A stretch of DNA of 64,000 nt from Altererythrobacter sp. KTW20L (GTDB taxonomy: Bacteria > Pseudomonadota > Alphaproteobacteria > Sphingomonadales > Sphingomonadaceae): assembly GCF_023501975.1 (NCBI RefSeq), contig NZ_JAMFLH010000010.1:62001-126000 (forward strand), given 5' to 3'. Each line of letters begins with the position of its first letter. Within the stretch, counting starts at the first letter, position 1. Under the pieces are notes generated by a model. It made no database searches. It was not told the DNA's origin and saw only the letters and a program-made list of their open reading frames with translations. Made by a program: the position numbers and the translations under genes. Positions 1-64,000 of the stretch are shown here, piece after piece.

Positions 1-35
1 CGATCCACAACCGGCTGGGCGGCAGGCAATGCGCC

Positions 36-470
36 TCAACGAAGCGCGGCGATTTCCGTGGGCGAGATCGGGCCGGGATAGTCGTTGCCGAAATTGGTTC
101 GCACATAGTTGACCACGTCGGCGATCTGCTGGTCGTCCAGCATGTCGGCCATCGGCGGCATGCCGTTCATGCCCTTGACGACGATGTAGGCAGGGTAGCG
201 GCTGCCGAGCAGGCGGGGGTTATTGGCGAGCGCCGGGTAGAATCCCGCTCCGACGGCGCCCATGGCATCGGGCATGTGGCAGGCGGCGCAGACATTGGCA
301 TAGACGTCCGCGCCCGTCGGGCCGCTGATCGTGGTGGAGGCGGCGGTGCTGTCGGCATCTGCGCCGACAGGAGAGGCAGGAGCCGTCTGTGCATCCGCAC
401 CGGCAGCGAGTGCGCCGCTCAGTGCCAGGGTGACGGCTGCAAGTGCGGCGAGCGGAGTCTTGGCTGTCAT
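36..470 (-). CDS. small exported c-type cytochrome, partner of amine oxidase
   Basis: A 144-residue class I cytochrome c. Residues 1-28 form a Sec signal peptide ending near ADAQ. The heme site is CAACH at residues 61-65 and the likely axial methionine is Met104 in MNGMPPM. The start is the ATG just 5 bases after the stop of the upstream amine oxidase gene; a longer in-frame extension upstream would read through the oxidase's 3' end and gives non-protein-like residues. The tight spacing means it is cotranscribed with the oxidase. By analogy with Pseudomonas putida NicA2 and its adjacent cytochrome CycN, it may take electrons from the reduced flavoenzyme in the periplasm. The pairing is inferred; the cytochrome fold is clear. 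Confidence 0.88.
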   Translation of the reverse strand: MTAKTPLAALAAVTLALSGALAAGADAQTAPASPVGADADSTAASTTISGPTGADVYANVCAACHMPDAMGAVGAGFYPALANNPRLLGSRYPAYIVVKGMNGMPPMADMLDDQQIADVVNYVRTNFGNDYPGPISPTEIAALR

Positions 471-475
471 AGCGG

Positions 476-2080
476 TTATCCTGCCTGGACGCGTTGATGG
501 AGCCGCTCGATCACATCGAGCGAGGAGGTAATCGCACCTTCGATCCAGCCGCCGATGTACGAGGCGTGCTCGCCCGCCACCATGAAGCGGCCATCGATCT
601 CGCACAGGTTGCGATAGTGGGTGGCGCGGCTTTCCTCGCTCCACATGCCGAAGCAGCCCAGAGTCCACGGCACGCGGTGCCAGCCGACGGAAATGCCGTT
701 CATGAACTCTTCCCGATATTGCGGGTGGATCTGCGCCCCCCAGTCCACCGCACGCTGCACCCGCTGGGCGGGTGACTGGCCGGTCAGTTCATAGGACATG
801 GCCCCGCCGGTATAGGCCCCCAGCAAGACGCCCGGCCCGCGCGAACCATAGCCATAGCTGGGATAGGAAATCTGGCTGATCGGCAGGTTGGTGCTGGTGA
901 TGCCGCCAAAGATCTGTTCGTCCTGCTCCCAGAAGCGGCGCTTGAATTCCAGCCCGATCTTGACGCTGGGACGATAGGGCACGGCCTTGATGGCGGCGGC
1001 CAGCGGAGCGTTCACGTTGAGCGGGATCTGCGCCAGGACAGAAAGCGGAATGGTGCAGATGCAATAGTCTGCCCGCGCGCTCAGCCGCTCCTCGGTGCGG
1101 GTATCCATATAGTCCACCGTCACACCGCTATCGTCCTGGCTGATGGCGGTGACCTTGGAATTGAGCCTGATGAGGTGGCCTACCGCCCGGTCGAACCCGG
1201 CAGCGATCTGGCCCATGCCGCCGACCGGCTGGAAGATTGCGTGCTGGTGTTCGTTGCTGAGATGGGTGCCGATGTTGCGCCACATGCCCGATTTCAACAC
1301 GGTGGAGATGTCGAGCGGATCGGACGGGATCGGTTCCGCAGTCAGGCCGCCGCCGGGGCCCTTGCTCCACCCGCGCCGCCGGGCAGATTCCGCGCTTCTG
1401 ACATAGCGCATATTGCTGTCGAGCGCGCCCCACGAACGCAGAGATTCCAGCAGGATTTCGGCATCCTCTGCCGTAACCGCATCGTTCAGCGCGTTCTGGT
1501 TGACCGCCTTTGCCAGCAGTTCGGAGACATGGCCGTAATAGTCGGCCTGGATGGTCTTGTAGCGCTGTGGTTGCCCGCCGAAGGCGGAGGTGGAGTGGAG
1601 ATAGGCGTTGTAATTGTTCTGCTGGAAGGGTTCCAGCGCCACGCCCAGTTCCTGGCAATAGTGGATCAGCCCGCCATGCTCTGTCGGGATGCGCCAGGGG
1701 CCGGGGTTGATGTAGTTGCCTTCCGCAAACTCGCAGGTCTGCGTGGCACCGCCCAGTTCGGTAAAGGTGTCGCCGCCCTTGATGGTCCAGGCGCGCCCGC
1801 CGACGCGGGGGTTGTATTCGAGGACTTTCACCTCGTAGCCCGCACGGCTCAGTTCCAGCGCCGCGACCATCCCGGCCACACCCGCGCCCAGCACCAGAAC
1901 CGACTTGCCCTTGGCCCCGCCGTCCAGCTTGATCGGTCCGGTGAAGGTGGATGCGTGGGCCTGGTTGAGGGGGGCCATGGCCATCAGCATGGCGCCGGCC
2001 CCGGCAGACTTGCCGATGAGCGAAAGCAGTTCGCGTTTGTTCATCGCGAAGCCGGGTGCGAATTGCGGTGTATCAGTCAT
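476..2080 (-). CDS. flavin monoamine oxidase / dehydrogenase (NicA2-like), exported
   Basis: A 534-residue FAD-dependent amine oxidase of the MAO/NicA2 type. The dinucleotide-binding motif GAGVAG is at residues 65-70, followed by the RVGGRAW segment. The C-terminal flavin-contact region reads GEHASYIGGWIEGA. The N-terminus (KRELLSLIG, then a hydrophobic stretch to about residue 43) resembles a Tat signal with a KR pair in place of RR; a second possible start is Met13 (position 2044). It would oxidise a primary or secondary amine to an imine or aldehyde in the periplasm. The substrate cannot be read from the sequence. The next gene, 5 bases downstream, encodes a cytochrome c, which suggests dehydrogenase rather than oxygen-using chemistry. 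Confidence 0.85.
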   Translation of the reverse strand: MTDTPQFAPGFAMNKRELLSLIGKSAGAGAMLMAMAPLNQAHASTFTGPIKLDGGAKGKSVLVLGAGVAGMVAALELSRAGYEVKVLEYNPRVGGRAWTIKGGDTFTELGGATQTCEFAEGNYINPGPWRIPTEHGGLIHYCQELGVALEPFQQNNYNAYLHSTSAFGGQPQRYKTIQADYYGHVSELLAKAVNQNALNDAVTAEDAEILLESLRSWGALDSNMRYVRSAESARRRGWSKGPGGGLTAEPIPSDPLDISTVLKSGMWRNIGTHLSNEHQHAIFQPVGGMGQIAAGFDRAVGHLIRLNSKVTAISQDDSGVTVDYMDTRTEERLSARADYCICTIPLSVLAQIPLNVNAPLAAAIKAVPYRPSVKIGLEFKRRFWEQDEQIFGGITSTNLPISQISYPSYGYGSRGPGVLLGAYTGGAMSYELTGQSPAQRVQRAVDWGAQIHPQYREEFMNGISVGWHRVPWTLGCFGMWSEESRATHYRNLCEIDGRFMVAGEHASYIGGWIEGAITSSLDVIERLHQRVQAG

Positions 2081-2190
2081 GCGCCCGTCCTTAGCCGTGG
2101 CCCATGGTCTGCCTGGTCAGGCGGCAGATCTTATCGGGCGGCTCCGGCAATGTCGGATTGCGCGGGCAGCAAGGGCATACGCTATTTGGC

Positions 2191-2553
2191 TTATTCCCGG
2201 CCTGCCAGCCTCAGCAGAGCAGCTGCGTGAGTCTCGGCTGCATGGTGCATTTCGGCGTCGAGCCGGCGGTAGGCATCCAGCACCTCGCGGCCCCGGCGGG
2301 TCAGCACCGATCCGCCATGAGCCGGGCCGCCCTTCGCCGTCTCCACCACCGCGCCGCCCCAGTGGCAGTTGAGCACGTCGATCATGTCCCGCGTGCGGCG
2401 ATAGCTGATGCCGAGATCGCGACCGGCGGCGGAAATCGATCCCGTGCGTTCGACCGCTTCGAGCAGGTCGGCCTTGCCGGGGCCAATGGCGATTTCGTCC
2501 CCCACCAGGATCTGCGCCTTTACTTTCAGGCGGGGGGCGGGCGGCGTGGTCAT
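2191..2553 (-). CDS. ModE-type HTH regulator, DNA-binding domain only
   Basis: A 120-residue protein matching the N-terminal winged-helix domain of ModE (GPGKADLLEAVERTGSISAA, then GISYRRTRDMIDVLN). It ends after that domain, so the C-terminal molybdate-binding Mop domains of full-length ModE are absent. Such short ModE-like regulators are known in other proteobacteria. It is divergent from modA across a 110-base gap holding an inverted repeat, so control of modABC is the natural reading. How it senses molybdate without a binding domain is not visible. ATG at 2553 opens the conserved sequence; further upstream the frame overlaps modA antisense. Confidence 0.85.
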   Translation of the reverse strand: MTTPPAPRLKVKAQILVGDEIAIGPGKADLLEAVERTGSISAAGRDLGISYRRTRDMIDVLNCHWGGAVVETAKGGPAHGGSVLTRRGREVLDAYRRLDAEMHHAAETHAAALLRLAGRE

Positions 2554-2618
2554 GGACCTGCACTTATCATTGGAAGCGGCGTTGCCAAACAGCTTGCATG
2601 ATGCGGGTATTCCGGCAT

Positions 2619-2646
2619 AGCGATGTATATGCAAGCGCATATCGCT
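2619..2646. promoter_or_regulatory. candidate ModE operator in modE-modA gap
   Basis: An inverted repeat AGCGAT (2619-2624) and ATCGCT (2641-2646) separated by 16 bases that are partly AT-rich (GTATAT). It lies 18 bases before the modA ATG and within the divergent gap. ModE operators in other bacteria are also separated inverted repeats, but the half-site here is not identical to the Escherichia coli one. Confidence 0.45.
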
Positions 2647-2663
2647 TCCTGCAGGATCGTTCG

Positions 2664-3452
2664 ATGATACCCTTGTCCGCCCGGCGCCGGCTCGCGCTCC
2701 TATGCTGCGTGCTGTTGTCCGCTTGCGGCACCAGCCCTGACGATAGTGCGCGCGTTGCCGCTGCCTCGGACTTGCGGTTGGCCCTGACGGAGGTGGCGGC
2801 CGCGTTTGAGAGCGAGACCGGGCACGAGGTGGACCTGGTGTTTGGCTCGTCGGGCAACTTCTTCCAGCAGTTGCAGCACGATGCGCCGTTCGACCTGTTC
2901 CTTTCGGCGGACGAGCAATATGTGCTCGATCTGGCAGAGGCCGGGAAAACGCGGGACCGGGGGCGTCTCTATGCCGTAGGTCGCCTTGCGCTTGTTGCGC
3001 CCACAGGCTCGCCCCTGCAACTCGATCCGCAGCTTCAAGGGCTGCGCCAGGCCGCTGCAAGTGGCCAGATCGAACAGTTCGCCATCGCCAATCCCGACCA
3101 CGCGCCATATGGCCAGCGCGCCCGCGAAGCGCTCGAACACGTGGGCTTGTGGGACGAGCTGGAGCCAAGGCTCGTAATGGGCGAAAACGTGTCGCAGGCT
3201 ATGCAGTTTGCTGTGACCGGCGGGGCGCAAGGGGGAATCGTCGCCCTGTCCCTGGTAAACGATCCGGCGCTGCAGGGAAAAATCGACCACGTGGTGATCC
3301 CCGCCGACTGGCACCAGCCCTTGCGCCAGCGGATGGTGCTGATGCGTGATGCCGGGCCGGTGGCCGAACAGTTCTATCGCTATCTTTCAGGCGACGAGGC
3401 ACGGCGCATTTTCGAGCGCAGCGGTTTTACCCTGCCCGATGGAGCAGGCTGA
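2664..3452 (+). CDS. modA: molybdate ABC transporter, substrate-binding lipoprotein
   Basis: A 262-residue periplasmic binding protein. The signal peptide carries a lipobox LSAC, so it is probably a lipoprotein. The mature part has the ModA signatures VAAASDLRLAL near the start, VFGSSGNFFQQL, DLFLSADEQYV, and ATGGAQ-like VTGGAQGGIVALS. ATG at 2664 is chosen because it directly precedes the signal peptide and has AGGA 7-10 bases upstream. An earlier in-frame ATG at 2598 would put an unlikely charged extension ahead of the signal and overlap the candidate operator. It is followed by modB after 3 bases and delivers molybdate or tungstate to ModBC. Confidence 0.93.
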   Translation: MIPLSARRRLALLCCVLLSACGTSPDDSARVAAASDLRLALTEVAAAFESETGHEVDLVFGSSGNFFQQLQHDAPFDLFLSADEQYVLDLAEAGKTRDRGRLYAVGRLALVAPTGSPLQLDPQLQGLRQAAASGQIEQFAIANPDHAPYGQRAREALEHVGLWDELEPRLVMGENVSQAMQFAVTGGAQGGIVALSLVNDPALQGKIDHVVIPADWHQPLRQRMVLMRDAGPVAEQFYRYLSGDEARRIFERSGFTLPDGAG

Positions 3453-3455
3453 CAC

Positions 3456-4121
3456 ATGGACTGGCAGGCCCTGATCCTGGCGCTGCAACTGGGGGCGGCA
3501 ACGGTGGCGATTCTGCTGCCGCTGGCCCTGCTGCTGGGGCGGTGGCTGGCCTATGCGCGGTTTCGCGGCAAGGCGCTGGCAGAGGCGCTGGTGATCCTGC
3601 CGCTGGTGTTGCCTCCCACAGTGATCGGGTTCTACCTGCTGGTCGGCCTGGGTCCGACGTCGCCCATTGGAATGGCGTGGCGCAGTGTCTTCGGCACCAA
3701 CCTGGTGTTCACGTTCGAAGCGATCCTCATCGCCTCCGTCATCGTCAACCTGCCCTTTGCCGTGCAGCCGGTCCAACGGGCCTTCGAGAGCGTCGGGACG
3801 GACTTGCGGGACGCTGCGGCGACCTGCGGCCATTCGCAGTGGCAGGCATTCCGGCGGATCGAACTGCCGCTGGCCTGGCCCGGCGTGGTGACAGGCGCAG
3901 TCCTCACCTTCGCCCACACGCTGGGCGAATTCGGCGTGGTGCTGATGATCGGCGGGTCGATCCCCGGCGAGACACGCACCTTGTCCCTGTCGATTTATGA
4001 CCGGGTGCAGGCCTTCGACATGGCCGGGGCCAATGCCATGGCACTGCTGCTGATGGGTGTATCGCTGGCGACAGTGACCGCTACTTTCTACCTTGCCAGA
4101 AGGGTTCGCCCGCATGGCTGA
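3456..4121 (+). CDS. modB: molybdate ABC transporter permease
   Basis: A 221-residue inner-membrane permease with about five hydrophobic segments. The ABC-coupling EAA loop region is around DLRDAAATCGHSQWQAFRRI, followed by TLGEFGVVLMIGGSIPGETR, a stretch highly typical of ModB. It starts 3 bases after modA and its end overlaps the start of modC by 8 bases, consistent with translational coupling. Confidence 0.95.
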   Translation: MDWQALILALQLGAATVAILLPLALLLGRWLAYARFRGKALAEALVILPLVLPPTVIGFYLLVGLGPTSPIGMAWRSVFGTNLVFTFEAILIASVIVNLPFAVQPVQRAFESVGTDLRDAAATCGHSQWQAFRRIELPLAWPGVVTGAVLTFAHTLGEFGVVLMIGGSIPGETRTLSLSIYDRVQAFDMAGANAMALLLMGVSLATVTATFYLARRVRPHG

Positions 4122-4833
4122 CGGTTTGCACATCAGCTTGCGGCAGGACGCGCCGATCATGCTGGATTTCGATCTGGCGGTTCCGCGCGGGCGGACGCTC
4201 GCGATGGTTGGTCCGTCGGGCGCGGGCAAATCCACCGTGCTGCGCGCGATTGCCGGGCTGCACCATCCGGCGGCAGGCGCGGTCAGTTGCAATGGCGAGA
4301 CCTGGTTCGACAGCGCGAGCGGCGTGGACCTGGCGGCCAAGGACCGCAAGGTGGGCTTCGTGTTCCAGTCCTACGCCCTTTTTCCGCACCTTTCGGCAGC
4401 AGCCAACGTGATGCAGGCCATGCTCGATCTGCCGGCTGACGAGCGAGCCGAACAGGCCGCAGACCTGATGGCCCGCCTGGGCCTGGCCGGCCTTGAGCAT
4501 CGCAAGCCAGGCCAGATCTCTGGCGGGCAGCAACAGCGCGTTGCCCTGGCGCGGGCGCTGGCGCGGCGGCCGGAAGTGCTGCTGCTGGACGAGCCGTTTT
4601 CTGCCGTGGACCATCCAATCCGTCGCCTGCTGCACCGCTCGCTGGAGCAGGTGCGGACCATGTCGAATATTCCCATCGTGCTGGTCACCCACGATATCGC
4701 CGATGCAGCCCGGGTGGCGGATGACCTGTGCTTCATGCAGCACGGCCGGAACGTCGAGACGGGTCCGGTCATTGATCTGCTGGACCGGCCGACCTCGCTA
4801 CTGGCGCAATGGATGGACCACGAAGAAGCCTGA
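4114..4833 (+). CDS. modC: molybdate ABC transporter ATP-binding protein
   Basis: A 239-residue ABC ATPase. Walker A GPSGAGKS, Q-loop FVFQSYALFPHL, signature SGGQQQRVALARAL, Walker B VLLLDEPFSAVD and H-loop VTHDI are all present. It is short for ModC (often about 350 residues) because it lacks the C-terminal Mop (molybdate-sensing) domain. With a regulator that also lacks Mop domains, no obvious molybdate-sensing domain exists in this locus. Start ATG 4114 overlaps modB and has AGAAGGG about 9 bases upstream; an in-frame ATG at 4093 lacks such a site. Confidence 0.93.
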   Translation: MADGLHISLRQDAPIMLDFDLAVPRGRTLAMVGPSGAGKSTVLRAIAGLHHPAAGAVSCNGETWFDSASGVDLAAKDRKVGFVFQSYALFPHLSAAANVMQAMLDLPADERAEQAADLMARLGLAGLEHRKPGQISGGQQQRVALARALARRPEVLLLDEPFSAVDHPIRRLLHRSLEQVRTMSNIPIVLVTHDIADAARVADDLCFMQHGRNVETGPVIDLLDRPTSLLAQWMDHEEA

Positions 4834-4921
4834 CAGACCGGTCCGCATCTGTCATGGGGCGCTCATCCGCATATACGAACATGGCCACGACCATACCAAC
4901 GAACATACCAAAGGGACGATG

Positions 4922-5287
4922 ATGAAGGGTTACAAGGAACCGGGCTTTCAGGACCGGGCAACGGCATCGGCACGGGCCAAGGAGAAGGCGCTCGCCAAGC
5001 TGAAGGCCGCTCCCGTGCTCGACGAAGCCACCATCGCGGCCCGTGTGGCCCGCCAGGCCGAGAAGGAGGCCAAGGAGGCTGCCAAGCGCGAAGCTGCCCG
5101 CCTCGCCCGCGAACAGAAGCAGCGCGAAGCCGAGGAAAAGATCGCTGCCGCCCTGGCCGAGGAAGCCGCAGCCCAGGCCGAGGAGGAGGCCGCACAGGCG
5201 GCCCAGCCGACCGAGGAAGAACGCAAGGCCGAACGAGATGCCCGCTATGCCGCGCGCAAGAATCGCAAATCGGGCAAGTCCCGCTAG
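4922..5287 (+). CDS. DUF6481 family charged alpha-helical protein
   Basis: A 121-residue protein beginning MKGYKEPGFQDRATASARAK, the conserved start of the DUF6481 family common in sphingomonads. From about residue 30 it is almost entirely Ala, Glu, Lys and Arg, predicted as one long helix or coiled coil (ARQAEKEAKEAAKREAARLA). The tail is RKNRKSGKSR. It has no signal or membrane segment. An AGGGA site sits 5 bases before ATG 4922; the ATG 3 bases earlier is too close. No function is established. Confidence 0.8.
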   Translation: MKGYKEPGFQDRATASARAKEKALAKLKAAPVLDEATIAARVARQAEKEAKEAAKREAARLAREQKQREAEEKIAAALAEEAAAQAEEEAAQAAQPTEEERKAERDARYAARKNRKSGKSR

Positions 5288-5356
5288 GGGAGCCATCTGC
5301 GCTTCTCGGGTTGGCCACGGTTGACGGGTCGGTCGGGCATCCTATGCTGCAGTGCA

Positions 5357-6103
5357 ATGCTTAGTGTTCCCGATCACCTGAAACCTCCACCGCCGCTGGC
5401 GGACCTGATCCACGCCGGACCGTTTTCCCTGTTCCTCGATTTCGACGGAACGCTGGTCGAGATCGCCGACACGCCCGGTTCCATCGCGGTGCCCGACCTG
5501 CTGTCTGCGCGACTCGATGCGCTGTCTGACCGCCTCGGGGGCCGCCTGGCGCTCGTCAGCGGGCGCGGGATCGAGGATGTGGAGCGCCACTGCGGGACTA
5601 TCGCCGTCGCCATTGCCGGGTCGCACGGCGCGGCGCGGCGCATGGCGGGCGGCGAAGTGGGCGGAGCCGCAATGGTGCCGGTGCCTCCTGCCGTGGTTGC
5701 CCAGATCGAGGCCTTTGCCACGGCTCACGAAGTCGGCTTCGAGCGCAAGCCACATGGCGCTGCGCTCCATTCCCGCGAAAACCCGGCGCGTGAAGATGAG
5801 TGCCTGGCATTCATGACGTCGCTGGCCGAGCAGCACGGCCTCGCCATCAAGCGCGGCAAGATGGTGGTCGAATTGGTTCACCCCGGTGTCGACAAGGGGG
5901 CGGCGGTGGAAGCCTTCATGGCCGTTGCACCATTTGCGGGATCGACGCCCGTGTTCGTGGGCGACGACATTACCGACGAGGATGGCTTTGCCGCCTGCGA
6001 ACGGCTGGGAGGCTTCGGCATTTCCGTGGGGGAACGCAACAGCGCGCTCGCCCGTTACAATCTGGCGGATACCGCCGCAGTTCAACATTGGCTCCAACTT
6101 TGA
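5357..6103 (+). CDS. otsB: trehalose-6-phosphate phosphatase
   Basis: A 248-residue HAD-superfamily phosphatase that removes phosphate from trehalose-6-phosphate. Motif I LFLDFDGTLVEI is near residue 27, motif II LVSGR near residue 68, and motif III/IV FVGDDITDEDGF near residue 205, all typical of OtsB. The start at 5357 gives the family's usual N-terminus. Its TGA stop overlaps the TTG start of the GH15 gene (TTGA), and otsA follows, so the three form one operon for trehalose metabolism. Confidence 0.93.
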   Translation: MLSVPDHLKPPPPLADLIHAGPFSLFLDFDGTLVEIADTPGSIAVPDLLSARLDALSDRLGGRLALVSGRGIEDVERHCGTIAVAIAGSHGAARRMAGGEVGGAAMVPVPPAVVAQIEAFATAHEVGFERKPHGAALHSRENPAREDECLAFMTSLAEQHGLAIKRGKMVVELVHPGVDKGAAVEAFMAVAPFAGSTPVFVGDDITDEDGFAACERLGGFGISVGERNSALARYNLADTAAVQHWLQL

Positions 6104-7911
6104 CCATCCCTGAAAAAAGCGAAGCCCAGAGCCTTGAGCTGTGGCCCATCGGAAACTGCCAGGTCTCCGGCCTGATCAACCACGACGCAGGCCTCGTCTG
6201 GGGCTGCATTCCGCGGGTCGATGGCGATCCGGTATTCTGTTCGTTGCTCAATGCCGGTGACAGGGAGCGCGGCGTTTGGCGGTTCGAACTGGTCGGCCAG
6301 GTCTCCGCGACCCAGCGCTATGTCCGCAACACCCCGATCCTCGTCACCCGCCTCGAGGCCGAGGACGGAAGCGCGGTGGAGGTGACTGATTTCTGCCCCC
6401 GGTTCGAACGGTCGGGCCGCATGTATCGCCCGGTGGCTTTCGTGCGCACGGTGCGCCCGGTTGCGGGAACGCCGCGGATAAAGGTGACGCTCAGGCCCAT
6501 GCGCGACTATGGCGCGCAAGTGGCCGAAACCACCCATGGTACCAACCACGTGCGCTACCTTTTGGGCGACCAGGCCATGCGCCTCTCGACCGATGCGCCG
6601 GTGGGCTACGTGCTGGAAGGCCGGCCCTACCGCGTCGAAAGCGACCAGCATTTCTTCCTCGGGCCGGACGAGGCCTTCAGCGGCAACGTGCGGGCCGAAC
6701 TGCGCGAGATGGAAGACCTGACGCGCAAGTACTGGCAGATCTGGGTGCGCGGCCTTGCCACACCGCTGGAGTGGCAGGACGAAGTGATCCGCTGCGCCAT
6801 TACCCTGAAACTGTGCCAGCACGAGGAAACGGGCGCCATCGTCGCCGCGCTCACCACCTCGATACCCGAAGCGCCGGGCAGCCAGCGGACCTGGGACTAC
6901 CGGTTCTGCTGGATCCGCGATTCCTATTACACCGTGCAGGCGCTGAACCGGCTGGGCGCGCTCGACGTACTGGAGAAGTATCTCACCTATCTGCGCAACA
7001 TCGTCGACAACGCGCAAGGGGGGCATATCCAGCCGCTCTATTCGGTGATGGGCGATGGCGAGTTGCACGAGACTTTCGCCGATAACCTGGCGGGCTATCG
7101 CGGCATGGGGCCGGTGCGCGTGGGCAACGCCGCCTATCTGCAGGTGCAGCACGATTGCTATGGCCAGATCGTGCTACCTACGGTGCAGGGCTTCTTCGAC
7201 CAGCGCCTGCTGCGTATGGCCGATGATCACGATTTCGCCAGCCTGGAGCAAGTGGGCGAGATGGCCTGGGCCAAGCATGACCAGCCCGATGCGGGCCTGT
7301 GGGAATTCCGCACCCGGCAGGAAGTCCACACCTATTCCGCGGTCATGAGCTGGGCTGCCTGCGACCGGCTGGCCAATGCCGCCCTGCGGCTGGGCAAGGA
7401 GGATCGGGCGGAATACTGGTCTGCCCGCGCTGCCACAGTACGCACCAAAATAGATGCGGAGGCCTGGGTCGATACGTCCGATGGCGGCCACTATGGCGCC
7501 AGCTTTGAAAGCGACTATTTGGATGCCAGCCTGCTGCAGCTGGTCGAACTGCGCTATCTTGCGCCAGACGATCCACGCTTTGTGTCCACCTTCAACGCGG
7601 TTGAACAGGCGTTGAGGCGGGGCGAACACATGCTGCGCTATGCCCAGGAAGACGATTTCGGCGCGCCCGAAACCGCGTTCAACATCTGCACCTTCTGGCT
7701 GATTGATGCGCTGGCCCGCTGCGACCGCACGGTCGAGGCGCGCGAGCTGTTTACCACCATGCTGGGCCATACCACCCGGTCGGGCCTGCTGTCCGAAGAC
7801 ATGGACTTCGAGACGGGCGAGTTGTGGGGAAACTTTCCCCAGACCTACTCATTGGTGGGAGTGATCAATTGCGCAGGCCTTTTGTCGCAAAGTTGGAACA
7901 CCATACGATGA
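6100..7911 (+). CDS. glycoside hydrolase family 15 protein (glucoamylase or trehalase type)
   Basis: A 603-residue GH15 protein. The N-terminal domain begins near LELWPIGNCQVSGLI. The (alpha/alpha)6 catalytic domain includes TWDYRFCWIRDSYYTVQAL. A likely general acid Glu lies in GLWEFRTRQEVHTYSAVMSW and a likely base Glu in GLLSEDMDFE, before GNFPQTYSLVG. TTG at 6100 overlaps the otsB stop and is the only start giving the full fold; the first ATG is more than 400 bases further in. It sits between otsB and otsA. GH15 trehalases are known in mycobacteria and archaea, so trehalose hydrolysis is as likely as alpha-glucan hydrolysis. Confidence 0.88.
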   Translation: MTIPEKSEAQSLELWPIGNCQVSGLINHDAGLVWGCIPRVDGDPVFCSLLNAGDRERGVWRFELVGQVSATQRYVRNTPILVTRLEAEDGSAVEVTDFCPRFERSGRMYRPVAFVRTVRPVAGTPRIKVTLRPMRDYGAQVAETTHGTNHVRYLLGDQAMRLSTDAPVGYVLEGRPYRVESDQHFFLGPDEAFSGNVRAELREMEDLTRKYWQIWVRGLATPLEWQDEVIRCAITLKLCQHEETGAIVAALTTSIPEAPGSQRTWDYRFCWIRDSYYTVQALNRLGALDVLEKYLTYLRNIVDNAQGGHIQPLYSVMGDGELHETFADNLAGYRGMGPVRVGNAAYLQVQHDCYGQIVLPTVQGFFDQRLLRMADDHDFASLEQVGEMAWAKHDQPDAGLWEFRTRQEVHTYSAVMSWAACDRLANAALRLGKEDRAEYWSARAATVRTKIDAEAWVDTSDGGHYGASFESDYLDASLLQLVELRYLAPDDPRFVSTFNAVEQALRRGEHMLRYAQEDDFGAPETAFNICTFWLIDALARCDRTVEARELFTTMLGHTTRSGLLSEDMDFETGELWGNFPQTYSLVGVINCAGLLSQSWNTIR

Positions 7912-7918
7912 TGTGTCC

Positions 7919-9307
7919 ATGAGCAGGCTGGTTGTTGTTTCCAACCGCGTCGCAGTCCCGACAGCGCGCGGGGCGCAAGGGGCTCAAGGTGGACTGGCCG
8001 GAGCCCTGCTCGCAGCCCTGCGCGAAGCAGGCGGACTGTGGTTCGGCTGGTCGGGCAAAGAGGCCGAGACACCCTCGGTAGAACCTCATATGCAGGAACA
8101 CGACGGCGTCACGATGGCGACGATCGACCTCGCCCAGCAGGATATCGATGAATATTACAACGGCTATGCCAATTCCACACTGTGGCCGCTGTTCCACTAC
8201 CGCCTCGACCTGACCCAGTACGAACGCGATACGGCGATGGGCTATGAGCGGGTGAACGAACTGTTTGCTGACAGCCTTACTCCGCTGGTGCGCGAAGACG
8301 ACCTCATCTGGATCCACGATTACCACTTGATCCCGCTGGGTGACGGCTTGCGACGGCGCGGGGTGCGCAACCGCATGGGCTTCTTCCTGCACATCCCCTG
8401 GCCGCCGACCCGGCTGTTCGTCTCGCTGCCCTATCACGAACGGCTGGTGCAAAGCCTGCTGGCCTATGACGTGATCGGCTTCCAGTGCGACGAATGGCTG
8501 GAGAGCTTCCTGCACTATTGCCGCAAGGAACTGGGCGCGACGGTGGACGATGCCACGGGGCGGATCGATTTCGAAGGGCGCACGGTGATCGCGCGGGCCT
8601 ATCCCATCGGTATCGACTATGATCATTTCATGGCTCAGGGTGATACCGGCGATGCGCGGCAAGCAGCCCAGCGCGTGCTTTCGAGCACCCGTCGCCGCAC
8701 GGCCATGATCGGGGTGGACCGGCTCGACTATTCCAAGGGCCTGCCCGAGAGAATGGACGGGGTCAGCCGCTTTTTCGATCGACATCCGGAACGGGTGAAC
8801 GATCTGGTCTTCATCCAGATCGCCCCGCCCAGTCGCGAGGACATCGGGTCATACCAGCAGATCCGCGCCACGCTGGAACAGAAGGCGGGGCAGATAAACG
8901 GGGCGCGCAGCCGGATCGATCTGGTGCCGGTGCGCTACGTCAACCAGGGTCATACCACGGCGGAACTGTTCGGTTGCTACCGGGCGTGCAAGATCGGCCT
9001 CGTCACCCCGCTGCGCGACGGGATGAATCTGGTGGCCAAGGAATATGTCGCGGCACAGGACCCCGATGATCCCGGCGTTCTGATCCTGTCGCGTTTTGCC
9101 GGTGCGGCACAGCAACTGCCCGAAGCACTGCTGGTCAACCCCTACAGCCCCGACGACATCGCCTCGATGATCCAGCGCGCGCTCGACATGCCGCTGGAGG
9201 AGCGCAAGGAGCGGTGGCAGGCGATGAACGAGTGCGTGAGGGACTGCAATGTCACCCGCTGGACACAGGAAATTACCCGCGATATCGCCAGTGCGGGCCT
9301 AGCCTGA
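7919..9307 (+). CDS. otsA: trehalose-6-phosphate synthase (GT20)
   Basis: A 462-residue GT20 enzyme joining UDP-glucose and glucose-6-phosphate. It has SRLVVVSNRVA at the start, the HDYHLIPL motif, FFLHIPWPP, VIGFQCDEW, GVDRLDYSKGLPERM and the NDP-binding region LRDGMNLVAKEYVAAQ. ATG 7919 gives the canonical N-terminus; a GTG at 7913 in the same frame adds two residues. It begins 7 bases after the GH15 stop, so translation is probably coupled. Trehalose serves as an osmotic and desiccation protectant, matching the nearby ectoine operon. Confidence 0.95.
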   Translation: MSRLVVVSNRVAVPTARGAQGAQGGLAGALLAALREAGGLWFGWSGKEAETPSVEPHMQEHDGVTMATIDLAQQDIDEYYNGYANSTLWPLFHYRLDLTQYERDTAMGYERVNELFADSLTPLVREDDLIWIHDYHLIPLGDGLRRRGVRNRMGFFLHIPWPPTRLFVSLPYHERLVQSLLAYDVIGFQCDEWLESFLHYCRKELGATVDDATGRIDFEGRTVIARAYPIGIDYDHFMAQGDTGDARQAAQRVLSSTRRRTAMIGVDRLDYSKGLPERMDGVSRFFDRHPERVNDLVFIQIAPPSREDIGSYQQIRATLEQKAGQINGARSRIDLVPVRYVNQGHTTAELFGCYRACKIGLVTPLRDGMNLVAKEYVAAQDPDDPGVLILSRFAGAAQQLPEALLVNPYSPDDIASMIQRALDMPLEERKERWQAMNECVRDCNVTRWTQEITRDIASAGLA

Positions 9308-9316
9308 CGCCAGCGA

Positions 9317-10489
9317 TCAGGCCTGGAACAACACCTTGGTCGATCCGCTGACCATCATGGCCAGCCGCGCCGCATCCCAGTTGGTTAATCTGACGCATCC
9401 GTGGCTTTGCGCCGAGCCGATGGTTTCGGGCGCGGGGGTGCCGTGGATGCCGTAATGCTCCTTGGTGAGGTCGATCCACACCACACCGACGGGGCCATTG
9501 GGTCCGGGCGGCAGCTGCTGGCTTTCCTCGCTGTCGGGCACATCCCAGAACAGTTCCGGATCATAGGCAAACGGGGGGTTATAGGCGACGCCGTTGATGC
9601 CCCACTCGCCCAAGGGCAGCGGATCGTTGCTGGATCCGGTGGTGACAGTGAACATGGCGACCAGCTTATCGGCCTCGTCATAGGCCTTGAGCCAGCCTTC
9701 GGACTCGTCGACTACGATGCGGGTAACCTCGGGCTGGTCGGTACCTACACCCAGCGAGCGCAGGGTATCCAGCCAATCCTTGTTATCGACCGATGCCGCA
9801 TCGATCCGGTCTGCGCCCACATTGGGCACACGAACCTGCTGTCCCGGGGAGTAGGTCGGCTGCGTTCGGCTGGTTGAAGAGGAAGATGTGGAGCTTGACG
9901 CATTACCCGCTCGGGCAGGCTGGCCGCCTGGATTGAGCCGGGCGAGCACCTCGGGTGTGGTGTGGAACCGTTCGGCCAGCTTCTCGGCCATGTTTTCATA
10001 GCCCAACCTCGCCATCCCGGCCTGTGCCTCGGCTCCATCGGGAACGGGCGTGAAGCTCACTTCGCTCCAATCGTCGGGTATGGTCACAATGCGGGTTGCC
10101 GCGATGTTGTCCCACTGGGCCAGTGCCTGGCGGGTGGCTTCGTCAAATTCGCCGGTCACCGGCAGGCCGCGCGATTCCTGAAAACCGCTGAGCGCGTTGG
10201 CGGTGGATTTTCCCGCCTCGCCGTCGATCACTCCCGGCCCAAAGCCCAGCCTCTCCAGCACGACCTGCGCCTGCATCATCGGCCGCTGTTCTGCATCGGC
10301 TTGTCCAGGATCGGCACTGGCCGTTGCCCCGGGCGCGGGGTCGATCGAAGCCATGGAATCGGCTCCATTGCTGTCGGCAACGGTCGCAGCTGCAGGCTGG
10401 GCATCCTGCTCCTCATCGCCAGATTCCATGGTGCAGGCACCAAGTATCAGGGACAGGGCGGCACTGGCACAAAGCAGGGAAGTTCGCAT
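9317..10489 (-). CDS. L,D-transpeptidase (YkuD) lipoprotein with peptidoglycan-binding domain
   Basis: A 390-residue envelope enzyme. The signal peptide ends with lipobox LGAC. A PG_binding_1 domain lies at about residues 75-130 (VLERLGFGPGVIDGEAGKST, then LSGFQESRGLPVTG). A Ser/Thr-rich linker (about 200-215) precedes the YkuD domain, with HGTPAPETIG and the catalytic SHGCVRL near the C-terminus. It would form 3-3 cross-links in peptidoglycan or attach proteins to it. AAAGGAG lies 6 bases before the ATG. It converges with otsA with 9 bases between stops, and no terminator is evident there. Confidence 0.9.
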   Translation of the reverse strand: MRTSLLCASAALSLILGACTMESGDEEQDAQPAAATVADSNGADSMASIDPAPGATASADPGQADAEQRPMMQAQVVLERLGFGPGVIDGEAGKSTANALSGFQESRGLPVTGEFDEATRQALAQWDNIAATRIVTIPDDWSEVSFTPVPDGAEAQAGMARLGYENMAEKLAERFHTTPEVLARLNPGGQPARAGNASSSTSSSSTSRTQPTYSPGQQVRVPNVGADRIDAASVDNKDWLDTLRSLGVGTDQPEVTRIVVDESEGWLKAYDEADKLVAMFTVTTGSSNDPLPLGEWGINGVAYNPPFAYDPELFWDVPDSEESQQLPPGPNGPVGVVWIDLTKEHYGIHGTPAPETIGSAQSHGCVRLTNWDAARLAMMVSGSTKVLFQA

Positions 10490-10546
10490 GAAGGCTCCTT
10501 TCCCCGTTCAACGGGGCGGGCGACTGAAAGCTCCCGCGAATGCGGC

Positions 10547-11902
10547 CTAATATCCCGGTAGTCTCTTGCCGCGCAGCGATGTTCCGGCGGTTTCCCGGGT
10601 TCGCGACAAGGCAACTGCACCGACAGCGCAGGCGGCCATCATCACGAAGGCGGGCATCAGCTCGTTGCCGGTCCGGTCGATCAGCCAGCTGTTGAAAGCA
10701 GGGGCCGTGCCGCCGAACAGCGATGTCGCGACGTTATACGAAATCGCGAAACCGGCGAACCGCACGTGGGTGGGAAACATCGCCGGGAAGGTGGCGGATA
10801 TCGTCGCCAATTGCGGCACGTATAGCAGGCCGAGGAGGGCAAAGCCGATGATTGCCCCTACCAGCCCGGTGGACATCAGCAGGTACAGCGGCACCACGGC
10901 CACGAACAGGCCGACCAGCGAGAACCACCACAGGGGCTTGCGGCCAACCCTGTCGGACAGGGCGCCGGCAAAGGGCACCAGCACCATCATGAACAGCATG
11001 CCGATGATCGGCACCATCAGCGCATCGTCGGCACCGAGGCCGATCCGCCGCTGCAGGTAGGTCGGCATGTAGCTGAGCAGGGTGTAGTTGACGACATTGA
11101 GTGCCACGACCAGCCCGCCCATGGTCAGGATCTGCCGCCAGTATCCGGTCAGCAGGTGGCGCAGTTCGGTCGAAACGGCAGGTTCGGTCTCGTGCTGCTC
11201 CTCGATCTCGCGGAACACCGGGGTGTCTTCCATTTTCGAGCGCAAATAGAGGCCGATCAGGCCCATCGGCGCGGCCACCAGGAAGGGGATGCGCCAGCCC
11301 CAGTCATACATCGCCGCCTCGCCCAGCCAGACCGAGAAGCCCAGCATCAGCAGCGCGCCGAGTGAAAAGCCCGCCAGCGTGCCGAATTCGAGGAAGCTGC
11401 CGTAGAACCCGCGTTTGTCGTCGGGCGAATACTCGGCCATGAAAGTCGCCGCGCCGCCATATTCACCGCCGGTTGAAAAGCCCTGGACCATGCGCAGGAT
11501 CACCAGCAGGGCCGGGGCCCACAGGCCGATCCTGTCATAGGACGGGATAAGGCCGACTAAGAAGGTCGCGACCGACATCAGCACGATGGTCATTGCCAGC
11601 ACCGTCTTGCGGCCATAGCGATCACCCAGCGGCCCCCAGAAAAATCCTCCCAATGGGCGCACAAGGAACGAGATGGCGAATACCGCCAGGGCGAAGAATG
11701 TGGCGTTCTCGAGTTCGCCGGGAAACAGCGCGGCAGAGATATAGACCACGCCATAGGCGTAGATGCCGTAGTCGAACCATTCGGTGGCGTTGCCCAGTGC
11801 CGAGGCGGCGATTGCCCGCTTGATAACCGAGGGCGGGGTGGCTTCGGGATGACCGGCCGGGATGTCCTCGCCAATCAGGTGCGTTGCGTGGCGGTCGGTC
11901 AT
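10547..11902 (-). CDS. MFS transporter, metabolite:H+ symporter (ProP-like)
   Basis: A 451-residue, 12-helix MFS protein of the MHS family (ProP, KgtP, ShiA relatives). Diagnostic stretches are ALGNATEWFDYGIYAYGVVY in helix 1, RPLGGFFWGPLGDRYGRKT in loop 2-3 and MVQGFSTGGEYGGAATFMAE. The start ATG at 11902 has GGAGGAACC immediately upstream and overlaps the previous MFS gene's stop (ATGA). It is the last gene of the run starting at ectA, so uptake of ectoine, hydroxyectoine, proline or betaine is a reasonable guess. The substrate is not proven by sequence. Confidence 0.85.
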   Translation of the reverse strand: MTDRHATHLIGEDIPAGHPEATPPSVIKRAIAASALGNATEWFDYGIYAYGVVYISAALFPGELENATFFALAVFAISFLVRPLGGFFWGPLGDRYGRKTVLAMTIVLMSVATFLVGLIPSYDRIGLWAPALLVILRMVQGFSTGGEYGGAATFMAEYSPDDKRGFYGSFLEFGTLAGFSLGALLMLGFSVWLGEAAMYDWGWRIPFLVAAPMGLIGLYLRSKMEDTPVFREIEEQHETEPAVSTELRHLLTGYWRQILTMGGLVVALNVVNYTLLSYMPTYLQRRIGLGADDALMVPIIGMLFMMVLVPFAGALSDRVGRKPLWWFSLVGLFVAVVPLYLLMSTGLVGAIIGFALLGLLYVPQLATISATFPAMFPTHVRFAGFAISYNVATSLFGGTAPAFNSWLIDRTGNELMPAFVMMAACAVGAVALSRTRETAGTSLRGKRLPGY

Positions 11903-13140
11903 GGTTCCTCCTGTTGGTCGGCCTCGGCCGAGGGATCGAGCGCCGCACTCATCGGAGTGGTGCGAGGCAGGATCTGGTAGGTGCCCTGGGCCTCGGCAGG
12001 CACCGGCATGGCGCGCAACTGGCGCCACAGGCCGAACAGCAGGGCCAGCGCCCCACAGGCCCCGGTGAACCAGAACAGGCCCGCCGGTCCTGCCAGCGTC
12101 AGGGCGCTGGCTGCTGCAATCGGTCCGCCCGCCGCCCCCAGCGAATAGGCCAGCACGAGGCTGGAACTGGCCGACACCCGCTGTTCGGGCGGCAGACGGT
12201 CGTTGGCATGGGCCACGCACAAGGGGTAGAGCGCAAAGCTCAGGCCGCCGAACAATGCACCCAGCGCCAGCAAGGGCCAGCCGGGTTCGGTGACAAGGAC
12301 AATACCCAGGCTGGTGGCGATTGTTCCGGCAAAGGCCAGGACGATTACCCGCCGCCGGTCGAGCCGGTCGGACAGGATTCCCAGCGGATATTGCAGCGCC
12401 ACCCCGCCCAGGATCACCGCGCTCATGAAAAAAGCGACTTGCGACAGGGTCATCCCGATCCGCTGGGCATAGACTGCACCCAGGGCATAGAACCCGCCCA
12501 GCATCAGCCCCGTAATCGTCGCGCCCACCACACCCAATGGCGACACGGCATAGAGCTCGCGGATCTGCGGGCCGGCCACCGGCACAATCGGCGGGGCGTG
12601 GATGCGGGTGAGGGCGACTGGTATGGCGGCGAGCGACACCAGCATCGAGGCGACGACGAAGGGCAGCGAAGGCAGGCTGGTGCCGAGATTGAGCAGGTAC
12701 TGCCCCAGTGCCTGCCCGACATAGAGCGCGATCATGTAGCCCGCCAACACCGTGCCGCGGGTTTCGCTTTCGGCACGCTCGTTCAGCCAGCTTTCCAGGC
12801 AGACATACACACCCGCCACGCACAGCCCGTCGATCAGCCGCAACATGCCCCACAGCACCGGATCGCGGTGAAGCGCATAGCCAAGCGTGCTGACCGAGAG
12901 CAGCGAGACGAAGGCGGCAAAAGCACGGATATGGCCGACGCTGCCGACCAGCAGTCCCGCTCTCAGCGAGCCGATGATGAGGCCGGCAAAGTAAGCCGTG
13001 GCAACCGCGCCGATCACCAGAGCGCTGCTCCCGCCCTGTTCCAGCCGGACGGAAACCAGCGTGGACATGAAGCCGTTGCCCGCCATCAGCAGGAAGATCG
13101 CCAACAGCAGGCTACGGACGGGGGCGATTGCCTTCAGCAC
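11899..13140 (-). CDS. MFS transporter, YcaD/UMF2-like, in ectoine operon
   Basis: A 413-residue, 12-helix MFS protein resembling the YcaD group (LLLAIFLLMAGNGFMSTLV, then GLIIGSLRAGLLVGSVGHIR). The start is uncertain. GTG at 13140 places the first helix about 10 residues in and leaves a 34-base gap after ask_ect, but no good ribosome site is visible; the frame is open further upstream into ask_ect. Its 3' end overlaps the next MFS gene by 4 bases. Being between ask_ect and a ProP-like gene suggests compatible-solute export or uptake, which is inference. Confidence 0.72.
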   Translation of the reverse strand: MLKAIAPVRSLLLAIFLLMAGNGFMSTLVSVRLEQGGSSALVIGAVATAYFAGLIIGSLRAGLLVGSVGHIRAFAAFVSLLSVSTLGYALHRDPVLWGMLRLIDGLCVAGVYVCLESWLNERAESETRGTVLAGYMIALYVGQALGQYLLNLGTSLPSLPFVVASMLVSLAAIPVALTRIHAPPIVPVAGPQIRELYAVSPLGVVGATITGLMLGGFYALGAVYAQRIGMTLSQVAFFMSAVILGGVALQYPLGILSDRLDRRRVIVLAFAGTIATSLGIVLVTEPGWPLLALGALFGGLSFALYPLCVAHANDRLPPEQRVSASSSLVLAYSLGAAGGPIAAASALTLAGPAGLFWFTGACGALALLFGLWRQLRAMPVPAEAQGTYQILPRTTPMSAALDPSAEADQQEEP

Positions 13141-13174
13141 ATTGATAGAGGCGCTGGCGGCGCCTTGGTTCCCG

Positions 13175-14632
13175 TCACGCGGCGGCGGCGCGCTTGTTTT
13201 GCGCGACGACCGGCACCTTCTCCACCAGCGCCCGGTGCAGCGCGCGGGTGGCGTCCTCGAAGTCGTCGCAGGCAACGATGAACTGCACGTCCACATTGCG
13301 GATCTGGTGCTGCATGGCGATCATCATCACGCCGGCAGCGTCCAGCGCAGCCAGCGCCCGCGGGACCAGCCCGGGTTCGGAGATGTCGCTGCCGATCACC
13401 GCTACGATGGCAACCTTCTGTGCGGTTACCGCTGCGCCGGGAAAGCGCTGTTCCAGGTCTTCCATGACGCGCGGCAGGACTTCGGTGCTGCCCGACAGGT
13501 AGTGGGTGATGGTGTTGGCATTTGAGCTTTTGCTGACCACCCAGGCGCCGTGCCGGGTGAGCACTTCCAGGATGCCGCTGTCATATCCCTTCTCGCCCAC
13601 CATGTCCTGTTCGAAGAACTGCAGCGCATGGACTTCGGGCACGCCGGTGACGATCTCGATGCGCGGATTGTCCGACACATAGTCGCCGCAGATCGTGGTG
13701 CCATCGTCCTCGCGGTCGAAGGTGTTGCGCACCACCAGCGGGATCTGCGCCTGACGCAGCCCACGCCCGGCGCGCGGATGGATCGCTTCCATGCCGAGGT
13801 TGGCGAGCTGGTCGGCCACGTCGTAATTGGTGCGTCCGATCTTGCGTGCCCGGTCCACGCCGACAAGGCGCGGGTCGGCGCTGGAGAGGTGAAACTCCTT
13901 GTGGATCACCGCCTGCCGCGCCTCGGTCAGGACAGCGATGCGCGAGAAGGTCATTTCGGAATAGCCGCGGGCATAGCGCCGCACCATGCCACCCTCGCAC
14001 CCGGCATAGCCGGTCACGATGGGCATCTGGCTGGCAAGGTCGATCGGTTCCAGCGCTTCGCGGATGCGGTCATCCAGGCTGGCGACATCTTCCTCGGTCC
14101 ACAAGGTGAGGTCGACTGTGACCGCGTTGACCCCGCGGTCGCGCAGCAGCAGCGCGGTGGAGTGCGCGCTGTGCGCTTCTCCCAGCCCGGCCAGCATCTC
14201 GCGCGCGGTGACCAGCTGGTCGGACAGGCGGAAGCGGCCATGGGCGCGCAGGCGGTCGAGATCGTCGAGTACGGCGTTCAGCGCCTCGATCCGGCGGTGG
14301 ACGAAGCGGTCGGCATGGGCGAGGCTTTCTGACCGGGCGAACATCTCGCCATTGCGCTCGCACATGGCGTGGCGCACCTGTTCCAGCGCGTCCTTCCAGC
14401 CTTCGCCGCCCCGCAGGAACCGGGCATAGACGCCAGGTTCGCCGGTCTTCTTGTTCTCCAGCAGCAGGTCGGTCATCCCGGCATAGGCGGAGACGACGAA
14501 GATGCGGTTGTACAGCCCTTCGCCGCTGCGCCCGCCGATCAGCACATTGTCGAACAGGGTGGTGGTGGCGGCCATAGACGTGCCGCCGATCTTCTCCACA
14601 GTATGGGTCGCAGGTTGGATCGTGTCTGTCAT
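13175..14632 (-). CDS. ask_ect: ectoine-specific aspartate kinase
   Basis: A 485-residue aspartokinase. The N-terminal kinase signature VEKIGGTSM is at about residues 12-20, the catalytic domain includes IVTGYAGCEGG, and the C-terminus carries ACT-like sequence (VAIVAVIGSDISEPGLV). Its place directly after ectD, with an ATGA overlap, identifies it as the specialised isozyme Ask_Ect. It feeds L-aspartyl phosphate toward aspartate semialdehyde for EctB and is usually less inhibited by lysine and threonine than the housekeeping enzyme. Confidence 0.92.
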   Translation of the reverse strand: MTDTIQPATHTVEKIGGTSMAATTTLFDNVLIGGRSGEGLYNRIFVVSAYAGMTDLLLENKKTGEPGVYARFLRGGEGWKDALEQVRHAMCERNGEMFARSESLAHADRFVHRRIEALNAVLDDLDRLRAHGRFRLSDQLVTAREMLAGLGEAHSAHSTALLLRDRGVNAVTVDLTLWTEEDVASLDDRIREALEPIDLASQMPIVTGYAGCEGGMVRRYARGYSEMTFSRIAVLTEARQAVIHKEFHLSSADPRLVGVDRARKIGRTNYDVADQLANLGMEAIHPRAGRGLRQAQIPLVVRNTFDREDDGTTICGDYVSDNPRIEIVTGVPEVHALQFFEQDMVGEKGYDSGILEVLTRHGAWVVSKSSNANTITHYLSGSTEVLPRVMEDLEQRFPGAAVTAQKVAIVAVIGSDISEPGLVPRALAALDAAGVMMIAMQHQIRNVDVQFIVACDDFEDATRALHRALVEKVPVVAQNKRAAAA

Positions 14633-15561
14633 GCAAAGGCCCTTTCGACCTGGGCTGCGCGGGCCAGCGATCCGCTTTGCATCACCAGCGGCTCCACTTC
14701 GCGCGCTGCGATGAAATCGGGGCGCGGGCGGGGTGCGGCATAAGGGCGCTCAAGCCGGTTCGACACGGCGTTATAGACCATGAAGGCGTTGGATCGCGGG
14801 AAAGGCGTAATATTGCCGTTCGATCCGTGCATCGTGTTGCAATCGAACAGGATTACCGTGCCGGGCTTGCCGGTAGGGGCAACGATGCCGTGCTCGTGCG
14901 CCAGCCGTGCCAGGTTCCATTGGTCGGGCACGCCATATTCCTGCTTCTTGAGCGAGCTGCGATAGTGGTCATCGGGCGTTTCGCCGACGCATGTAATGAA
15001 GCTCTTGTGCGATCCGGGGATGACCATCAGCGGGCCGTTGTCGGGGGTATTCTCGGCCAGCAGGACCGACATCGACAGGGCCCGCATGCGCGGCATGCCG
15101 TCCTCGGTGTGCCAGGTCTCGAAATCGGAATGCCAGTAGAATTCCTTGCCGTTGAACCCCGGCTTGTAGTTGAGCCGGGTCTGGTGAAGATAGACCTGGT
15201 CATCCAGCAGGAACGAGGCCACGCCCGCCAGCCGCTCGTCCGCCGCCAGACGCGCCAACAGCGCGCTCTGCCGGTGGATGGCGAAGATCGACCGCACCTC
15301 GCTGCCGCCCGGCTCGGTAATCACTGTTTCGGGGTCAAGGCTGGACGGATCGGCCAGCAGTTGGCGCGTCTCGTCCTGCAGGGCGACGACCTCGTCGGCA
15401 GCGAACAGGTCTTCGAGCACCAGGAAGCCCTGGCTGTCGAAATGCTCGATCTGGGCCTGGCTGAGCGGGGCACTTTCTCTCCACGCGGCGCGGGCGACCG
15501 GCTCCTGCCGCGGCAGGACCTCGGGCTCGGACTTGCAGCGGGATGGGTAGATATCTTGCAT
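14629..15561 (-). CDS. ectD: ectoine 5-hydroxylase
   Basis: A 310-residue Fe(II)/2-oxoglutarate dioxygenase converting ectoine to 5-hydroxyectoine. The EctD signature FYWHSDFETWHTEDGMP (residues 141-157) supplies His144 and Asp146 of the iron triad; the third ligand is probably His245 in TMHGSNGN. PGSHKSF is also typical. It follows ectC by 12 bases and overlaps ask_ect by 4. Hydroxyectoine capacity often goes with desiccation or heat stress as well as salt. Confidence 0.96.
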   Translation of the reverse strand: MQDIYPSRCKSEPEVLPRQEPVARAAWRESAPLSQAQIEHFDSQGFLVLEDLFAADEVVALQDETRQLLADPSSLDPETVITEPGGSEVRSIFAIHRQSALLARLAADERLAGVASFLLDDQVYLHQTRLNYKPGFNGKEFYWHSDFETWHTEDGMPRMRALSMSVLLAENTPDNGPLMVIPGSHKSFITCVGETPDDHYRSSLKKQEYGVPDQWNLARLAHEHGIVAPTGKPGTVILFDCNTMHGSNGNITPFPRSNAFMVYNAVSNRLERPYAAPRPRPDFIAAREVEPLVMQSGSLARAAQVERAFA

Positions 15562-15573
15562 GGGGTACTCTTG

Positions 15574-15978
15574 TCAGCTGGCAGTAGCGGGTTCCGGTTC
15601 GGGTGCGGGATAGGCGCCGTCGGCATCGTGGACCTCGCGGCCGGTGACCGGCGGGTTGAACACGCAGGCGGTCAGGATATCGGTTTCCGGCCGAACCACG
15701 TGGCGGTCGTTCTCGTTCAGCGCATAGAGCACGCCGGGCTTCAGCTCGTGCGTCTCGCCGGTGCCCAGGTCCTCGATCGTTCCGGTGCCCTTTAGCACCA
15801 TCACGGCTTCGAGGTGATGCTTGTAATGCATCTTCAGTTCGCTGCCGGCCTTGAGCGTGGTGAGGTGGAACGAGAAGCCCATCCCGTCATCGCCCAGGAT
15901 CAGACGGGCGCTTTCCCACCCGTCCGACTTGACGTTGCGGTCGCTGCGGCGAATTTCCTTCAACTTGCGGATAATCAT
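15574..15978 (-). CDS. ectC: L-ectoine synthase
   Basis: A 134-residue cupin-fold enzyme closing N-gamma-acetyl-diaminobutyrate to ectoine. Conserved stretches are MIIRKLKEI at the start, [27 protein letters not shown] and [18 protein letters not shown] 15978 is chosen over an in-frame ATG 15 bases upstream because it gives the family N-terminus and has GGAG at a suitable distance. Third gene of the ect operon, with a 23-base gap to ectB. Confidence 0.96.
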
Positions 15979-16001
15979 GGTGTTATTCTCCAAAATGGGG
16001 A

Positions 16002-17315
16002 TCAGGCGGCCTTGCCCAGGGCGGGGGCGCGGGCCGGGACAAGTTCGGTGCGGACGGCGCGTTCGAGGATGGTCAGGCCCTGTTCGAGCAGGTCGTCCTC
16101 GATCACCAGCGGGGCCAGTACCTTGACGATTTCTCCATGTGCGCCACTGGTCTCGATAATCAGGCCCGCATCGAAGCAGGCGCCGGTAATGGCATCGGCC
16201 GCTTCGCCCGAACCCACGTCAATCCCACGCATCATGCCGCGTCCACGAGTGGTAAGGCCGTGTTCGGTGGCCATTGCATCCAGCCGCTTGCCGAGCAGGT
16301 CGCCGCGCCGCTTGATGTCACGGGCGAAGTCGTCACTGGCCCAGAAGTGGCGCAGCGATGCCGTGGCGGTAACGAAGGCGTGGTTGTTGCCACGGAACGT
16401 GCCGTTGTGCTCGCCCGGCGACCACACATCGAGGTGCGGACGGAACAGGGTGAGGGCAAAGGGCAGGCCCATGCCCGACAGCGATTTTGCCAGGGTGACG
16501 ATATCGGGCACAATGCCCATGTCCTCGAAGCTGAAGAACGATCCCGTCCGGCCGATGCCTGCCTGGATATCATCCACGATCAGCAGCGCGCCGTGCTTGC
16601 GGGCAATCTTGGCCATGGCGCGCACCCATTCGGGGCTGGCGGTGTTGAGCCCGCCTTCGCCCTGCACGGTTTCCAGCAGGATCGCGGCCGGGGCATCAAG
16701 GCCGCTGGACGGATCGGACAGGCGCTGGTCGAGCAGTTCGGCAGTATTCACGTCCGGCCCGAAATAGCCGTCATAGGGCTCATGGCTTACGTGGCTGAGG
16801 GGCACACCCGCGCCGCTGCGCTTGCCGGCATTGCCGGTGCAGGCCAGCGCGCCCAGCGTCATGCCGTGGAAGCCGTTTGTGAAGGCGATCACCATCTCGC
16901 GCCCGGTCACCTTGCGCGCCAGCTTGATCGCGGCTTCGACCGCATTGGTGCCGGTGGGACCGGTGAACATGGCGCGGTAATCGAGCTTGCGCGGCTCGAG
17001 GATCACTTCCTCGAAGGTGCGCAGGAAGTCCTCCTTGGCATCGGTATGCAGGTCCAGCGCGTGTGTCACGCCATCGGCCTCGATATAGTCGAGCAGGGCG
17101 CGCTTCATCACCGGGTGGTTGTGGCCATAGTTGAGCGAGGAACAGCCTGCCAGGAAGTCGAGATAGCGGCCGCCGTTCTCGTCATGCAGCCATACGCCCT
17201 GCGCCTTGTTGAACTGACGCGGCAGGCTGCGCGAATAGGAGCGGACGCCGGATTCGCGACGGTCATAGATCGCAGTGTCGGGAGCCTGATTGCTCGGCTG
17301 GGGGGAAGTGGTCAT
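16002..17315 (-). CDS. ectB: diaminobutyrate--2-oxoglutarate transaminase
   Basis: A 437-residue class III PLP aminotransferase forming L-2,4-diaminobutyrate from aspartate semialdehyde and glutamate. It has [19 protein letters not shown] near the N-terminus, [33 protein letters not shown], the cofactor Asp in [13 protein letters not shown] and the PLP lysine in [12 protein letters not shown]. The start at 17315 matches the usual EctB start and has a GGAG upstream. It lies between ectA and ectC in the standard order. Confidence 0.96.
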
Positions 17316-17350
17316 GGGAGGGGTCTCCGTTGTACTTTGGAAAAAGGGGT

Positions 17351-17908
17351 TCAGGCGGTGGGCAGTGGCGCGATCCGCGCTTCCCACTCGGTGTCGTGCG
17401 CGCCGCCGAAGTGTTCATCGCGCTCGAACCGCAGGGCGCGGGTCAGCGTGGCGCCGTGGCGGCGGGCAAAGGCCTCGAACAGCGCCCATGAGGCGGCGTT
17501 ATCGGCGGTAATCGTGGTCGTCAGTGCCGTGGCATCGGCCAGCCCGGGGCGCTTCACCAGTGTATCGAGCATTTGCCCGGCCAACCCCATGCCGCGCGCC
17601 TTGGCGGACACGGCAACCTGCCAGATGAACAGGGTGTCGGGAGCCGAAGGCGGGCGATAGCCGGATATCCAGCCCAGCAGGTCGCCATCGCGTTCCGCCA
17701 GGATCGATGTATCGGCGAAATCGCTGCACTGGAGCAGGTTGCAATAGGCCGAATTGGTATCAAGCGGCGGGCAATCGGCAATCAGCCGTGTGACGCTTGG
17801 CCCGTCTGCCGCAACCGGGGCGCGGAGCCGCAGTTGGCCAACAGCCTCGCGAGAGGCAGGATCCGCAATGTCGGTCGCGTTCTGGTCGGCAGATTGTCCT
17901 TCCAACAT
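17351..17908 (-). CDS. ectA: L-2,4-diaminobutyrate N-gamma-acetyltransferase
   Basis: A 185-residue GNAT-fold enzyme and first gene of the operon. Features are the substrate region PPLDTNSAYCNLLQCSDFAD, the acetyl-CoA segment VAVSAKARGMGLAGQML and TTTITADNAASWALFEAFAR. The 255-base gap upstream separates it from the divergent regulator gene and contains a plausible promoter and palindromic site. Confidence 0.95.
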   Translation of the reverse strand: MLEGQSADQNATDIADPASREAVGQLRLRAPVAADGPSVTRLIADCPPLDTNSAYCNLLQCSDFADTSILAERDGDLLGWISGYRPPSAPDTLFIWQVAVSAKARGMGLAGQMLDTLVKRPGLADATALTTTITADNAASWALFEAFARRHGATLTRALRFERDEHFGGAHDTEWEARIAPLPTA

Positions 17909-17961
17909 TTGATTAAACTTGTGCCCCTGATCCTGTGTCTAGCTCGGTGAAGTGCCCGCGT

Positions 17962-17989
17962 AATGTAGTGCTTTGGCCTTGTTTGACAA
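17962..17989 (-). promoter_or_regulatory. candidate ect operon promoter with overlapping palindrome
   Basis: On the minus strand, TTGTCA (17984-17989) and TACATT (17962-17967) are spaced by 16 bases, a plausible sigma-70 promoter 54 bases before the ectA start. The -35 box is part of the short dyad TTGTTTGACAA (17979-17989 on the plus strand), which could be the binding site of the divergent MarR-type regulator. Confidence 0.45.
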
Positions 17990-18035
17990 CCCCACGGGGT
18001 GTCTGGGCGGAAAAACTAATTCCAAAATCGTAGCA

Positions 18036-18041
18036 TATAAT
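18036..18041 (+). promoter_or_regulatory. candidate -10 box for ectR
   Basis: A perfect TATAAT at 18036-18041, facing the regulator gene, with no convincing -35 box at 16-18 bases upstream. It would give a leader of roughly 115 bases. The AT-rich stretch around it is unusual in this GC-rich sequence. Confidence 0.35.
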
Positions 18042-18163
18042 TGCGCAGTCCGCGCTTGGTTCCGCTCTGTTGGCAAATCGTCCGGGCGGTCCCCGCAAGA
18101 GGCGCGGCGGTAGGTATCGAGGAGGTCTTGGCGGGCGCGTGCGGGCCGCCTAGACATGGGGGC

Positions 18164-18658
18164 ATGGAGCAAACCCTGACCATTCCTGCCTTGCGCGCGC
18201 TGCGGCGTATCCTGCGGGCATCCGACCTCGGCAACCGGCAACTGGCTGCCGCCACCGGGCTCGCCCCGTCGCAATTGCTGGTGCTGCAGGAAATCGCCGA
18301 TCGCGGGCAGACCACGCCCACTGCCCTGTCGGCCGCGCTGCAATTCAGCCAGGCGACGATCACCAACATCTGTGACCGGCTTGTAGCCATGGGCCTCGCC
18401 ACCCGCGAACGCGGAGCAGAGGACAAGCGGCGGATCCTCCTGTCGGCCACGCCTGCCGGGCGGGAGGCTATCGAAAACGCGCCAGACCTGCTGCAGGCGC
18501 GCTTTACCGAGCAGTTCGGCGTCCTGCCGCAGTGGGAGCAGGCCATGATGCTGGCAGGCCTCGAACGGCTGGGTGACGTGCTCGGCATTGCTGCCGTGGA
18601 TGCCGCGCCCCTGCTCGATTCCGGGGTGATCGACCGGCCTGCAGGCAGTGGCGGCTGA
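18164..18658 (+). CDS. ectR: MarR-family regulator of the ectoine operon
   Basis: A 164-residue MarR winged-helix protein. The recognition region is TTPTALSAALQFSQATITNI and the wing RGAEDKRRILLSATPAG. It is transcribed away from ectA, the arrangement of EctR repressors in halophilic and halotolerant bacteria, so repression of ectABCD-ask_ect at low salt is the likely role. ATG 18164 opens the conserved domain; the frame continues upstream to 18041 but that part looks non-coding. Confidence 0.85.
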   Translation: MEQTLTIPALRALRRILRASDLGNRQLAAATGLAPSQLLVLQEIADRGQTTPTALSAALQFSQATITNICDRLVAMGLATRERGAEDKRRILLSATPAGREAIENAPDLLQARFTEQFGVLPQWEQAMMLAGLERLGDVLGIAAVDAAPLLDSGVIDRPAGSGG

Positions 18659-18746
18659 CCACTACCCACAGCGTTCTGTGCCGCCGGGGTGCGCAACGGT
18701 TTGCGATATGGTCTAACCGCCGCCATCCATAGGGGAGGGGTGCCGC

Positions 18747-21695
18747 GTGGAAATTCTGCTGATTATCGCGCTTGGCGTGGTAGCCTACCAGTTGTGGCAG
18801 CGTGTCACCGCGCTCGAAGCGCAACAGCAGGGCAATCGCGACCTAGACTGGCTGGAACAGCGCCTCGCGCGGGTAGAGGCGCAGTTGCAGGCCGGGCAGC
18901 CTGGCGAAACTGCGGTCGCCACGCCCAAGACAGTTGCGATGCCGGAGCCAGCACCTGAACCCACGCCCGATCCTGCACCATCACTTTGCGCTCCGCGCCC
19001 CGCGATGGCCCGCAAGGCCGAGCCGGAGCCTGGTGCGGTGCTTGAGGAAGTTGCCCTTCCTCCAATGTCTTTCGCCAGCCGCCTGGGGTTCGATTTCGAG
19101 GACTTGTTCGGCCGCCTGCTGCCGATCTGGGCGGGCGGGATCACCCTGGCCGTCGCGGGCTTCTTCATCGTGCGCTATTCGATCGATGCCGGACTGCTGA
19201 CGCCGGAGGTGCGGGTATTCCTCGGCTTTGCTTTCGGGCTTGGCCTGCTGGCAGCAGCCGAAGCGGCTTACCGGTTCGAGGAGCGGGTGGCCGATCCGCG
19301 CGTACGGCAGGCGCTGGCGGGCGCGGGGATCGCCACGCTCTATGCCAGTTTCTACCTTGCCGGGACGATGTACGGCCTGATCGGCCCACTCGCCGCATTT
19401 ATCGGCCTCGCCGCTGTGACCGCTGCCGCAATCGCCCTGTCGTTCCGCTTCGGCATGCCGAGTGCCGTGCTGGGTCTGGTCGGCGGGTTTGCCGCGCCAT
19501 TGCTGGTCGGCGGGGACGAGGCCAACGTGCCGCTGCTCACTACCTACCTTGCGCTGGTGACCGGCGGGCTGATGGTGACATCGCGCCATCGCCGCTGGGC
19601 CTGGATGGGGCTAGCAGCGCTGGGCGGCGGGCTTGGCTGGGGCCTGCTGCTGCTCGGCATGGATGGCAGCCCGGGTGATACCCTGGCCGTGGGCCTGTTC
19701 CTTCTGGTGCTCGGCGTGGCCCTGCCGCTGTGGGCCATGCCTGACATGGGCCGCCACAAGTGGCTGGTGGAAAGCATCGCTGCCGCCATCGCCGCGATCC
19801 AGCTGGCCGCATTGATCAATGCGGCGGGCCACAGCCTGTTGTCGTGGGGCCTGTTCCTGCTCTTGGCGGCCGCGCTGGCCCTGCTCGGCTGGCGCAATGA
19901 ACCGCTGCGCCGGGCGAGCGGCTTTGCCAGCCTGCTGGTGCCACTGATGCTGTATGACTGGCAGGAGCCGCAGGCGTCCACCTTCGCCCTGGTGGCGGGC
20001 AGCTTTGCCGCGATCCTGGCCGGTGTGCCGCTGGCCCTTGCCTGGACGGCGCGGCACAACCGCTTCGACCTGGCGCAATTGTGCGTCGTGGTGCTCGGGC
20101 TGTTTGCTGCCACGGCATGGCAGTTCGGCGCATTCGACGACACGGTGCAATGGGGCGTGGGGCTGGCTGCGCTGGTGCTCGCGCTGTTCCCCGCCGCCGC
20201 GCTGTGGCGCCTGTGGCCCGCAACCGGCGAGAGGGCGAGCCCCGAAGCGCTGGCACTGGCCCTCACCGCCTGGGCCCTGCTGCTGGCTGGCGGGCTATAC
20301 CTGACGCCGGCCTGGGCCGCGCCGCTGGTCGCAGGCTCGCTGGGCGCTGGCATGCTGTTGCTGGTACGGGACCGCCGCGATGACGGCCTGCAGGGCATGG
20401 CGTGGATCGGGGCTTCCGCTGTCTTCGTGCTGCACATCCTCACTGGCGACGCCCTTGTCGAATTTGGTAGGCTGGCGGGTTTCGAAGCTGGCACGGGCGA
20501 TGTGTTTGCGGTCCTGCGCTGGGCCGCCGTGGCTGCCTTCTTCGCAGGCCTGTCATGGCGCGAGCACCGCCGCGGTTGGACCCGTGTGGCCGAAGTGCTG
20601 GCCGCGTGGTTCGCCTATGGTCTGGCCGCACAAGTCCTGCCGTCCGAACCGCTGGCCTGGCTTGCCGCCGTGGCTGCCATGGCCTGCGCCCTTGCCCTGC
20701 GTGAACGGCGCGCGGCGCAGGTGGCATTTGCCGTCATTGCAGGCCTATGGGCCCTGGCTCCCGGCGTGGAATGGCTGATGGGCGCCTTCCCGGGGCTGGC
20801 GGGCGATCCGGTGCTGGCGACCCGGCTTCCCGGCGTGCGGGAGACCGCGCTCTACCTGCTGCCTTTCCCAGCGGCGCTGGCCGTTCTGCTTTGGGCCAAT
20901 GCGGACCGGCTGGACAAGGTGAAAGAGGGCCTGCCGTTGTTGCCAGCGCTGGCCATGGTCGTGCCGGTGCATATCGTTTTCAAGCAGGTGTTCGGCCTGG
21001 CTGATTTCGCGGACTTCACGAGCCTCGGCCTGGCAGAGCGGACGGTATGGCAGGTCCTGCTGGCTGGTCTCGCCTTCGCGGCATGGAGCCTGCGCCAGCG
21101 GTTTGCCGCAGAGGCACCCTTCGCAGCCGCGCTGGCCATGCTTGCTGCGCTGCACTGGCTGGTGTTCACCCTGCTGCTGCACAACCCGCTGTTCGATGCC
21201 CAGGCAGTCGGCCCCGCGCCGGTCGCCAACCTGTTGCTGCCAGCCTATGGTCTGCCGATTGCCGCGCTGCTGTGGTGGCGGGCAAAGCTCGGCCCGGCAG
21301 CAGCGCGGCCTGCCCTGCTGATCGACGCGGCGGTGATGCTGCTTGTTACCCTGCTGGCGATCAGCCTGCTGCGGCAGGTGTTCTCCGGCTCGCTGCTGCG
21401 AGCCGTGCCGATGGGCCAGACCGAGGACCTGTTGCGCTCGCTGACCGGCATCGTGCTGGCCATCGGCTTCCTGTGGTGGGGCGCGAAGCAGGGCTTGCGC
21501 AACTGGCGGCTTGGTTCGCTAGTGCTGATGCTGCTGGCCGTGCTCAAGGTGTTCCTGGTCGATGCCGCCGATCTTGAGGGCCTTGCGCGGATCGCCAGCT
21601 TCGTGGCGCTGGGCTTCAGCCTGATCGGGATCGGGTGGTTCTACAGCCGCCAGTTGAAAGCCGCCGCGCCGCCAGCCATCACACCCGGCAGCTGA
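18747..21695 (+). CDS. DUF2339 large polytopic membrane protein
   Basis: A 982-residue protein of the DUF2339 family. A short N-terminal helix (about residues 1-18) and a coiled, Pro/Ala/Glu-rich stretch (25-105) are followed by roughly 25 or more hydrophobic segments to the end. The conserved entry to the membrane part is DLFGRLLPIWAGGITLAVAG. GTG at 18747 is preceded by AGGGGAGGGG. The family is predicted to lie in the inner membrane and has no established function. It ends by overlapping the convergent tannase-like gene by 17 bases. Confidence 0.85.
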   Translation: MEILLIIALGVVAYQLWQRVTALEAQQQGNRDLDWLEQRLARVEAQLQAGQPGETAVATPKTVAMPEPAPEPTPDPAPSLCAPRPAMARKAEPEPGAVLEEVALPPMSFASRLGFDFEDLFGRLLPIWAGGITLAVAGFFIVRYSIDAGLLTPEVRVFLGFAFGLGLLAAAEAAYRFEERVADPRVRQALAGAGIATLYASFYLAGTMYGLIGPLAAFIGLAAVTAAAIALSFRFGMPSAVLGLVGGFAAPLLVGGDEANVPLLTTYLALVTGGLMVTSRHRRWAWMGLAALGGGLGWGLLLLGMDGSPGDTLAVGLFLLVLGVALPLWAMPDMGRHKWLVESIAAAIAAIQLAALINAAGHSLLSWGLFLLLAAALALLGWRNEPLRRASGFASLLVPLMLYDWQEPQASTFALVAGSFAAILAGVPLALAWTARHNRFDLAQLCVVVLGLFAATAWQFGAFDDTVQWGVGLAALVLALFPAAALWRLWPATGERASPEALALALTAWALLLAGGLYLTPAWAAPLVAGSLGAGMLLLVRDRRDDGLQGMAWIGASAVFVLHILTGDALVEFGRLAGFEAGTGDVFAVLRWAAVAAFFAGLSWREHRRGWTRVAEVLAAWFAYGLAAQVLPSEPLAWLAAVAAMACALALRERRAAQVAFAVIAGLWALAPGVEWLMGAFPGLAGDPVLATRLPGVRETALYLLPFPAALAVLLWANADRLDKVKEGLPLLPALAMVVPVHIVFKQVFGLADFADFTSLGLAERTVWQVLLAGLAFAAWSLRQRFAAEAPFAAALAMLAALHWLVFTLLLHNPLFDAQAVGPAPVANLLLPAYGLPIAALLWWRAKLGPAAARPALLIDAAVMLLVTLLAISLLRQVFSGSLLRAVPMGQTEDLLRSLTGIVLAIGFLWWGAKQGLRNWRLGSLVLMLLAVLKVFLVDAADLEGLARIASFVALGFSLIGIGWFYSRQLKAAAPPAITPGS

Positions 21696-23310
21696 AGCTT
21701 GCCGCATCGGCCGGATCACCGCCGGTATAGCGGGCCACTGCCGGATAGGGGCAGAGCGGGCGCGACATGCCGGGCATCGCCGCGCCGGTTGCCACGATCC
21801 GTTCGGGCGCTTCGCCGCGTTCTACCCAGCCGACAATGGCATCGAGCATCTCGAACCGGTCGGTCGCCTCGCCGCCATTGCAGTGGAGCATGCCGGGCAC
21901 GGTGAACAGCTTGACCGCCTCTGCCGCGCCGGGTCCGGTGGCTTCCAGCATGTCCTCATACCAGCGGGCGATGTGCGGAGTGGCCATGCCCTGGTCCGAC
22001 ATGCCGTTATAAACGATCATCTTGCCGCCCAGTACGAAGGTGGACAGGAAAGGGCTGTCCCCATCGCCCATGCCACCCTGGTGGCGGATCCGGTCGAGCA
22101 TGTCATCTAGGTCATAGGGCGCGAGCGGGTCCCAGTCCGGATCGGGCGGGGTGAGCTGGAGATAGCGGAACTGGCCGAGGCCGAGCGAACTGTCGGCCGA
22201 ATTGGGCTGGCCGGTCTCGCTGGTGCCCAGCCGCATCCCGCGCCAGGCGCTGGACGCAATGCCGGTGTCAAAGGTGAACGGGCCGTAGATGTGCTGGCCC
22301 CCAGCCGTGCGCGGACCCTGCATCAAGTCATCCAGCACGCCCACCTGGCCTTCGCTCAGGCAGCTATCGGTCTTGGCGGCGCTGCATTGCAGCTGGCGCG
22401 GGTGGAAGGAACAGCCCTGCCAGTCGTTGATCATGCCATCGGCCAGGCCATCCAGCGCATCGCATTGGTCCAGCACTGCACTGCGCACCAGTTGCAGGTC
22501 AGTGTCGGTGAAGGCGCGGGAATAGACCGGCCGGCCATCGGCATCGCGCGGGGCGATGCGGGCGACGACCGACATGCTCCAGACCTGGCCCAGCGCCAGG
22601 CGTGAGAAGCTCATCGCCGGATCGCCTGCAACGATGCCATCGTATTCCAGCGGCAGCCGCTGCGAGGCCACCAGCGCCTGGCGGCCACCGTTGGAACAGC
22701 CGACGAAATAGGAATAGTCTGGTGCGGTGCCATAGAACACGCTCACCAGCCGCTTCGCCTCGTCGGTCACCTTGTCGAGCGCGTTGTAGGCGTAATCGGT
22801 GCGGGCCTGCTGATCGAGGCCGAAGGTCGCATCGACGATCGAGCCAGCATGCCCGCTGTCGGTCGAGACCACGGCGAACCCGCGGGCAAGTGCGGGCCGG
22901 CCGGACGAATTGGCAATGTTGCCGACCGCCGCCTGGACCACGCCATCAAGCCCGCCGCCGCCCTGGAACAGGAACCGCCCGTTCCATTCCGCAGGCAGGC
23001 GCAGTTCGAAACCGATGGCGAATTCGCGTCCGCCCGCACCGATCCGCCGGTCGATCGCGCCGCTTACCAGGCAGTGTTCGGGCAGGATGGCGGGCGAGGC
23101 TCCGGGCGGGGCGGGTGCGGGGCCTGTGGGCACAAGTTCGGCACGGATCACTTCGACGCCGGGCCGCACCAGTTGCGCCATGGAAGCGCATTGTGCGGCG
23201 GGGTCGGCCACCGGTGCTGGCGTGGACGGGCCTTGCGCCATGGCCAGCAGCGATGCACCGCAGGCCAGGACTGCCGCGCCCGACAAGGCACCCTTGTATG
23301 CCGGATTCAT
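21679..23310 (-). CDS. tannase / feruloyl esterase family hydrolase
   Basis: A 543-residue secreted or periplasmic esterase. Residues 1-25 are a signal peptide (MNPAYKGALSGAAVLACGAS). The nucleophile elbow GCSNGGR (204-210, Ser206 with adjacent Cys205) and the late LHCNGG provide the CS and HC parts of the CS-D-HC motif of tannases and fungal feruloyl esterases. STDSGHA (149-155) is also typical. It should cleave an aromatic acid ester, with the exact ester unknown. ATG 23310 precedes the signal peptide and has GGGAGG upstream. A LacI-type palindrome lies 93 bases upstream, shared with the divergent mmgE/prpD-like gene. Confidence 0.9.
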   Translation of the reverse strand: MNPAYKGALSGAAVLACGASLLAMAQGPSTPAPVADPAAQCASMAQLVRPGVEVIRAELVPTGPAPAPPGASPAILPEHCLVSGAIDRRIGAGGREFAIGFELRLPAEWNGRFLFQGGGGLDGVVQAAVGNIANSSGRPALARGFAVVSTDSGHAGSIVDATFGLDQQARTDYAYNALDKVTDEAKRLVSVFYGTAPDYSYFVGCSNGGRQALVASQRLPLEYDGIVAGDPAMSFSRLALGQVWSMSVVARIAPRDADGRPVYSRAFTDTDLQLVRSAVLDQCDALDGLADGMINDWQGCSFHPRQLQCSAAKTDSCLSEGQVGVLDDLMQGPRTAGGQHIYGPFTFDTGIASSAWRGMRLGTSETGQPNSADSSLGLGQFRYLQLTPPDPDWDPLAPYDLDDMLDRIRHQGGMGDGDSPFLSTFVLGGKMIVYNGMSDQGMATPHIARWYEDMLEATGPGAAEAVKLFTVPGMLHCNGGEATDRFEMLDAIVGWVERGEAPERIVATGAAMPGMSRPLCPYPAVARYTGGDPADAASFSCRV

Positions 23311-23402
23311 CGCTTCACCCTCCCGAGGCTCTATCATTATCGCAGCGAACAATACCGCAGGCGAAGCGCCCGTCCAGCAGGCGATTTGCCTGCGGTGCGA
23401 CG

Positions 23403-23416
23403 TGTAAGCGCTTGCA
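23403..23416. promoter_or_regulatory. LacI-family operator 1 (tannase / MmgE gap)
   Basis: The 14-mer TGTAAGCGCTTGCA, a near-perfect palindrome around the central CG that marks LacI-family operators. It lies between two divergent genes, 93 bases from one start and 49 from the other. Identical at 30878-30891. Confidence 0.75.
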
Positions 23417-23464
23417 AGGGTTGGAGCGGAGCCATATTGCCACTGTGCAAGGAGAGCGGTCCCC

Positions 23465-24856
23465 ATGGGTAAATCCGAGACGCAAGACGATGTGACGATG
23501 CAACTGGCCGGGCTCTATGCCAGGCTCGACCATGACGGCTTGAGCCCCGGGACGGTCCATGCGGCGAAGCGGGTCCTGCTCGATGCGACCGGTGTCATGC
23601 TGGGGGCCAGCGGCATGGTGCGCGAGGTGGATGGTTTTGTCAGCCTCGCCCGCGCCATGGGCGATGGGGCGTGCAGCGTGCTTGGGACAGGCTATGGCGC
23701 ATCGCCGGTCATGGCAGCCTTGGCCAACGGGGCAATGGCCCATGCGCTGGACTATGAAGACGCCTTCGATCTAGCCCCCGGCCATCCCAACGCCAGTCTT
23801 GTTCCTGCGCTGATTGCCCTGTCCCAGTTTCGTGGACCGGTAAGCGGGCCGCGCTTCCTCGCCGCGATGGTTGCGGGATGCGACATGGCCTGCCGCATGG
23901 GCCTTGCCCTGCAGCAAAAGATGGAAGTGGGGGGCTGGTATCCTCCGCCCATCCTTGCTGGCCACGGGGCTGCCCTTGGCGCCGCGCACCTGCTCGGGCT
24001 GGACGCGCGGCAGATGGCCGATGCCCTATCGCTGAGCCTGTGCCAGGTGACCATGCCGGGCGAGATCAAGTATTCCGCCCGCACCGTGATCCGCGCTGTC
24101 CGCGAGGCCTTTCCTGCCCAGGCGGCGGTCCAGGCGGCGCTGCTGGCACAGCAGGGGCTGGCCGGGTTCGAGCAACCGCTGGAGGGCAAGGGAGGCTTCT
24201 ATGCGCTCTACGCCGGCGGAAAGTTCGACCGTGAGGTGCTGCTCGCGCCGCTTGGCGACAGCTTCTGGATCGAACACCTGACTTTCAAGCCCTGGCCCAG
24301 TTGTCGGGGCACGCACCCCTTTATCGAGATGGCATTGGCATTGGTGGCGGAACACGGATTTGCTGTCGGCGAGATCAATCAGGTCAGGGTGGGGCTGGGG
24401 CCGATGCAGCGGATGCTGGTGGAGCCCGCCGTACGCAAGGCTGCCCCCGCTGTGGCTATCGATGCCAAGTTCTCCATCCCGTTCTGCACCGCTTCGGCCC
24501 TCGTCAACCGGAGCATCGGACTTGACAGTTTTGGACTGGACCACTTGCGCGATCCGGCAGTCCTGGCGCTGGCGCGTAAGGTGGAATTCCACCAGCCGGC
24601 CGGGGCAGAAGCTTGGCGCGGCGATGCCGGGACGCTGGAAATTGCCCTTAAGGATGGGCGCCGGTTCCACGCTGCCCTCGACCGTGCCCGCGGCACCGCC
24701 GACAATCCGCTGAGCGATGCACAGATGATCGCCAAGTTCACCGACTGCGCAACGCGCGCGGCCATGCCGCTGTCGGTGGGCGAGGCGCAGGATCTTGCAG
24801 GCAGGATACTGGCGCTGGATGATTGCGCCGATGTCGGCGCGCTGTTCCGGCGCTAG
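23465..24856 (+). CDS. MmgE/PrpD family protein
   Basis: A 463-residue protein of the 2-methylcitrate dehydratase / cis-aconitate decarboxylase fold. Signatures are MAHALDYEDAFDLAPGHPNAS near residue 95-115, GHGAALGAAHLLGLD and the later PWPSCRGTHPFIE, with VAIDAKFSIPFC. The sequence is divergent from PrpD of the methylcitrate cycle and no prpBC genes are nearby, so it probably acts on another hydroxy acid or unsaturated acid released in this cluster. AAGGAG lies about 9 bases before ATG 23465. A LacI-type palindrome is 49 bases upstream. Its stop overlaps the convergent OmpA-like gene by 4 bases. Confidence 0.85.
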   Translation: MGKSETQDDVTMQLAGLYARLDHDGLSPGTVHAAKRVLLDATGVMLGASGMVREVDGFVSLARAMGDGACSVLGTGYGASPVMAALANGAMAHALDYEDAFDLAPGHPNASLVPALIALSQFRGPVSGPRFLAAMVAGCDMACRMGLALQQKMEVGGWYPPPILAGHGAALGAAHLLGLDARQMADALSLSLCQVTMPGEIKYSARTVIRAVREAFPAQAAVQAALLAQQGLAGFEQPLEGKGGFYALYAGGKFDREVLLAPLGDSFWIEHLTFKPWPSCRGTHPFIEMALALVAEHGFAVGEINQVRVGLGPMQRMLVEPAVRKAAPAVAIDAKFSIPFCTASALVNRSIGLDSFGLDHLRDPAVLALARKVEFHQPAGAEAWRGDAGTLEIALKDGRRFHAALDRARGTADNPLSDAQMIAKFTDCATRAAMPLSVGEAQDLAGRILALDDCADVGALFRR

Positions 24857-25626
24857 AACAGGGCGGTGATTTCCACCCGGCGCTGTGACTGGCCGGGGAT
24901 GCCGTCGGCATCGGGATGGTCGTTCACCTGCGCACCGGTCACTGCATGCGTCTCGATTTCCATGTCCGGAAACAGGCGGCTGAGCGACAGGGCCACCACC
25001 TCGGCCCGCTGCTGCGCCATTTCGGGCCGCTCGGCGATGACCTGGCCAGAGACGGTTTCGGGTTCGCTTGCGGCATAGCCGGTTACCACCAGCCGCCGGG
25101 GGTTGGTCGCGCGGATCCAGTGCGCCGCCTGGTCAAGCAGGTAGTCGCCGTACTGATAGACCACGAAACTGCGGTCCAGTTCGAAGAACAGGGTGAAGGC
25201 CCGCTCGCTGTAAGGGCCGGGGGGCGGAGCGGGCGGATTGGACAAGGGGCTGATGTTGCGCGCCGGACGGACGAACGGGCGGCCGGGATAGCCTTCGGCA
25301 GGCAGCATGTGACGCAGGCACTGCGTTTCCAGCCGCGACGTGCGCACCGGATCGAGCACCGGCGCCCCGCAAGGCCGCTCCGCCGTGTCTGCGGCGGTGC
25401 CTTCCACCAGCACGGCATAGTTCCAGTCCGGCTTGTAGGGCGATTGCGAGACATCCCACTGTTGGCCGGTTGCCGGATCGGTCACCAGCCAGCAGCCCGA
25501 CTTGGCTCCTGCATCGGCATCGCGATAGATCGGACAGGCGATGAACCGCTGGTTGTCTGCCGCCTGTGCCGCCGAGGCCGACATGACCGGCAGGCTCGCC
25601 GCTGCAAGGGCGATCAGGTGCCTCAC
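24853..25626 (-). CDS. OmpA-like periplasmic protein, third gene of TonB-receptor operon
   Basis: A 257-residue exported protein with signal peptide (about 1-22, ending AAQA). The C-terminal half resembles an OmpA/MotB peptidoglycan-binding domain: FFELDRSFVVYQYGDYLLDQAA, LVVTGYAASEPE, RAEVVALSLSRLF and PGQSQRRVEITAL. The N-terminal half (RFIACPIYRDADAGAKSGCWLV) with several cysteines is not recognised. GTG 25626 overlaps the stop of the di-heme cytochrome gene (GTGA), so it is part of that operon. It may anchor or position partner proteins at the outer membrane or cell wall; that is inference. Confidence 0.75.
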   Translation of the reverse strand: MRHLIALAAASLPVMSASAAQAADNQRFIACPIYRDADAGAKSGCWLVTDPATGQQWDVSQSPYKPDWNYAVLVEGTAADTAERPCGAPVLDPVRTSRLETQCLRHMLPAEGYPGRPFVRPARNISPLSNPPAPPPGPYSERAFTLFFELDRSFVVYQYGDYLLDQAAHWIRATNPRRLVVTGYAASEPETVSGQVIAERPEMAQQRAEVVALSLSRLFPDMEIETHAVTGAQVNDHPDADGIPGQSQRRVEITALF

Positions 25627-27158
25627 AGCGCGCTCATCAGGTTGATGAGGTCCTGCCGCTCCTGCGCGGTATAGCCGATGTTGTAGCGCCGCTCGTAATA
25701 GTCGACCACGCCTTCCAGATCCTTGGCCGAACCATTGGCAAAATAGGGCGCGCGGGCGGACAGGCCGCGCAGGCTCTGCAGCGTGATCTTGCCCACATCG
25801 GCGCAGCGCCCGCTGGTGAGGGCGAAGCCGGGATCATAGGTCAGGATCACTCGCCCGTAATGCGGGTGCGGATCCCCGGTGCAGGTGATGCGGAACAGCG
25901 GGAAATCGGGCAGCGGATCGGCAAAGGGCAGGGTGGTGGTGCCAAGATCCACCTGACCCGGTGCCACGTCGTTCCCCATGCGCGTCATATTGTGGCAGAA
26001 CACGCAGGAATTGCGCACCGGGTTGCCGAAGCCCATCGGCGAATTGATGCCCGCGCTGTCGGTGATGAGGAAGGTCTTGTCGCGGAACACCCGCGCCCCG
26101 CGCGCGACGGAGCGCCGCCATTCCAGCTGTTCTGGCGAAAGCCGGGCGGCTTCTTCCGGCGCAATGGTCTCCCATACGGCGAATTCGCTGAACACCGGCA
26201 CCCCGATGGAGCCGAGCGCGCCTGCCTCGCTATCGCGCAGGGTGGCCGGGCCGCCGGTTGCGCCAAGGCTGTCGAGTGCGGTGCCATGCGCGCCCACCTG
26301 TTGGGCGGTGAACACGCTCAGGTTGAAGGCGGTGATGGCCTGGATGGCGGCGGGCGACAGGCGGTCGATCATCTCGCCATGGGTGCTGGCGGCATCTTCC
26401 ATCTGTAGCCGCAGGTTGACCGCGCGGTTGTCCGACATCAGGTTGCCCGACAGGTATTCGCCGGTATCCGGATCGCGCGGCAGGGTCAGACCCTGCTTGG
26501 GATCATAGGCAAAGCCGACGGCCAGTAGGTACTTGAGGTTGGCCAGCGGCCTGGGGCGGCGATAAACCGAGATGCGGCCGTTTTCCGGGCCATATTGCAC
26601 GCCGCTGTTGCAGCCATGGGGATCGCGCACGACCTCGATGGTGAAATCGGGAGTGACGGCGCGCCCTTCGTATTCCGTAATCGGCCAGGGCCGCTCGATG
26701 CGGAACAGGCCGTGCTCGAGCAGCATCGAATGGGACGCTGCCTCGCCCTGCGGCAGCACGGGGCAGTTTGACCCGTCGTAGGCGGCAAAGATCGGGTCCG
26801 TGCCGTTTGTTACCCGCCAGCGCTCCTGGATAGTCTCGACCGCCAGGCTCATGGCGTCAGCGGGCTGGTGGCATGAGATACAGGCCCGGCCATTGGGGCC
26901 CATCGGTTCAAAGAACGGGTGCCCCTTGGTCTGCACCGGGCCGCCGGTAATCAGCGTGCGCAAGATACCGTTGGCGTTGGGATAGTCGAGCACTTCGGGC
27001 CAGGTCCGGTCTTCGCCCGGACCCCACCAGCGATCGTCTGCAGGCCCCTCCGCCCCGGCCAGCCCGGAAAATCCCAGCGCCCCGCAAAGCAGGCCCGCTG
27101 CCAGCAGCAGGACCCGCTTGCCCTTGCGAGGCGCCGGGAGGGAGGAACCGGATTTCAT
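25623..27158 (-). CDS. di-heme cytochrome c, MauG / peroxidase-like
   Basis: A 511-residue exported protein with a cleavable or anchoring hydrophobic N-terminus (about 15-36). Two heme motifs are CISCH (93-97) and CVFCH (385-389). The C-terminal block GKITLQSLRGLSARAPYFAN with YYERRYNIGYTAQERQDL matches the end of bacterial cytochrome c peroxidase / MauG proteins. The wide spacing of the hemes (about 290 residues) is larger than in ordinary peroxidases (about 150), so an insertion separates the two halves. Its ATG overlaps the TonB receptor stop by one base (TGATG). It could oxidise a compound or a partner protein in the periplasm. Confidence 0.8.
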   Translation of the reverse strand: MKSGSSLPAPRKGKRVLLLAAGLLCGALGFSGLAGAEGPADDRWWGPGEDRTWPEVLDYPNANGILRTLITGGPVQTKGHPFFEPMGPNGRACISCHQPADAMSLAVETIQERWRVTNGTDPIFAAYDGSNCPVLPQGEAASHSMLLEHGLFRIERPWPITEYEGRAVTPDFTIEVVRDPHGCNSGVQYGPENGRISVYRRPRPLANLKYLLAVGFAYDPKQGLTLPRDPDTGEYLSGNLMSDNRAVNLRLQMEDAASTHGEMIDRLSPAAIQAITAFNLSVFTAQQVGAHGTALDSLGATGGPATLRDSEAGALGSIGVPVFSEFAVWETIAPEEAARLSPEQLEWRRSVARGARVFRDKTFLITDSAGINSPMGFGNPVRNSCVFCHNMTRMGNDVAPGQVDLGTTTLPFADPLPDFPLFRITCTGDPHPHYGRVILTYDPGFALTSGRCADVGKITLQSLRGLSARAPYFANGSAKDLEGVVDYYERRYNIGYTAQERQDLINLMSAL

Positions 27159-29341
27159 CAGCCGCCGAATTCAACCTTTACGCGCAAGCCGATCGTCCGC
27201 GGCGCACCATAGATGATGCCGCCATCGGCGCTCGAGCTGTTCTGGATCTGCGAGGCGATATAGGTCTTGTTGGTAATGTTGTTGGCAAAGGCTTCCAGCT
27301 TGTAGCTCTCGCCCAGGTCGAAAGTGATGCGGGCATCGAACAGGTCACGCCCGGGCACGATCGTATTGGCCGAAGGGAACGGCGTGGCGATCTGGCTGGA
27401 CAGGTGCGACCACTGGACCCGCGGGGTTACGTCCACATTGCCCAGCATGAAGGTGTACTGGACACCGGCGTTGATCGTCCATTCGGGCGAGAACGGCAGC
27501 GTCGCGCCTTCGGGAACGAAGCGCAGGTTGGTCGGGCAGCCGACATCGGTGCCGGGCAGGTTGGTATCAGAGATACAGGCCGAGTTGGAGAAGGTGGCAT
27601 CGAGGTAGCCGACCCCGAAATTGGCCTGGAACCCGCCGAACTGGGCAGTCGCTTCCAGTTCCGCGCCGATGGATTCGCCCGCCAGCGCGTTCTGGGTAAC
27701 CGGCAGGCCGCCGACCAGGCTGGAGAGCTGGATGTCCTCGTATTCCGACATGAACACCGCACCGTTAAGGCGCAGGTGGCGATCGAGGATTTCAGTCTTG
27801 AAGCCGGCCTCATAGACCGTGTTCTGTTCCGGCAGGAAGTCGGGGGTGTTGGGCGTCAGGTTCACACCGCCAGCCTTGTACCCGCGCGAAGCCGAGACAT
27901 AGACCATGCCGTTGTTGTCGAAGTGGTAGTTGAGGCCCAGCTTGCCTGTCAGCTTCTCCGAAGTGGCGGCGCTGGTCAGTGGCAGGGCGACAGGCGGGCC
28001 GGGGACTGCGAAGCGCGTATAGACCTGCTTGTCCCAGCTGTACCGGCCACCGACCAGCACTTCGAGGTTGTCATTGAGGAAATAGTTAGCCTGACCGAAC
28101 ACCGAATAGGAGGTGTTCACCGCTTCGGCGATGATGTCGCTGTTCGATACGACAAAATCGGTGGTGTTGCGGTTGTCGCGCAGCAGGGTGACGGGGACAT
28201 CTTCGTCCAGCATGAACGCACCGACGACCCATTGCAGCGGGCCGGTACCCAGCGACAGCAGGTTGAATTCGGCGATGAAGGTTTCGAACACTGTATCGCC
28301 GATGCTTACGCGGCCGGGGAAGGTGCGGGTATTCGCGCCGCTGGTCGGCAGGTTGGCGGGTACGCCCACTGCGGTTGCCGTGCGATCGCCATCGGTCTGG
28401 TCGCGGGTATAGCCGTCCTGGAACGACACCAGCGCGCGTGCGCCGACGCTGTCCGACATTTCGTAGTTCACTTCGGCGGACAGGCGGTAGCCGCGCTGGT
28501 TGAGGAACGACAGCGCATCTTCCTGGATCTCGAAAGGATCGGTGCTGACCGTGTCACCACGGCGTTTCACGGCATTGTTGTCACTCTGCATGTCGAACCA
28601 TTCGCCGCGCAGATTGATCGTGCCGCGTCCGTCCGATGTCTGCAGCGCCAGGTTGGCGCGCACTGCATCGAGGTTCATGTTGCCGGGCTGGCTCTGCGCG
28701 TTGGCGGCAATGTTGTCGGTGAAGCTGTCGCGCTCGTCATGCACATAGGCAAGGCGCAGGGCCACGTTCTCTGCGCCGATATTGGCAGTCAGTACAGCGC
28801 GGTAGCGGTTGTAGTTGCCCACGGTGAAATCGCCGCCGAACGACGTGGTGTCGAACTGTGGTGCGGGCGAGCGGACATAGATCGCGCCGCCGGTGGAATT
28901 CTGTCCGCTCAGCGTCCCCTGCGGGCCGCGCAGCACTTCGATCGTGCCGATATCGTAGAAGCTGTGGCCGATGAACTGTTCGTGCGGGATCAGCTGACCG
29001 TCGATGTAGTAGGCGACGCCAGGGTTCGAAGTGGGAGCCGACTGGGCGATGCCAACGCCGCGGATGTTGATATAGGTCGAACGGTTGAAGGTGTTGATCG
29101 CGATCGACGGGGCGACCTGCTGGATGTCGTTGAGAGTGACCACACCGCGCTGGGTCAGCTGCTCGCCCGACAGGACCGTGGCAGAGACGGGCACGTCCTG
29201 CAGGTTCTGTTCGCGCCGCTCGGCAGTGACGAGGATCTGGTCGAGCCCGCCTTCGGGCGCTGAGTCCTGGGCCACGACGGGCATGGCGGTACCGCACAGC
29301 AGGACGGCCAAGGCACTTGCGGAAAATTTGCGACTGTTCAT
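27158..29341 (-). CDS. TonB-dependent outer-membrane receptor
   Basis: A 727-residue receptor. Signal peptide to about residue 24 (ending PVVAQ), a TonB-box-like DQILVTAERREQNLQDVPVS, plug domain with NIRGVG, VAYYIDGQLI, EVLRGPQGTLSGQNSTGGAI, then a 22-strand barrel. It belongs to the group annotated as Fut/FecA-type sphingomonad receptors used for organic substrates rather than only siderophores. It is first in an operon with the di-heme cytochrome and OmpA-like genes. Two LacI-type palindromes lie 50-86 bases upstream, so expression is likely induced by the cluster's substrate. Confidence 0.93.
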   Translation of the reverse strand: MNSRKFSASALAVLLCGTAMPVVAQDSAPEGGLDQILVTAERREQNLQDVPVSATVLSGEQLTQRGVVTLNDIQQVAPSIAINTFNRSTYINIRGVGIAQSAPTSNPGVAYYIDGQLIPHEQFIGHSFYDIGTIEVLRGPQGTLSGQNSTGGAIYVRSPAPQFDTTSFGGDFTVGNYNRYRAVLTANIGAENVALRLAYVHDERDSFTDNIAANAQSQPGNMNLDAVRANLALQTSDGRGTINLRGEWFDMQSDNNAVKRRGDTVSTDPFEIQEDALSFLNQRGYRLSAEVNYEMSDSVGARALVSFQDGYTRDQTDGDRTATAVGVPANLPTSGANTRTFPGRVSIGDTVFETFIAEFNLLSLGTGPLQWVVGAFMLDEDVPVTLLRDNRNTTDFVVSNSDIIAEAVNTSYSVFGQANYFLNDNLEVLVGGRYSWDKQVYTRFAVPGPPVALPLTSAATSEKLTGKLGLNYHFDNNGMVYVSASRGYKAGGVNLTPNTPDFLPEQNTVYEAGFKTEILDRHLRLNGAVFMSEYEDIQLSSLVGGLPVTQNALAGESIGAELEATAQFGGFQANFGVGYLDATFSNSACISDTNLPGTDVGCPTNLRFVPEGATLPFSPEWTINAGVQYTFMLGNVDVTPRVQWSHLSSQIATPFPSANTIVPGRDLFDARITFDLGESYKLEAFANNITNKTYIASQIQNSSSADGGIIYGAPRTIGLRVKVEFGG

Positions 29342-29390
29342 CTGATGGTTCCTCCCTGTCAGGGGCGATCAGACCCCCCTTTTGTGGCGC

Positions 29391-29404
29391 TGATAGCGCT
29401 TGCA
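29391..29404. promoter_or_regulatory. LacI-family operator 2 (TonB receptor promoter, proximal)
   Basis: TGATAGCGCTTGCA, differing at two positions from the 23403 site. It lies 50 bases upstream of the receptor start and 10 bases from a second copy, a spacing that would allow cooperative binding. Confidence 0.7.
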
Positions 29405-29413
29405 TCGGCATTG

Positions 29414-29427
29414 CGCAAGCGCTTGCA
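29414..29427. promoter_or_regulatory. LacI-family operator 3 (TonB receptor promoter, distal)
   Basis: CGCAAGCGCTTGCA; the inner 12 bases GCAAGCGCTTGC are a perfect palindrome. The centre is 23 bases from the centre of the 29391 site, about two helical turns. Confidence 0.7.
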
Positions 29428-29437
29428 GAAGTGCTTC

Positions 29438-30622
29438 TCAGGATTTGCGCAACGCGATTGCCGCGAGCAGGGCTGCGCCCGTCAAGGGAGTCAGCGACAG
29501 ACCAAGGTGCATGGCAGTTTCGGCGGCATAGGGACCGAGCATCCATGCGAGGAATGCGCTGGCCAACATTTGCAGCGCGCCCGCCAGGCTGCTTGCCGTG
29601 CCTTCCAGCCCGGGTTCGCTGGCCAGGATATGGCTGATCGCCGTTGGGCCGGTCAGTCCTGCGGTCAGTCCCAGCAGAACAAGTGGCGCAAGCACCAGCG
29701 GCAGATCGGGATTGCCCCGCCACGACAGCGACAACAGCGTCGCCGCCGCCAGGACACCGAGCACGGTCGAGACCAGCAGTGCGTCGGTCCGCCGCTGGAC
29801 CAGTCCGACCACTCTGGTTCCAGCGATGCTGGCACAGGCGACCAGCAGCAGGCACATGCCCGTCTCGCGCGGGGTCAGGCCATAGCTTCGTTCCAGCAGG
29901 AACGGGGCCGAGCCAAGAAACACGTAGAGGCTGGCGCTGGCGAACGCCATGGCGGAGGTCGCGGCCAGGAACCGGCGGTTCGCCAGCACCCGGCGATAGG
30001 CCACCCGCAGCGTCGGACGATCGGGGAGGTCCGCAGCCGGTCCGGCGCGGGGGATCCTGCGCGAGACCACCAGCACTGCCACAATCCCGGCCAGAGCCAG
30101 CCCGCCCATGATCGCCCGCCAGCCGAACCATTCGGTGACGAGCCCGCCGATTACGGGCGCAATGGCGGGCGATACCAGCACAACAGTCATAAGTGCAGCC
30201 TGCGCCGCCACGGCCCTTTCCGGCGGAACCATGGTGTTGAGCAGGACACGCGCGGTAACCAGGCCTGCAGCCGCGCCTACCGCCTGACCCAGGCGTGCCA
30301 GCAGCAGCACGCCGAGGCTTTCGGCCACCAGGCCCAGCAGGCTTGCCGCCGTATAGATCAGCAGGCCGAGCTGCAGCAGTCGGCGTCGCTCCATCCGGTC
30401 GGCCAGGGGCCCCACCAGCAACTGCCCCGCTCCAAGGCCGATAAGGAATACTCCCACGACCAGTTGCGCCGATGCGACGCCCACGCCCAGCTCGCCCGCG
30501 ATCGAGGGCAGGGCCGGGACCAGCAATTGCGTGGCGAGCGATCCCAGCGCGGCAACGGCCCCTAGCAGCAGGATCGTGCCCCGCAGGGAGGGGGTGGTTC
30601 TTGTCGTCTGGCTGTCGGTCAT
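29438..30622 (-). CDS. MFS exporter, Bcr/CflA family
   Basis: A 394-residue, 12-helix MFS protein. The DHA1 Bcr/CflA pattern is seen in LVPALPSIAGELGVGVASAQ, GAGQLLVGPLADRMERRRLL, and RVLLNTMVPPERAVAAQAAL with GGLVTEWFGWRAIMG. Likely an exporter for a toxic substrate or intermediate of the cluster. ATG 30622 overlaps the TGA of a 35-residue upstream gene (ATGA), so translation is coupled to it. Confidence 0.85.
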   Translation of the reverse strand: MTDSQTTRTTPSLRGTILLLGAVAALGSLATQLLVPALPSIAGELGVGVASAQLVVGVFLIGLGAGQLLVGPLADRMERRRLLQLGLLIYTAASLLGLVAESLGVLLLARLGQAVGAAAGLVTARVLLNTMVPPERAVAAQAALMTVVLVSPAIAPVIGGLVTEWFGWRAIMGGLALAGIVAVLVVSRRIPRAGPAADLPDRPTLRVAYRRVLANRRFLAATSAMAFASASLYVFLGSAPFLLERSYGLTPRETGMCLLLVACASIAGTRVVGLVQRRTDALLVSTVLGVLAAATLLSLSWRGNPDLPLVLAPLVLLGLTAGLTGPTAISHILASEPGLEGTASSLAGALQMLASAFLAWMLGPYAAETAMHLGLSLTPLTGAALLAAIALRKS

Positions 30623-30726
30623 TTGAGGTCGCGCAACTGCCGCCGCACCACCAGGCGCAGCACGGCACAGGTTACCGCGATGGCGAGGATCAATATGGCG
30701 AGGATCAATAATGATGAAGCTGCCAT
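30619..30726 (-). CDS. 35-residue single-span membrane protein
   Basis: A short frame from ATG 30726 to TGA 30619. It encodes a hydrophobic helix (SSLLILAILILAIAVTCAVL) followed by a basic tail (RLVVRRQLRDLK), the pattern of a small N-out/C-in membrane protein. GGTAAGG lies just upstream of the ATG, its stop overlaps the MFS start, and a LacI-type palindrome sits 30 bases before it. A 15-base tandem duplication (30680-30709) repeats the segment LILAI in the helix. I know no family for it; it may assist or regulate the exporter. Confidence 0.65.
   Translation of the reverse strand: MAASSLLILAILILAIAVTCAVLRLVVRRQLRDLK
30680..30709 (+). repeat. 15-bp tandem duplication in small membrane protein gene
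   Basis: ATGGCGAGGATCAAT occurs twice in direct succession (30680-30694 and 30695-30709). In the minus-strand reading it duplicates five residues of the transmembrane helix without breaking frame. Confidence 0.85.
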
Positions 30727-30755
30727 GCCTTACCCAAATCCGCTGAATGGCGGGG

Positions 30756-30769
30756 TGATAGCGCTTACA
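30756..30769. promoter_or_regulatory. LacI-family operator 4 (small protein / MFS promoter)
   Basis: TGATAGCGCTTACA, 30 bases upstream of the 35-residue gene. With the 30878 site it brackets the gap between the divergent exporter and P450 operons; centres are 122 bases apart, compatible with a DNA loop. Confidence 0.7.
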
Positions 30770-30877
30770 TCCGGGTGCGTCGAGCCTTGATCTTGCAGTG
30801 ATGCCAACGGATTGAGAATGGCGACTTTTGGTTGTCCGCTACCGCCTTTCGCCCCCTTGCGCCGCCCTCAGCAAGAC

Positions 30878-30891
30878 TGTAAGCGCTTGCA
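30878..30891. promoter_or_regulatory. LacI-family operator 5 (P450 promoter)
   Basis: TGTAAGCGCTTGCA, identical to the site at 23403. It ends 45 bases before the P450 GTG start. Confidence 0.75.
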
Positions 30892-30936
30892 GGCAGGCTG
30901 CATCTTTGCCTGCAGATTGCTTTTGAGGGGACTTGC

Positions 30937-32229
30937 GTGACCGACGAGGCGACTGGGCCAGCGACTGGGCCAGCGACTGGGCCAGCGACTGGGCCAGCGA
31001 CTGGGCCAGCGACTGGGCCAGCGACTGGGCCAGCGACTGGGCCAGCGTCCGTTGTACCGGACGATTTCGATCCGCATGTAGAAGAGACGTTCGACAGCCC
31101 GCATGTCGAGTACGAGCGGATGCGCGCACAGTGCCCCGTGGCCCATTCCAGCGCCCACGGCGGGTTCTGGGCGCTGACCCGGCATGCCGATATCGTGGCG
31201 GCCGTGACCGACAACGAGACCTTCATCACCTCGAAGATCAATGTCATTCCCAACATGTCGCTCGGCAAGCGGCGGCCGCCGCTGGGCAAGGATCCGCCCG
31301 AGCATACCCCGTTCCGCCGTGCGCTCGACCGGACCTTGCGCAACTCGCGCATCGCTGCGCTGGAACCGCGCTTGCGCGCCCATGCGTCGCGTGAACTGGA
31401 GCGGATGATCGGTGCCGGGCGGGGCGATGTGTCGAGCGATTTTGCCACCATCTATCCGGCCTGGATCGAGGTCGAGTGGCTCAACCTGGAACCATCCAAC
31501 GCGGTGCTCCTGGCCGATGTCGCCCGGCTCTACAATGTCGCCTGGCGCAACGAGAACATGGACGATGTGGCCCGGACCAGCGGCCAGCTCTATGCCGTGG
31601 CACGCGAGGTGGTGGAGGATCGCCAACGCCATCCGCGGCCTGTTGAAAGCGATCCGGCCTCGGCCCTGCTGGCGGAGGAGACCCCGTCCGGCCCGATCCC
31701 GCCGGACTATGTGATCGAGACCATCCGCCAGGTGCTGGTGGTGGGACTGATGGCTCCGCCGCCGCTGTTCGGGGCGATCGTGATCCACCTGATCCGCCAC
31801 CCGGACCTGCAGCAGTACCTGCGGGAAAATCCCGCCCGGATCCCGGCGGCGGTGGAGGAGTTCATCCGGCTCTACTCGCCCTATCGCGGCTTTGCCCGCA
31901 CCACCACGCGCGATGTCGAACTGCACGGCCGGACGATCCCCAAGGACGATCCGGTGACCATGGTCTATGCCTCGGCCAACCGCGACGACGAGGTGTTCGA
32001 CGACCCCCACAGCTTCCGCTTCGACCGCGAGAACATCCGCCAGCACCTCGGGTTCGGGCGCGGCGCGCACCAGTGTGCGGGCGCGGGGCTGGTCCGCCTG
32101 GAGATGCGCATCTTCCTGGAAGAACTGCTCCAGCGGACCACCGGCATGGCGCTTGACGGACCGCTCGAAATGACCAGGCTGCCCGAACTGGGACCGACCA
32201 GCACGCCGGTCACGTTCCAGACCGACTGA
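30937..32229 (+). CDS. cytochrome P450 with N-terminal (ATGP)8 repeat
   Basis: A 430-residue soluble class I-type P450. The heme loop is FGRGAHQCAG (Cys380), the ExxR pair is Glu308/Arg311 in EEFIRLYSP, and PLGKDPPEHTPFRR is the usual C-helix region. Residues 5-36 are eight exact ATGP repeats encoded by a 12-base minisatellite. The I-helix, where the acid-alcohol pair (D/E-T) is expected, instead reads VVGLMAPPPLFGA (268-280). GTG 30937 has GAGGGG upstream. No ferredoxin or reductase gene is adjacent, so redox partners are elsewhere. It starts a two-gene unit with the alpha/beta hydrolase 24 bases downstream. The substrate is unknown. Confidence 0.9.
   Translation: MTDEATGPATGPATGPATGPATGPATGPATGPATGPASVVPDDFDPHVEETFDSPHVEYERMRAQCPVAHSSAHGGFWALTRHADIVAAVTDNETFITSKINVIPNMSLGKRRPPLGKDPPEHTPFRRALDRTLRNSRIAALEPRLRAHASRELERMIGAGRGDVSSDFATIYPAWIEVEWLNLEPSNAVLLADVARLYNVAWRNENMDDVARTSGQLYAVAREVVEDRQRHPRPVESDPASALLAEETPSGPIPPDYVIETIRQVLVVGLMAPPPLFGAIVIHLIRHPDLQQYLRENPARIPAAVEEFIRLYSPYRGFARTTTRDVELHGRTIPKDDPVTMVYASANRDDEVFDDPHSFRFDRENIRQHLGFGRGAHQCAGAGLVRLEMRIFLEELLQRTTGMALDGPLEMTRLPELGPTSTPVTFQTD
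30949..31044 (+). repeat. 12-bp x 8 coding minisatellite in P450 gene
   Basis: Eight perfect head-to-tail copies of GCGACTGGGCCA (96 bases), each encoding Ala-Thr-Gly-Pro. The copies are identical, which indicates recent expansion. A unit length divisible by three means copy-number changes keep the P450 in frame. Confidence 0.97.
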
Positions 32230-32253
32230 CGGGGGCAGGGTGAGGAGGCTTAG

Positions 32254-33201
32254 ATGATCCGTCGCAAGGGTGGCAGGAAACTGCTGGCAGGTTCTGTCGC
32301 ACTGGCTGCACTCCTCTGGTCAGCCCAAGGCGTCGCCCATGTGGAACGGCAGCCGCTCTATGACGGGCCTGCACCGGGTTCGGAAAGCTGGGAACACGAG
32401 CGAGTCGCGATCGAGCGGGATGGTGCCGTGTCGGTCTATAACACCCGCCAGCCGGTCTATGAACTGCTCCTGCCACGGCCCGATCGTGCCAGCGGCGCGG
32501 CCCTCGTCATGCTACCGGGTGGCGGCCTGCGCGTGCTGGGGACGGGAGCCGCGCTGCAGGACGAGATCGACGCCCTGGTGCGCGAAGGGGTGGGCGTGCT
32601 GATGCTGGAATATCGCACCCTGCAATTCAGTCCGGCAGAGCTGGAATGGATGACCGCTCCGCCCCCGCCGCGCGATCCCGCTGATCCGCCTGCTCGCTTT
32701 CCCCGCATGGAAATCGTCAACGGCAATGCCAATCCGGCAGCCGGCACTATCGCCATGACAGACGTGCTCGAACTGGCAACGCAGGATGCCCAGGCCGCGC
32801 TCCGCCTGCTCCACGCGAATGCGGCAGAATGGAATATAGACCCTGACCGGATCGGGGTGATGGGCACTTCGGCCGGTGGCGGGGTGGCTTTCGGCACGCT
32901 GCTCGACCGGCAGGCCGCAGCAGACGAACGGCCCGATTTCCTTGTCTCGATCTTCGGCCCTTCGTTGCAGGATGTTGCAACGTGGGAGGGCGCTCCCCCT
33001 TTGTTCATGGCGGTGGAGGCAGAACACGGAGCGGTGACGGACGGCCTGATCGAAGTGTTCCGCATCTGGAACGCGGCCTACCAGCCGGCCGAACTGCACA
33101 TCTACGACGTGCCCAACTTCACCATGACCGAAAAGCTGTGGGGCCCGCCCCTGTTCGACTGGATGCGCAGTCGCGGTATTCTCCGGGTGACGGGCGACTA
33201 G
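32254..33201 (+). CDS. exported alpha/beta hydrolase with degenerate active site
   Basis: A 315-residue protein with a signal peptide (about 1-28, ending GVAH). The fold is that of acetyl-esterase / acetyl-xylan-esterase-type hydrolases: oxyanion region MLPGGGLRVLG in place of HGGG, nucleophile GTSAGGG with Ser after DPDRIGVM, and DAQAALRLLHANAAEWNID. Where the family has the catalytic Asp (typically DDxxVP) it reads VEAEHGAV, and where the final His (GGHGFG) is expected it reads YDVPNFTMTEK. The activity is therefore doubtful. GGAGG precedes ATG 32254. It is cotranscribed with the P450. Confidence 0.78.
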   Translation: MIRRKGGRKLLAGSVALAALLWSAQGVAHVERQPLYDGPAPGSESWEHERVAIERDGAVSVYNTRQPVYELLLPRPDRASGAALVMLPGGGLRVLGTGAALQDEIDALVREGVGVLMLEYRTLQFSPAELEWMTAPPPPRDPADPPARFPRMEIVNGNANPAAGTIAMTDVLELATQDAQAALRLLHANAAEWNIDPDRIGVMGTSAGGGVAFGTLLDRQAAADERPDFLVSIFGPSLQDVATWEGAPPLFMAVEAEHGAVTDGLIEVFRIWNAAYQPAELHIYDVPNFTMTEKLWGPPLFDWMRSRGILRVTGD

Positions 33202-33241
33202 AGGCCGGCCAGATTTTCACGGCTACCGCGATGTAAGGCCT

Positions 33242-33288
33242 TGCGAAATTTTGCAGGCAGAGGTCGCAATGCATGCAAGGCGATTGCA
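33242..33288. promoter_or_regulatory. possible autoregulatory sites upstream of LacI regulator
   Basis: Two weaker dyads precede the regulator: TGCGAAATTTTGCA (33242-33255) and TGCAAGGCGATTGCA (33274-33288). They share the outer TGC/GCA of the cluster's operators but not the AGCGCT core, so they are weaker candidates. Confidence 0.35.
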
Positions 33289-33339
33289 CCGGGCGCTGGG
33301 CTGGGGCATGTTCCACGGTCACCATGACGCGGAGATAGC

Positions 33340-34338
33340 ATGTCACCGATGACCAGGGCCCCGACGCTGAACGACGTCGCGCGCGAAGCAAATGTATCTG
33401 CCGCCACGGTCAGCCGCTTCCTCAACAATCCCGGCGTGGTGGCAGGAGAGACCGGAACGCGGATCAGCGCTGCGATCGACAAGACGGGCTATATTCCCAA
33501 CGCCCTGGCCGGCGACCTTGCCACCAACAAGAGCCGCATGGTCGCAGTGCTCATACCCTGCCTCGAGAACTCGCTGTTCAACGATATGATCGAGCGCATG
33601 GTCGGAGAGATGACGGCGAGCGGAAACAACGTGATGATCGGGCTGACAGGCACCGGAACCGAACGGACCGACAGCCTGGTACGGGCGGCACTCTCGCGCC
33701 GCGTCGATGCGATCATCGCGACCGGGACCGTCAGCCAGAACGTGATCAACATGGTGGGGCGGAGCCGGACCCTGTTCATCCAGGTGTGGGAACTGCCCGA
33801 GGATCCGGTGGGAGTGGCCATCGGCTTCCGCCACGAGGATGCCGGACGCGACATTGCCCGCTTCCTCGCCTCGCGGGGCTATCTCCGGCCCCATGTGGTG
33901 ACCGCAGAAAGCCCGCGTGCGCGCAGCCGGCGCGACGGCTTTTTTGCCGAATGGGAAGCACTGGGTTTGTCCCTGCCGACCGAATCGATCACCGACATGC
34001 CCACCCGCTTCGGCCACGCCCGGCGGGTCTTCGCCGATGTGCGTCGGCTGGCCGAGCGGCCCGACGTGGTCGTCTGCGGGTCCGACCTCCTGGCCCAGGG
34101 AATCATCGTCGAGGCCCAGGCGGCGGGGCTGCGAGTGCCCGATGACCTCGGGGTGATCGGCTTTGGCAACAATGCCATCTCCGGCGAGATGCGACCCACG
34201 ATCACCACGGTCGATATCGACGGCGCGCGCATCGCCCGCGAAGTGATGGCCGCAATTTCGCGCCACCAGGAAGGCCGCGAATTCACCTCCCGGCGTATCG
34301 ACGCGGGCTTCCGCCTGATCGCCCGCGACAGTGTCTAG
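33340..34338 (+). CDS. LacI/GntR-type repressor, probable local regulator
   Basis: A 332-residue LacI-family protein. The HTH is TLNDVAREANVSAATVSRFL (residues 9-28), the hinge helix PNALAGDLATNKS inserts in the minor groove in this family, and the C-terminal periplasmic-binding-protein-like domain runs from RMVAVLIPCLENSLFND to the end, with VIGFGNN. ATG 33340 has GGAG 8 bases upstream; an ATG three codons later is possible. It lies directly after the P450-hydrolase unit, and five LacI-type palindromes are found in the gaps of the same island. It is the only LacI protein in the window, so assignment of those sites to it is a strong inference. Confidence 0.9.
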   Translation: MSPMTRAPTLNDVAREANVSAATVSRFLNNPGVVAGETGTRISAAIDKTGYIPNALAGDLATNKSRMVAVLIPCLENSLFNDMIERMVGEMTASGNNVMIGLTGTGTERTDSLVRAALSRRVDAIIATGTVSQNVINMVGRSRTLFIQVWELPEDPVGVAIGFRHEDAGRDIARFLASRGYLRPHVVTAESPRARSRRDGFFAEWEALGLSLPTESITDMPTRFGHARRVFADVRRLAERPDVVVCGSDLLAQGIIVEAQAAGLRVPDDLGVIGFGNNAISGEMRPTITTVDIDGARIAREVMAAISRHQEGREFTSRRIDAGFRLIARDSV

Positions 34339-34355
34339 AGCAGTCCCCGACGACC

Positions 34356-34373
34356 AACAATCCTGGGATTGTT
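34356..34373. terminator. 18-bp palindrome after LacI gene, weak terminator candidate
   Basis: AACAATCCTGGGATTGTT has 8-base arms around two central bases, 17 bases past the regulator stop. The stem is AT-rich and no U run follows, so termination is uncertain. Confidence 0.3.
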
Positions 34374-34443
34374 CGGAAAAGCTAACCATTTGAATATAAG
34401 AGCCTAGAGATTGCAAAGATAATAGCAGAAGTCGCTCGATCCC

Positions 34444-36454
34444 ATGCGTGCCGCAGCCAATACCATGATGCACCGACTGATCGTGGGCAGGGCGGCACTT
34501 CCGTCCAGCGACATGATTGCGGGTGGTGGCGAAGAATTCGCCCTGCTGTTCGAGAGTCTCGAACTTGGCGGAGTGTGGAGGACCGATGTCGAGGGTCGGT
34601 TCGTCGCTGTTTCCGAGTCCATCTGGTAGGCGCTGTCGTCTGAGGATCCGCGAGGCCGGGTCACGCTGGCGGGGCTGTTCGACAGCGGCAATGGCGAGAG
34701 CGATGCGGCGCGCAATCTTCACTTTACTATGACTAGGCGCAAGACCTTCAAACGGGTCGTGATCGAGACGGTATCGGTTGGGGAGAGCCGGTTCTGGTCG
34801 CTCTCGGGCTCGCCCCGAGTGGATGCTGCAGGGGCCTTTGCCGGATACCACGGCGTCTGTTCCACATTACCAGCGACCGGCGCGACGTGGAGGAAACGTC
34901 GCAGATGGCCATGCACGATCCCCTGACCGGGCTGATCAACCGGCGCCGGATGGGTGTCATGCTCGAACAGGTGCTGTCGTCCTACCGCCATCGCGGAAAG
35001 CCCTGTGCCACCATGCTGATTGACCTGGACCGGTTCAAGCAGGTGAACGACACGCTGGGCCATACGGCGGGTGACAGCCTGCTCAAGCTGGTAGCCGATC
35101 GACTGATTTCGGTGGTGGGCGACCGCTAGAAAGTCTGCCGGCTGGGCGGCGACGAGTTCCAGATTTTCCTGCCGGGGATGGACGACCGCGGTTAACTGGG
35201 GGACCGGGCCGAACGGATCATCTCGATGCGGCCGGACAGCGTCGCGCGCTGGAAGATGCCCAGCACGATGTCCTGTTGAGCGGCGATTTCGAAATCCTTT
35301 ACCAGCCGCTTGTCAGTTCCACTTCCAACCAGGTTTCGGGAGCCGAGGCGCTGATCCGCTGGAATCATCCCGAACAGGGGCGGATTTCGCCAGCTCTGTT
35401 CATCCCGATCGCCGAGGAATGCAATCTCATCGGACGGGTCGGCGAAGGGGTCCTGCGCCAGGCCTGCGCCGACGCGGCGGCTTGGACCGCTCCGCTCAGG
35501 GTTGCAGTCAATGTGTCCCCCACGCAATTTGACGATCCGGGCTTCCCGCTGGTCGTGACCCAGGCCCTGTCGGCCAGCGGGCTGGCTCCGCGCCGTCTGG
35601 AGCTGGAGATCACCAAAGGAGTGTTCCTGGCCGAGAGTTCTGCCACGGACGAAACGTTCAAGGCGCTGAAAAAACTGGGCGTGCGCCTGGCGCTCGACGA
35701 TTTCGGCACCGGGTATTCGTCGCTCGCCTATCTGAAGACCGCGCCGTTCGACAAGATCAAGATCGACCGGAGTTTCGTGCGCGGCGCCACTGCGGATGAT
35801 GTCCGCAACCGCGCCATCATCTGCGCCATCGTCAGCCTCGCCAACGCGCTGGAGATGGAAACCACGGCCGAAGGCGTGGAAACGTTTGACCAGCTCGACC
35901 TCGTGCGGGAACTGGGGGTTAGCCATGTCCAGGGCTACATCTACTACGCCCCGCTCGAGAAAGCCGAATTCGTGACCCAGGCCGAACAGGCCGACTGGGG
36001 TATCGAGCCCAGCGGCTATGCCAGGCAACGCTACGAGCGGATCAAGATGTACCGCAAGATCGGCGCGATCCGCGAGGATCACTATTACACGGTGATGCTG
36101 CGCAACATGTCGCAGACCGGGGCCCTGATCGAAGGCCTTATCGATGTCTCTGTGGGCACCCAGTTCGTGCTCGACTTTGGTGAGGGCCAGCTTGAGGTGG
36201 CCACCGTCCGTCGCAGCCCTGGTGCAGTCCAGGGCGTGAAGTTCGAAAATTCGCTGGTGCGCGATGGCGACGGCGGGCTGTGCACCCGCAGCCGTATCTC
36301 GCCATTCCTGCTCATCGCCGCCGGCCTGCCGGATTACTCGGCCTCGACCGGGCCGGGTGCGGTGATCGGGGAGCGGGGCTCCAAGGTGAGCCTGCCAACC
36401 TTCCTGTCCGCAACCGACCGCCGCGCCATCATCCGCATGGGCGAGGAACGCTAG
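34444..36454 (+). pseudogene. decayed PAS-GGDEF-EAL-PilZ cyclic-di-GMP protein
   Basis: Remnants of one gene in three frames. A sensor (PAS-like) part starts at 34444, has a TAG at 34627, and resumes (RFWSLSGSPRVDAAGAFAG). A frameshift near 34865 leads to a GGDEF half (DPLTGLINRRR, LIDLDRFKQVNDTLGHTAGD) with stops at 35127 and 35193, the GGDEF motif RLGGDEFQ lying between them. About 90 residues of the GGDEF domain are missing before the frame shifts near 35240. From 35276 an intact stretch of 392 residues carries an EAL domain (AEALIRWNHPEQG, DDFGTGYSS, KIDRSFV, TAEGVET) and a C-terminal PilZ-like domain (NMSQTGALIEG). The gene cannot make the full protein; a TTG-initiated EAL-PilZ fragment is conceivable. 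Confidence 0.85.
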
Positions 36455-36478
36455 GCGCGCAACCGGTCGCCTGCCCTT

Positions 36479-38674
36479 TCACCAGCGGATCAGCGGCAGG
36501 ATCGAGGCGTTGTCATCCGTCCATGCGCGGCGGGCGGGTGGCGGCAGGGCGGTCCAGGGCAGGGTGCTCGCCTGTTCCAGTGCGTCCAGTCGTTCCGGAG
36601 TGCGGGCGAGCGCGATCCACACCGATGGCGTCAGTCCTTCGCCCGGTTGTTCCATGTCAGAGCGCAGCAGCCCGTGCCAACCGGTCGCTTGCGTCAGGGC
36701 CGAGATCATCGGGGCAAGGTCGATGAAACGGTTCGACACGTGCAGCAGCAGCAGGCCATCGCGGTCCATTACCCGCTGGTAGGTGGCAAAGGCCTCTGCC
36801 GTCATCAGGTGCATGGGGATGGAATCGGACGAGAAGGCATCGATCGCCAGCAGGTCGAAGTGGCCCTGCGGTTCCCTGGCCAGTTCCAGCCGGGCATCGC
36901 CGATGACCATGCGGGCATCGGGCGTGCAGTCGGCAAGGAAAGTGAAAGTGCCATCGTCCGAATAGCGCGCCACCTGCGGATCGATCTCGAAAAAGACCCA
37001 TTGCTGCCCTGGTTGCCGGTAACAGGCGAGTGTCCCCGCACCCAGACCGACAATTCCCACCACTGCATCCGGCGCTGCCTCGGCAAGTGCGATACCTACG
37101 CCTGCAGTTGGGCCGTAGTAGGTGGTCGGCTCGGTGCGGCGCGATGGCACCAGCCACTGGCGACCGTGGACGGTCGTGCCATGGCTCAACTGCAGCAGCC
37201 GCCCGTTGTCCACGACCTCCACGGTATAGACCCCGAAATAGCTGCGCGTTCGGTCGCCTTCCAGGCTGGCTTTCAGCGTGCCGATCCCGCCGTGCCCCAG
37301 CATCAGCAGCGCCACCACCGCGACATAGGCGGCGCGGTTGCCCATCGCCGCCACACCCAGCACCGTCAATGCCAGGATCAGCGCAAGAATCCTGGAGCCG
37401 TTGCCGTCGAGTGTCGCCTGGGCGAGCAAGGCCATGAGCACGACTGCGACCAGCAGCAGGCAACCCGCTATCACCCGGCGGCGCGGGCCAGCTTCCCACA
37501 GCCACGCCATTTGCGGCACCAGCGGCTTGGCGGGCAGCAGCAGCGCAGCGCCGATCAACAGTATCGGATGCTCGTAGATCCAGTCGAACAGCACCGGCGC
37601 GACAATGGCGGTAAACGCCCCGCCCAGTGCGCCGCCTGCCGCCACCACCAGGTAGAACAGCGTCAGGTGGCGGGGATGTGGTCGCAGGTCGTACAGCCGC
37701 GCGTGAAGCGCAACCGAGAGGACAAAGAGCAGCCCGACCATGGCGATGGCGGTGGCCGGATTGGCCTGTCCGCCCGAGATCATCGCCATGCTGCCTACCA
37801 GCAACAGCAATACCGGCGCGAGGCGGGTCAGGACCCGTGACCAGTCGCCACTATCCGAAAAGGCCAGCGAGAAGCTGAGCAGGTAGAAGCCGAGCGGGAT
37901 CACCCACAACAGGGGCATGGCCATGAGGTCTGTCGTCAGCAGCGAGGTGGTCGATAGCATCAGGCCTGATGGGACAGCGGCCAGCGCGATCCACAGCAGG
38001 ATCTGGCGTGCGGTGGGCCTGACAGCCGGTTCTTCCACCTCTACCGTCACTGTCGGGCCGGATACCACCGTGCCGTTGTTCCAGCGGCTTATCGCGAGCG
38101 CCGCGACAAGCACGATCAGCAGGGCATAGCCTGCGGTCCACAGCCCGCTTTGCTCGCCCAGCGCCATGCGCGGCTCCAGCCACAGCGGATAGGTCAGCAG
38201 GCCGGCAAAGCTGCCGAGGTTGGACGCCGCGTAAAGCACATAGGGATTGCCCGCAGCAGGATGCGCCGCATACCAGCGTTGCATCAGCGGGGCCTGGGCG
38301 GACACCAGCATGAACACCGGGCCGACAGTCAGCGCGAACAGTGCCGGAACCCACAGCACTTCCCACCCAGCTGCCGGGCGGGCGATGTCGGCCAGCGCGA
38401 TCGGCAGGGTCAGGGCTGCGGCTGCCAGCAGCGCCAGATGCACGCCGACCTGCCTTCGCAGCGGCAGCCGCGCCAGCGCATGGGCATAGGCATAACCGCC
38501 CAGCAGCAGCGCCTGGAACACGAGCATTGCGCTGTTCCACACGTTGGGCGCGCCGCCCAGCAGCGGCAGGGCCATGCGCGCCACCATCGGCTGGATCAGG
38601 AACAGCAGGAAGCTGCCGGTGAATATCACAAGCACGAACAGCGGGCGGTGGGCAGCCAGGAAACGATCCATCAT
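36479..38674 (-). CDS. membrane-fused spermidine-synthase-like protein
   Basis: A 731-residue protein. The first about 420 residues form roughly ten or more membrane helices (LFVLVIFTGSFLLFLIQPMV, then NVWNSAMLVFQALLLGGYAY). The C-terminal about 250 residues adopt the SpeE methyltransferase-like fold: GIVGLGAGTLACY, VFFEIDPQVARYS, MVIGDARLELA and LLAIDAFSSDSIP. The polyamine-synthase motif is degenerate, so it is unlikely to be a true spermidine synthase. ATG 38674 is picked because it opens the conserved start; ATG 38671 and an upstream ATG at 38737 are alternatives. The function of such fused proteins is unknown. Confidence 0.82.
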   Translation of the reverse strand: MMDRFLAAHRPLFVLVIFTGSFLLFLIQPMVARMALPLLGGAPNVWNSAMLVFQALLLGGYAYAHALARLPLRRQVGVHLALLAAAALTLPIALADIARPAAGWEVLWVPALFALTVGPVFMLVSAQAPLMQRWYAAHPAAGNPYVLYAASNLGSFAGLLTYPLWLEPRMALGEQSGLWTAGYALLIVLVAALAISRWNNGTVVSGPTVTVEVEEPAVRPTARQILLWIALAAVPSGLMLSTTSLLTTDLMAMPLLWVIPLGFYLLSFSLAFSDSGDWSRVLTRLAPVLLLLVGSMAMISGGQANPATAIAMVGLLFVLSVALHARLYDLRPHPRHLTLFYLVVAAGGALGGAFTAIVAPVLFDWIYEHPILLIGAALLLPAKPLVPQMAWLWEAGPRRRVIAGCLLLVAVVLMALLAQATLDGNGSRILALILALTVLGVAAMGNRAAYVAVVALLMLGHGGIGTLKASLEGDRTRSYFGVYTVEVVDNGRLLQLSHGTTVHGRQWLVPSRRTEPTTYYGPTAGVGIALAEAAPDAVVGIVGLGAGTLACYRQPGQQWVFFEIDPQVARYSDDGTFTFLADCTPDARMVIGDARLELAREPQGHFDLLAIDAFSSDSIPMHLMTAEAFATYQRVMDRDGLLLLHVSNRFIDLAPMISALTQATGWHGLLRSDMEQPGEGLTPSVWIALARTPERLDALEQASTLPWTALPPPARRAWTDDNASILPLIRW

Positions 38675-38791
38675 TGGTTGCGCGATAGCCAATCGGGCGG
38701 ACGGGTCAAAGCTGGACTTGTCGTCTCGCACTGGCATTTCGGGCCGAACTGCGCCAGCCTGCCGGAAAATGCCGAACGGGAGAGGGTATTA

Positions 38792-39580
38792 ATGGATCTG
38801 GGGATCAGGGGCCGCAAGGCCATCGTCAATGGCGGCAGCGCGGGCATGGGGCGCAGCACGGTGCTGGCGCTGGCCCGCGAGGGCGTTGAAGTCTTCGTCT
38901 CGGCACGGGGCGAGGAGCGGCTGGTTGCCGCCTGTCGCGAGATTGCCGCCGAAACCGGCTCCCACGTCACGCCGATCTGCGCCGATCACAGTACGCCGGA
39001 AGGCCGCGCCGCGATCCTCGCCGCCTGCCCAGCGCCCGATATCCTCGTGGGAACCTGCGCTCCGCCGCCGATGACGCCCGACTATCGCGCGATCACCGAA
39101 AAGCAGTGGCGCGAGGCGATCGACATTTCGCTGCTGTCGCCCATCGCCTTCATGCGCGAAGTGGTGGACGGCATGGCCCAGCGCGGCTGGGGGCGGGTGG
39201 TCAACATCGCTACGGTGGCGGCCAAGTATCCAGGCGAAATTCGCGTCCTGTCCGGCGCAACGCGGGCGGCGCTGGCGAACTATACCGGGGCAGTTGGCAA
39301 GGTGGTCGCGAAGCACAACGTGATGATCAACAACGTGCTCCCCGGCATGCACCACAGCGCTTTCGTGGCCGACCAGTTCGGCGAACGGGCGCGGGCCAAG
39401 GGCACGACCTACGAGCAGGAAGTGGCTGAATTCTCGAAGGAATGGCGCATCGCTGCCGAACGCTTCGGCGATTGCGACGATGTGGGTGCTTTCGTGGCGA
39501 TGTTCTGCAGTGAATTTGCCAATTACATGACCGGGCAGAACCTGGTGATCGACGGCGGGGCGACCAACTCGACGTTCTGA
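38792..39580 (+). CDS. SDR family oxidoreductase with atypical catalytic residues
   Basis: A 262-residue short-chain dehydrogenase/reductase. The NAD(P)-binding motif is NGGSAGMGRS near residue 14, and RVVNIATVAAKYPGE with NNVLPGMHHS and GQNLVIDGGAT are family blocks. At the place of the YxxxK active site the sequence is SGATRAAL, i.e. Ser for Tyr and Arg for Lys. Many SDRs in this subgroup share the SGATRAAL pattern, so it may be a distinct lineage rather than a dead enzyme. GGGAGAGG precedes ATG 38792. It ends directly against the convergent SnoaL-like gene. Confidence 0.85.
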   Translation: MDLGIRGRKAIVNGGSAGMGRSTVLALAREGVEVFVSARGEERLVAACREIAAETGSHVTPICADHSTPEGRAAILAACPAPDILVGTCAPPPMTPDYRAITEKQWREAIDISLLSPIAFMREVVDGMAQRGWGRVVNIATVAAKYPGEIRVLSGATRAALANYTGAVGKVVAKHNVMINNVLPGMHHSAFVADQFGERARAKGTTYEQEVAEFSKEWRIAAERFGDCDDVGAFVAMFCSEFANYMTGQNLVIDGGATNSTF

Positions 39581-40093
39581 CTAACTTTCGGGCGGATAGC
39601 GCAGACCGGCCAGCGGCGGCGGCATCGGGCGGGCCACCCGCTCGCCCGTCTGGCCCGCAAAGCCCGCCAGGATCGGCCCGGACCAGTCACGGATGGTGCG
39701 GCGGGCCAGCAGCCACTGGCCTAGGTGTTGGCGGAACTTGTCTTCATACCAGCCCATCACGTGCAGGGCGTGTGGTCCATCACCCTGTCTCAGTGCAACC
39801 ATGCAATAGGACCGCGCCGCAAGACCATCGGCGGTGGGCGTGATGACGATGTTCGAAACGTGATGCTGCCGGCCCGCCGAGCTTGGTAGGGCGGCAAAGA
39901 AGCGCGCGAAGTGGCGCAGCGCATCGTGGCCCTGCCAGCTTTCCGGCTGCTCGAACGCATCCCACACCAACTCGCCATCGGGGCAGAAACACCCCACAAA
40001 GCCCTCTACATCGCCGGTGTCGAGCGCCCAGGCATAGCGAGCGATCACCTGCTGCACGGCGATGTGGTCTGCGGTGGTGGGGCTGACGGTCAT
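39581..40093 (-). CDS. SnoaL-like (NTF2-fold) protein
   Basis: A 170-residue protein of the SnoaL_4 / nuclear transport factor 2 fold: IAVQQVIARYAWALDTGDVEGFVGCF, then HFARFFAALPS and ARSYCMVALRQGD. Members act as small dehydratases, isomerases or ring-hydroxylation partners in aromatic and steroid catabolism. It starts 3 bases after the DUF3237 gene stop, so the two are cotranscribed. Neighbouring SDR and GMC oxidoreductase genes point to a small catabolic set; the substrate is not clear. Confidence 0.8.
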   Translation of the reverse strand: MTVSPTTADHIAVQQVIARYAWALDTGDVEGFVGCFCPDGELVWDAFEQPESWQGHDALRHFARFFAALPSSAGRQHHVSNIVITPTADGLAARSYCMVALRQGDGPHALHVMGWYEDKFRQHLGQWLLARRTIRDWSGPILAGFAGQTGERVARPMPPPLAGLRYPPES

Positions 40094-40096
40094 GGC

Positions 40097-40591
40097 TCAG
40101 GTCACCGCATAATAGTCGAAGAAGGTGGATGCCCCGCGCCGTTCGGCGGTGCCGACAAATATCGTGCGGCACAGCCAATCGTGCGGCCCGGCAGGTGCTT
40201 CAAATCGCGGGGTGATGCGGCAGTAGGTTTCCTCTGGCCCCACGGTTTCGCCCGCCTCGACCCGCGCCAGCACTTCGGGTGGGGACCAGGCGAGGCCGCG
40301 ATTATGGATATAGATCGGCGTGCCGTCATCCGCTTCCAGCATGTAGTGTGCCTCGAACTCTATCAGGCCGCTGGCCCACATGCGCGGCCAATCACCGCCG
40401 GAGTTTGGCACGACCTTGCCCGCAAGTCGCGGCCCCTCGACCACACCGCCTGCCAGGCCAACGAAACCGCGGGTGAACGATGCCGGGCCGGGAGTGAAGC
40501 GGGTGCGCGGCCCATCGTGGAAATCCAGCCGCACGCTGAATGCCAGTTCCAGTCCGGGTTTCTGCAAAGCCTCTCTCCCCCGCCCGGCCAT
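40097..40591 (-). CDS. DUF3237 family protein
   Basis: A 164-residue protein of the DUF3237 family (PGLELAFSVRLDFHDGP, KVVPNSGGDWPRM, FEAHYMLEADDGTPIYIHNRG, TIFVGTAERRG), a lipocalin-like barrel often found in catabolic clusters of Actinobacteria and Proteobacteria. ATG 40591 is used; a TTG at 40567 preceded by GGGGGAGAGAGG would drop eight residues and gives the more usual start. No biochemical role is established. It is divergent from the GMC gene, with a 9-base inverted repeat spanning the gap. Confidence 0.78.
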   Translation of the reverse strand: MAGRGREALQKPGLELAFSVRLDFHDGPRTRFTPGPASFTRGFVGLAGGVVEGPRLAGKVVPNSGGDWPRMWASGLIEFEAHYMLEADDGTPIYIHNRGLAWSPPEVLARVEAGETVGPEETYCRITPRFEAPAGPHDWLCRTIFVGTAERRGASTFFDYYAVT

Positions 40592-40608
40592 TGTGCGCTA
40601 GGCTTTGC
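40564..40608. promoter_or_regulatory. 9-bp inverted repeat in DUF3237 / GMC divergent gap
   Basis: GCAAAGCCT (40564-40572) and AGGCTTTGC (40600-40608) are exact inverted copies separated by 27 bases. The pair spans both divergent starts, so it may be an operator for a shared regulator. The left arm overlaps the 5' end of the DUF3237 gene. Confidence 0.45.
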
Positions 40609-40631
40609 CCACGTGTAACGGGACGGGACGC

Positions 40632-42221
40632 ATGGTGGAAGAGTTCGACTATATCATTGTGGGGGCAGGCAGCGCGGGCTGCGTGCTGGCCAACCGCTTG
40701 AGCGCGGACCCGGGCGTGACCGTGGCGCTGGTCGAGGCAGGCGCTGACAGCCGCCATCCGCTGATCGACATGCCGCTTACCTGGATGCAGGCGGCGGCCA
40801 GCGAGCGCTTCACCTGGGGCTATATGAGCGCGCCCGACCCCAACCTCGATTGTCGTGCGCAACCGATTCCGCGCGGGAAGCTTCTCGGCGGCTCTTCGGC
40901 CATCAACGGCACGATGTACATTCGCGGCGCGGCGGCGGACTACGATGCCTGGCGCGATGCGGGTCATGCGGGGTGGGGCTATGACGACCTATTGCCGCTG
41001 TTCCGTCGGTCCGAAACCAATTGGCGCGGGGCGAGCGAGGTCCATGGTGGCGAGGGCGAGATGCACGTTTCCCCCATGCAACCCGACCCGGCGCTTTACC
41101 CGTCCTTCATCGCGGCGGGCCGCGAGCTTGGCTATGAACCTTGCCCGGATTTCAACGTGGCCCAGCCCGAAGGCTTCGGCATTCCCGATTGCACCATCCG
41201 CCAGGGTCGCCGGGCGAGCACGATGCGGGCCTTCATCGATCCGGTGAAGGGGCGGCCGAACTTGCAAGTCATGGCGAATAGCCCGGTGCGGAGGGTGACG
41301 ATCGAACAGGGCAGGGCAAGCGGGATCGAGCTGGTCGGCGGCAAGGCTATCCGCTGCCGGGGCGAGGTGATCCTGTCGGCAGGCGCGCTCAACAGTCCGC
41401 ACCTGCTGATGCTGTCGGGCATTGGGCCGGGCGGGCACCTGCGCGAACACGGCATCGAGGTGGCGCTGGACCTGCCGGGCGTAGGACAGAACCTGCAGGA
41501 CCACCCCATCGCCATGGGTATTTTTGCCGGTGCGCTGGACATCGATTTCAACCGCCAGATCAGGCTCGACCGGCTGGCCGTCAACTTCCTGCACTGGCAG
41601 CTGACCGGCAAGGGGCCGCTGGCGCAAAGCCCTATGTCGGTCCAGGGCTTCGTCCGTTCGGGTGACGGGCAGGATCGGCCCGACCTGCAGTTCCAGGTGG
41701 TCCACAGCGGCTATGATGCGCGGGTGTGGTTCCCCGGCTGGCGCAAGTCGCCTTCGGCCATGTTCTCGTGCGGGGCGATCCTGCTCAACCCGGAAAGCCG
41801 GGGCGAGGTGTCGCTGGCTTCTGCCGACGCGGCCATGCTGCCGCAGGTGCAGTTCAACTTCATGAGCGCGGAAGGCGACAGCGAGCGGCTGCGCAAGGGT
41901 TTCCGCTTCATCCGGCAATTCATGGACACCGAGGCCGCCCGACCGCTGGTCAAGGCCGAGCTGGCCCCCGGTCCGGCCGCGCAGAGCGATGAGGAAGTGG
42001 AAGGCTGGTTGCGCGCCAGCCTGATCAGTGCGGGCCATCCGACCAGCACCTGCGCGATGGGTTCGGTGGTGGACAGCGAACTGCGCGTGAAGGGCATCGC
42101 GGGCCTGCGGGTGGCCGATGCCTCGATCATGCCCGATGTCATTCGCGGCAACACCCACGCCCCAACGGTGGTGATTGCCGAAAAGGCGGCAGACATGATC
42201 AGAACTGCGCGGCTGGCCTGA
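40632..42221 (+). CDS. GMC family flavin alcohol dehydrogenase
   Basis: A 529-residue choline-dehydrogenase-like GMC oxidoreductase. FAD motif VGAGSAGCVLANRL (about 10-23), GMC signature 1 GGSSAINGTMYIRG, signature 2 SAGALNSPHLLMLSGIG and the C-terminal GHPTSTCAMG followed by MPDVIRGNTHAPTVVIAEKA, which supplies the active-site His and the flavin contact. It oxidises a primary or polyethoxylated alcohol; the exact alcohol is unknown. GGGACGG precedes ATG 40632. The end overlaps the convergent MFS gene by 23 bases. Confidence 0.9.
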   Translation: MVEEFDYIIVGAGSAGCVLANRLSADPGVTVALVEAGADSRHPLIDMPLTWMQAAASERFTWGYMSAPDPNLDCRAQPIPRGKLLGGSSAINGTMYIRGAAADYDAWRDAGHAGWGYDDLLPLFRRSETNWRGASEVHGGEGEMHVSPMQPDPALYPSFIAAGRELGYEPCPDFNVAQPEGFGIPDCTIRQGRRASTMRAFIDPVKGRPNLQVMANSPVRRVTIEQGRASGIELVGGKAIRCRGEVILSAGALNSPHLLMLSGIGPGGHLREHGIEVALDLPGVGQNLQDHPIAMGIFAGALDIDFNRQIRLDRLAVNFLHWQLTGKGPLAQSPMSVQGFVRSGDGQDRPDLQFQVVHSGYDARVWFPGWRKSPSAMFSCGAILLNPESRGEVSLASADAAMLPQVQFNFMSAEGDSERLRKGFRFIRQFMDTEAARPLVKAELAPGPAAQSDEEVEGWLRASLISAGHPTSTCAMGSVVDSELRVKGIAGLRVADASIMPDVIRGNTHAPTVVIAEKAADMIRTARLA

Positions 42222-43509
42222 CCTTCGCCCTTTCTCCCGGGGCGATAGCGATCATCGGCAGGGCCAGCACCAGCAGCGAGGCGAGGAGGGCAATGGCGAG
42301 CGCGAAGTTGCCGCTCGATTCCACCAGAGCACCGGTCAGCCACGGGCCGATGATGCCGCCTGCCGTGCCGAACATGCTGATCAGCGCGATGGCTCCTACC
42401 GACACCCGGTCGCCGCCCAGCCGCACAGTACCCGGGATGGCCCAGAACACCCCCTGCGCCGCACCGATGCCAAGGCCCGCCACACAAAGCAGCGCCAGCA
42501 CCGGCCAGCCCGGCTGGAGGAACGCTGCCGCCATCATGGCAAGACCGGCGGCAGCGGCGGGGAAACCGGTATGGCGCAGCCGCTCGCCCTTCTTGTCGGA
42601 TCGCCTGCCATTGACCATCAGGCCTACTGCCAGCGCTGCCAGCGGCAGGGCGCTGAGCGTGCCAATCATCAGCTCGCTCGATCCCAGGTTCAGCTGGCGG
42701 ACAAGCTGCGGCAGCCAGAACACCAGCGCGTAGGAGCCGGTCATGACCAGCAGCCAGGTCAGACAGCAGCGCCACAGCCATGGATCGCGCGCCAACTGGC
42801 GGATCGGTATGGCCGGGCTGTCTGCCGCGCCTTCCTGCGCCACGAACTCGCGTGCCAGCCAGTCGCGCTCTACAGGTGATAGCCAGCGCGCCTTGTCCGG
42901 GCTGTCCACCATGTACAGCGCCGCCACCACGGCCAGCACCAGATTGGGCAGTGCGATCAGCAGGAACATGTAACGCCAAGGCTCCCAGCCCAGCGGGTTG
43001 GCAATGCCCAGCAGCCAGCCGCACAGCGGTCCGCCCAGCACCATCGATAGCGGCACCGCGACCAGCGCCGCCGCCAGGGCTCCTGCGCGCATCGAAGGCG
43101 GCGCCCAGCGTGAGATGAGCCAGGTCATGCCCGGCGCAAAGCCCGCTTCGGCCATGCCCAGCAGGAAGCGTGCGGCATAGAACTCGGCGGCGCTTTCCAC
43201 CCGTGACATCCACAGGCCCGACAGGCCCCAAAGTACCATGGATACAAAGATCCACCGCTTGATGCCCCAGGCGCGCAGCAGGCGGACGTGGGGGTACTGG
43301 AACAGGAGGTAGGCAAAGAAGAACATGCTCACGCCCAGCCCGAACTGGTCGGGCGACAGGGCAAGGTCGGCCGACATTGCGCTGCCCGCATAGGAGACGT
43401 TCACCCGGTCGATCGAATTGACGAAAGTGATGATGGCGATCGGAATGATCAGCCGCACCAGCAGCTTACGCTCGACCTGCTGGCGCAGTCCGCCGACTAC
43501 CTGATCCAT
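42199..43509 (-). CDS. MFS transporter, anion:cation symporter (ACS) type
   Basis: A 436-residue, 12-helix MFS protein with the ACS-family start VNSIDRVNVSYAGSAM, VSMFFFAYLLFQYPHVRLLR and FLLGMAEAGFAPGMTWLISRW. ACS members import organic acids such as tartrate, glucarate or aromatic acids, so it may supply substrate to the adjacent oxidoreductases. The ribosome site GGGAGA lies in a short hairpin (43518-43534). Confidence 0.85.
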   Translation of the reverse strand: MDQVVGGLRQQVERKLLVRLIIPIAIITFVNSIDRVNVSYAGSAMSADLALSPDQFGLGVSMFFFAYLLFQYPHVRLLRAWGIKRWIFVSMVLWGLSGLWMSRVESAAEFYAARFLLGMAEAGFAPGMTWLISRWAPPSMRAGALAAALVAVPLSMVLGGPLCGWLLGIANPLGWEPWRYMFLLIALPNLVLAVVAALYMVDSPDKARWLSPVERDWLAREFVAQEGAADSPAIPIRQLARDPWLWRCCLTWLLVMTGSYALVFWLPQLVRQLNLGSSELMIGTLSALPLAALAVGLMVNGRRSDKKGERLRHTGFPAAAAGLAMMAAAFLQPGWPVLALLCVAGLGIGAAQGVFWAIPGTVRLGGDRVSVGAIALISMFGTAGGIIGPWLTGALVESSGNFALAIALLASLLVLALPMIAIAPGERAKVRPAAQF

Positions 43510-43517
43510 CCCGTTCT

Positions 43518-43534
43518 CTCCCGTTGTGCGGGAG
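43518..43534 (-). promoter_or_regulatory. hairpin holding the ribosome site of the MFS gene
   Basis: CTCCCGTTGTGCGGGAG forms a 6-base stem with a 5-base loop. In the minus-strand transcript the 3' arm is the ribosome-binding purine run 9-14 bases before the start codon, so folding would limit translation. Confidence 0.35.
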
Positions 43535-43567
43535 GTTCCACATGGCGCGGGCGGAGTAAAGCGGCGA

Positions 43568-44125
43568 TCAGCGGGCGAGGCTGCGAAAGGTGATCGACCA
43601 GCGGGTCACTTCCATGGGCACGATGCTGTGTTCCCACTGGTGCCGCACCTCGCCCGACAGGTGATAGACCGAGCGGCGGGGGAGGGGCTGCGCGGCACGG
43701 GCAAACTTGCCGTCAGGTAGCCGCTGACGAAGCCGCAGAACGGCGTCGGACCCCAGCGACAGGCCCACTACGTGCTCGAACACTGACCGGTCGCGGTGCC
43801 AGCCGATGCCCGCGCCGGGATCGTAACGGATCACCAGCGCCTGGACCAACGCGGCGGGATCGAGCCCGGCAAACCTGACCGCCCGTTCCCGCATCCCGAC
43901 CAGCCAATCGGGCATCGGTGTGGTCGGGCCGAATTGCGCCCGGTCGAAATCGTAATGCCAGCCGAACGAGGCGGTCAGTCGCTTGCCCTCCCACCCCTGG
44001 AACCGGAAGGGCGCCAGCGCCACACCGTCGATACCCGCAATCAACGCCCGCTCCTCGTCGGGCGACAGGAACTCTTCGGCCAGGGCGAGGCCGGGGACCA
44101 GCGGGATATCGAACAGATCGGCCAT
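43568..44125 (-). CDS. AlkB-like 2-oxoglutarate dioxygenase
   Basis: A 185-residue AlkB-family protein. The iron ligands are in WHRD (His, Asp) and RHQWEHS (His), and the 2-oxoglutarate arginines in TRWSITFRSL. PGAGIGWHRD and GLSLGSDAVLRLR are typical. It is the short type lacking the N-terminal lid of Escherichia coli AlkB and may demethylate DNA, RNA or another substrate. It is the last gene after the putrescine aminotransferase (47-base gap), probably by read-through rather than function. ATG 44125 is chosen; ATG 44137 is four codons upstream. Confidence 0.85.
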   Translation of the reverse strand: MADLFDIPLVPGLALAEEFLSPDEERALIAGIDGVALAPFRFQGWEGKRLTASFGWHYDFDRAQFGPTTPMPDWLVGMRERAVRFAGLDPAALVQALVIRYDPGAGIGWHRDRSVFEHVVGLSLGSDAVLRLRQRLPDGKFARAAQPLPRRSVYHLSGEVRHQWEHSIVPMEVTRWSITFRSLAR

Positions 44126-44172
44126 CGTGGCCTGCATGTCGGCAGAGCCACAGCCGGATGCAATAGCTTGGG

Positions 44173-45546
44173 TTAAAGCGCCTGCAAATCGGGCAGTGCC
44201 TGGTCCAGCGACCTGGCGATAATGTCCACCATGTCATCGATCTGCTGGTGCGTGATGATCAGCGGCGGACACATCACGATTGTATCGCGGATGCCGCGCA
44301 CCATCAGGCCATTGGCGATGCAATGGTCGCGCACCACTGGCCCGGCATTGCCTTCCTTCCCGCCCCAGCGCTCGTTCGTGCCGGGCTTGCTGACAATCTC
44401 AACCGCGCCGAGCAGGCCGATCGAGCGGGTTTCGCCCACCAGTTCGTGGCCATCCAGCCGCTTCAGGGCATTGGCGAGGTAAGGCCCGGTGTCGTCGCGG
44501 GTGCGTGTCACCAGCCCTTCGTGATCGAGGATGTCGATGTTCGCCAGGGCCACGGCGGCAGCCACCGGATGGCCCGAATAGGTGAAGCCGTGGACGAAAT
44601 CGCCGCCGGTCTTCAGTACCTCGACAATATCGCTGGAAACGGCCGTGGCGCTGATCGGCTGGTAGCCCGATGACAGGCCCTTGGCCATGGCCACCATGTC
44701 GGGCGTGAAGCCCAGCGTCTGGTGGGCAAACCAGTTACCGGTGCGGCCAAACCCGCAGATCACTTCGTCCGCCACCAGCAGGATGCCGTACTTGCGGCAG
44801 ATCGCCTCGACTTCCTGCCAGTAGCCATCGGGCGGAATGATCACGCCGCCTGCGCCCTGTACCGGCTCGCCAATGAAGGCGGCGACGTTCTCCGGCCCGA
44901 CGGCGAGAATACGTTCCTCTATGGCGGCGGCGCAGTCCTTGCCGAACTGTACCTTGTCCTGCCCGAATCCTTCGCCGAACCAGTAGGGCTGGCGGACGTG
45001 CTCCACGCCGGGGACGGGCAGGTTGCCCTGTTCGTGCATGAACTTCATGCCGCCCAGGCTAACGCCCGCCACGGTGGAGCCATGGTAGGCGTTCCACCGG
45101 CTGATGAAGACCGTGCGCTTGGGCTCGCCCTTCACCTTCCAGTAGTGGCGCACCATGCGGAACACGGTGTCATTCGCTTCCGAACCGCTGGTGTTGAAGA
45201 ACACGTGCTGCAACTTGCCACCGGTCAGCCCCGCTATGCGCTGGGCGAGGAGCACGGTGGGCGGGGTCACGGTCTTGAAGAAGGTGTTGTAGTACGGCAG
45301 TTCGCGCATCTGGCGCGTGGCGGCCTCGACCAGTTCCTCGCGGCCATAGCCTACGTTGACGCACCACAGCCCGGCCATTCCGTCGAGGATGCGGTTGCCA
45401 TCACCATCGTGGATATAGCAGCCTTCCGCATGGGTCACGATGCGGCTGCCGCCCATGTCCTCGATCAGCTTGTAGTCCTGCTGCGCGGGCAGGTGGTGCG
45501 CCACGTCGAGGCGCTTCAGTTCGGCGATGTCATAGTTCTGCGGCAT
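44173..45546 (-). CDS. putrescine--pyruvate aminotransferase (SpuC-like)
   Basis: A 457-residue class III PLP aminotransferase. Typical SpuC blocks are MAGLWCVNVGYGREELVEAA, YYNTFFKTVTPPT, NTSGSEANDTVFRMVRHYW, RWNAYHGSTVAGVSLGGM and the PLP lysine in MAKGLSSGYQPISA. It transfers an amino group from putrescine (or another diamine) to pyruvate, giving 4-aminobutanal and alanine. ATG 45546 has GGAG 7 bases upstream. It sits with puuD, the PatD-like dehydrogenase and the Pot importer in one minus-strand run. Confidence 0.9.
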   Translation of the reverse strand: MPQNYDIAELKRLDVAHHLPAQQDYKLIEDMGGSRIVTHAEGCYIHDGDGNRILDGMAGLWCVNVGYGREELVEAATRQMRELPYYNTFFKTVTPPTVLLAQRIAGLTGGKLQHVFFNTSGSEANDTVFRMVRHYWKVKGEPKRTVFISRWNAYHGSTVAGVSLGGMKFMHEQGNLPVPGVEHVRQPYWFGEGFGQDKVQFGKDCAAAIEERILAVGPENVAAFIGEPVQGAGGVIIPPDGYWQEVEAICRKYGILLVADEVICGFGRTGNWFAHQTLGFTPDMVAMAKGLSSGYQPISATAVSSDIVEVLKTGGDFVHGFTYSGHPVAAAVALANIDILDHEGLVTRTRDDTGPYLANALKRLDGHELVGETRSIGLLGAVEIVSKPGTNERWGGKEGNAGPVVRDHCIANGLMVRGIRDTIVMCPPLIITHQQIDDMVDIIARSLDQALPDLQAL

Positions 45547-45644
45547 GGGTTTTCTCCGTTGGTCTGGGCTGGCGAGGGGCAAGCGGCAGGGTCAGGGAGA
45601 AAAGCCGATCCGCGCGAGGAAGCGGCAGGTGCGGGTGATGCGCA

Positions 45645-46385
45645 TCATGCCTCGCCCCGCAGGACGCGGCCGAGCAGGCGAAAAAAAGCCTGGCTGTCGG
45701 GGTTGGTGTCGGTGTTCCATTCCGGGTGCCACTGTACCGCAAGCACGGGGGCACTGCCAATGGTAGTCGAGAACGCCTCAACCAGCCCGTCGGGCGCCCT
45801 CGCTTCAACTGTGAGGCCATCGGCGAGGCGGCCAATGCCCTGGAAGTGGACCGAGTTGACGGTCAGTTCGTCCTTGCCGAACGCCCGCGCCAGCATCCCG
45901 CCGCTCTCGATGTGGACCGGGTGCAGGTGATCGAACATCGCGTCGAAAGCCACGTCTTCTGCGGCGTGGTGGGCCAGCAGGTCCGCGCTGGCCGACACAT
46001 CGCGCCGCAGGGTGCCGCCCAGCGCTACGTTGATCTCCTGGAAGCCCCGGCAGATGCCGAACACCGGCTTGCCCCCGCCGGTCATGCGATCGACAATGCT
46101 TAAGGCGATCTCGTCGCGCCCCGGATCGAACGGGCCATCGCCGCCAGCCTCGCCATAACGGCTGGTCTCGACGTTCGATGGGCTGCCGGTGAGGAGGATC
46201 CCGTCCAGCCGCCCGGCCACTTCGCTCGCGCTCATCAGGTCGGGCAGACTGGGCACGATCAGCGCGGCGACATCGGCGTATTGCATCGTCGGCCGGATAT
46301 AACGCTCGATCACCGCCTGCGCCGGTTCCGTGCCGACTGTGCGCTGGCAGGCAATGATGCCGAGGACGGGGCGGGCGTTGCCCAT
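45645..46385 (-). CDS. puuD: gamma-glutamyl-gamma-aminobutyrate hydrolase
   Basis: A 246-residue class I glutamine-amidotransferase-fold hydrolase releasing GABA from gamma-Glu-GABA. The nucleophile is in PVFGICRGFQEINVALGG, and the His/Glu pair in AVQWHPEWN. ILLTGSPSNVE is the usual oxyanion region. Its ATG overlaps the stop of the PatD-like gene by one base (TGATG), so they are translated together. An upstream extension of the frame lies inside that gene and is not coding. Confidence 0.93.
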   Translation of the reverse strand: MGNARPVLGIIACQRTVGTEPAQAVIERYIRPTMQYADVAALIVPSLPDLMSASEVAGRLDGILLTGSPSNVETSRYGEAGGDGPFDPGRDEIALSIVDRMTGGGKPVFGICRGFQEINVALGGTLRRDVSASADLLAHHAAEDVAFDAMFDHLHPVHIESGGMLARAFGKDELTVNSVHFQGIGRLADGLTVEARAPDGLVEAFSTTIGSAPVLAVQWHPEWNTDTNPDSQAFFRLLGRVLRGEA

Positions 46386-47812
46386 CAGTGCTTTATCATC
46401 ACGTGGCGCGTGGTCATGTAATGCTCCAGGCTGTAGATCGACAGGTCCGAGCCATAGCCCGAGCTCTTTACCCCGCCATGCGGCATTTCGGTGGCGTTGA
46501 CCGAATGGGTGTTGATCCAGGTCACGCCATATTGCAGCTCTGCCGCAAACCGCGCCGCCTTGCCCACATCGCGCGTCCACACCGAGCTGGCGAGGCCGTA
46601 TTCGCTGTCGTTTGCCCAGTCGAGCGCCTGGTTGTCCTCTTCGAAGCGGGTGATCGACACGACCGGGCCGAACACCTCCTTCTGCACGATCTCGTCGGTG
46701 TGACGCGCCCCGGCGATGAGCGTGGGCGCGTAGAAAAAGCCCTCGCCTTCGGGCGCATATCCGCCGGTAACCACTTCGGCGGGCGTATCGGCGGCGGCAC
46801 GGGCAACGAAGCCGTCCACCCGGTCACGCTGGCGGGCGGTGATGAGCGGGCCAAGCTGGGTGCCTGCCGCCGCAGGATCGCCCATCGGGATCGCTTCTGT
46901 CGCCAGCTTCAGGTCGGCAACCAGCCGGTCATAGAGGCTGGCATGGACATAGACCCGGCAGGCGGCGGTGCAATCCTGCCCGGCGTTGTAGAAGCCGCCT
47001 TCCGCTATGGCTTCCACCGCAGCGGCGATGTCGGCATCGGCCAGCACGATCACCGGCGCCTTGCCGCCCAGTTCGAAATGGGTGCGCTTGATCGTGGGGG
47101 CCACGGCTTCGAGGATCTTGCGCCCGGTCGCCACGTCGCCGGTCAGCGAGACCATGCGGACCTGCCGGTGCGCCACCAGTTGCGCGCCCACGCCGCTGCC
47201 ATTGCCGGTGACCACGTTGACCACGCCTTCGGGCAGGAATTCGGCGCATACTTCAGCCAGCTTCAGGGCGCTCAGTGGCGTATGTTCGCTGGGCTTCAGA
47301 ACCACCGTATTGCCCGCCGCGATCACCGGCGCGATCTTCCAGCTCGCCATCATCAGCGGATAGTTCCAGGGGGCGATGCCGACGCAGATACCCAGAGGAT
47401 CGCGCCGCACCATGGAGGTGTGCCCGGCCTTGTATTCACCGGCCGGGACGCCCGGAACGGTGCGGGCGGCACCGGCATAGAAGCGGAAAACGTCCAGCGT
47501 ATTACCCACGTCCACAGCGCGGGCAGTGCCAATCGGCTTGCCGCAGTTGAGCATCTCGAGCGCGGCGAAGTCGTCCGCCAGTTCCTCGATCCGGTCGGCG
47601 ATCTTCAGCATCCGGCGTGATCGATCGGCGGGGGTCATCTTCGACCATACGGTGAAGGCCTGCTGCGCTGCTGCCACGGCGGCCTCAACCTGGGCCTTGC
47701 TGGCGCTGGCAAGGCTGGCGATCTGTTCACCCGTGGCGGGGTTGAACACCGCCTCGGGCTCACCCTCCCCGTTGGCGGGGCGCCCGGCGATGAACTGGCT
47801 GTGGGCGATCAT
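46385..47812 (-). CDS. patD: aminobutyraldehyde dehydrogenase (PatD-like)
   Basis: A 475-residue NAD-dependent aldehyde dehydrogenase. The sequence tracks Escherichia coli Pat[41 protein letters not shown], the catalytic Cys in [13 protein letters not shown] and Glu in [10 protein letters not shown], and [18 protein letters not shown] at the end. It converts 4-aminobutanal to GABA and may also act on gamma-glutamylated aldehyde, since no separate puuC is found. ATG 47812 fits the family start; an upstream ATG 33 bases earlier is less likely. Confidence 0.9.
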
Positions 47813-47894
47813 GCGGTGTCCTGTCGGTTGCTTCGGGCCAGCCACGATTAGGCGCGAGCCAAGGTGGGTGGAAATACAAAAGGGTAGCCCGATG

Positions 47895-47913
47895 CCATCG
47901 GATTTGCCGATGG
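47895..47913 (-). terminator. hairpin between potA and patD
   Basis: CCATCGG and CCGATGG form a perfect 7-base stem around a 5-base loop, 9 bases past the potA stop. In the minus-strand transcript a run containing CCCTTTTG follows about 10 bases later. It could be a weak terminator, an mRNA-stability stem, or an operator, since the arm CCGATGG resembles the CCGATAG elements at 52156 and 58555. Confidence 0.4.
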
Positions 47914-47922
47914 AACAGCCTG

Positions 47923-49050
47923 CTAGCTCAGCAGCACCACCGGGCTATCGGCGCGCCAGTGCATCGAAACCTTGTCATCCCAGGTGAAATCCTCCTGGTC
48001 GCGGCGCGAGAGGTTGGGGCGCGACACGCGCAGCATGGCGCCCGATTCGAGCTGGATATCAAACAGGGTGATATCACCCAGATAGCTCATGCCCCTGATC
48101 TTGCCGCGAGCGAAATTGTAGCCTTCGGGCGCATCTTCCTGCGCGGCACGGAAGGCTTTTCCGTCACCCGGCACGTGAAGGTAGATTTTCTCCGGCCTGA
48201 TTGCCACCCACACGTTGGACTGGTGCGATCCGGTTACGCCGTGGTTGAGGTACACCTTGCCCAGCCCCTCGCACTCCACCGCCGCCCGGTCCGGTTCGTC
48301 CAGCGTGAGCTTGCCTTCGAACAGGTTCACCGAACCGACGAAATCGGCGACGAAACGGTTGGCGGGAAATTCATAGAGATCGGAAGGCGGTGCCAACTGC
48401 GCCACTTCGCCCTTGTTGATCACCGCGATGCGGCCGGCCATCGACAGTGCCTCGTCCTGGTCGTGGGTCACGGTTACAAAGGTGATGCCTACTTCGTCCT
48501 GCAGGTCGGCCAGTTCGAACTGCATCTGTGCGCGCAGCTTGGCGTCGAGCGCGCTCAGAGGTTCGTCCAGCAACAGCACCTTTGGTCGCATCACCAGGCT
48601 GCGGGCGAGGGCTACGCGCTGCCGCTGCCCGCCCGAAAGCTGGTCGGGCCGGCGCGCGCCGAAGCCATCCAGCTTCACCAGTTCCAGCGCTTCTGCCACG
48701 CGGGACTTGATCTCGTCAGAACCGACCCGGGCAATTTTGAGGCCGTAGCCGACGTTCTGTTCCACCGTCATGTGCGGGAACACGGCATAGGACTGGAATA
48801 CCATGTTCACCGGGCGCCTGTTGGGCGGGACTTTCGCCATGTCCTGCCCGTCGATCAGAATCTGCCCCTCGGTCGGCATCTCGAACCCGGCGATCATGCG
48901 CAGGAGCGTGGTCTTGCCGCAGCCCGACGGCCCCAGCAGCACAAAGAACTCACCCGGCATGATGTCGATCGACACATTGTCCACCGCCGTGACCGGGCCG
49001 AAGCGCTTCGACACGTTGCGGATGGAAATGATCGGCTGTTGTTCGGTCAT
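47923..49050 (-). CDS. potA: polyamine ABC transporter ATP-binding protein
   Basis: A 375-residue ABC ATPase of the PotA/PotG group. Walker [30 protein letters not shown], signature [15 protein letters not shown], Walker [25 protein letters not shown] and a C-terminal TOBE domain ([14 protein letters not shown] onward). It powers uptake of putrescine or spermidine with the two permeases upstream. Last of the four pot genes, with a 20-base gap. Confidence 0.92.
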
Positions 49051-49070
49051 GCGATCAGTGCCTCAAAAAA

Positions 49071-49931
49071 TCAGTGCCGCTGCGAAACCGTGCCCATGCG
49101 GCTCTGTATCTTGAGCGCAATGGTGGTCAGGATGATGGTCAGCACGATGAGCAATGTGCTTGCCGCGTTGACTTCCGGCGTCACCGAGAAGCGGACCATC
49201 GAATAGACCTTCACCGGGAAAGTGATGGTATTGGGGCCGCTGGTGAAGAAGGTGATGACGAAGTCGTCGAGGCTGAGGGTGAAAGCCAGCAGTGCACCCG
49301 CCACGAGCCCCGGCTTCATGTGCGGCAGCAGCACGTCGCGGAAGGCCTGCAGCTCGGTTGCGCCAAGGTCTTTTGCCGCCTCCTCCTCCTCGCGGTTGAA
49401 GCTGGTCAGGCGGCTGCGCACGACCATCGCCACGAAGGGAAAGCAGAAAGTGATATGGGCAATGGTTATCGCCCCCAGGTTCAGCGGCCAGGGCAGGTCT
49501 GTCGGGAAGCCGATCTTGGCGAAGAACACCAGGAAGGCCACGCCAAGGCAGATTTCCGGTACCACGATGGGCAGCGCCATGGCCCCTTCGGCCGCGCCCT
49601 TGAACGGGAAGCGGAAACGCCACAGCATCACCGCTGCCAATGCGCCCAGCACCACGCTGGCGACCGTGGCGAGCGCGGCGATGGTCAGCGAGTTGAGCAG
49701 CGCTTCCATCAGGCTCGCGTTGTTCAGGGCCTTTTCGTAATATTCCAGCGTGAAGCCGCGCCACACGATGTTGCGGCGGCTGTCATTGAAGCTGAAAGCC
49801 ACCAGCGTGATCAGCGGGGCATAGAGGAAGAACATCACCAGCCCCACCCAGGTCCGCATCCATAACCGGCGGGTATATTCCAGTGGCGCGATCGGCTCGC
49901 GCTTGCGCAGCAGCCGGGCCAGCATCGTCAT
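49071..49931 (-). CDS. potI: polyamine ABC transporter permease (PotC/PotI)
   Basis: A 286-residue inner-membrane permease with six predicted helices. The EAA coupling loop is EEEAAKDLGATELQAFRDVL, and FSFNDSRRNIVWRGFTLEYY is the standard PotC/PotI start after the first helix. ATG 49931 overlaps the potH stop (ATGA). Confidence 0.92.
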   Translation of the reverse strand: MTMLARLLRKREPIAPLEYTRRLWMRTWVGLVMFFLYAPLITLVAFSFNDSRRNIVWRGFTLEYYEKALNNASLMEALLNSLTIAALATVASVVLGALAAVMLWRFRFPFKGAAEGAMALPIVVPEICLGVAFLVFFAKIGFPTDLPWPLNLGAITIAHITFCFPFVAMVVRSRLTSFNREEEEAAKDLGATELQAFRDVLLPHMKPGLVAGALLAFTLSLDDFVITFFTSGPNTITFPVKVYSMVRFSVTPEVNAASTLLIVLTIILTTIALKIQSRMGTVSQRH

Positions 49932-50830
49932 TGCCTTGCCTCCGCCTGACGCGATTTCATCGCCTGGAAGGCAATCGCGATGAAGGTGGCATACATCAGG
50001 ATGAAGCTGAGCGCCGCGCCGAAGGGCCAGTCGTTCGCCCGCTTGAACTGGCGTTCGATGACATTGGCGATCATCTGGCTGTCCGGTCCGCCCAGCAGGT
50101 CAGGCGTCAGATAGGCCCCCAGTGCCGGCACGAAAGTGATGATCACGCCGGAAATGATGCCCGGTGCCGCCAGCGGCGCGACAATCGCCAAGAGGGTGCG
50201 GAAATGCCCGGCGCCAAGGTCAAGGCTCGCTTCGATCAGCGACTTGTCCAGCCGGTCGAGCGCGGCATAGAGCGGCAGGACCATGAAGGGCAGGTGGACA
50301 TAGACCAGCCCGAAAATCACCGCGAAATTGTTGTACAGCAGTTCCAGCGGCTCATATGCGCCGGGTGCGGGCAGGCCGACCAGCGGCAGCAGGCCGCCAA
50401 GGTTGTCGTGCAGCCAGCCGAGCGACTGGTTGGCATAGCCCTCGCGCCGCAGCACCGCGATCAGCGCATAGGTGCGGATCAACAGGTTGGTCCAGAACGG
50501 CAGCATGATGGCCAGCAGCAGCCACGGCTTCCACTTGTTGCTGGAAAACACGATGGCCAACGCCACCGGGAAGCCCACCACGATGCAGATCACCGTGGTG
50601 GCGGCGGCCACCAGGATCGATTTCCACAGGATGCCGAGGTAGAGCGGATCGAGCGCGCGGGAGTAGTTCGAGAAGGTGCCCGATATCTCGATCTCGGTCA
50701 GGCTGGCATTGGTGCCGAAACTGTAGAGCCAGACAATGCCGAGGGGTACGATAAAGAAGCCGATCAGCCATAGGGTCGGCACCGTCGCGACGGCGGCAAA
50801 CATCCCCTTGGCTGTTCTCCAGCTTTCCAT
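49928..50830 (-). CDS. potH: polyamine ABC transporter permease (PotB/PotH)
   Basis: A 300-residue permease with six predicted helices. LLAIMLPFWTNLLIRTYALI and LIEASLDLGAGHFRTLLAIV (the EAA loop), followed by PALGAYLTPDLLGGPDSQMI, identify the PotB/PotH partner. It follows the binding-protein gene by 27 bases. Confidence 0.92.
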   Translation of the reverse strand: MESWRTAKGMFAAVATVPTLWLIGFFIVPLGIVWLYSFGTNASLTEIEISGTFSNYSRALDPLYLGILWKSILVAAATTVICIVVGFPVALAIVFSSNKWKPWLLLAIMLPFWTNLLIRTYALIAVLRREGYANQSLGWLHDNLGGLLPLVGLPAPGAYEPLELLYNNFAVIFGLVYVHLPFMVLPLYAALDRLDKSLIEASLDLGAGHFRTLLAIVAPLAAPGIISGVIITFVPALGAYLTPDLLGGPDSQMIANVIERQFKRANDWPFGAALSFILMYATFIAIAFQAMKSRQAEARQ

Positions 50831-50857
50831 CGCGGCCCCTAGTTACCCTGTCTTGCG

Positions 50858-51991
50858 TCAGGCTGCGCGGATGCGGGTAAATGCCTCTTCGTAGAGCGGC
50901 TGCAGGGCCTCGTTGTAGCTGGCATATTCCGACACGGCCATGCGGTCGGCCGACGGGAAGATCACCGGATTGTTGCTGTATTCGGGCGGCATCAGCGCCT
51001 TGGCGGCAGCATTCGGCGTCGGATAGAGGATCGTCTCGGTGATCTTCTTGCCCACTTCGGCATCGAGCAGGTCATTGATGAACATGTGCGCATTGAGCGG
51101 GTGCGGTGCGCCCTTGGGAATGCACAGGTTGTCCGAATTGAGCTGGCTGCCTTCGCTCGGGATGACGAAATCGATATCGTCGTCCTCCAGCATGATCTGG
51201 GCAATATCGCCGTTGTATTCCAGCACCAGATCAACCTCGCCCGACAGCAGCAGGTCCTGCCCGTTGTCCTCGTGGAAGGTGCGGACGAACGGCTTCTGGC
51301 GGATCATCATGGCTTCCACCTCGGCGATGATCTCCGGCGTGATCTCGTTGACCGAATGGCCCAGGTACTTCGCGCCCAACCGGATAACGTCGCCCGCTTC
51401 GGACAGTAGGGCGATGCGGTTGGCATATTCATTGGAATCGAACAGCACCTTCCAGCTGTCGGGCGGGCTGGAAACCTTCGACTTGCGATAGCCGATGCCC
51501 AGCGCCAGCCAAGTATAGGGCATCGAATAGGCGCGGCCCTGGTCATAGGCCACATCAATGAAGGTCGGATCGACATTGGCCATGTTGGGGATCAGCGAGT
51601 GGTCGAGCGGTTCGAGCAGGTCCGACTGGACCATCCGTTCCACGAAGTCGTTCGACGGCACGATCACGTCGAAGCCCGGATTGCCGGCGCGCAGCTTGGC
51701 GAACAGCTCGTCGTTGGTGGCAAACAAGCTCATGTTGACGGCGATGCCGCTCGACGCCTCGAAATCCTCCAGCGTGGTTTCACCGATGTAGGTGTCCCAG
51801 TTGTAGAAATTGAGCGTTGCTTCCTCACCCGTGCTGGCCGTGCCGGTTTCCGACCCGCTGCAGGCGGCGAGGCCACCGAAGCTGATGCCGACAGCTGCGA
51901 TGCCCATGCCCTGCAGCATCGAGCGGCGGCCGATGCCGTTATGGCGCAAGAGCTGGCGGGCGAATTTGTCCGAAGTCCTGAAAGTGCTCAT
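50858..51991 (-). CDS. potF: polyamine-binding protein with Tat/lipoprotein signal
   Basis: A 377-residue periplasmic binding protein. The signal has RR at 22-23 (GRRSMLQGMGIAAVG) and lipobox LAAC (Cys44), so it is probably exported folded by Tat and lipidated. FYNWDTYIGE at the mature N-terminus and PSNDFVERMVQ, MPYTWLALGIGY and VDLVLEYNGDIAQ are PotD/PotF hallmarks. First gene of the pot-patD-puuD-spuC run, divergent from the LysR gene. Putrescine versus spermidine preference cannot be read with confidence. Confidence 0.92.
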   Translation of the reverse strand: MSTFRTSDKFARQLLRHNGIGRRSMLQGMGIAAVGISFGGLAACSGSETGTASTGEEATLNFYNWDTYIGETTLEDFEASSGIAVNMSLFATNDELFAKLRAGNPGFDVIVPSNDFVERMVQSDLLEPLDHSLIPNMANVDPTFIDVAYDQGRAYSMPYTWLALGIGYRKSKVSSPPDSWKVLFDSNEYANRIALLSEAGDVIRLGAKYLGHSVNEITPEIIAEVEAMMIRQKPFVRTFHEDNGQDLLLSGEVDLVLEYNGDIAQIMLEDDDIDFVIPSEGSQLNSDNLCIPKGAPHPLNAHMFINDLLDAEVGKKITETILYPTPNAAAKALMPPEYSNNPVIFPSADRMAVSEYASYNEALQPLYEEAFTRIRAA

Positions 51992-52063
51992 CGTAGTGAC
52001 CCCCTGTTTTCAGCGACCGGCCCTCGATCACAATTCCGGGTCCGGTACGCATCTGGTTGGAGC

Positions 52064-52081
52064 GGATGCTACTCCACATCC
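52064..52081. promoter_or_regulatory. dyad in potF / lysR divergent gap
   Basis: GGATG (52064-52068) and CATCC (52077-52081) form a small inverted repeat of a size seen in LysR-type sites, 73 bases before the potF start. Confidence 0.3.
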
Positions 52082-52155
52082 TGAATGCTGCAAGTGCACA
52101 ATTCGACATGAAAGCACGTTTGACGCGCGCTGCCAGTAGATTATGCAGCATCCGA

Positions 52156-52167
52156 GCTATCGGAAAA
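52156..52167. promoter_or_regulatory. GCTATCGGAAAA element, copy 1
   Basis: A 12-mer directly before the lysR start codon. Its exact reverse complement is at 58555-58566 in the other divergent gap of the polyamine region. The surrounding TCCGA-GCTA-TCGGA is a dyad. Confidence 0.45.
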
Positions 52168-52172
52168 ACCGC

Positions 52173-53069
52173 ATGAACATCACTTTTCGCCAGTTGCGCT
52201 ATTTTATCGCCGTGGCGGAGGCCCGTTCGGTGTCCGGCGGGTCGAGCGCGGTGGGCATTTCGCAAAGCGCCGTGACCGATGCAATCCGTACGCTGGAGCT
52301 GGAAACCGGCATGACGCTGTTCAACCGCCATGCCAAGGGCGTGACGCTGACCCGCGAAGGCAGCCAGTTCCTGCGCAATGCCCGGTCCATCGTCGATGCC
52401 ATAGCAGGACTTGCGGCAGGGGCCGGGCCGGGCGAGGACCAGACCGAGGGCCGCATCCGCATCGGCGCAACGCCGCTGGTCACCGGCTATTTCTTTGCCG
52501 ACCTGCTATCGCACTTCCAGCGGCTCTATCCGCGGATCGAAGTCAGCCTGGTGGAGGACAAGCGCAGCTATATCGAACACATGCTCGTGGGCGGCGAACT
52601 GGACCTGGCGCTGCTGCTGGTGGCCAACCTCGAACAGCGGCACGCGATCGACTACGAAGTGCTCCTGCGTAGCGAATGCCGCGCATGGATGGCGCCGACC
52701 CATCCGCTGGCCAATGTCGATGGCCTGTCGCTGGCGCAGATGGAAAACGATCCGGTGGTGATGCTGGCGCTGGACGAGCTTGAAGGGCTGGTCGAGGGCA
52801 TGTGGGCCAAGTTCGACCACCCGCCGCGCGTGGCCTTCCGCACATCGTCGGTCGAAGGGGTGCGCAGCCTGGTGGGGACTGGCGCGGGGATCACCCTGAT
52901 GCCCGACCTGGTTTACCGGCCGTGGAGCCTGGAAGGCGACCGCATCCTGTCCAAACGCACGCGTGAAAGCCTGCCTACGGTCGATATCGGCATCGGCTGG
53001 CGGCGGCTGAGCCGGCACAGTGAAGCGGTGAGCCTGTTCCTCGAAACGGCGCAGAACCACCGGCGGTAG
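52173..53069 (+). CDS. LysR-family regulator of the polyamine cluster
   Basis: A 298-residue LysR-type regulator. HTH near the N-terminus (FRQLRYFIAVAEARSVSGGS, then QSAVTDAIRTLELETGMTLF), and an effector-binding domain from RIRIGATPLVTGY onward. It is divergent from potF and convergent with the puuA-like gene (stops 3 bases apart), so control of polyamine genes is likely, comparable in position to BauR of Pseudomonas. ATG 52173 gives the family start; an in-frame ATG at 52143 would overlap the 52156 element. Confidence 0.88.
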   Translation: MNITFRQLRYFIAVAEARSVSGGSSAVGISQSAVTDAIRTLELETGMTLFNRHAKGVTLTREGSQFLRNARSIVDAIAGLAAGAGPGEDQTEGRIRIGATPLVTGYFFADLLSHFQRLYPRIEVSLVEDKRSYIEHMLVGGELDLALLLVANLEQRHAIDYEVLLRSECRAWMAPTHPLANVDGLSLAQMENDPVVMLALDELEGLVEGMWAKFDHPPRVAFRTSSVEGVRSLVGTGAGITLMPDLVYRPWSLEGDRILSKRTRESLPTVDIGIGWRRLSRHSEAVSLFLETAQNHRR

Positions 53070-53072
53070 GGG

Positions 53073-54461
53073 TCAGGCGTTCCTGAGATACCAAGTGTAA
53101 TCGAGCTCGGTCACTTGGGCCATGAAATTGGCCATCTCGACGCCCTTCACCACGGCGTAATTGGTCACGAACCGGTCACCCAAGTAGTCTCGTAGCAGGG
53201 CAGACTTGTCGAATGCCTCGATCGCGGCGGCCCAGTGGTTGGGCAGGCGGATGTCGTCGCCCTCGGCCTCGTAGCCGTTGCCGACCACAGGTGCGCCGGG
53301 GTCAATCTTGTTCGAGATTCCGTGCAGCATTGCCGCCAGCACGGCGGCCACGGCGAGGTAGGGGTTGGCATCGGCCCCGCAGATGCGGTGCTCGACATGG
53401 CGGCTGGCTGGTGAACCGGCGGGGATGCGCAAGGAAACCGTGCGGTTGTTCACGCCCCAGGTCGCGGCAACCGGGGCATAGGAATTGGCCTTGAACCGGC
53501 GGAAGCTGTTGGCATTGGGCGCGAAAATCGCCATCGATTCCGCCAGGAGCGCCTTCATCCCGCCAATGGCGTGGCGCAGCAGTTCGGTGCCTTCGGGGTC
53601 TTCGCTGGCAAAGGCATTGGCGCCGCTTTCGTCGTTCATCGAGATGTGGAGGTGCATGCCCGAACCCGCGCTCTCCTCGAACGGCTTTGCCATGAAGGTC
53701 GCCTCGAAGCCGTGCCTGGCCGCCACGCCCTTGACCACGCGCTTGTACATCACCGCGTCGTCGGCGGCGCGCAGGGCATCGGGCTTGTGCCGCAGGGTCA
53801 GTTCGAACTGGCCGGCGGCATATTCCGATATGGCGCTTTCCAGCGGCAGGCCCTGCGCATCGCAGGCATCGTACAGGTCATCGAAGAACGGCTTGAAGTC
53901 CTCCATCTCGCGCAGGCCATAGACCTGGATGTCGCTGGAACGGTGGCCGGTGGCCGGGCCCTTCGCCGGGATCGGGCGGCCCTGGCTGATATCGACGAGG
54001 TAGAATTCCAACTCCACCGCAACCACCGGGGTGAGGCCCAGCGCGGCTAGGCGGTCGATCACGTTGCCCAGTACATGGCGCGGGTCGAGATCGTTTGGGG
54101 TGCCGTCGAGCTCATAGAAGCTGGTAAGGAACTGCGCCGCATTCTCGCCCAGCCACGGCGTGCGGACCAGCGTGCCCGGCACCGGCTTTACGTGGCGGTC
54201 GGCATCGCCATCTTCCCACACAAGGCCGGTCTCCTCGGTATCGCGCCCGGTGATATCGACCACCAGCACCGAACCGGGAAGGAACCGCCCGCTTTCGTAA
54301 ACCGCCACCACCTCGTGCCTTCGCAGCCGCTTGCCGCGCGGTACGCCGCACATGTTGGTGAATATGATATCGACCGCATCGACATCGGGGTTGGCGGCGA
54401 AGAAATCGACCGCCTCCTGCGCGGAGGCGATGCGGTTGGAACTGTGGGGCGGCTTGGTCAT
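53073..54461 (-). CDS. puuA: gamma-glutamylpolyamine synthetase (PuuA-like), copy 1
   Basis: A 462-residue glutamine-synthetase-fold ligase. It has NMCGVPRGKRLRRHEV near the N-terminus, ELEFYLVD, the ATP/metal segment SGMHLHISMND, and NSFRRFKANSYAPV with NRTVSLRIPAG, GADANPYLAVAAVLA. It would couple putrescine (or another amine) to glutamate at ATP cost. ATG 54461 overlaps the upstream aminotransferase stop. Two such genes occur in this operon, so they may serve different amines. Confidence 0.88.
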   Translation of the reverse strand: MTKPPHSSNRIASAQEAVDFFAANPDVDAVDIIFTNMCGVPRGKRLRRHEVVAVYESGRFLPGSVLVVDITGRDTEETGLVWEDGDADRHVKPVPGTLVRTPWLGENAAQFLTSFYELDGTPNDLDPRHVLGNVIDRLAALGLTPVVAVELEFYLVDISQGRPIPAKGPATGHRSSDIQVYGLREMEDFKPFFDDLYDACDAQGLPLESAISEYAAGQFELTLRHKPDALRAADDAVMYKRVVKGVAARHGFEATFMAKPFEESAGSGMHLHISMNDESGANAFASEDPEGTELLRHAIGGMKALLAESMAIFAPNANSFRRFKANSYAPVAATWGVNNRTVSLRIPAGSPASRHVEHRICGADANPYLAVAAVLAAMLHGISNKIDPGAPVVGNGYEAEGDDIRLPNHWAAAIEAFDKSALLRDYLGDRFVTNYAVVKGVEMANFMAQVTELDYTWYLRNA

Positions 54462-55813
54462 CGTGCATGTCCCGTCAGTGTCTTGAGGCAGTCGTCCAAT
54501 ACGCCTGCCAGCCGCTCGACCTGTTGCAGGGTCGTCTGCGGGCTGACCAGCGTCATATTGTGGAACGGCGCGATAAGCACGCCGCGATTGATGAGGAAGA
54601 GGTGCAGCGCATGTTCCAGCGGTCCGTGCATGGCAGCGCGTGCCTCGGTCCCGTTGCGTGGGGGCGTGGGGGCGCAGATGAATTCACCGCGCGCACCGAC
54701 ATGGGTCACGTGCCAATCGAGGCCGTTTGCCGCAAATACTTCGCGCAGCTGCCGCGCCAGTTGGACGGCCAAACCAAGCATGTGATCATAGGCCTCCACG
54801 GTCATCACTTCGGTCAAACAGGCCCGCATCGCGGCCATGGCCAGCGGATTGGCCGACAGCGTGGTGCCGATGCCCGAATGCCCGGTCTCGCCTTCGTCGC
54901 GCAGGCGCTCCATCCGTGTCGCTACCTGGGCCGAGAAACCATAGACCGCGCAAGGCATGCCGCCCGCCACCGGCTTGCCCAGCACGAACAGGTCGGGCTG
55001 CGGGCCGTGGGCGCGGGTCCAGCCGCCGGGGCCGGTGCTGATGGTGTGCGTCTCGTCGAACACAAGCAGGGTGTCGTGACGCGTGGCCAGGTAGCGCATG
55101 GCTTCTAGGTAGCCCGGATCGGGCAGCACCATGCCGACATTGGTCAGGGCCGGTTCGGTAAGGATCGCGGCCACATCGCCGCGCGCCAGTTCGGCTTCCA
55201 GCGCGGCAAGGTCGTTGAATTCGATCACGGCAGTATGTTGCCGCACGTCATAGACCTGGCCCACCAGGCTGCGGCGGAGCTCGGGCAAGCCGCCCGCCAG
55301 GTCCACGAAAACGTCGTCCACGGCGCCATGATAGCAGCCGTTGAACACCAGAATGCGGGACCGTCCGGTGATCCCCCGGCACCAGCGGATCACCGCGCGG
55401 TTGGCCTCGCTGGCGCTGGAGGTTACTTGCCAGTACGGCAGGCCGAAGCGGCTGGCGAGTTCATCTGCCACCACCACTGCATCTTCTGTCGGCAACATGC
55501 AGGCAAGGCCGCGCTGCGCCTGGTCCGCCAGGGCACGGGCGACAGGCGCGGGCGAATGGCCGAACATTGCCCCTGTGTCACCAAGGCAGAAGTCATCATA
55601 GCGATGCCCGTCCATGTCCCACAATTCGGCACGCTGCGCGCGCTCCACGAACAGCGGGAAGGGCGTGCCCCAGTCGAGCATCCAGTGAAACGGAACCCCG
55701 CGATGCCAGTGGCGCGCGGCGGCCTGCGCCAGTTCAGCCGAACGCGGATTGGCCGCGGCGAACCTCTGCCGCTCGTCCGCGATCATCGCGACAATGGCCT
55801 GATCGGCGATCAC
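54458..55813 (-). CDS. class III (GSA-like) aminotransferase in puu operon
   Basis: A 451-residue PLP aminotransferase related to glutamate-1-semialdehyde mutases. FCLGDTGAMFGHSPAPVARAL, the cofactor residues in TSSASEANRAVIRW, FNGCYHGAVDDV, LVFDETHTISTGPGG and the PLP lysine in LGKPVAGGMPC. GTG 55813 overlaps the puuB-like stop (GTGA). It lies between puuB and puuA, so it should transaminate an intermediate of amine catabolism; the exact substrate is not known. The DETHTIS motif sets it apart from the SpuC- and BauA-type enzymes nearby. Confidence 0.85.
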   Translation of the reverse strand: MIADQAIVAMIADERQRFAAANPRSAELAQAAARHWHRGVPFHWMLDWGTPFPLFVERAQRAELWDMDGHRYDDFCLGDTGAMFGHSPAPVARALADQAQRGLACMLPTEDAVVVADELASRFGLPYWQVTSSASEANRAVIRWCRGITGRSRILVFNGCYHGAVDDVFVDLAGGLPELRRSLVGQVYDVRQHTAVIEFNDLAALEAELARGDVAAILTEPALTNVGMVLPDPGYLEAMRYLATRHDTLLVFDETHTISTGPGGWTRAHGPQPDLFVLGKPVAGGMPCAVYGFSAQVATRMERLRDEGETGHSGIGTTLSANPLAMAAMRACLTEVMTVEAYDHMLGLAVQLARQLREVFAANGLDWHVTHVGARGEFICAPTPPRNGTEARAAMHGPLEHALHLFLINRGVLIAPFHNMTLVSPQTTLQQVERLAGVLDDCLKTLTGHAR

Positions 55814-57081
55814 AGCCGGTCCCTCAGGGCGAACCACAGCATGCCCGCGACATAAAGCGGCTCGCGCAACAACGGGCCGCCGGGAAACGGCTTGCCGGGG
55901 AGGGCAGCGAACAGGTCGAACCGCTCGGCCGTGCCGCGCATGGCATCGGCGATCATCTCGCCCGCCAGCGTGGTCAAAAGCACACCGTGGCCCGACCAGC
56001 CGAAGGCATAGAAGCTGTTGCCCAGCCGTCCGAAGCACGGCAGGCGGTTCATCGTCACTCCAACCAGCCCGCCCCAGGCATAATCGATCGGAACCCCGGC
56101 CAGTTGCGGGAAGACCCGTTCGAGATAGGGGCGCACGAAGCCTGCCACATCTGCGGGCGGGCGGGGCGTGTATTTCTCGCCCCCGCCGAAGACCAGCCGC
56201 TTGTCGGCACTGAGGCGGTAGTAGTTGAGCACGAACCGGCTGTCGGCCACGGCGGCGCCCGATGGCATCAGCGCCCGCGCCTGCTCGGTCGAAAGCGGGG
56301 CGGTGGCCACGTTGTAGTTGGCGACCGGCATGGTCATCCGGCCAAGGCGTGGCTCGACCGATCCGATGAAGGCATCGCAGGCCAGCACACCGTGCTGCGC
56401 GGTCACGCGGCCATGTGCGGTTGTCGTCACAACCGGCGTGCCGTGATCCATTGCCGTGACTGCGCTGTCCTCGAAGATCCGCACCCCGGCGTCCAGCGCC
56501 GCCTGGGCCAGACCTAGCGCATAGTTGAGAGGGTGGAGGTGGCCGCCGTTCGCGTCGAACATTCCGCCATGGTAGATCGGGCTGGCGACGTGGTCAGCCA
56601 CGTCTGCCGCACCGACAATCCGCGCCGAGGAATAATCGAGCAGCTGTTCGAGAAGGTCACGCTCGCGCTTCATGGCTTCAAGGTGCGCAGGCTTGGCAGC
56701 GGCCAGGAAGTGGCCCTTGCGCAAGTCGCACGCGATCCCGTGGCGCGCAATCCGCTCGCGCACGCGCTCTCCCGCAAGGTTGGCTACGGCGAGCAGGCGC
56801 GCGGTCTGGCCTGCGCCGAACTCGGCCATCAGGTCCACCGCGCTCCATCGCATGCCGGGGATCATCTGCCCGCCATTGCGGCCCGATGCGCCCCAGCCGA
56901 TCCGCTTGCTTTCCAGAAGCACGACCGAAAACCCGGCCTCTGCCGCATGAAGCGCGGCGGACAGGCCGGTATAGCCGCCGCCGACCACCACCACGTCGGC
57001 TGCGATGTCGCCTGCAAGCTTTGGCTGTTCGGGAAAGGGATTGGCGCTCGCCGCATAGAGGGACGGCGCGTGGGTGGTCAT
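55810..57081 (-). CDS. puuB: gamma-glutamylputrescine oxidase (PuuB-like)
   Basis: A 423-residue FAD-dependent DAO-family oxidoreductase. The FAD motif VVVGGGYTGLSAALHAAEAG is at about residues 30-49, followed by IGWGASGRNGGQMIPGM, which is typical of PuuB/OrdL proteins. GGLVGVTMNRLPCFGRLG and FGWSGHGVLLTTLAGEMIAD complete the flavin site. It oxidises the gamma-glutamylated amine to the aldehyde. It starts 3 bases after the second glutamine-synthetase-like gene. Confidence 0.9.
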   Translation of the reverse strand: MTTHAPSLYAASANPFPEQPKLAGDIAADVVVVGGGYTGLSAALHAAEAGFSVVLLESKRIGWGASGRNGGQMIPGMRWSAVDLMAEFGAGQTARLLAVANLAGERVRERIARHGIACDLRKGHFLAAAKPAHLEAMKRERDLLEQLLDYSSARIVGAADVADHVASPIYHGGMFDANGGHLHPLNYALGLAQAALDAGVRIFEDSAVTAMDHGTPVVTTTAHGRVTAQHGVLACDAFIGSVEPRLGRMTMPVANYNVATAPLSTEQARALMPSGAAVADSRFVLNYYRLSADKRLVFGGGEKYTPRPPADVAGFVRPYLERVFPQLAGVPIDYAWGGLVGVTMNRLPCFGRLGNSFYAFGWSGHGVLLTTLAGEMIADAMRGTAERFDLFAALPGKPFPGGPLLREPLYVAGMLWFALRDRL

Positions 57082-57084
57082 GTA

Positions 57085-58434
57085 TCAGACCTTCAGCAGC
57101 AGGTGTTCGCGCTCCCACGAGGAGATCACCGACTGGTAGGCGTAAAGCTCGGTATCCTTGATGGCATAGAATACCTCGAAGAAATCGGTCCCGAAATACT
57201 CGCGCACCGGCTTGCAATGGCTGAACCGGTCGAGCGCGCCTTCCAGCGTGCGCGGCAGGGTGCGGGCGCGGTTATAGGCATTGCCGCTCATCATCTTGGG
57301 CGGCTGCATGCGTTCGACCATGCCGATATAGCCGCATACCAGCGAGGCGGCGATGGCCAGGTAGGGGTTGGCGTCGGCGCCGGGGAGGCGGTTCTCGATC
57401 CGGCGGTTTTTGGCATCCGATACCGGCAGGCGCAGCCCACAACTGCGGTTGTCGCTGCCCCACTGCACATTGATCGGCGCATCGGTATCGGGCCGCATCC
57501 GGCGGAACGAGTTAACGTTGGGCGCGAACAGCGGCGAGACCTGCGGCAGCAGGCGGGCGAGCCCGGCGATATAGCTGCGGAAGAGGGCGCTATCCCTGCC
57601 GTTGGGGGTCGAGAACACGTTGCGCCCTGTTTCCGCATCCAGCACCGACTGGTGGATGTGCATCGCACTGCCTGGCTGGTCGGACATCGGTTTGGCCATA
57701 AAGGTGGCATAGACCCCGTGTTCCAGCGCCACCTGCCGCACGATCCGCTTGAACAGCAGCGCCTCGTCAGCCAGCGCCAGTGGATCGCCATGCTCGAAGT
57801 TGACTTCCAGCTGGGCGGCCCCCGCCTCGTGGATCATGGTATCGATGTTGAGCGCGGCCTTCTCGCAGAAGTCGTAGATATGCTCGATGATATCCTCGAA
57901 CTCGCTCAGCGCTTCCAGGCCATAGGGCTGGCTGCCGGTTTCCGCCCGGCCCGAGCGGCCGACCGGCGGAACCAGCGGAAAGTCGGCGTCGAGGTTCTTG
58001 GAGACGAGGTAGAATTCCAGTTCCGGTGCAATCACCGGACGCCAGCCGCGCTTCTCGTAGAGGCCCAGCACCTTCTTCAGAATGTGGCGCGGCGCGATGG
58101 CGACCGGCTTGCCCGCGGAATCGAAGGCATCGGCGATGACATAGGCGGTTGGCGTCTTGTAGCCCGGTGCTTCGCGGATGGTGGCGGCATCGGGCACCAG
58201 CACGACATCGGGATCGAAGGCGGGGACGATGCTGTCGATGCCTTCGGGATAGTCGCCGGTCACGGTCACGGTGAACACGCTGCCGGGGATGCGCAGGGTG
58301 CGGTCGGTGATGCTTTTCAGGAATTTGCCTGCGGGCAGGACCTTGCCGCGCTGGATGCCGTTCATGTCGGGCACGATGCATTCCACCTCGGCGATGCCGC
58401 GTTCCTTGATCCAGGCAGCGATGTCGGTGGTCAT
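57085..58434 (-). CDS. gamma-glutamylpolyamine synthetase-like protein, copy 2
   Basis: A 449-residue glutamine-synthetase-fold ligase and first gene of the four-gene operon. PDMNGIQRGKVLPAGKFL, PELEFYLVSKN, MHIHQSVLDAETG, NSFRRMRPDTDAPINVQWG and GADANPYLAIAAS are family blocks. It is clearly diverged from copy 1. Possible substrates are spermidine, 1,3-diaminopropane or another amine. Confidence 0.86.
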   Translation of the reverse strand: MTTDIAAWIKERGIAEVECIVPDMNGIQRGKVLPAGKFLKSITDRTLRIPGSVFTVTVTGDYPEGIDSIVPAFDPDVVLVPDAATIREAPGYKTPTAYVIADAFDSAGKPVAIAPRHILKKVLGLYEKRGWRPVIAPELEFYLVSKNLDADFPLVPPVGRSGRAETGSQPYGLEALSEFEDIIEHIYDFCEKAALNIDTMIHEAGAAQLEVNFEHGDPLALADEALLFKRIVRQVALEHGVYATFMAKPMSDQPGSAMHIHQSVLDAETGRNVFSTPNGRDSALFRSYIAGLARLLPQVSPLFAPNVNSFRRMRPDTDAPINVQWGSDNRSCGLRLPVSDAKNRRIENRLPGADANPYLAIAASLVCGYIGMVERMQPPKMMSGNAYNRARTLPRTLEGALDRFSHCKPVREYFGTDFFEVFYAIKDTELYAYQSVISSWEREHLLLKV

Positions 58435-58554
58435 GCAGGTCTCGCGGTTTGATCGCCGGGGACTGGTGGTGATCGGTGCCCCCGCGACAGGTTGTATCTT
58501 GCAGGGCGCGGCAGGGGAAGGCCAATGGTATTTATACAGGCCATGCCTATCAGC

Positions 58555-58566
58555 TTTTCCGATAGC
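58555..58566. promoter_or_regulatory. TTTTCCGATAGC element, copy 2
   Basis: Exact reverse complement of the 52156-52167 element. It is inside the dyad CTATCAGCTTTTCCGATAG (58547-58565), in the 213-base gap between the divergent puu operon and the bauA-ald-mmsA operon. Confidence 0.5.
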
Positions 58567-58647
58567 ACGGCTGGCAGCGAACAGGGTGGCGGGGCGACAT
58601 GGGGACCGTTAGACCTGCGCCTGCCGCCATTCCCACGGAGTTTTCCG

Positions 58648-59961
58648 GTGACCGAACCCAACGATCTCGCCGCATTCTGGATGCCGTTCACAGACAACCG
58701 CGGGTTCAAGGCCAATCCGCGCATGTTCGTGGCGGCCGAGGGAATGCACTATACGGCGGCGGCGGGGCACAAGGTGCTCGATGCCACTGGTGGCCTGTGG
58801 TGCGTCAATGCCGGACATGGCCGCACGGCCATTGTCGAGGCAATCCGCAAAACCGCGGGCGAGATGGACTTTGCGCCCACCTTCCAGCTCGGCCATCCGC
58901 TTGCGTTCGAGGCGGCATCGCACCTTGCCCTGCTGATGCCAGAAGGGTTGGACCGGATCTTCTTCGTCAATTCGGGGTCCGAGGCGGTGGACAGCGCACT
59001 CAAGATCGCGCTCGCCTACCAGAAGGCGCGCGGGCAGGGCGGGCGTACCCGGCTGATCGGGCGCGAGCGGGGTTACCATGGCACCGGCTTCGGCGGCATT
59101 TCGGTGGGCGGTATCGTGGGCAATCGCCGCCAGTTCGGCACCCTTTTGACCGGCGTGGACCACCTGCGCCACACGCACGACCTTGCGCGCAATGCCTATA
59201 GCCGGGGCCTGCCCCCGCACGGCGCTGAACTGGCCGACGACCTGGAGCGGCTGGTAGCGTTGCACGGCGCGGAAACCATCGCGGCGGTCATTGTGGAGCC
59301 GGTGGCAGGCTCCACCGGGGTGCTGATCCCGCCGGTCGGCTATCTCCAGCGCTTGCGCGAAATCTGCGACCGGCACGACATCCTGCTGATTTTCGACGAG
59401 GTCATCACGGCTTTCGGGCGCGTCGGCTGCGCCACGGCAGCCGAGCGGTTCGGCGTGACGCCCGATCTCATCTGCATGGCCAAGGGGCTGACCAATGCGG
59501 CCGTGCCAATGGGCGCGGTGGCAGTACGACGCAGCGTGCACGATACCATCGTCGATAATTCCGCGCCCGGGATCGAGCTGTTCCACGGGTATACCTATTC
59601 CGGTCACCCACTGGCCTCTGCCGCCGCCATCGCCACATTGGGGATATACCGGTCCGAAGGATTGTTCCAGAAGGCCATCGCGCTGGAAGACTACTGGGCC
59701 GACGCGGTCCATTCGCTCAAAGGTGCGCGCCACGTCATCGATTGCCGCAATGTTGGTCTGATCGGGGGGATCGAACTGGAACCCCGCCCTGGCGCGCCCA
59801 CAAAGCGCGCCATGGAAGTGTTCCACCGCGCGTTCGACGAGGGACTGCTGATCCGCGTGACGGGCGACATCATTGCCCTGTCGCCGCCGCTGATCCTCGA
59901 AAAGACCAATATCGACGAGATTTTCGGCAAGCTGGCCGCGATACTCGACAGCATCGAATAA
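58648..59961 (+). CDS. bauA: beta-alanine (omega-amino acid)--pyruvate aminotransferase
   Basis: A 437-residue class III aminotransferase. The start region FWMPFTDNRGFKANPRMFV matches beta-alanine:pyruvate transaminases, as do GLWCVNAGHGRTAIVEAIRK, FFVNSGSEAVDSALKIALAY, RGYHGTGFGGISVGGI, IFDEVITAFGRVG and the PLP lysine in MAKGLTNAAVPMGAV. It gives malonate semialdehyde plus alanine. GTG 58648 has GGAG 8 bases upstream; the open frame extends further up, but that part is non-coding promoter DNA. Confidence 0.9.
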   Translation: MTEPNDLAAFWMPFTDNRGFKANPRMFVAAEGMHYTAAAGHKVLDATGGLWCVNAGHGRTAIVEAIRKTAGEMDFAPTFQLGHPLAFEAASHLALLMPEGLDRIFFVNSGSEAVDSALKIALAYQKARGQGGRTRLIGRERGYHGTGFGGISVGGIVGNRRQFGTLLTGVDHLRHTHDLARNAYSRGLPPHGAELADDLERLVALHGAETIAAVIVEPVAGSTGVLIPPVGYLQRLREICDRHDILLIFDEVITAFGRVGCATAAERFGVTPDLICMAKGLTNAAVPMGAVAVRRSVHDTIVDNSAPGIELFHGYTYSGHPLASAAAIATLGIYRSEGLFQKAIALEDYWADAVHSLKGARHVIDCRNVGLIGGIELEPRPGAPTKRAMEVFHRAFDEGLLIRVTGDIIALSPPLILEKTNIDEIFGKLAAILDSIE

Positions 59962-59972
59962 GGAGATCCCCC

Positions 59973-61088
59973 ATGATTGTCGGCACCCTGCGCGAGATCA
60001 AGAACAACGAATTCCGTGTCGGCCTGACGCCGGAAGCGGCGCAGGAGCTGGTCTCTGCCGGGCACGATGTGGTGATCGAGGCGGGCGCGGGGCTGGGCAT
60101 CGGCGCGGCGGACGAGGCCTATGAGGCTGCCGGTGCCCGTATTCTTGCCAGCGCCGCCGAGGTCTTCGCCAGCGCGGAACTGGTGGTCAAGGTAAAGGAG
60201 CCGCAGCCGGGCGAACGAGCCATGCTGCGTGAAGGCCAGGTGCTGTTCACCTACCTCCACCTCGCGCCCGACCCCGACCAGGCGAAGGACCTGCTGGCCA
60301 GCGGGGCAGTGTGCATTGCCTATGAAACCGTGACCGACGCGACCGGCGGCCTGCCGCTGCTCAAGCCGATGAGCCAGGTGGCCGGGCGCATGGCGATCCA
60401 GGCGGGCGCAACCGCGTTGGAAAAGGCCCACGGCGGGCGCGGCGTGCTGCTGGGCGGCGTGCCGGGCGTGCTACCAGGCAAGGTGGCCATCATCGGCGGC
60501 GGCGTGGTGGGATTCAATGCCGCGCAGATGGCTGCGGGGCTGGGGGCGGATGTGACCATCCTCGACCGTTCGGCCGAAGTGCTGGAGAAGCTGGGCATCC
60601 ATTTTGAAGCTCGCGCAAAGACCCGCTTCTCCAACCGCGCCAACCTGGCGGCCTGCGTGGCCGAGGCAGACCTGGTGATCGGCGCCGTGCTGATCCCTGG
60701 AGCCGAAGCGCCCAAGCTGGTCAGCCGCGCCATGCTCGCCACGATGAAACCCGGCGCGGTGCTGGTGGACGTGGCGATCGACCAGGGTGGCTGCTTCGAG
60801 ACCAGCAAGCCCACGACCCATGCCGATCCGACCTATATCGTCGATGGCATCGTGCATTATTGCGTCGCCAACATGCCGGGCGCCGTGGCCCGCACGTCCA
60901 CCTATGCGCTGGGCAATGTCACCCTGCCGCACGTTCTGCGTCTGGCGAAGCACGGCTGGAAGGAAGCGCTGCGGCGTGATCCGCACCTGCTGGCGGGCCT
61001 CAACATCGCCCATGGCAAGGTGACCTGCCAGCCGGTGGCAGAGGCGCTTGAACTGCCCTTCACCGATCCTGACACGGTGCTCGGCTGA
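59973..61088 (+). CDS. ald: alanine dehydrogenase
   Basis: A 371-residue NAD-dependent L-alanine dehydrogenase. [19 protein letters not shown] at the start, [11 protein letters not shown] (catalytic Lys), TYLHLAPD, the NAD-binding [20 protein letters not shown] and [24 protein letters not shown] lies 7 bases before the ATG. It sits between two genes of beta-alanine breakdown and would turn the alanine made by the aminotransferases back into pyruvate, releasing ammonia and NADH. Confidence 0.95.
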
Positions 61089-62584
61089 TGCAGCAAATCG
61101 GGCATTTCATCGCCGGCCATCCGCAAGCCGAAGCAAGCGGGCGAACGGGTGCGGTATTCAACCCTGCCACCGGCGAGCAGAGCGGCACTGTGGCGCTCGC
61201 CTCGGCAGCCGAGGTGGACGAGGCAGTGCGCGCGGCGCAAGCGGCATTTCCCGGCTGGGCGGCTACCCCGCCCCTGCAGCGCGCTCGCGTGTTGGGCCGC
61301 TTCCTGCGCATCCTGGAGGAGCGGACCGGCGAACTGGCCGCTGTGATCACAGCCGAACACGGCAAGGTGCTGTCCGATGCTCGCGGCGAGGTGCAGCGGG
61401 GGCTGGAAGTGGTCGAATTCGCCACTGGCGCGCCCAACCTGCTGAAAGGTGATTTCACGGCAGATGTCGGCCGCGATATCGACAGCCATGCGGTGCGCCA
61501 GCCGCTGGGTGTGGTGGCCGGGATCACCCCGTTCAATTTCCCCGCCATGGTGCCGATGTGGATGTTTCCCGTGGCGCTTGCCTGCGGCAACTGCTTTGTC
61601 CTGAAACCTTCGGAACGCGATCCCTCGGCATCCCTGCTGATCGCCCGGTGGCTGGCCGAGGCGGGCCTTCCGGCAGGCGTATTCAGCGTTGTGCAGGGTG
61701 ACAAGGTGGCGGTTGATGCCTTGCTGGCCGACAGCCGCGTAAAGGCGGTGAGCTTCGTCGGCTCCACCCCGATCGCCCGCTACATCTATGAAACCGCCGC
61801 GAAGAACGGCAAGCGCTGCCAGGCGCTGGGCGGGGCCAAGAACCACATGGTGGTGATGCCCGATGCCGATCTCGACCAGGTTGCCGATGCCCTGATGGGC
61901 GCGGCCTATGGCTCGGCAGGGGAACGCTGCATGGCGATTTCGGTCGCCGTGCCGGTGGGGCAGGAAACGGCCGATGCACTGGTGGCGCGGCTTGTGCCAC
62001 GGGTGCGGGCGCTCAAGGTTGGGCCGGGGACCGATGCCGAGGCGGAGATGGGCCCGCTGGTCAGCGCCGCACACCGCGACAAGGTGGCCGGCTATATCGC
62101 CAGTGGCGAGGCCGACGGGGCCAAGCTGCTGGTCGATGGGCGCGGGCTGGAATTGCAGGGCTATGAGCAGGGCTACTTCATCGGCGGCACCCTGTTCGAC
62201 CATGTGACCGCCGACATGGCGATCTATCGCGAGGAGATTTTCGGTCCGGTGCTCTGTGTCGTGCGGGCCGATGATTTCGAGCAGGCAGTCAGCTTGGTAA
62301 ATGCCCACGAATTCGGCAATGGCACGGCGATCTTCACCCGCGATGGCGATGCGGCGCGTGCCTATGCCGACCGGATCGAAGTGGGCATGGTGGGCATCAA
62401 CGTGCCGATCCCGGTGCCGATGGCCTTCCACAGCTTTGGCGGGTGGAAAGCCTCGCTGTTCGGCGATCATCACATGCACGGGGCCGAAGGCGTACGGTTC
62501 TATACCCGGCTGAAGACCGTCACCAGCCGCTGGCCCACCGGCCTGCGATCGGGCGCGGACTTCGTTATGCCGACGATAAAGTAG
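61088..62584 (+). CDS. mmsA: CoA-acylating (methyl)malonate-semialdehyde dehydrogenase
   Basis: A 498-residue aldehyde dehydrogenase of the MmsA/BauC type. The catalytic Cys is in [15 protein letters not shown], with [45 protein letters not shown] and [17 protein letters not shown]. It converts malonate semialdehyde to acetyl-CoA and CO2 (or methylmalonate semialdehyde to propionyl-CoA). Its ATG overlaps the ald stop by one base (TGATG). Context favours the beta-alanine pathway rather than valine breakdown. Confidence 0.94.
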
Positions 62585-62651
62585 GTTTTGCCTCGCGCCT
62601 GAGCGCTCCTTTGGTATGGACCCTGCCACTAGCAGATGAAGGGACGTGAGG

Positions 62652-64000
62652 ATGATGAGGCATGTTGCCACGATTTCGGTGCTGACGTTGGCTGCCTGCT
62701 CTCCTGCTCCGGTTGAACAGCTTGACCTTTATACCCGCACTGTCCCGCTGATCGAAGTCGACGGCCTGCTGTTCCGCGATCTCGATCGCGATGGCACGTT
62801 GACGCCCTATGAGGACTGGCGCCTGACCCCGCAGCAACGTGCGGCAGATCTCGTGGAGCGCATGACGCTGGCGGAAAAGGCCGGGGCCATGGTCGTGGGC
62901 AACCTGCCGGGCAATGCCCCGCCGGGCGAACCTGCCACCGGCTACGATCCCGAGCTGGTCGCCGCCATGGTGGGCGAGCGGTTCGTCACCCACGCCGTTT
63001 CCCGCCTTTCGACCGACACCCGCGCCCTGGCAGAAGCGAACAATGCAGTGCAGGAAGCAGCAGAACAGGGGCGCCTGGGCATCCCCGTGCTGCTCACCAC
63101 CGATCCACGCCACGGCTTTACCGAACTGGCCGGGGCGACGACCATTGGCGGCCAGTTCAGCCAGTGGCCCAACGGCGTGGGCATTGCCGCGCTGAACGAT
63201 CCTGCCCTCACCCGGGCCTATGCCGAACTGGTGCGCGATGATCTGCGCGCAGTGGGCTTTGCGCAGTTACTGGGTCCGCAGATCGACCTTGCGAGCGAAC
63301 CGCGCTGGCCGCGCAATTTCGATACCTATGGCGAAGATCCCGAAGTGGCGGCGCAGCAGGCTGAAGCCTTCGTCACCGGCTTGCAGGGCGGGGCGGACGG
63401 CATCGCGCCGGGGGGCGTGGCGGCGGTGGTCAAGCACTTTGCGGGCTATGGCGCGTCGGACACGGGGTTTGATGCGCACAACTACTACGGCCGCCATTCG
63501 CGCGTTTCGTCAGAGGAATGGCCTTTGCAGATGCGCCCGTTCGAAGGCGCGTTCCGGGCCAATCCGGCCGGGGTAATGCCAAGCTATTCCATCCTGCTCG
63601 AACTCGAGATCGATGGCGAGCCGGTGGAACAGGTCGGCGCGGGTTACAGCCGCCAGTTGCTCACTGGCGAATTACGCGAACGCCTGGGATTTTCGGGTGT
63701 AATCCTGTCAGATTGGGCAATCACCAATGATTGTACCGAGCTGTGCCGCGATGGCCATCCGGCAGGCGAAGAACCGACATTCGCCTCTGTCTCCACCGCC
63801 TGGGGCGTAGAAGACCTGTCTCGCCCTGAACGCTTCGCCAAAGCGCTCGCGGCCGGGATGGACCAGTTCGGCGGTGTGGACGATCCCGCGCCGCTGATCG
63901 CTGCAGTAGAGCAAGGGCTGGTTGGCGAGGCTGACCTGATGCCCGCTGTCACCCGCATCCTCGAACAGAAGTTTGCCCTGGGGCTGTTCGATGCGCCGTT
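62652..64000 (+). CDS. GH3 glycosidase lipoprotein, 3' end outside window
   Basis: An open frame from ATG 62652 (GAAGGGA 7 bases upstream) to the window end, at least 449 residues. The signal peptide ends in lipobox LAAC. Residues about 43-54 (DLDRDGTLTPYE) match a 12-residue EF-hand calcium loop. The GH3 catalytic domain follows: LVERMTLAEKAGAM, TTDPRHGF, ASEPRWPRNFDTYGEDPE, VVKHFAGYGA and the nucleophile Asp in VILSDWAITND. The likely activity is on beta-glucosides or xylosides at the cell envelope; the specificity is unknown. Confidence 0.9.
   Translation, partial: MMRHVATISVLTLAACSPAPVEQLDLYTRTVPLIEVDGLLFRDLDRDGTLTPYEDWRLTPQQRAADLVERMTLAEKAGAMVVGNLPGNAPPGEPATGYDPELVAAMVGERFVTHAVSRLSTDTRALAEANNAVQEAAEQGRLGIPVLLTTDPRHGFTELAGATTIGGQFSQWPNGVGIAALNDPALTRAYAELVRDDLRAVGFAQLLGPQIDLASEPRWPRNFDTYGEDPEVAAQQAEAFVTGLQGGADGIAPGGVAAVVKHFAGYGASDTGFDAHNYYGRHSRVSSEEWPLQMRPFEGAFRANPAGVMPSYSILLELEIDGEPVEQVGAGYSRQLLTGELRERLGFSGVILSDWAITNDCTELCRDGHPAGEEPTFASVSTAWGVEDLSRPERFAKALAAGMDQFGGVDDPAPLIAAVEQGLVGEADLMPAVTRILEQKFALGLFDAP

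Follow-up and report, generated by a model that had tools for sequence, protein, structure and literature searches.

The closest described systems are the local catabolic LacI regulons, in which a regulator with a helix-turn-helix (HTH) and a Peripla_BP fold lies beside its targets and the operator is a 14-bp palindrome with a central CG; the locus studied here shares these features and the regulon, itself apparently undescribed, apparently belongs among them. Those regulons target sugar pathways, whereas here the targets are esterases, a P450, a TonB receptor and a di-heme protein. PheR of Sphingobium sp. SHPJ-2 is a repressor whose loss is reported to raise catabolic genes and TonB-dependent receptors (PMC13273656). 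It is comparable as a sphingomonad repressor with catabolic and TonB-receptor targets, but it is an IclR-family protein with a GCAACG-core operator acting on the phenanthrene pathway (PMC13273656). As the earlier note had supposed, no description of the regulon was found in the literature searched; abscisic-acid, steroid and estradiol catabolism were considered as described equivalents, but that literature gave no matching cluster, and the accessible portions of papers on LigR, spaceflight fitness, alphaproteobacterial P450s and lignin dimers do not mention it.

Within the window (the whole stretch of 64,000 nucleotides analysed), the regulator gene occupies 33340-34338 on the plus strand. Its product matches the LacI-family HTH (PF00356, 7.6e-18) and the periplasmic-binding-protein-like domain (PF13377, 3.3e-23) and is thus a LacI-family member; the best NCBIfam model, HTH-type regulator GntR, reached 205 of 400 bits, far under its cut-off, and the best solved relatives are 3e3m and 3h5o. 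Five palindromes had been reported, and they are exactly at 23403, 29391, 29414, 30756 and 30878. The first, TGTAAGCGCTTGCA (23403-23416), lies between the tannase and MmgE/PrpD genes and would be able to serve both, 92 bases from the former (ATG 23310) and 48 from the latter (ATG 23465). The TonB-receptor operon (ATG 29341) is preceded by two sites 23 bp apart, TGATAGCGCTTGCA (29391-29404) and CGCAAGCGCTTGCA (29414-29427), at 49 and 72 bases; TGATAGCGCTTACA (30756-30769) stands 29 bases before the 35-codon ORF (30619-30726) of the peptide-MFS unit, and TGTAAGCGCTTGCA recurs (30878-30891) 45 bases before the P450 (GTG 30937) of the P450-hydrolase unit. The measured range upstream of all five outward units, 29-92 bases, agrees within one base with the 30-93 given before. 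In this genome lacI carries no good site of its own; a weak palindrome, TGTAAGGCCTTGCG (33232-33245, 9 of 12), lies 94 bp upstream, through which weak autoregulation is possible, and 8 of 19 relatives carry an 11- or 12-of-12 site upstream of lacI.

The gene identities proposed by the earlier note were borne out by Pfam for the tannase, MmgE/PrpD, TonB receptor, MFS, P450, alpha/beta hydrolase and LacI proteins, whereas the di-heme and OmpA-like proteins had no Pfam match. The tannase/feruloyl-esterase family protein (21679-23310, minus strand; Pfam Tannase, 1.7e-104) was given its start codon at 23310, the longest ORF starting at 23466, and keeps the Ser, His and Asp regions. Its closest solved relative is MHETase (1.7e-105), which shares the tannase-feruloyl esterase family and the catalytic regions; however, the MHETase substrate Arg and Phe, which we take to be R411 and F415 in its numbering, are Ser and Leu in the island protein in a by-eye alignment, and MHETase activity was rejected on this ground. 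The tannase is 31-35% identical to, and not orthologous with, those of relatives, so that the ester may differ. The alpha/beta hydrolase (32254-33201, plus strand) had been called degenerate; its Ser elbow GTSAGG is kept, but there is no His at the usual place. Since the G102 orthologue (61% identical) shows the same residue pattern, and the relatives in G098 (46%) and G321 (44%) each have a separate operator in front of them, the gene is conserved and not decaying; the G098 row was left out of the residue comparison, as it covered the wrong stretch of a read-through ORF. The MmgE/PrpD protein (23465-24856, plus strand), which has relatives in other genomes (12 regions), is closest among solved structures to IDS-epimerase and cis-aconitate decarboxylases.

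On the minus strand, the OmpA-like gene (24853-25626), which in relatives usually adjoins that of the di-heme protein, is followed in order of coordinates by the di-heme gene (25623-27158) and the TonB-dependent receptor gene (27158-29341). The di-heme protein has two CxxCH motifs and a remote, weak match to the MbnH family, far below the cut-off; its predicted structure (mean pLDDT 55) gave no useful structural match. The MFS transporter (29438-30622, minus strand) is Bcr/CflA-like but below the subfamily cut-off, and its 35-residue partner, previously noticed, does exist as an ORF on the same strand; it contains a 15-bp tandem duplication, encodes a hydrophobic peptide and shares 4 nt with the start of the MFS gene. 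In ES2-1, EMRT-2 and THN1 the gaps from site to MFS start are 47-58 bp, leaving no room there for such a peptide.

The regulon had been thought self-contained, a description that does not hold: sites and targets also lie at a second locus 67.6 kb away, and the block adjoining the cluster in relatives is on a different contig in this genome. At the second locus a copy of operator and P450 together, about 98% identical to the island's, is followed by a lacI stub and a CapA gene; two further sites nearby precede a DUF819 membrane protein and, by 125 bp, a vanillyl-alcohol/eugenol-oxidase-like gene (sites C2:23950, 25268 and 31325, with the DUF819, P450 copy/CapA and oxidase genes). The regulon here would therefore also span the P450 copy and the DUF819 protein, and probably CapA and the oxidase-like enzyme. 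Another site, C1:282626, lies between pobA and an MFS gene; pobA was rejected as a conserved regulon member, 0 of 17 other pobA upstreams carrying a site of at least 11. The regulon would also join proteins of unassigned role (CapA-type, the di-heme/OmpA pair, MmgE/PrpD and DUF819) into one function.

The products would most likely bring an ester across the outer membrane, the direction of transport being presumed; the tannase-type and other esterases would split it, the remaining enzymes would oxidise or rearrange the parts, and the fragments may feed a hydroxycinnamate/4-hydroxybenzoate pathway. Neighbouring genes hint at plant esters of the hydroxycinnamate or 4-hydroxybenzoate type, a tentative assignment which we rate at somewhat less than even chance. 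A p-hydroxycinnamoyl-CoA hydratase/lyase and an acetate-CoA-ligase-family protein lie beside the cluster in Croceicoccus marinus and G098, the hydratase/lyase was also found in G063, G134 and G409, and 5 of the 12 LacI genomes searched have pobA no more than 30 kb from lacI. It comes close to an even chance that the substrate is instead a terpenoid, a lactone or polyester-like, the aromatic genes being nearby as such islands collect them. Relatives have several unrelated hydrolases, weak PETase-like and CocE-like proteins, and TRAP and CoA-transferase genes, and their aromatic neighbours vary, with cat and 3-hydroxyphenylpropionate genes on pNL2 and ring-hydroxylating dioxygenases in ES2-1; against this stand several relatives in which the hydratase or pobA lies close to the cluster, and the oxidase-like gene behind a second-locus site. 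The substrate could be sought with one reporter against plant phenolic esters.

As for the mode of control, the LacI protein would act locally as a repressor. As long as no inducer is present, a dimer would presumably sit on the 14-bp palindrome TGNAAGCGCTTNCA just 5' of the start codons and block MmgE/PrpD, the tannase, the TonB receptor-diheme-OmpA operon, the 35-residue peptide-MFS unit and the P450-hydrolase unit, and a ligand in the sugar-binding-like domain would free it from the operator. A scan for sigma-70 promoters placed none, giving one weak match, fewer than in shuffles; the scan is uninformative, though it could be cited for LacI as an activator or dual regulator. We consider such a role improbable, as sites 29-92 bp before start codons fit a roadblock repressor and local LacI-family proteins are mostly repressors.

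That the island LacI controls the five units is, on the sequence evidence, very probable. Within the window, 16 strand-hits with up to 3 mismatches were counted against 4.6 +/- 2.4 in 100 shuffles (largest 12). Across the genome (3.09 Mb), TGNAAGCGCTTNCA occurs at 14 places when up to one mismatch is allowed; the search scores each palindromic place on both strands, and the reversed pattern used as a control gave 5 forward and 5 reverse matches. Five of the 14 fall in 21679-34338 (12.7 kb) where 0.06 would be expected (Poisson P about 5e-9, assuming uniform spread), so that the palindromes are not similarly dense throughout the genome; three more lie in the second locus, on the same contig as the island.

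The operators are also conserved upstream of orthologous genes. We scanned 20 regions (703,143 bp), our own contig and 19 LacI-bearing loci of relatives; among the latter G321 and the Croceicoccus plasmid are one record, which was counted once, and G380/EMRT-2, ES2-1/THN1 and G063/G134 are near relatives, so not all loci are independent. Seven of 173 plasmid records matched at 60% identity or more, six of which were retrieved; a locus search found four, of which S. jiangsuense and Novosphingobium BIN1 were used, and one short locus with a cut lacI and one 29%-identical Vibrio protein were dropped. Of 70 sites scoring 11 or 12 of 12, 59 lie -20 to 260 bp upstream of an aligned cluster-gene start (1.3 expected by first-order Markov resampling), one of them right where a gene begins; three of the other 11 precede DUF819 or the oxidase and others are inside genes. 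With our own contig excluded, 53 of 62 sites in the 19 loci are 5' of a cluster gene. Site enrichment here and operators kept in relatives together strongly support the proposal of a LacI regulon whose genes look catabolic.

The best-conserved targets are the P450, MFS, TonB receptor and CapA genes; an 11-of-12 site lies upstream of the TonB receptor in 9/9 orthologues scored, and pNL2 of N. aromaticivorans, scanned over its origin as well, carries three sites, 5' of MFS/P450, TonB receptor and CapA. In two genomes from other families of the same class a 12-of-12 site lies between the divergent P450 and lacI genes. A direct upstream site is rarer for MmgE (2/12), di-heme (1/11), tannase (0/8) and the L056-type TonB receptor (0/8), which in relatives would thus either be transcribed from upstream genes or escape control. 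Among 397 genomes of the family, with kinship ignored, LacI at 50% identity or more was found in 13, the P450 in 16 and both in 13, leaving out weaker LacI matches (38-46%) in G144, G193 and G391. Related bacteria with the same operator and genes are scattered over several genera, the lignin model strain Novosphingobium aromaticivorans among them, and make up a few per cent of the family genomes sampled. For a pathway that is apparently undescribed, this supplies a defined operator, a regulator and a list of genes.

It is very improbable that the sites serve a different LacI-family protein, such as a global catabolite-type regulator, with the island LacI a bystander. Many LacI-family operators have a AAGCGCTT core, and the genome holds three LacI-HTH genes, the other two on contigs C31 and C35. 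A 12-of-12 palindrome occurs in 10/12 LacI genomes and also in 3/18 without this LacI, and the one at G319:C5 is beside a different LacI-family gene; the looser pattern TGNNAGCGCTTNCA, present in 27/30 genomes, does not single out those with LacI. However, the two loci on contig C2 account for 8 of the 14 genome sites, and across relatives the sites go with this LacI and its P450: G183, G032 and G204, which have the P450 without this LacI, showed no site of at least 11 in 20 kb round each P450, and in two of them a GntR-type gene is beside it. G204 and our own contig C1, without a LacI orthologue, were excluded from the 70-site count, G204 being scanned separately. Chance or repeat-derived palindromes are of negligible probability, for although the operators of both P450 copies lie in duplicated DNA and count as one event, the window and genome enrichment, the Poisson P, the upstream placement in the 20 regions and the conservation in other genera contradict it.

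The least expected feature of the regulon is the P450 (30937-32229, plus strand; Pfam), which lacks the acid-threonine pair of the I-helix (M272-A273-P274); the regulon thus points to a P450 clade whose site for oxygen activation is unusual. The heme-ligand motif FGRGxHxC is present in 22/22 sequences, as in a genuine P450, and C380 and the ExxR residues E308 and R311 are invariant in 20. In place of the canonical acid-alcohol pair we found hydrophobic-Ala-Pro in 22/22 and 19/19 sequences (overlapping sets), a pairing that recurs in five displayed alignments with solved P450s, and the invariant Pro falls at a break in the modelled I-helix. R264 and R317, also invariant, are in or beside stretches expected to face the substrate. 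The P450 entry 22yx similarly has Val-Pro where the island protein has Ala-Pro, hence no Thr, but keeps an acidic Glu absent from this family. In CYP152 the I-helix carries Arg-Pro, whereas the island P450 has hydrophobic-Ala and then Pro; CYP152 peroxygenase identity was rejected on this difference, and no CYP152-named entry was among the 60 and 50 best solved matches listed by sequence or fold. The likeness is that CYP152 peroxygenases too are P450s without the acid-alcohol pair, as stated in the accessible part of PMC10988616. The annotated clusters of relatives that were read name neither a ferredoxin nor a ferredoxin reductase. Conceivably, though we think it rather unlikely, the clade works without the acid-threonine O2-activation pair, driven by peroxide or assisted by substrate and acting on a carboxylate-bearing product of the esterases, or as a redox-neutral isomerase/dehydratase. 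The N-terminus of the island P450, where a 12-bp repeat array lies (30949-31047), is longer than in the aligned sequences of relatives.

The island (window 21679-34338; C2:83679-96338 on contig C2 of the source genome, of which the window covers 62001-126000) carries all five palindromes that the earlier note had claimed for it, each where that note had placed it and together upstream of all outward units, at a spacing of 29-92 bp (30-93 in the note); their targets are the MmgE/PrpD gene, the tannase gene, the TonB-receptor operon, the peptide-MFS pair and the P450-hydrolase pair. A pattern scan of the genome (3.09 Mb, 35 contigs) for TGNAAGCGCTTNCA with at most one mismatch returned 14 places, the reversed control pattern giving 5 forward and 5 reverse matches. 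Five of the 14 lie within the island and three more on the same contig at 23950, 25268 and 31325; five of 14 in 12.66 kb has a chance of ~5e-9 assuming a uniform spread, and the palindromes are thus concentrated in the island rather than evenly distributed. Three LacI-HTH genes were found in this genome.

In the 20 regions scanned there are 70 sites, 59 of which precede a cluster gene with -20 to 260 bp between site and aligned start, against 1.3 expected. By gene type the pairs were P450 (21), CapA (15), MFS2 (9), TBDR2 (9), lacI (8) and hyp6627 (7), with fewer for the others. A site was present in all nine upstream windows of the island-type TonB receptor and all nine of the second MFS type, in 11 of 15 for CapA and 8 of 19 for lacI, falling to 2/12 for MmgE, 1/11 for di-heme, 0/8 for tannase and 0/8 for the other TonB receptor; since these low-scoring genes usually stand downstream of a co-oriented cluster gene, they may be transcribed by read-through from it. 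Plasmid pNL2 of N. aromaticivorans has three sites, upstream of MFS/P450, TonB receptor and CapA.

Two counts speak against exclusiveness: 27 of the 30 genomes examined carry the looser pattern, and 12-of-12 palindromes turn up in 3 of 18 genomes that lack this LacI protein, next to 10 of 12 that have it. At the three family genomes having the P450 and lacking this LacI, no site matching at least 11 of 12 positions was found in 20 kb; in G183 and G032, sampled genomes of this P450-only kind, a GntR-type gene adjoins the P450. On balance, these comparisons provide strong evidence that the island LacI protein would be the owner of the sites. Keyword searches of open-licence papers turned up neither the cluster nor its operator.

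Among 397 family genomes sampled, 16 gave a LacI match at E ≤1e-60, and in 13 of these the identity was ≥50%; the 11 other listed genomes of the genus gave none, which makes the island look accessory. Plasmid records with LacI at ≥60% include Croceicoccus marinus, Novosphingobium PP1Y, ES2-1, EMRT-2 and THN1, as well as pNL2; the Sphingobium jiangsuense and Novosphingobium MAG loci came from a contig search of genomes. Across the class, the P450 profile detected 3 of 385 sampled genomes: the source genome and two from other families. In both of the latter, P450 and lacI are divergent and the interval between them holds a 12-of-12 site.

The description of the regulon as self-contained has to be abandoned: operator and P450 are duplicated at C2:25239-26566, and further sites lie beyond the island. 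The duplicate aligns in two pieces, one containing the operator (97.9% identity over 143 bp) and a second of 1228 bp (98.7%), and the two proteins differ at few residues. Directly 3' of the copy, 32 bp resemble the end of lacI (87.5%), followed by a CapA-type gene. The stub matches less closely than the P450 does, which points to a cluster split at an earlier date, whose P450 would have been homogenised later. Of the two other sites of this locus, one lies 24 or 102 bp, depending on the start chosen, upstream of the gene for a DUF819 membrane protein, and one 125 bp upstream of a vanillyl-alcohol-oxidase-like protein; the DUF819 pairing recurs in the sampled genome G102, whose orthologue shares 41% identity and has a site 178 bp ahead of its aligned part.

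This vanillyl-alcohol/eugenol-oxidase-like FAD enzyme shares one frame of 654 aa with a C-terminal MarR domain (stretch L014:17465-19429; C2:31464-33428), as either a genuine fusion or a joining of two genes. An incomplete second FAD-oxidase-like gene, adjoined by a short RPE65/carotenoid-oxygenase-like gene, occupies L014:14821-17086 (C2:28820-31085). Together with ORFs in the broader surroundings that by eye resemble transposases, this looks like a decaying catabolic patch. A GMC oxidoreductase pair (C2:18994-22232) adjoins the second locus, and a third, ~45% identical to it, lies at window 40647-42212.

In five alignments to solved P450s, two of which have a one-residue gap just before it, M272-A273-P274 occupies the I-helix acid/threonine positions; the 5vws partner also lacks the acid and keeps the Thr, and the 22yx partner keeps Glu and has Val-Pro. 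VVGxxAP and PYRGFART were found in 22/22 and 19/19 P450s (overlapping sets, the second with four new genomes), and the heme Cys and ExxR are retained. The fold is normal as modelled (mean pLDDT 83), with the I-helix broken at residue 273. P450s without the acid-alcohol pair are described (PMC10988616) as peroxygenases in which the substrate acid substitutes. This clade may likewise be peroxygenase-like, the substrate acid taking the role of the pair, and, going by the alignment, an Arg would be placed in the pocket. The gene contains a variable-number repeat, an N-terminal 12-bp array of ~8 units in the island and ~3 in the second copy; the perfect, ATGP-encoding array spans window 30949-31047 and starts at C2:25327 in the copy.

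By sequence the island tannase belongs to the tannase/feruloyl-esterase family with MHETase as nearest solved structure, and in the alignment, read by eye, it lacks the MHETase substrate residues; tannases of different species did not prove orthologous. The MmgE/PrpD protein comes closest to IDS-epimerase and cis-aconitate decarboxylases, and the MFS protein, a putative exporter, is Bcr/CflA-like, scoring under the cut-off. The alpha/beta hydrolase keeps GTSAGG and has no His at the usual place, a pattern repeated in its G102 orthologue. Di-heme and OmpA-like genes are adjacent, mostly beside the TonB receptor. The 35-codon ORF contains a perfect 15-bp tandem duplication (ATGGCGAGGATCAAT, window 30680-30710).

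In relatives, these neighbourhoods hold a further block of genes: CapA together with a membrane protein, then esterases, CoA transferases, a TRAP transporter and a protein like 2-hydroxyacyl-CoA dehydratase. The gene pobA lies ≤30 kb from lacI in 5 of 12 LacI genomes searched (two of the five from one genus), and a hydroxycinnamoyl-CoA hydratase is close by in Croceicoccus, G098, G063, G134 and G409. Against a single answer stand the cat and 3-hydroxyphenylpropionate genes of pNL2 and the ring-hydroxylating dioxygenases of ES2-1. Weighing the pobA and hydratase neighbours against these varied aromatic genes and the non-orthologous tannase, we propose hydroxycinnamate/4-hydroxybenzoate-type esters as a tentative substrate, with slightly less than even confidence.

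The further block that adjoins the cluster in relatives is found in the source genome on contig C1 (~C1:262700-279900), where it neighbours a GntR gene; pobA follows after another ~1.5 kb, and a p-hydroxycinnamoyl-CoA hydratase is encoded at C1:226232. An 11-of-12 site between divergent pobA and MFS genes, both named by eye, adjoins this GntR/TRAP/CoA-transferase block (L001 1501-1514; C1:282626); none of 17 other pobA copies has an upstream site. HGD-type dehydratases are usually oxygen-sensitive. The surrounding stretches (L077/L078, C1:250000-289999) encode a 2-hydroxyglutaryl-CoA dehydratase D-component-like protein, two CoA transferases, a TRAP transporter and CapA, a cluster conserved in several sphingomonads.
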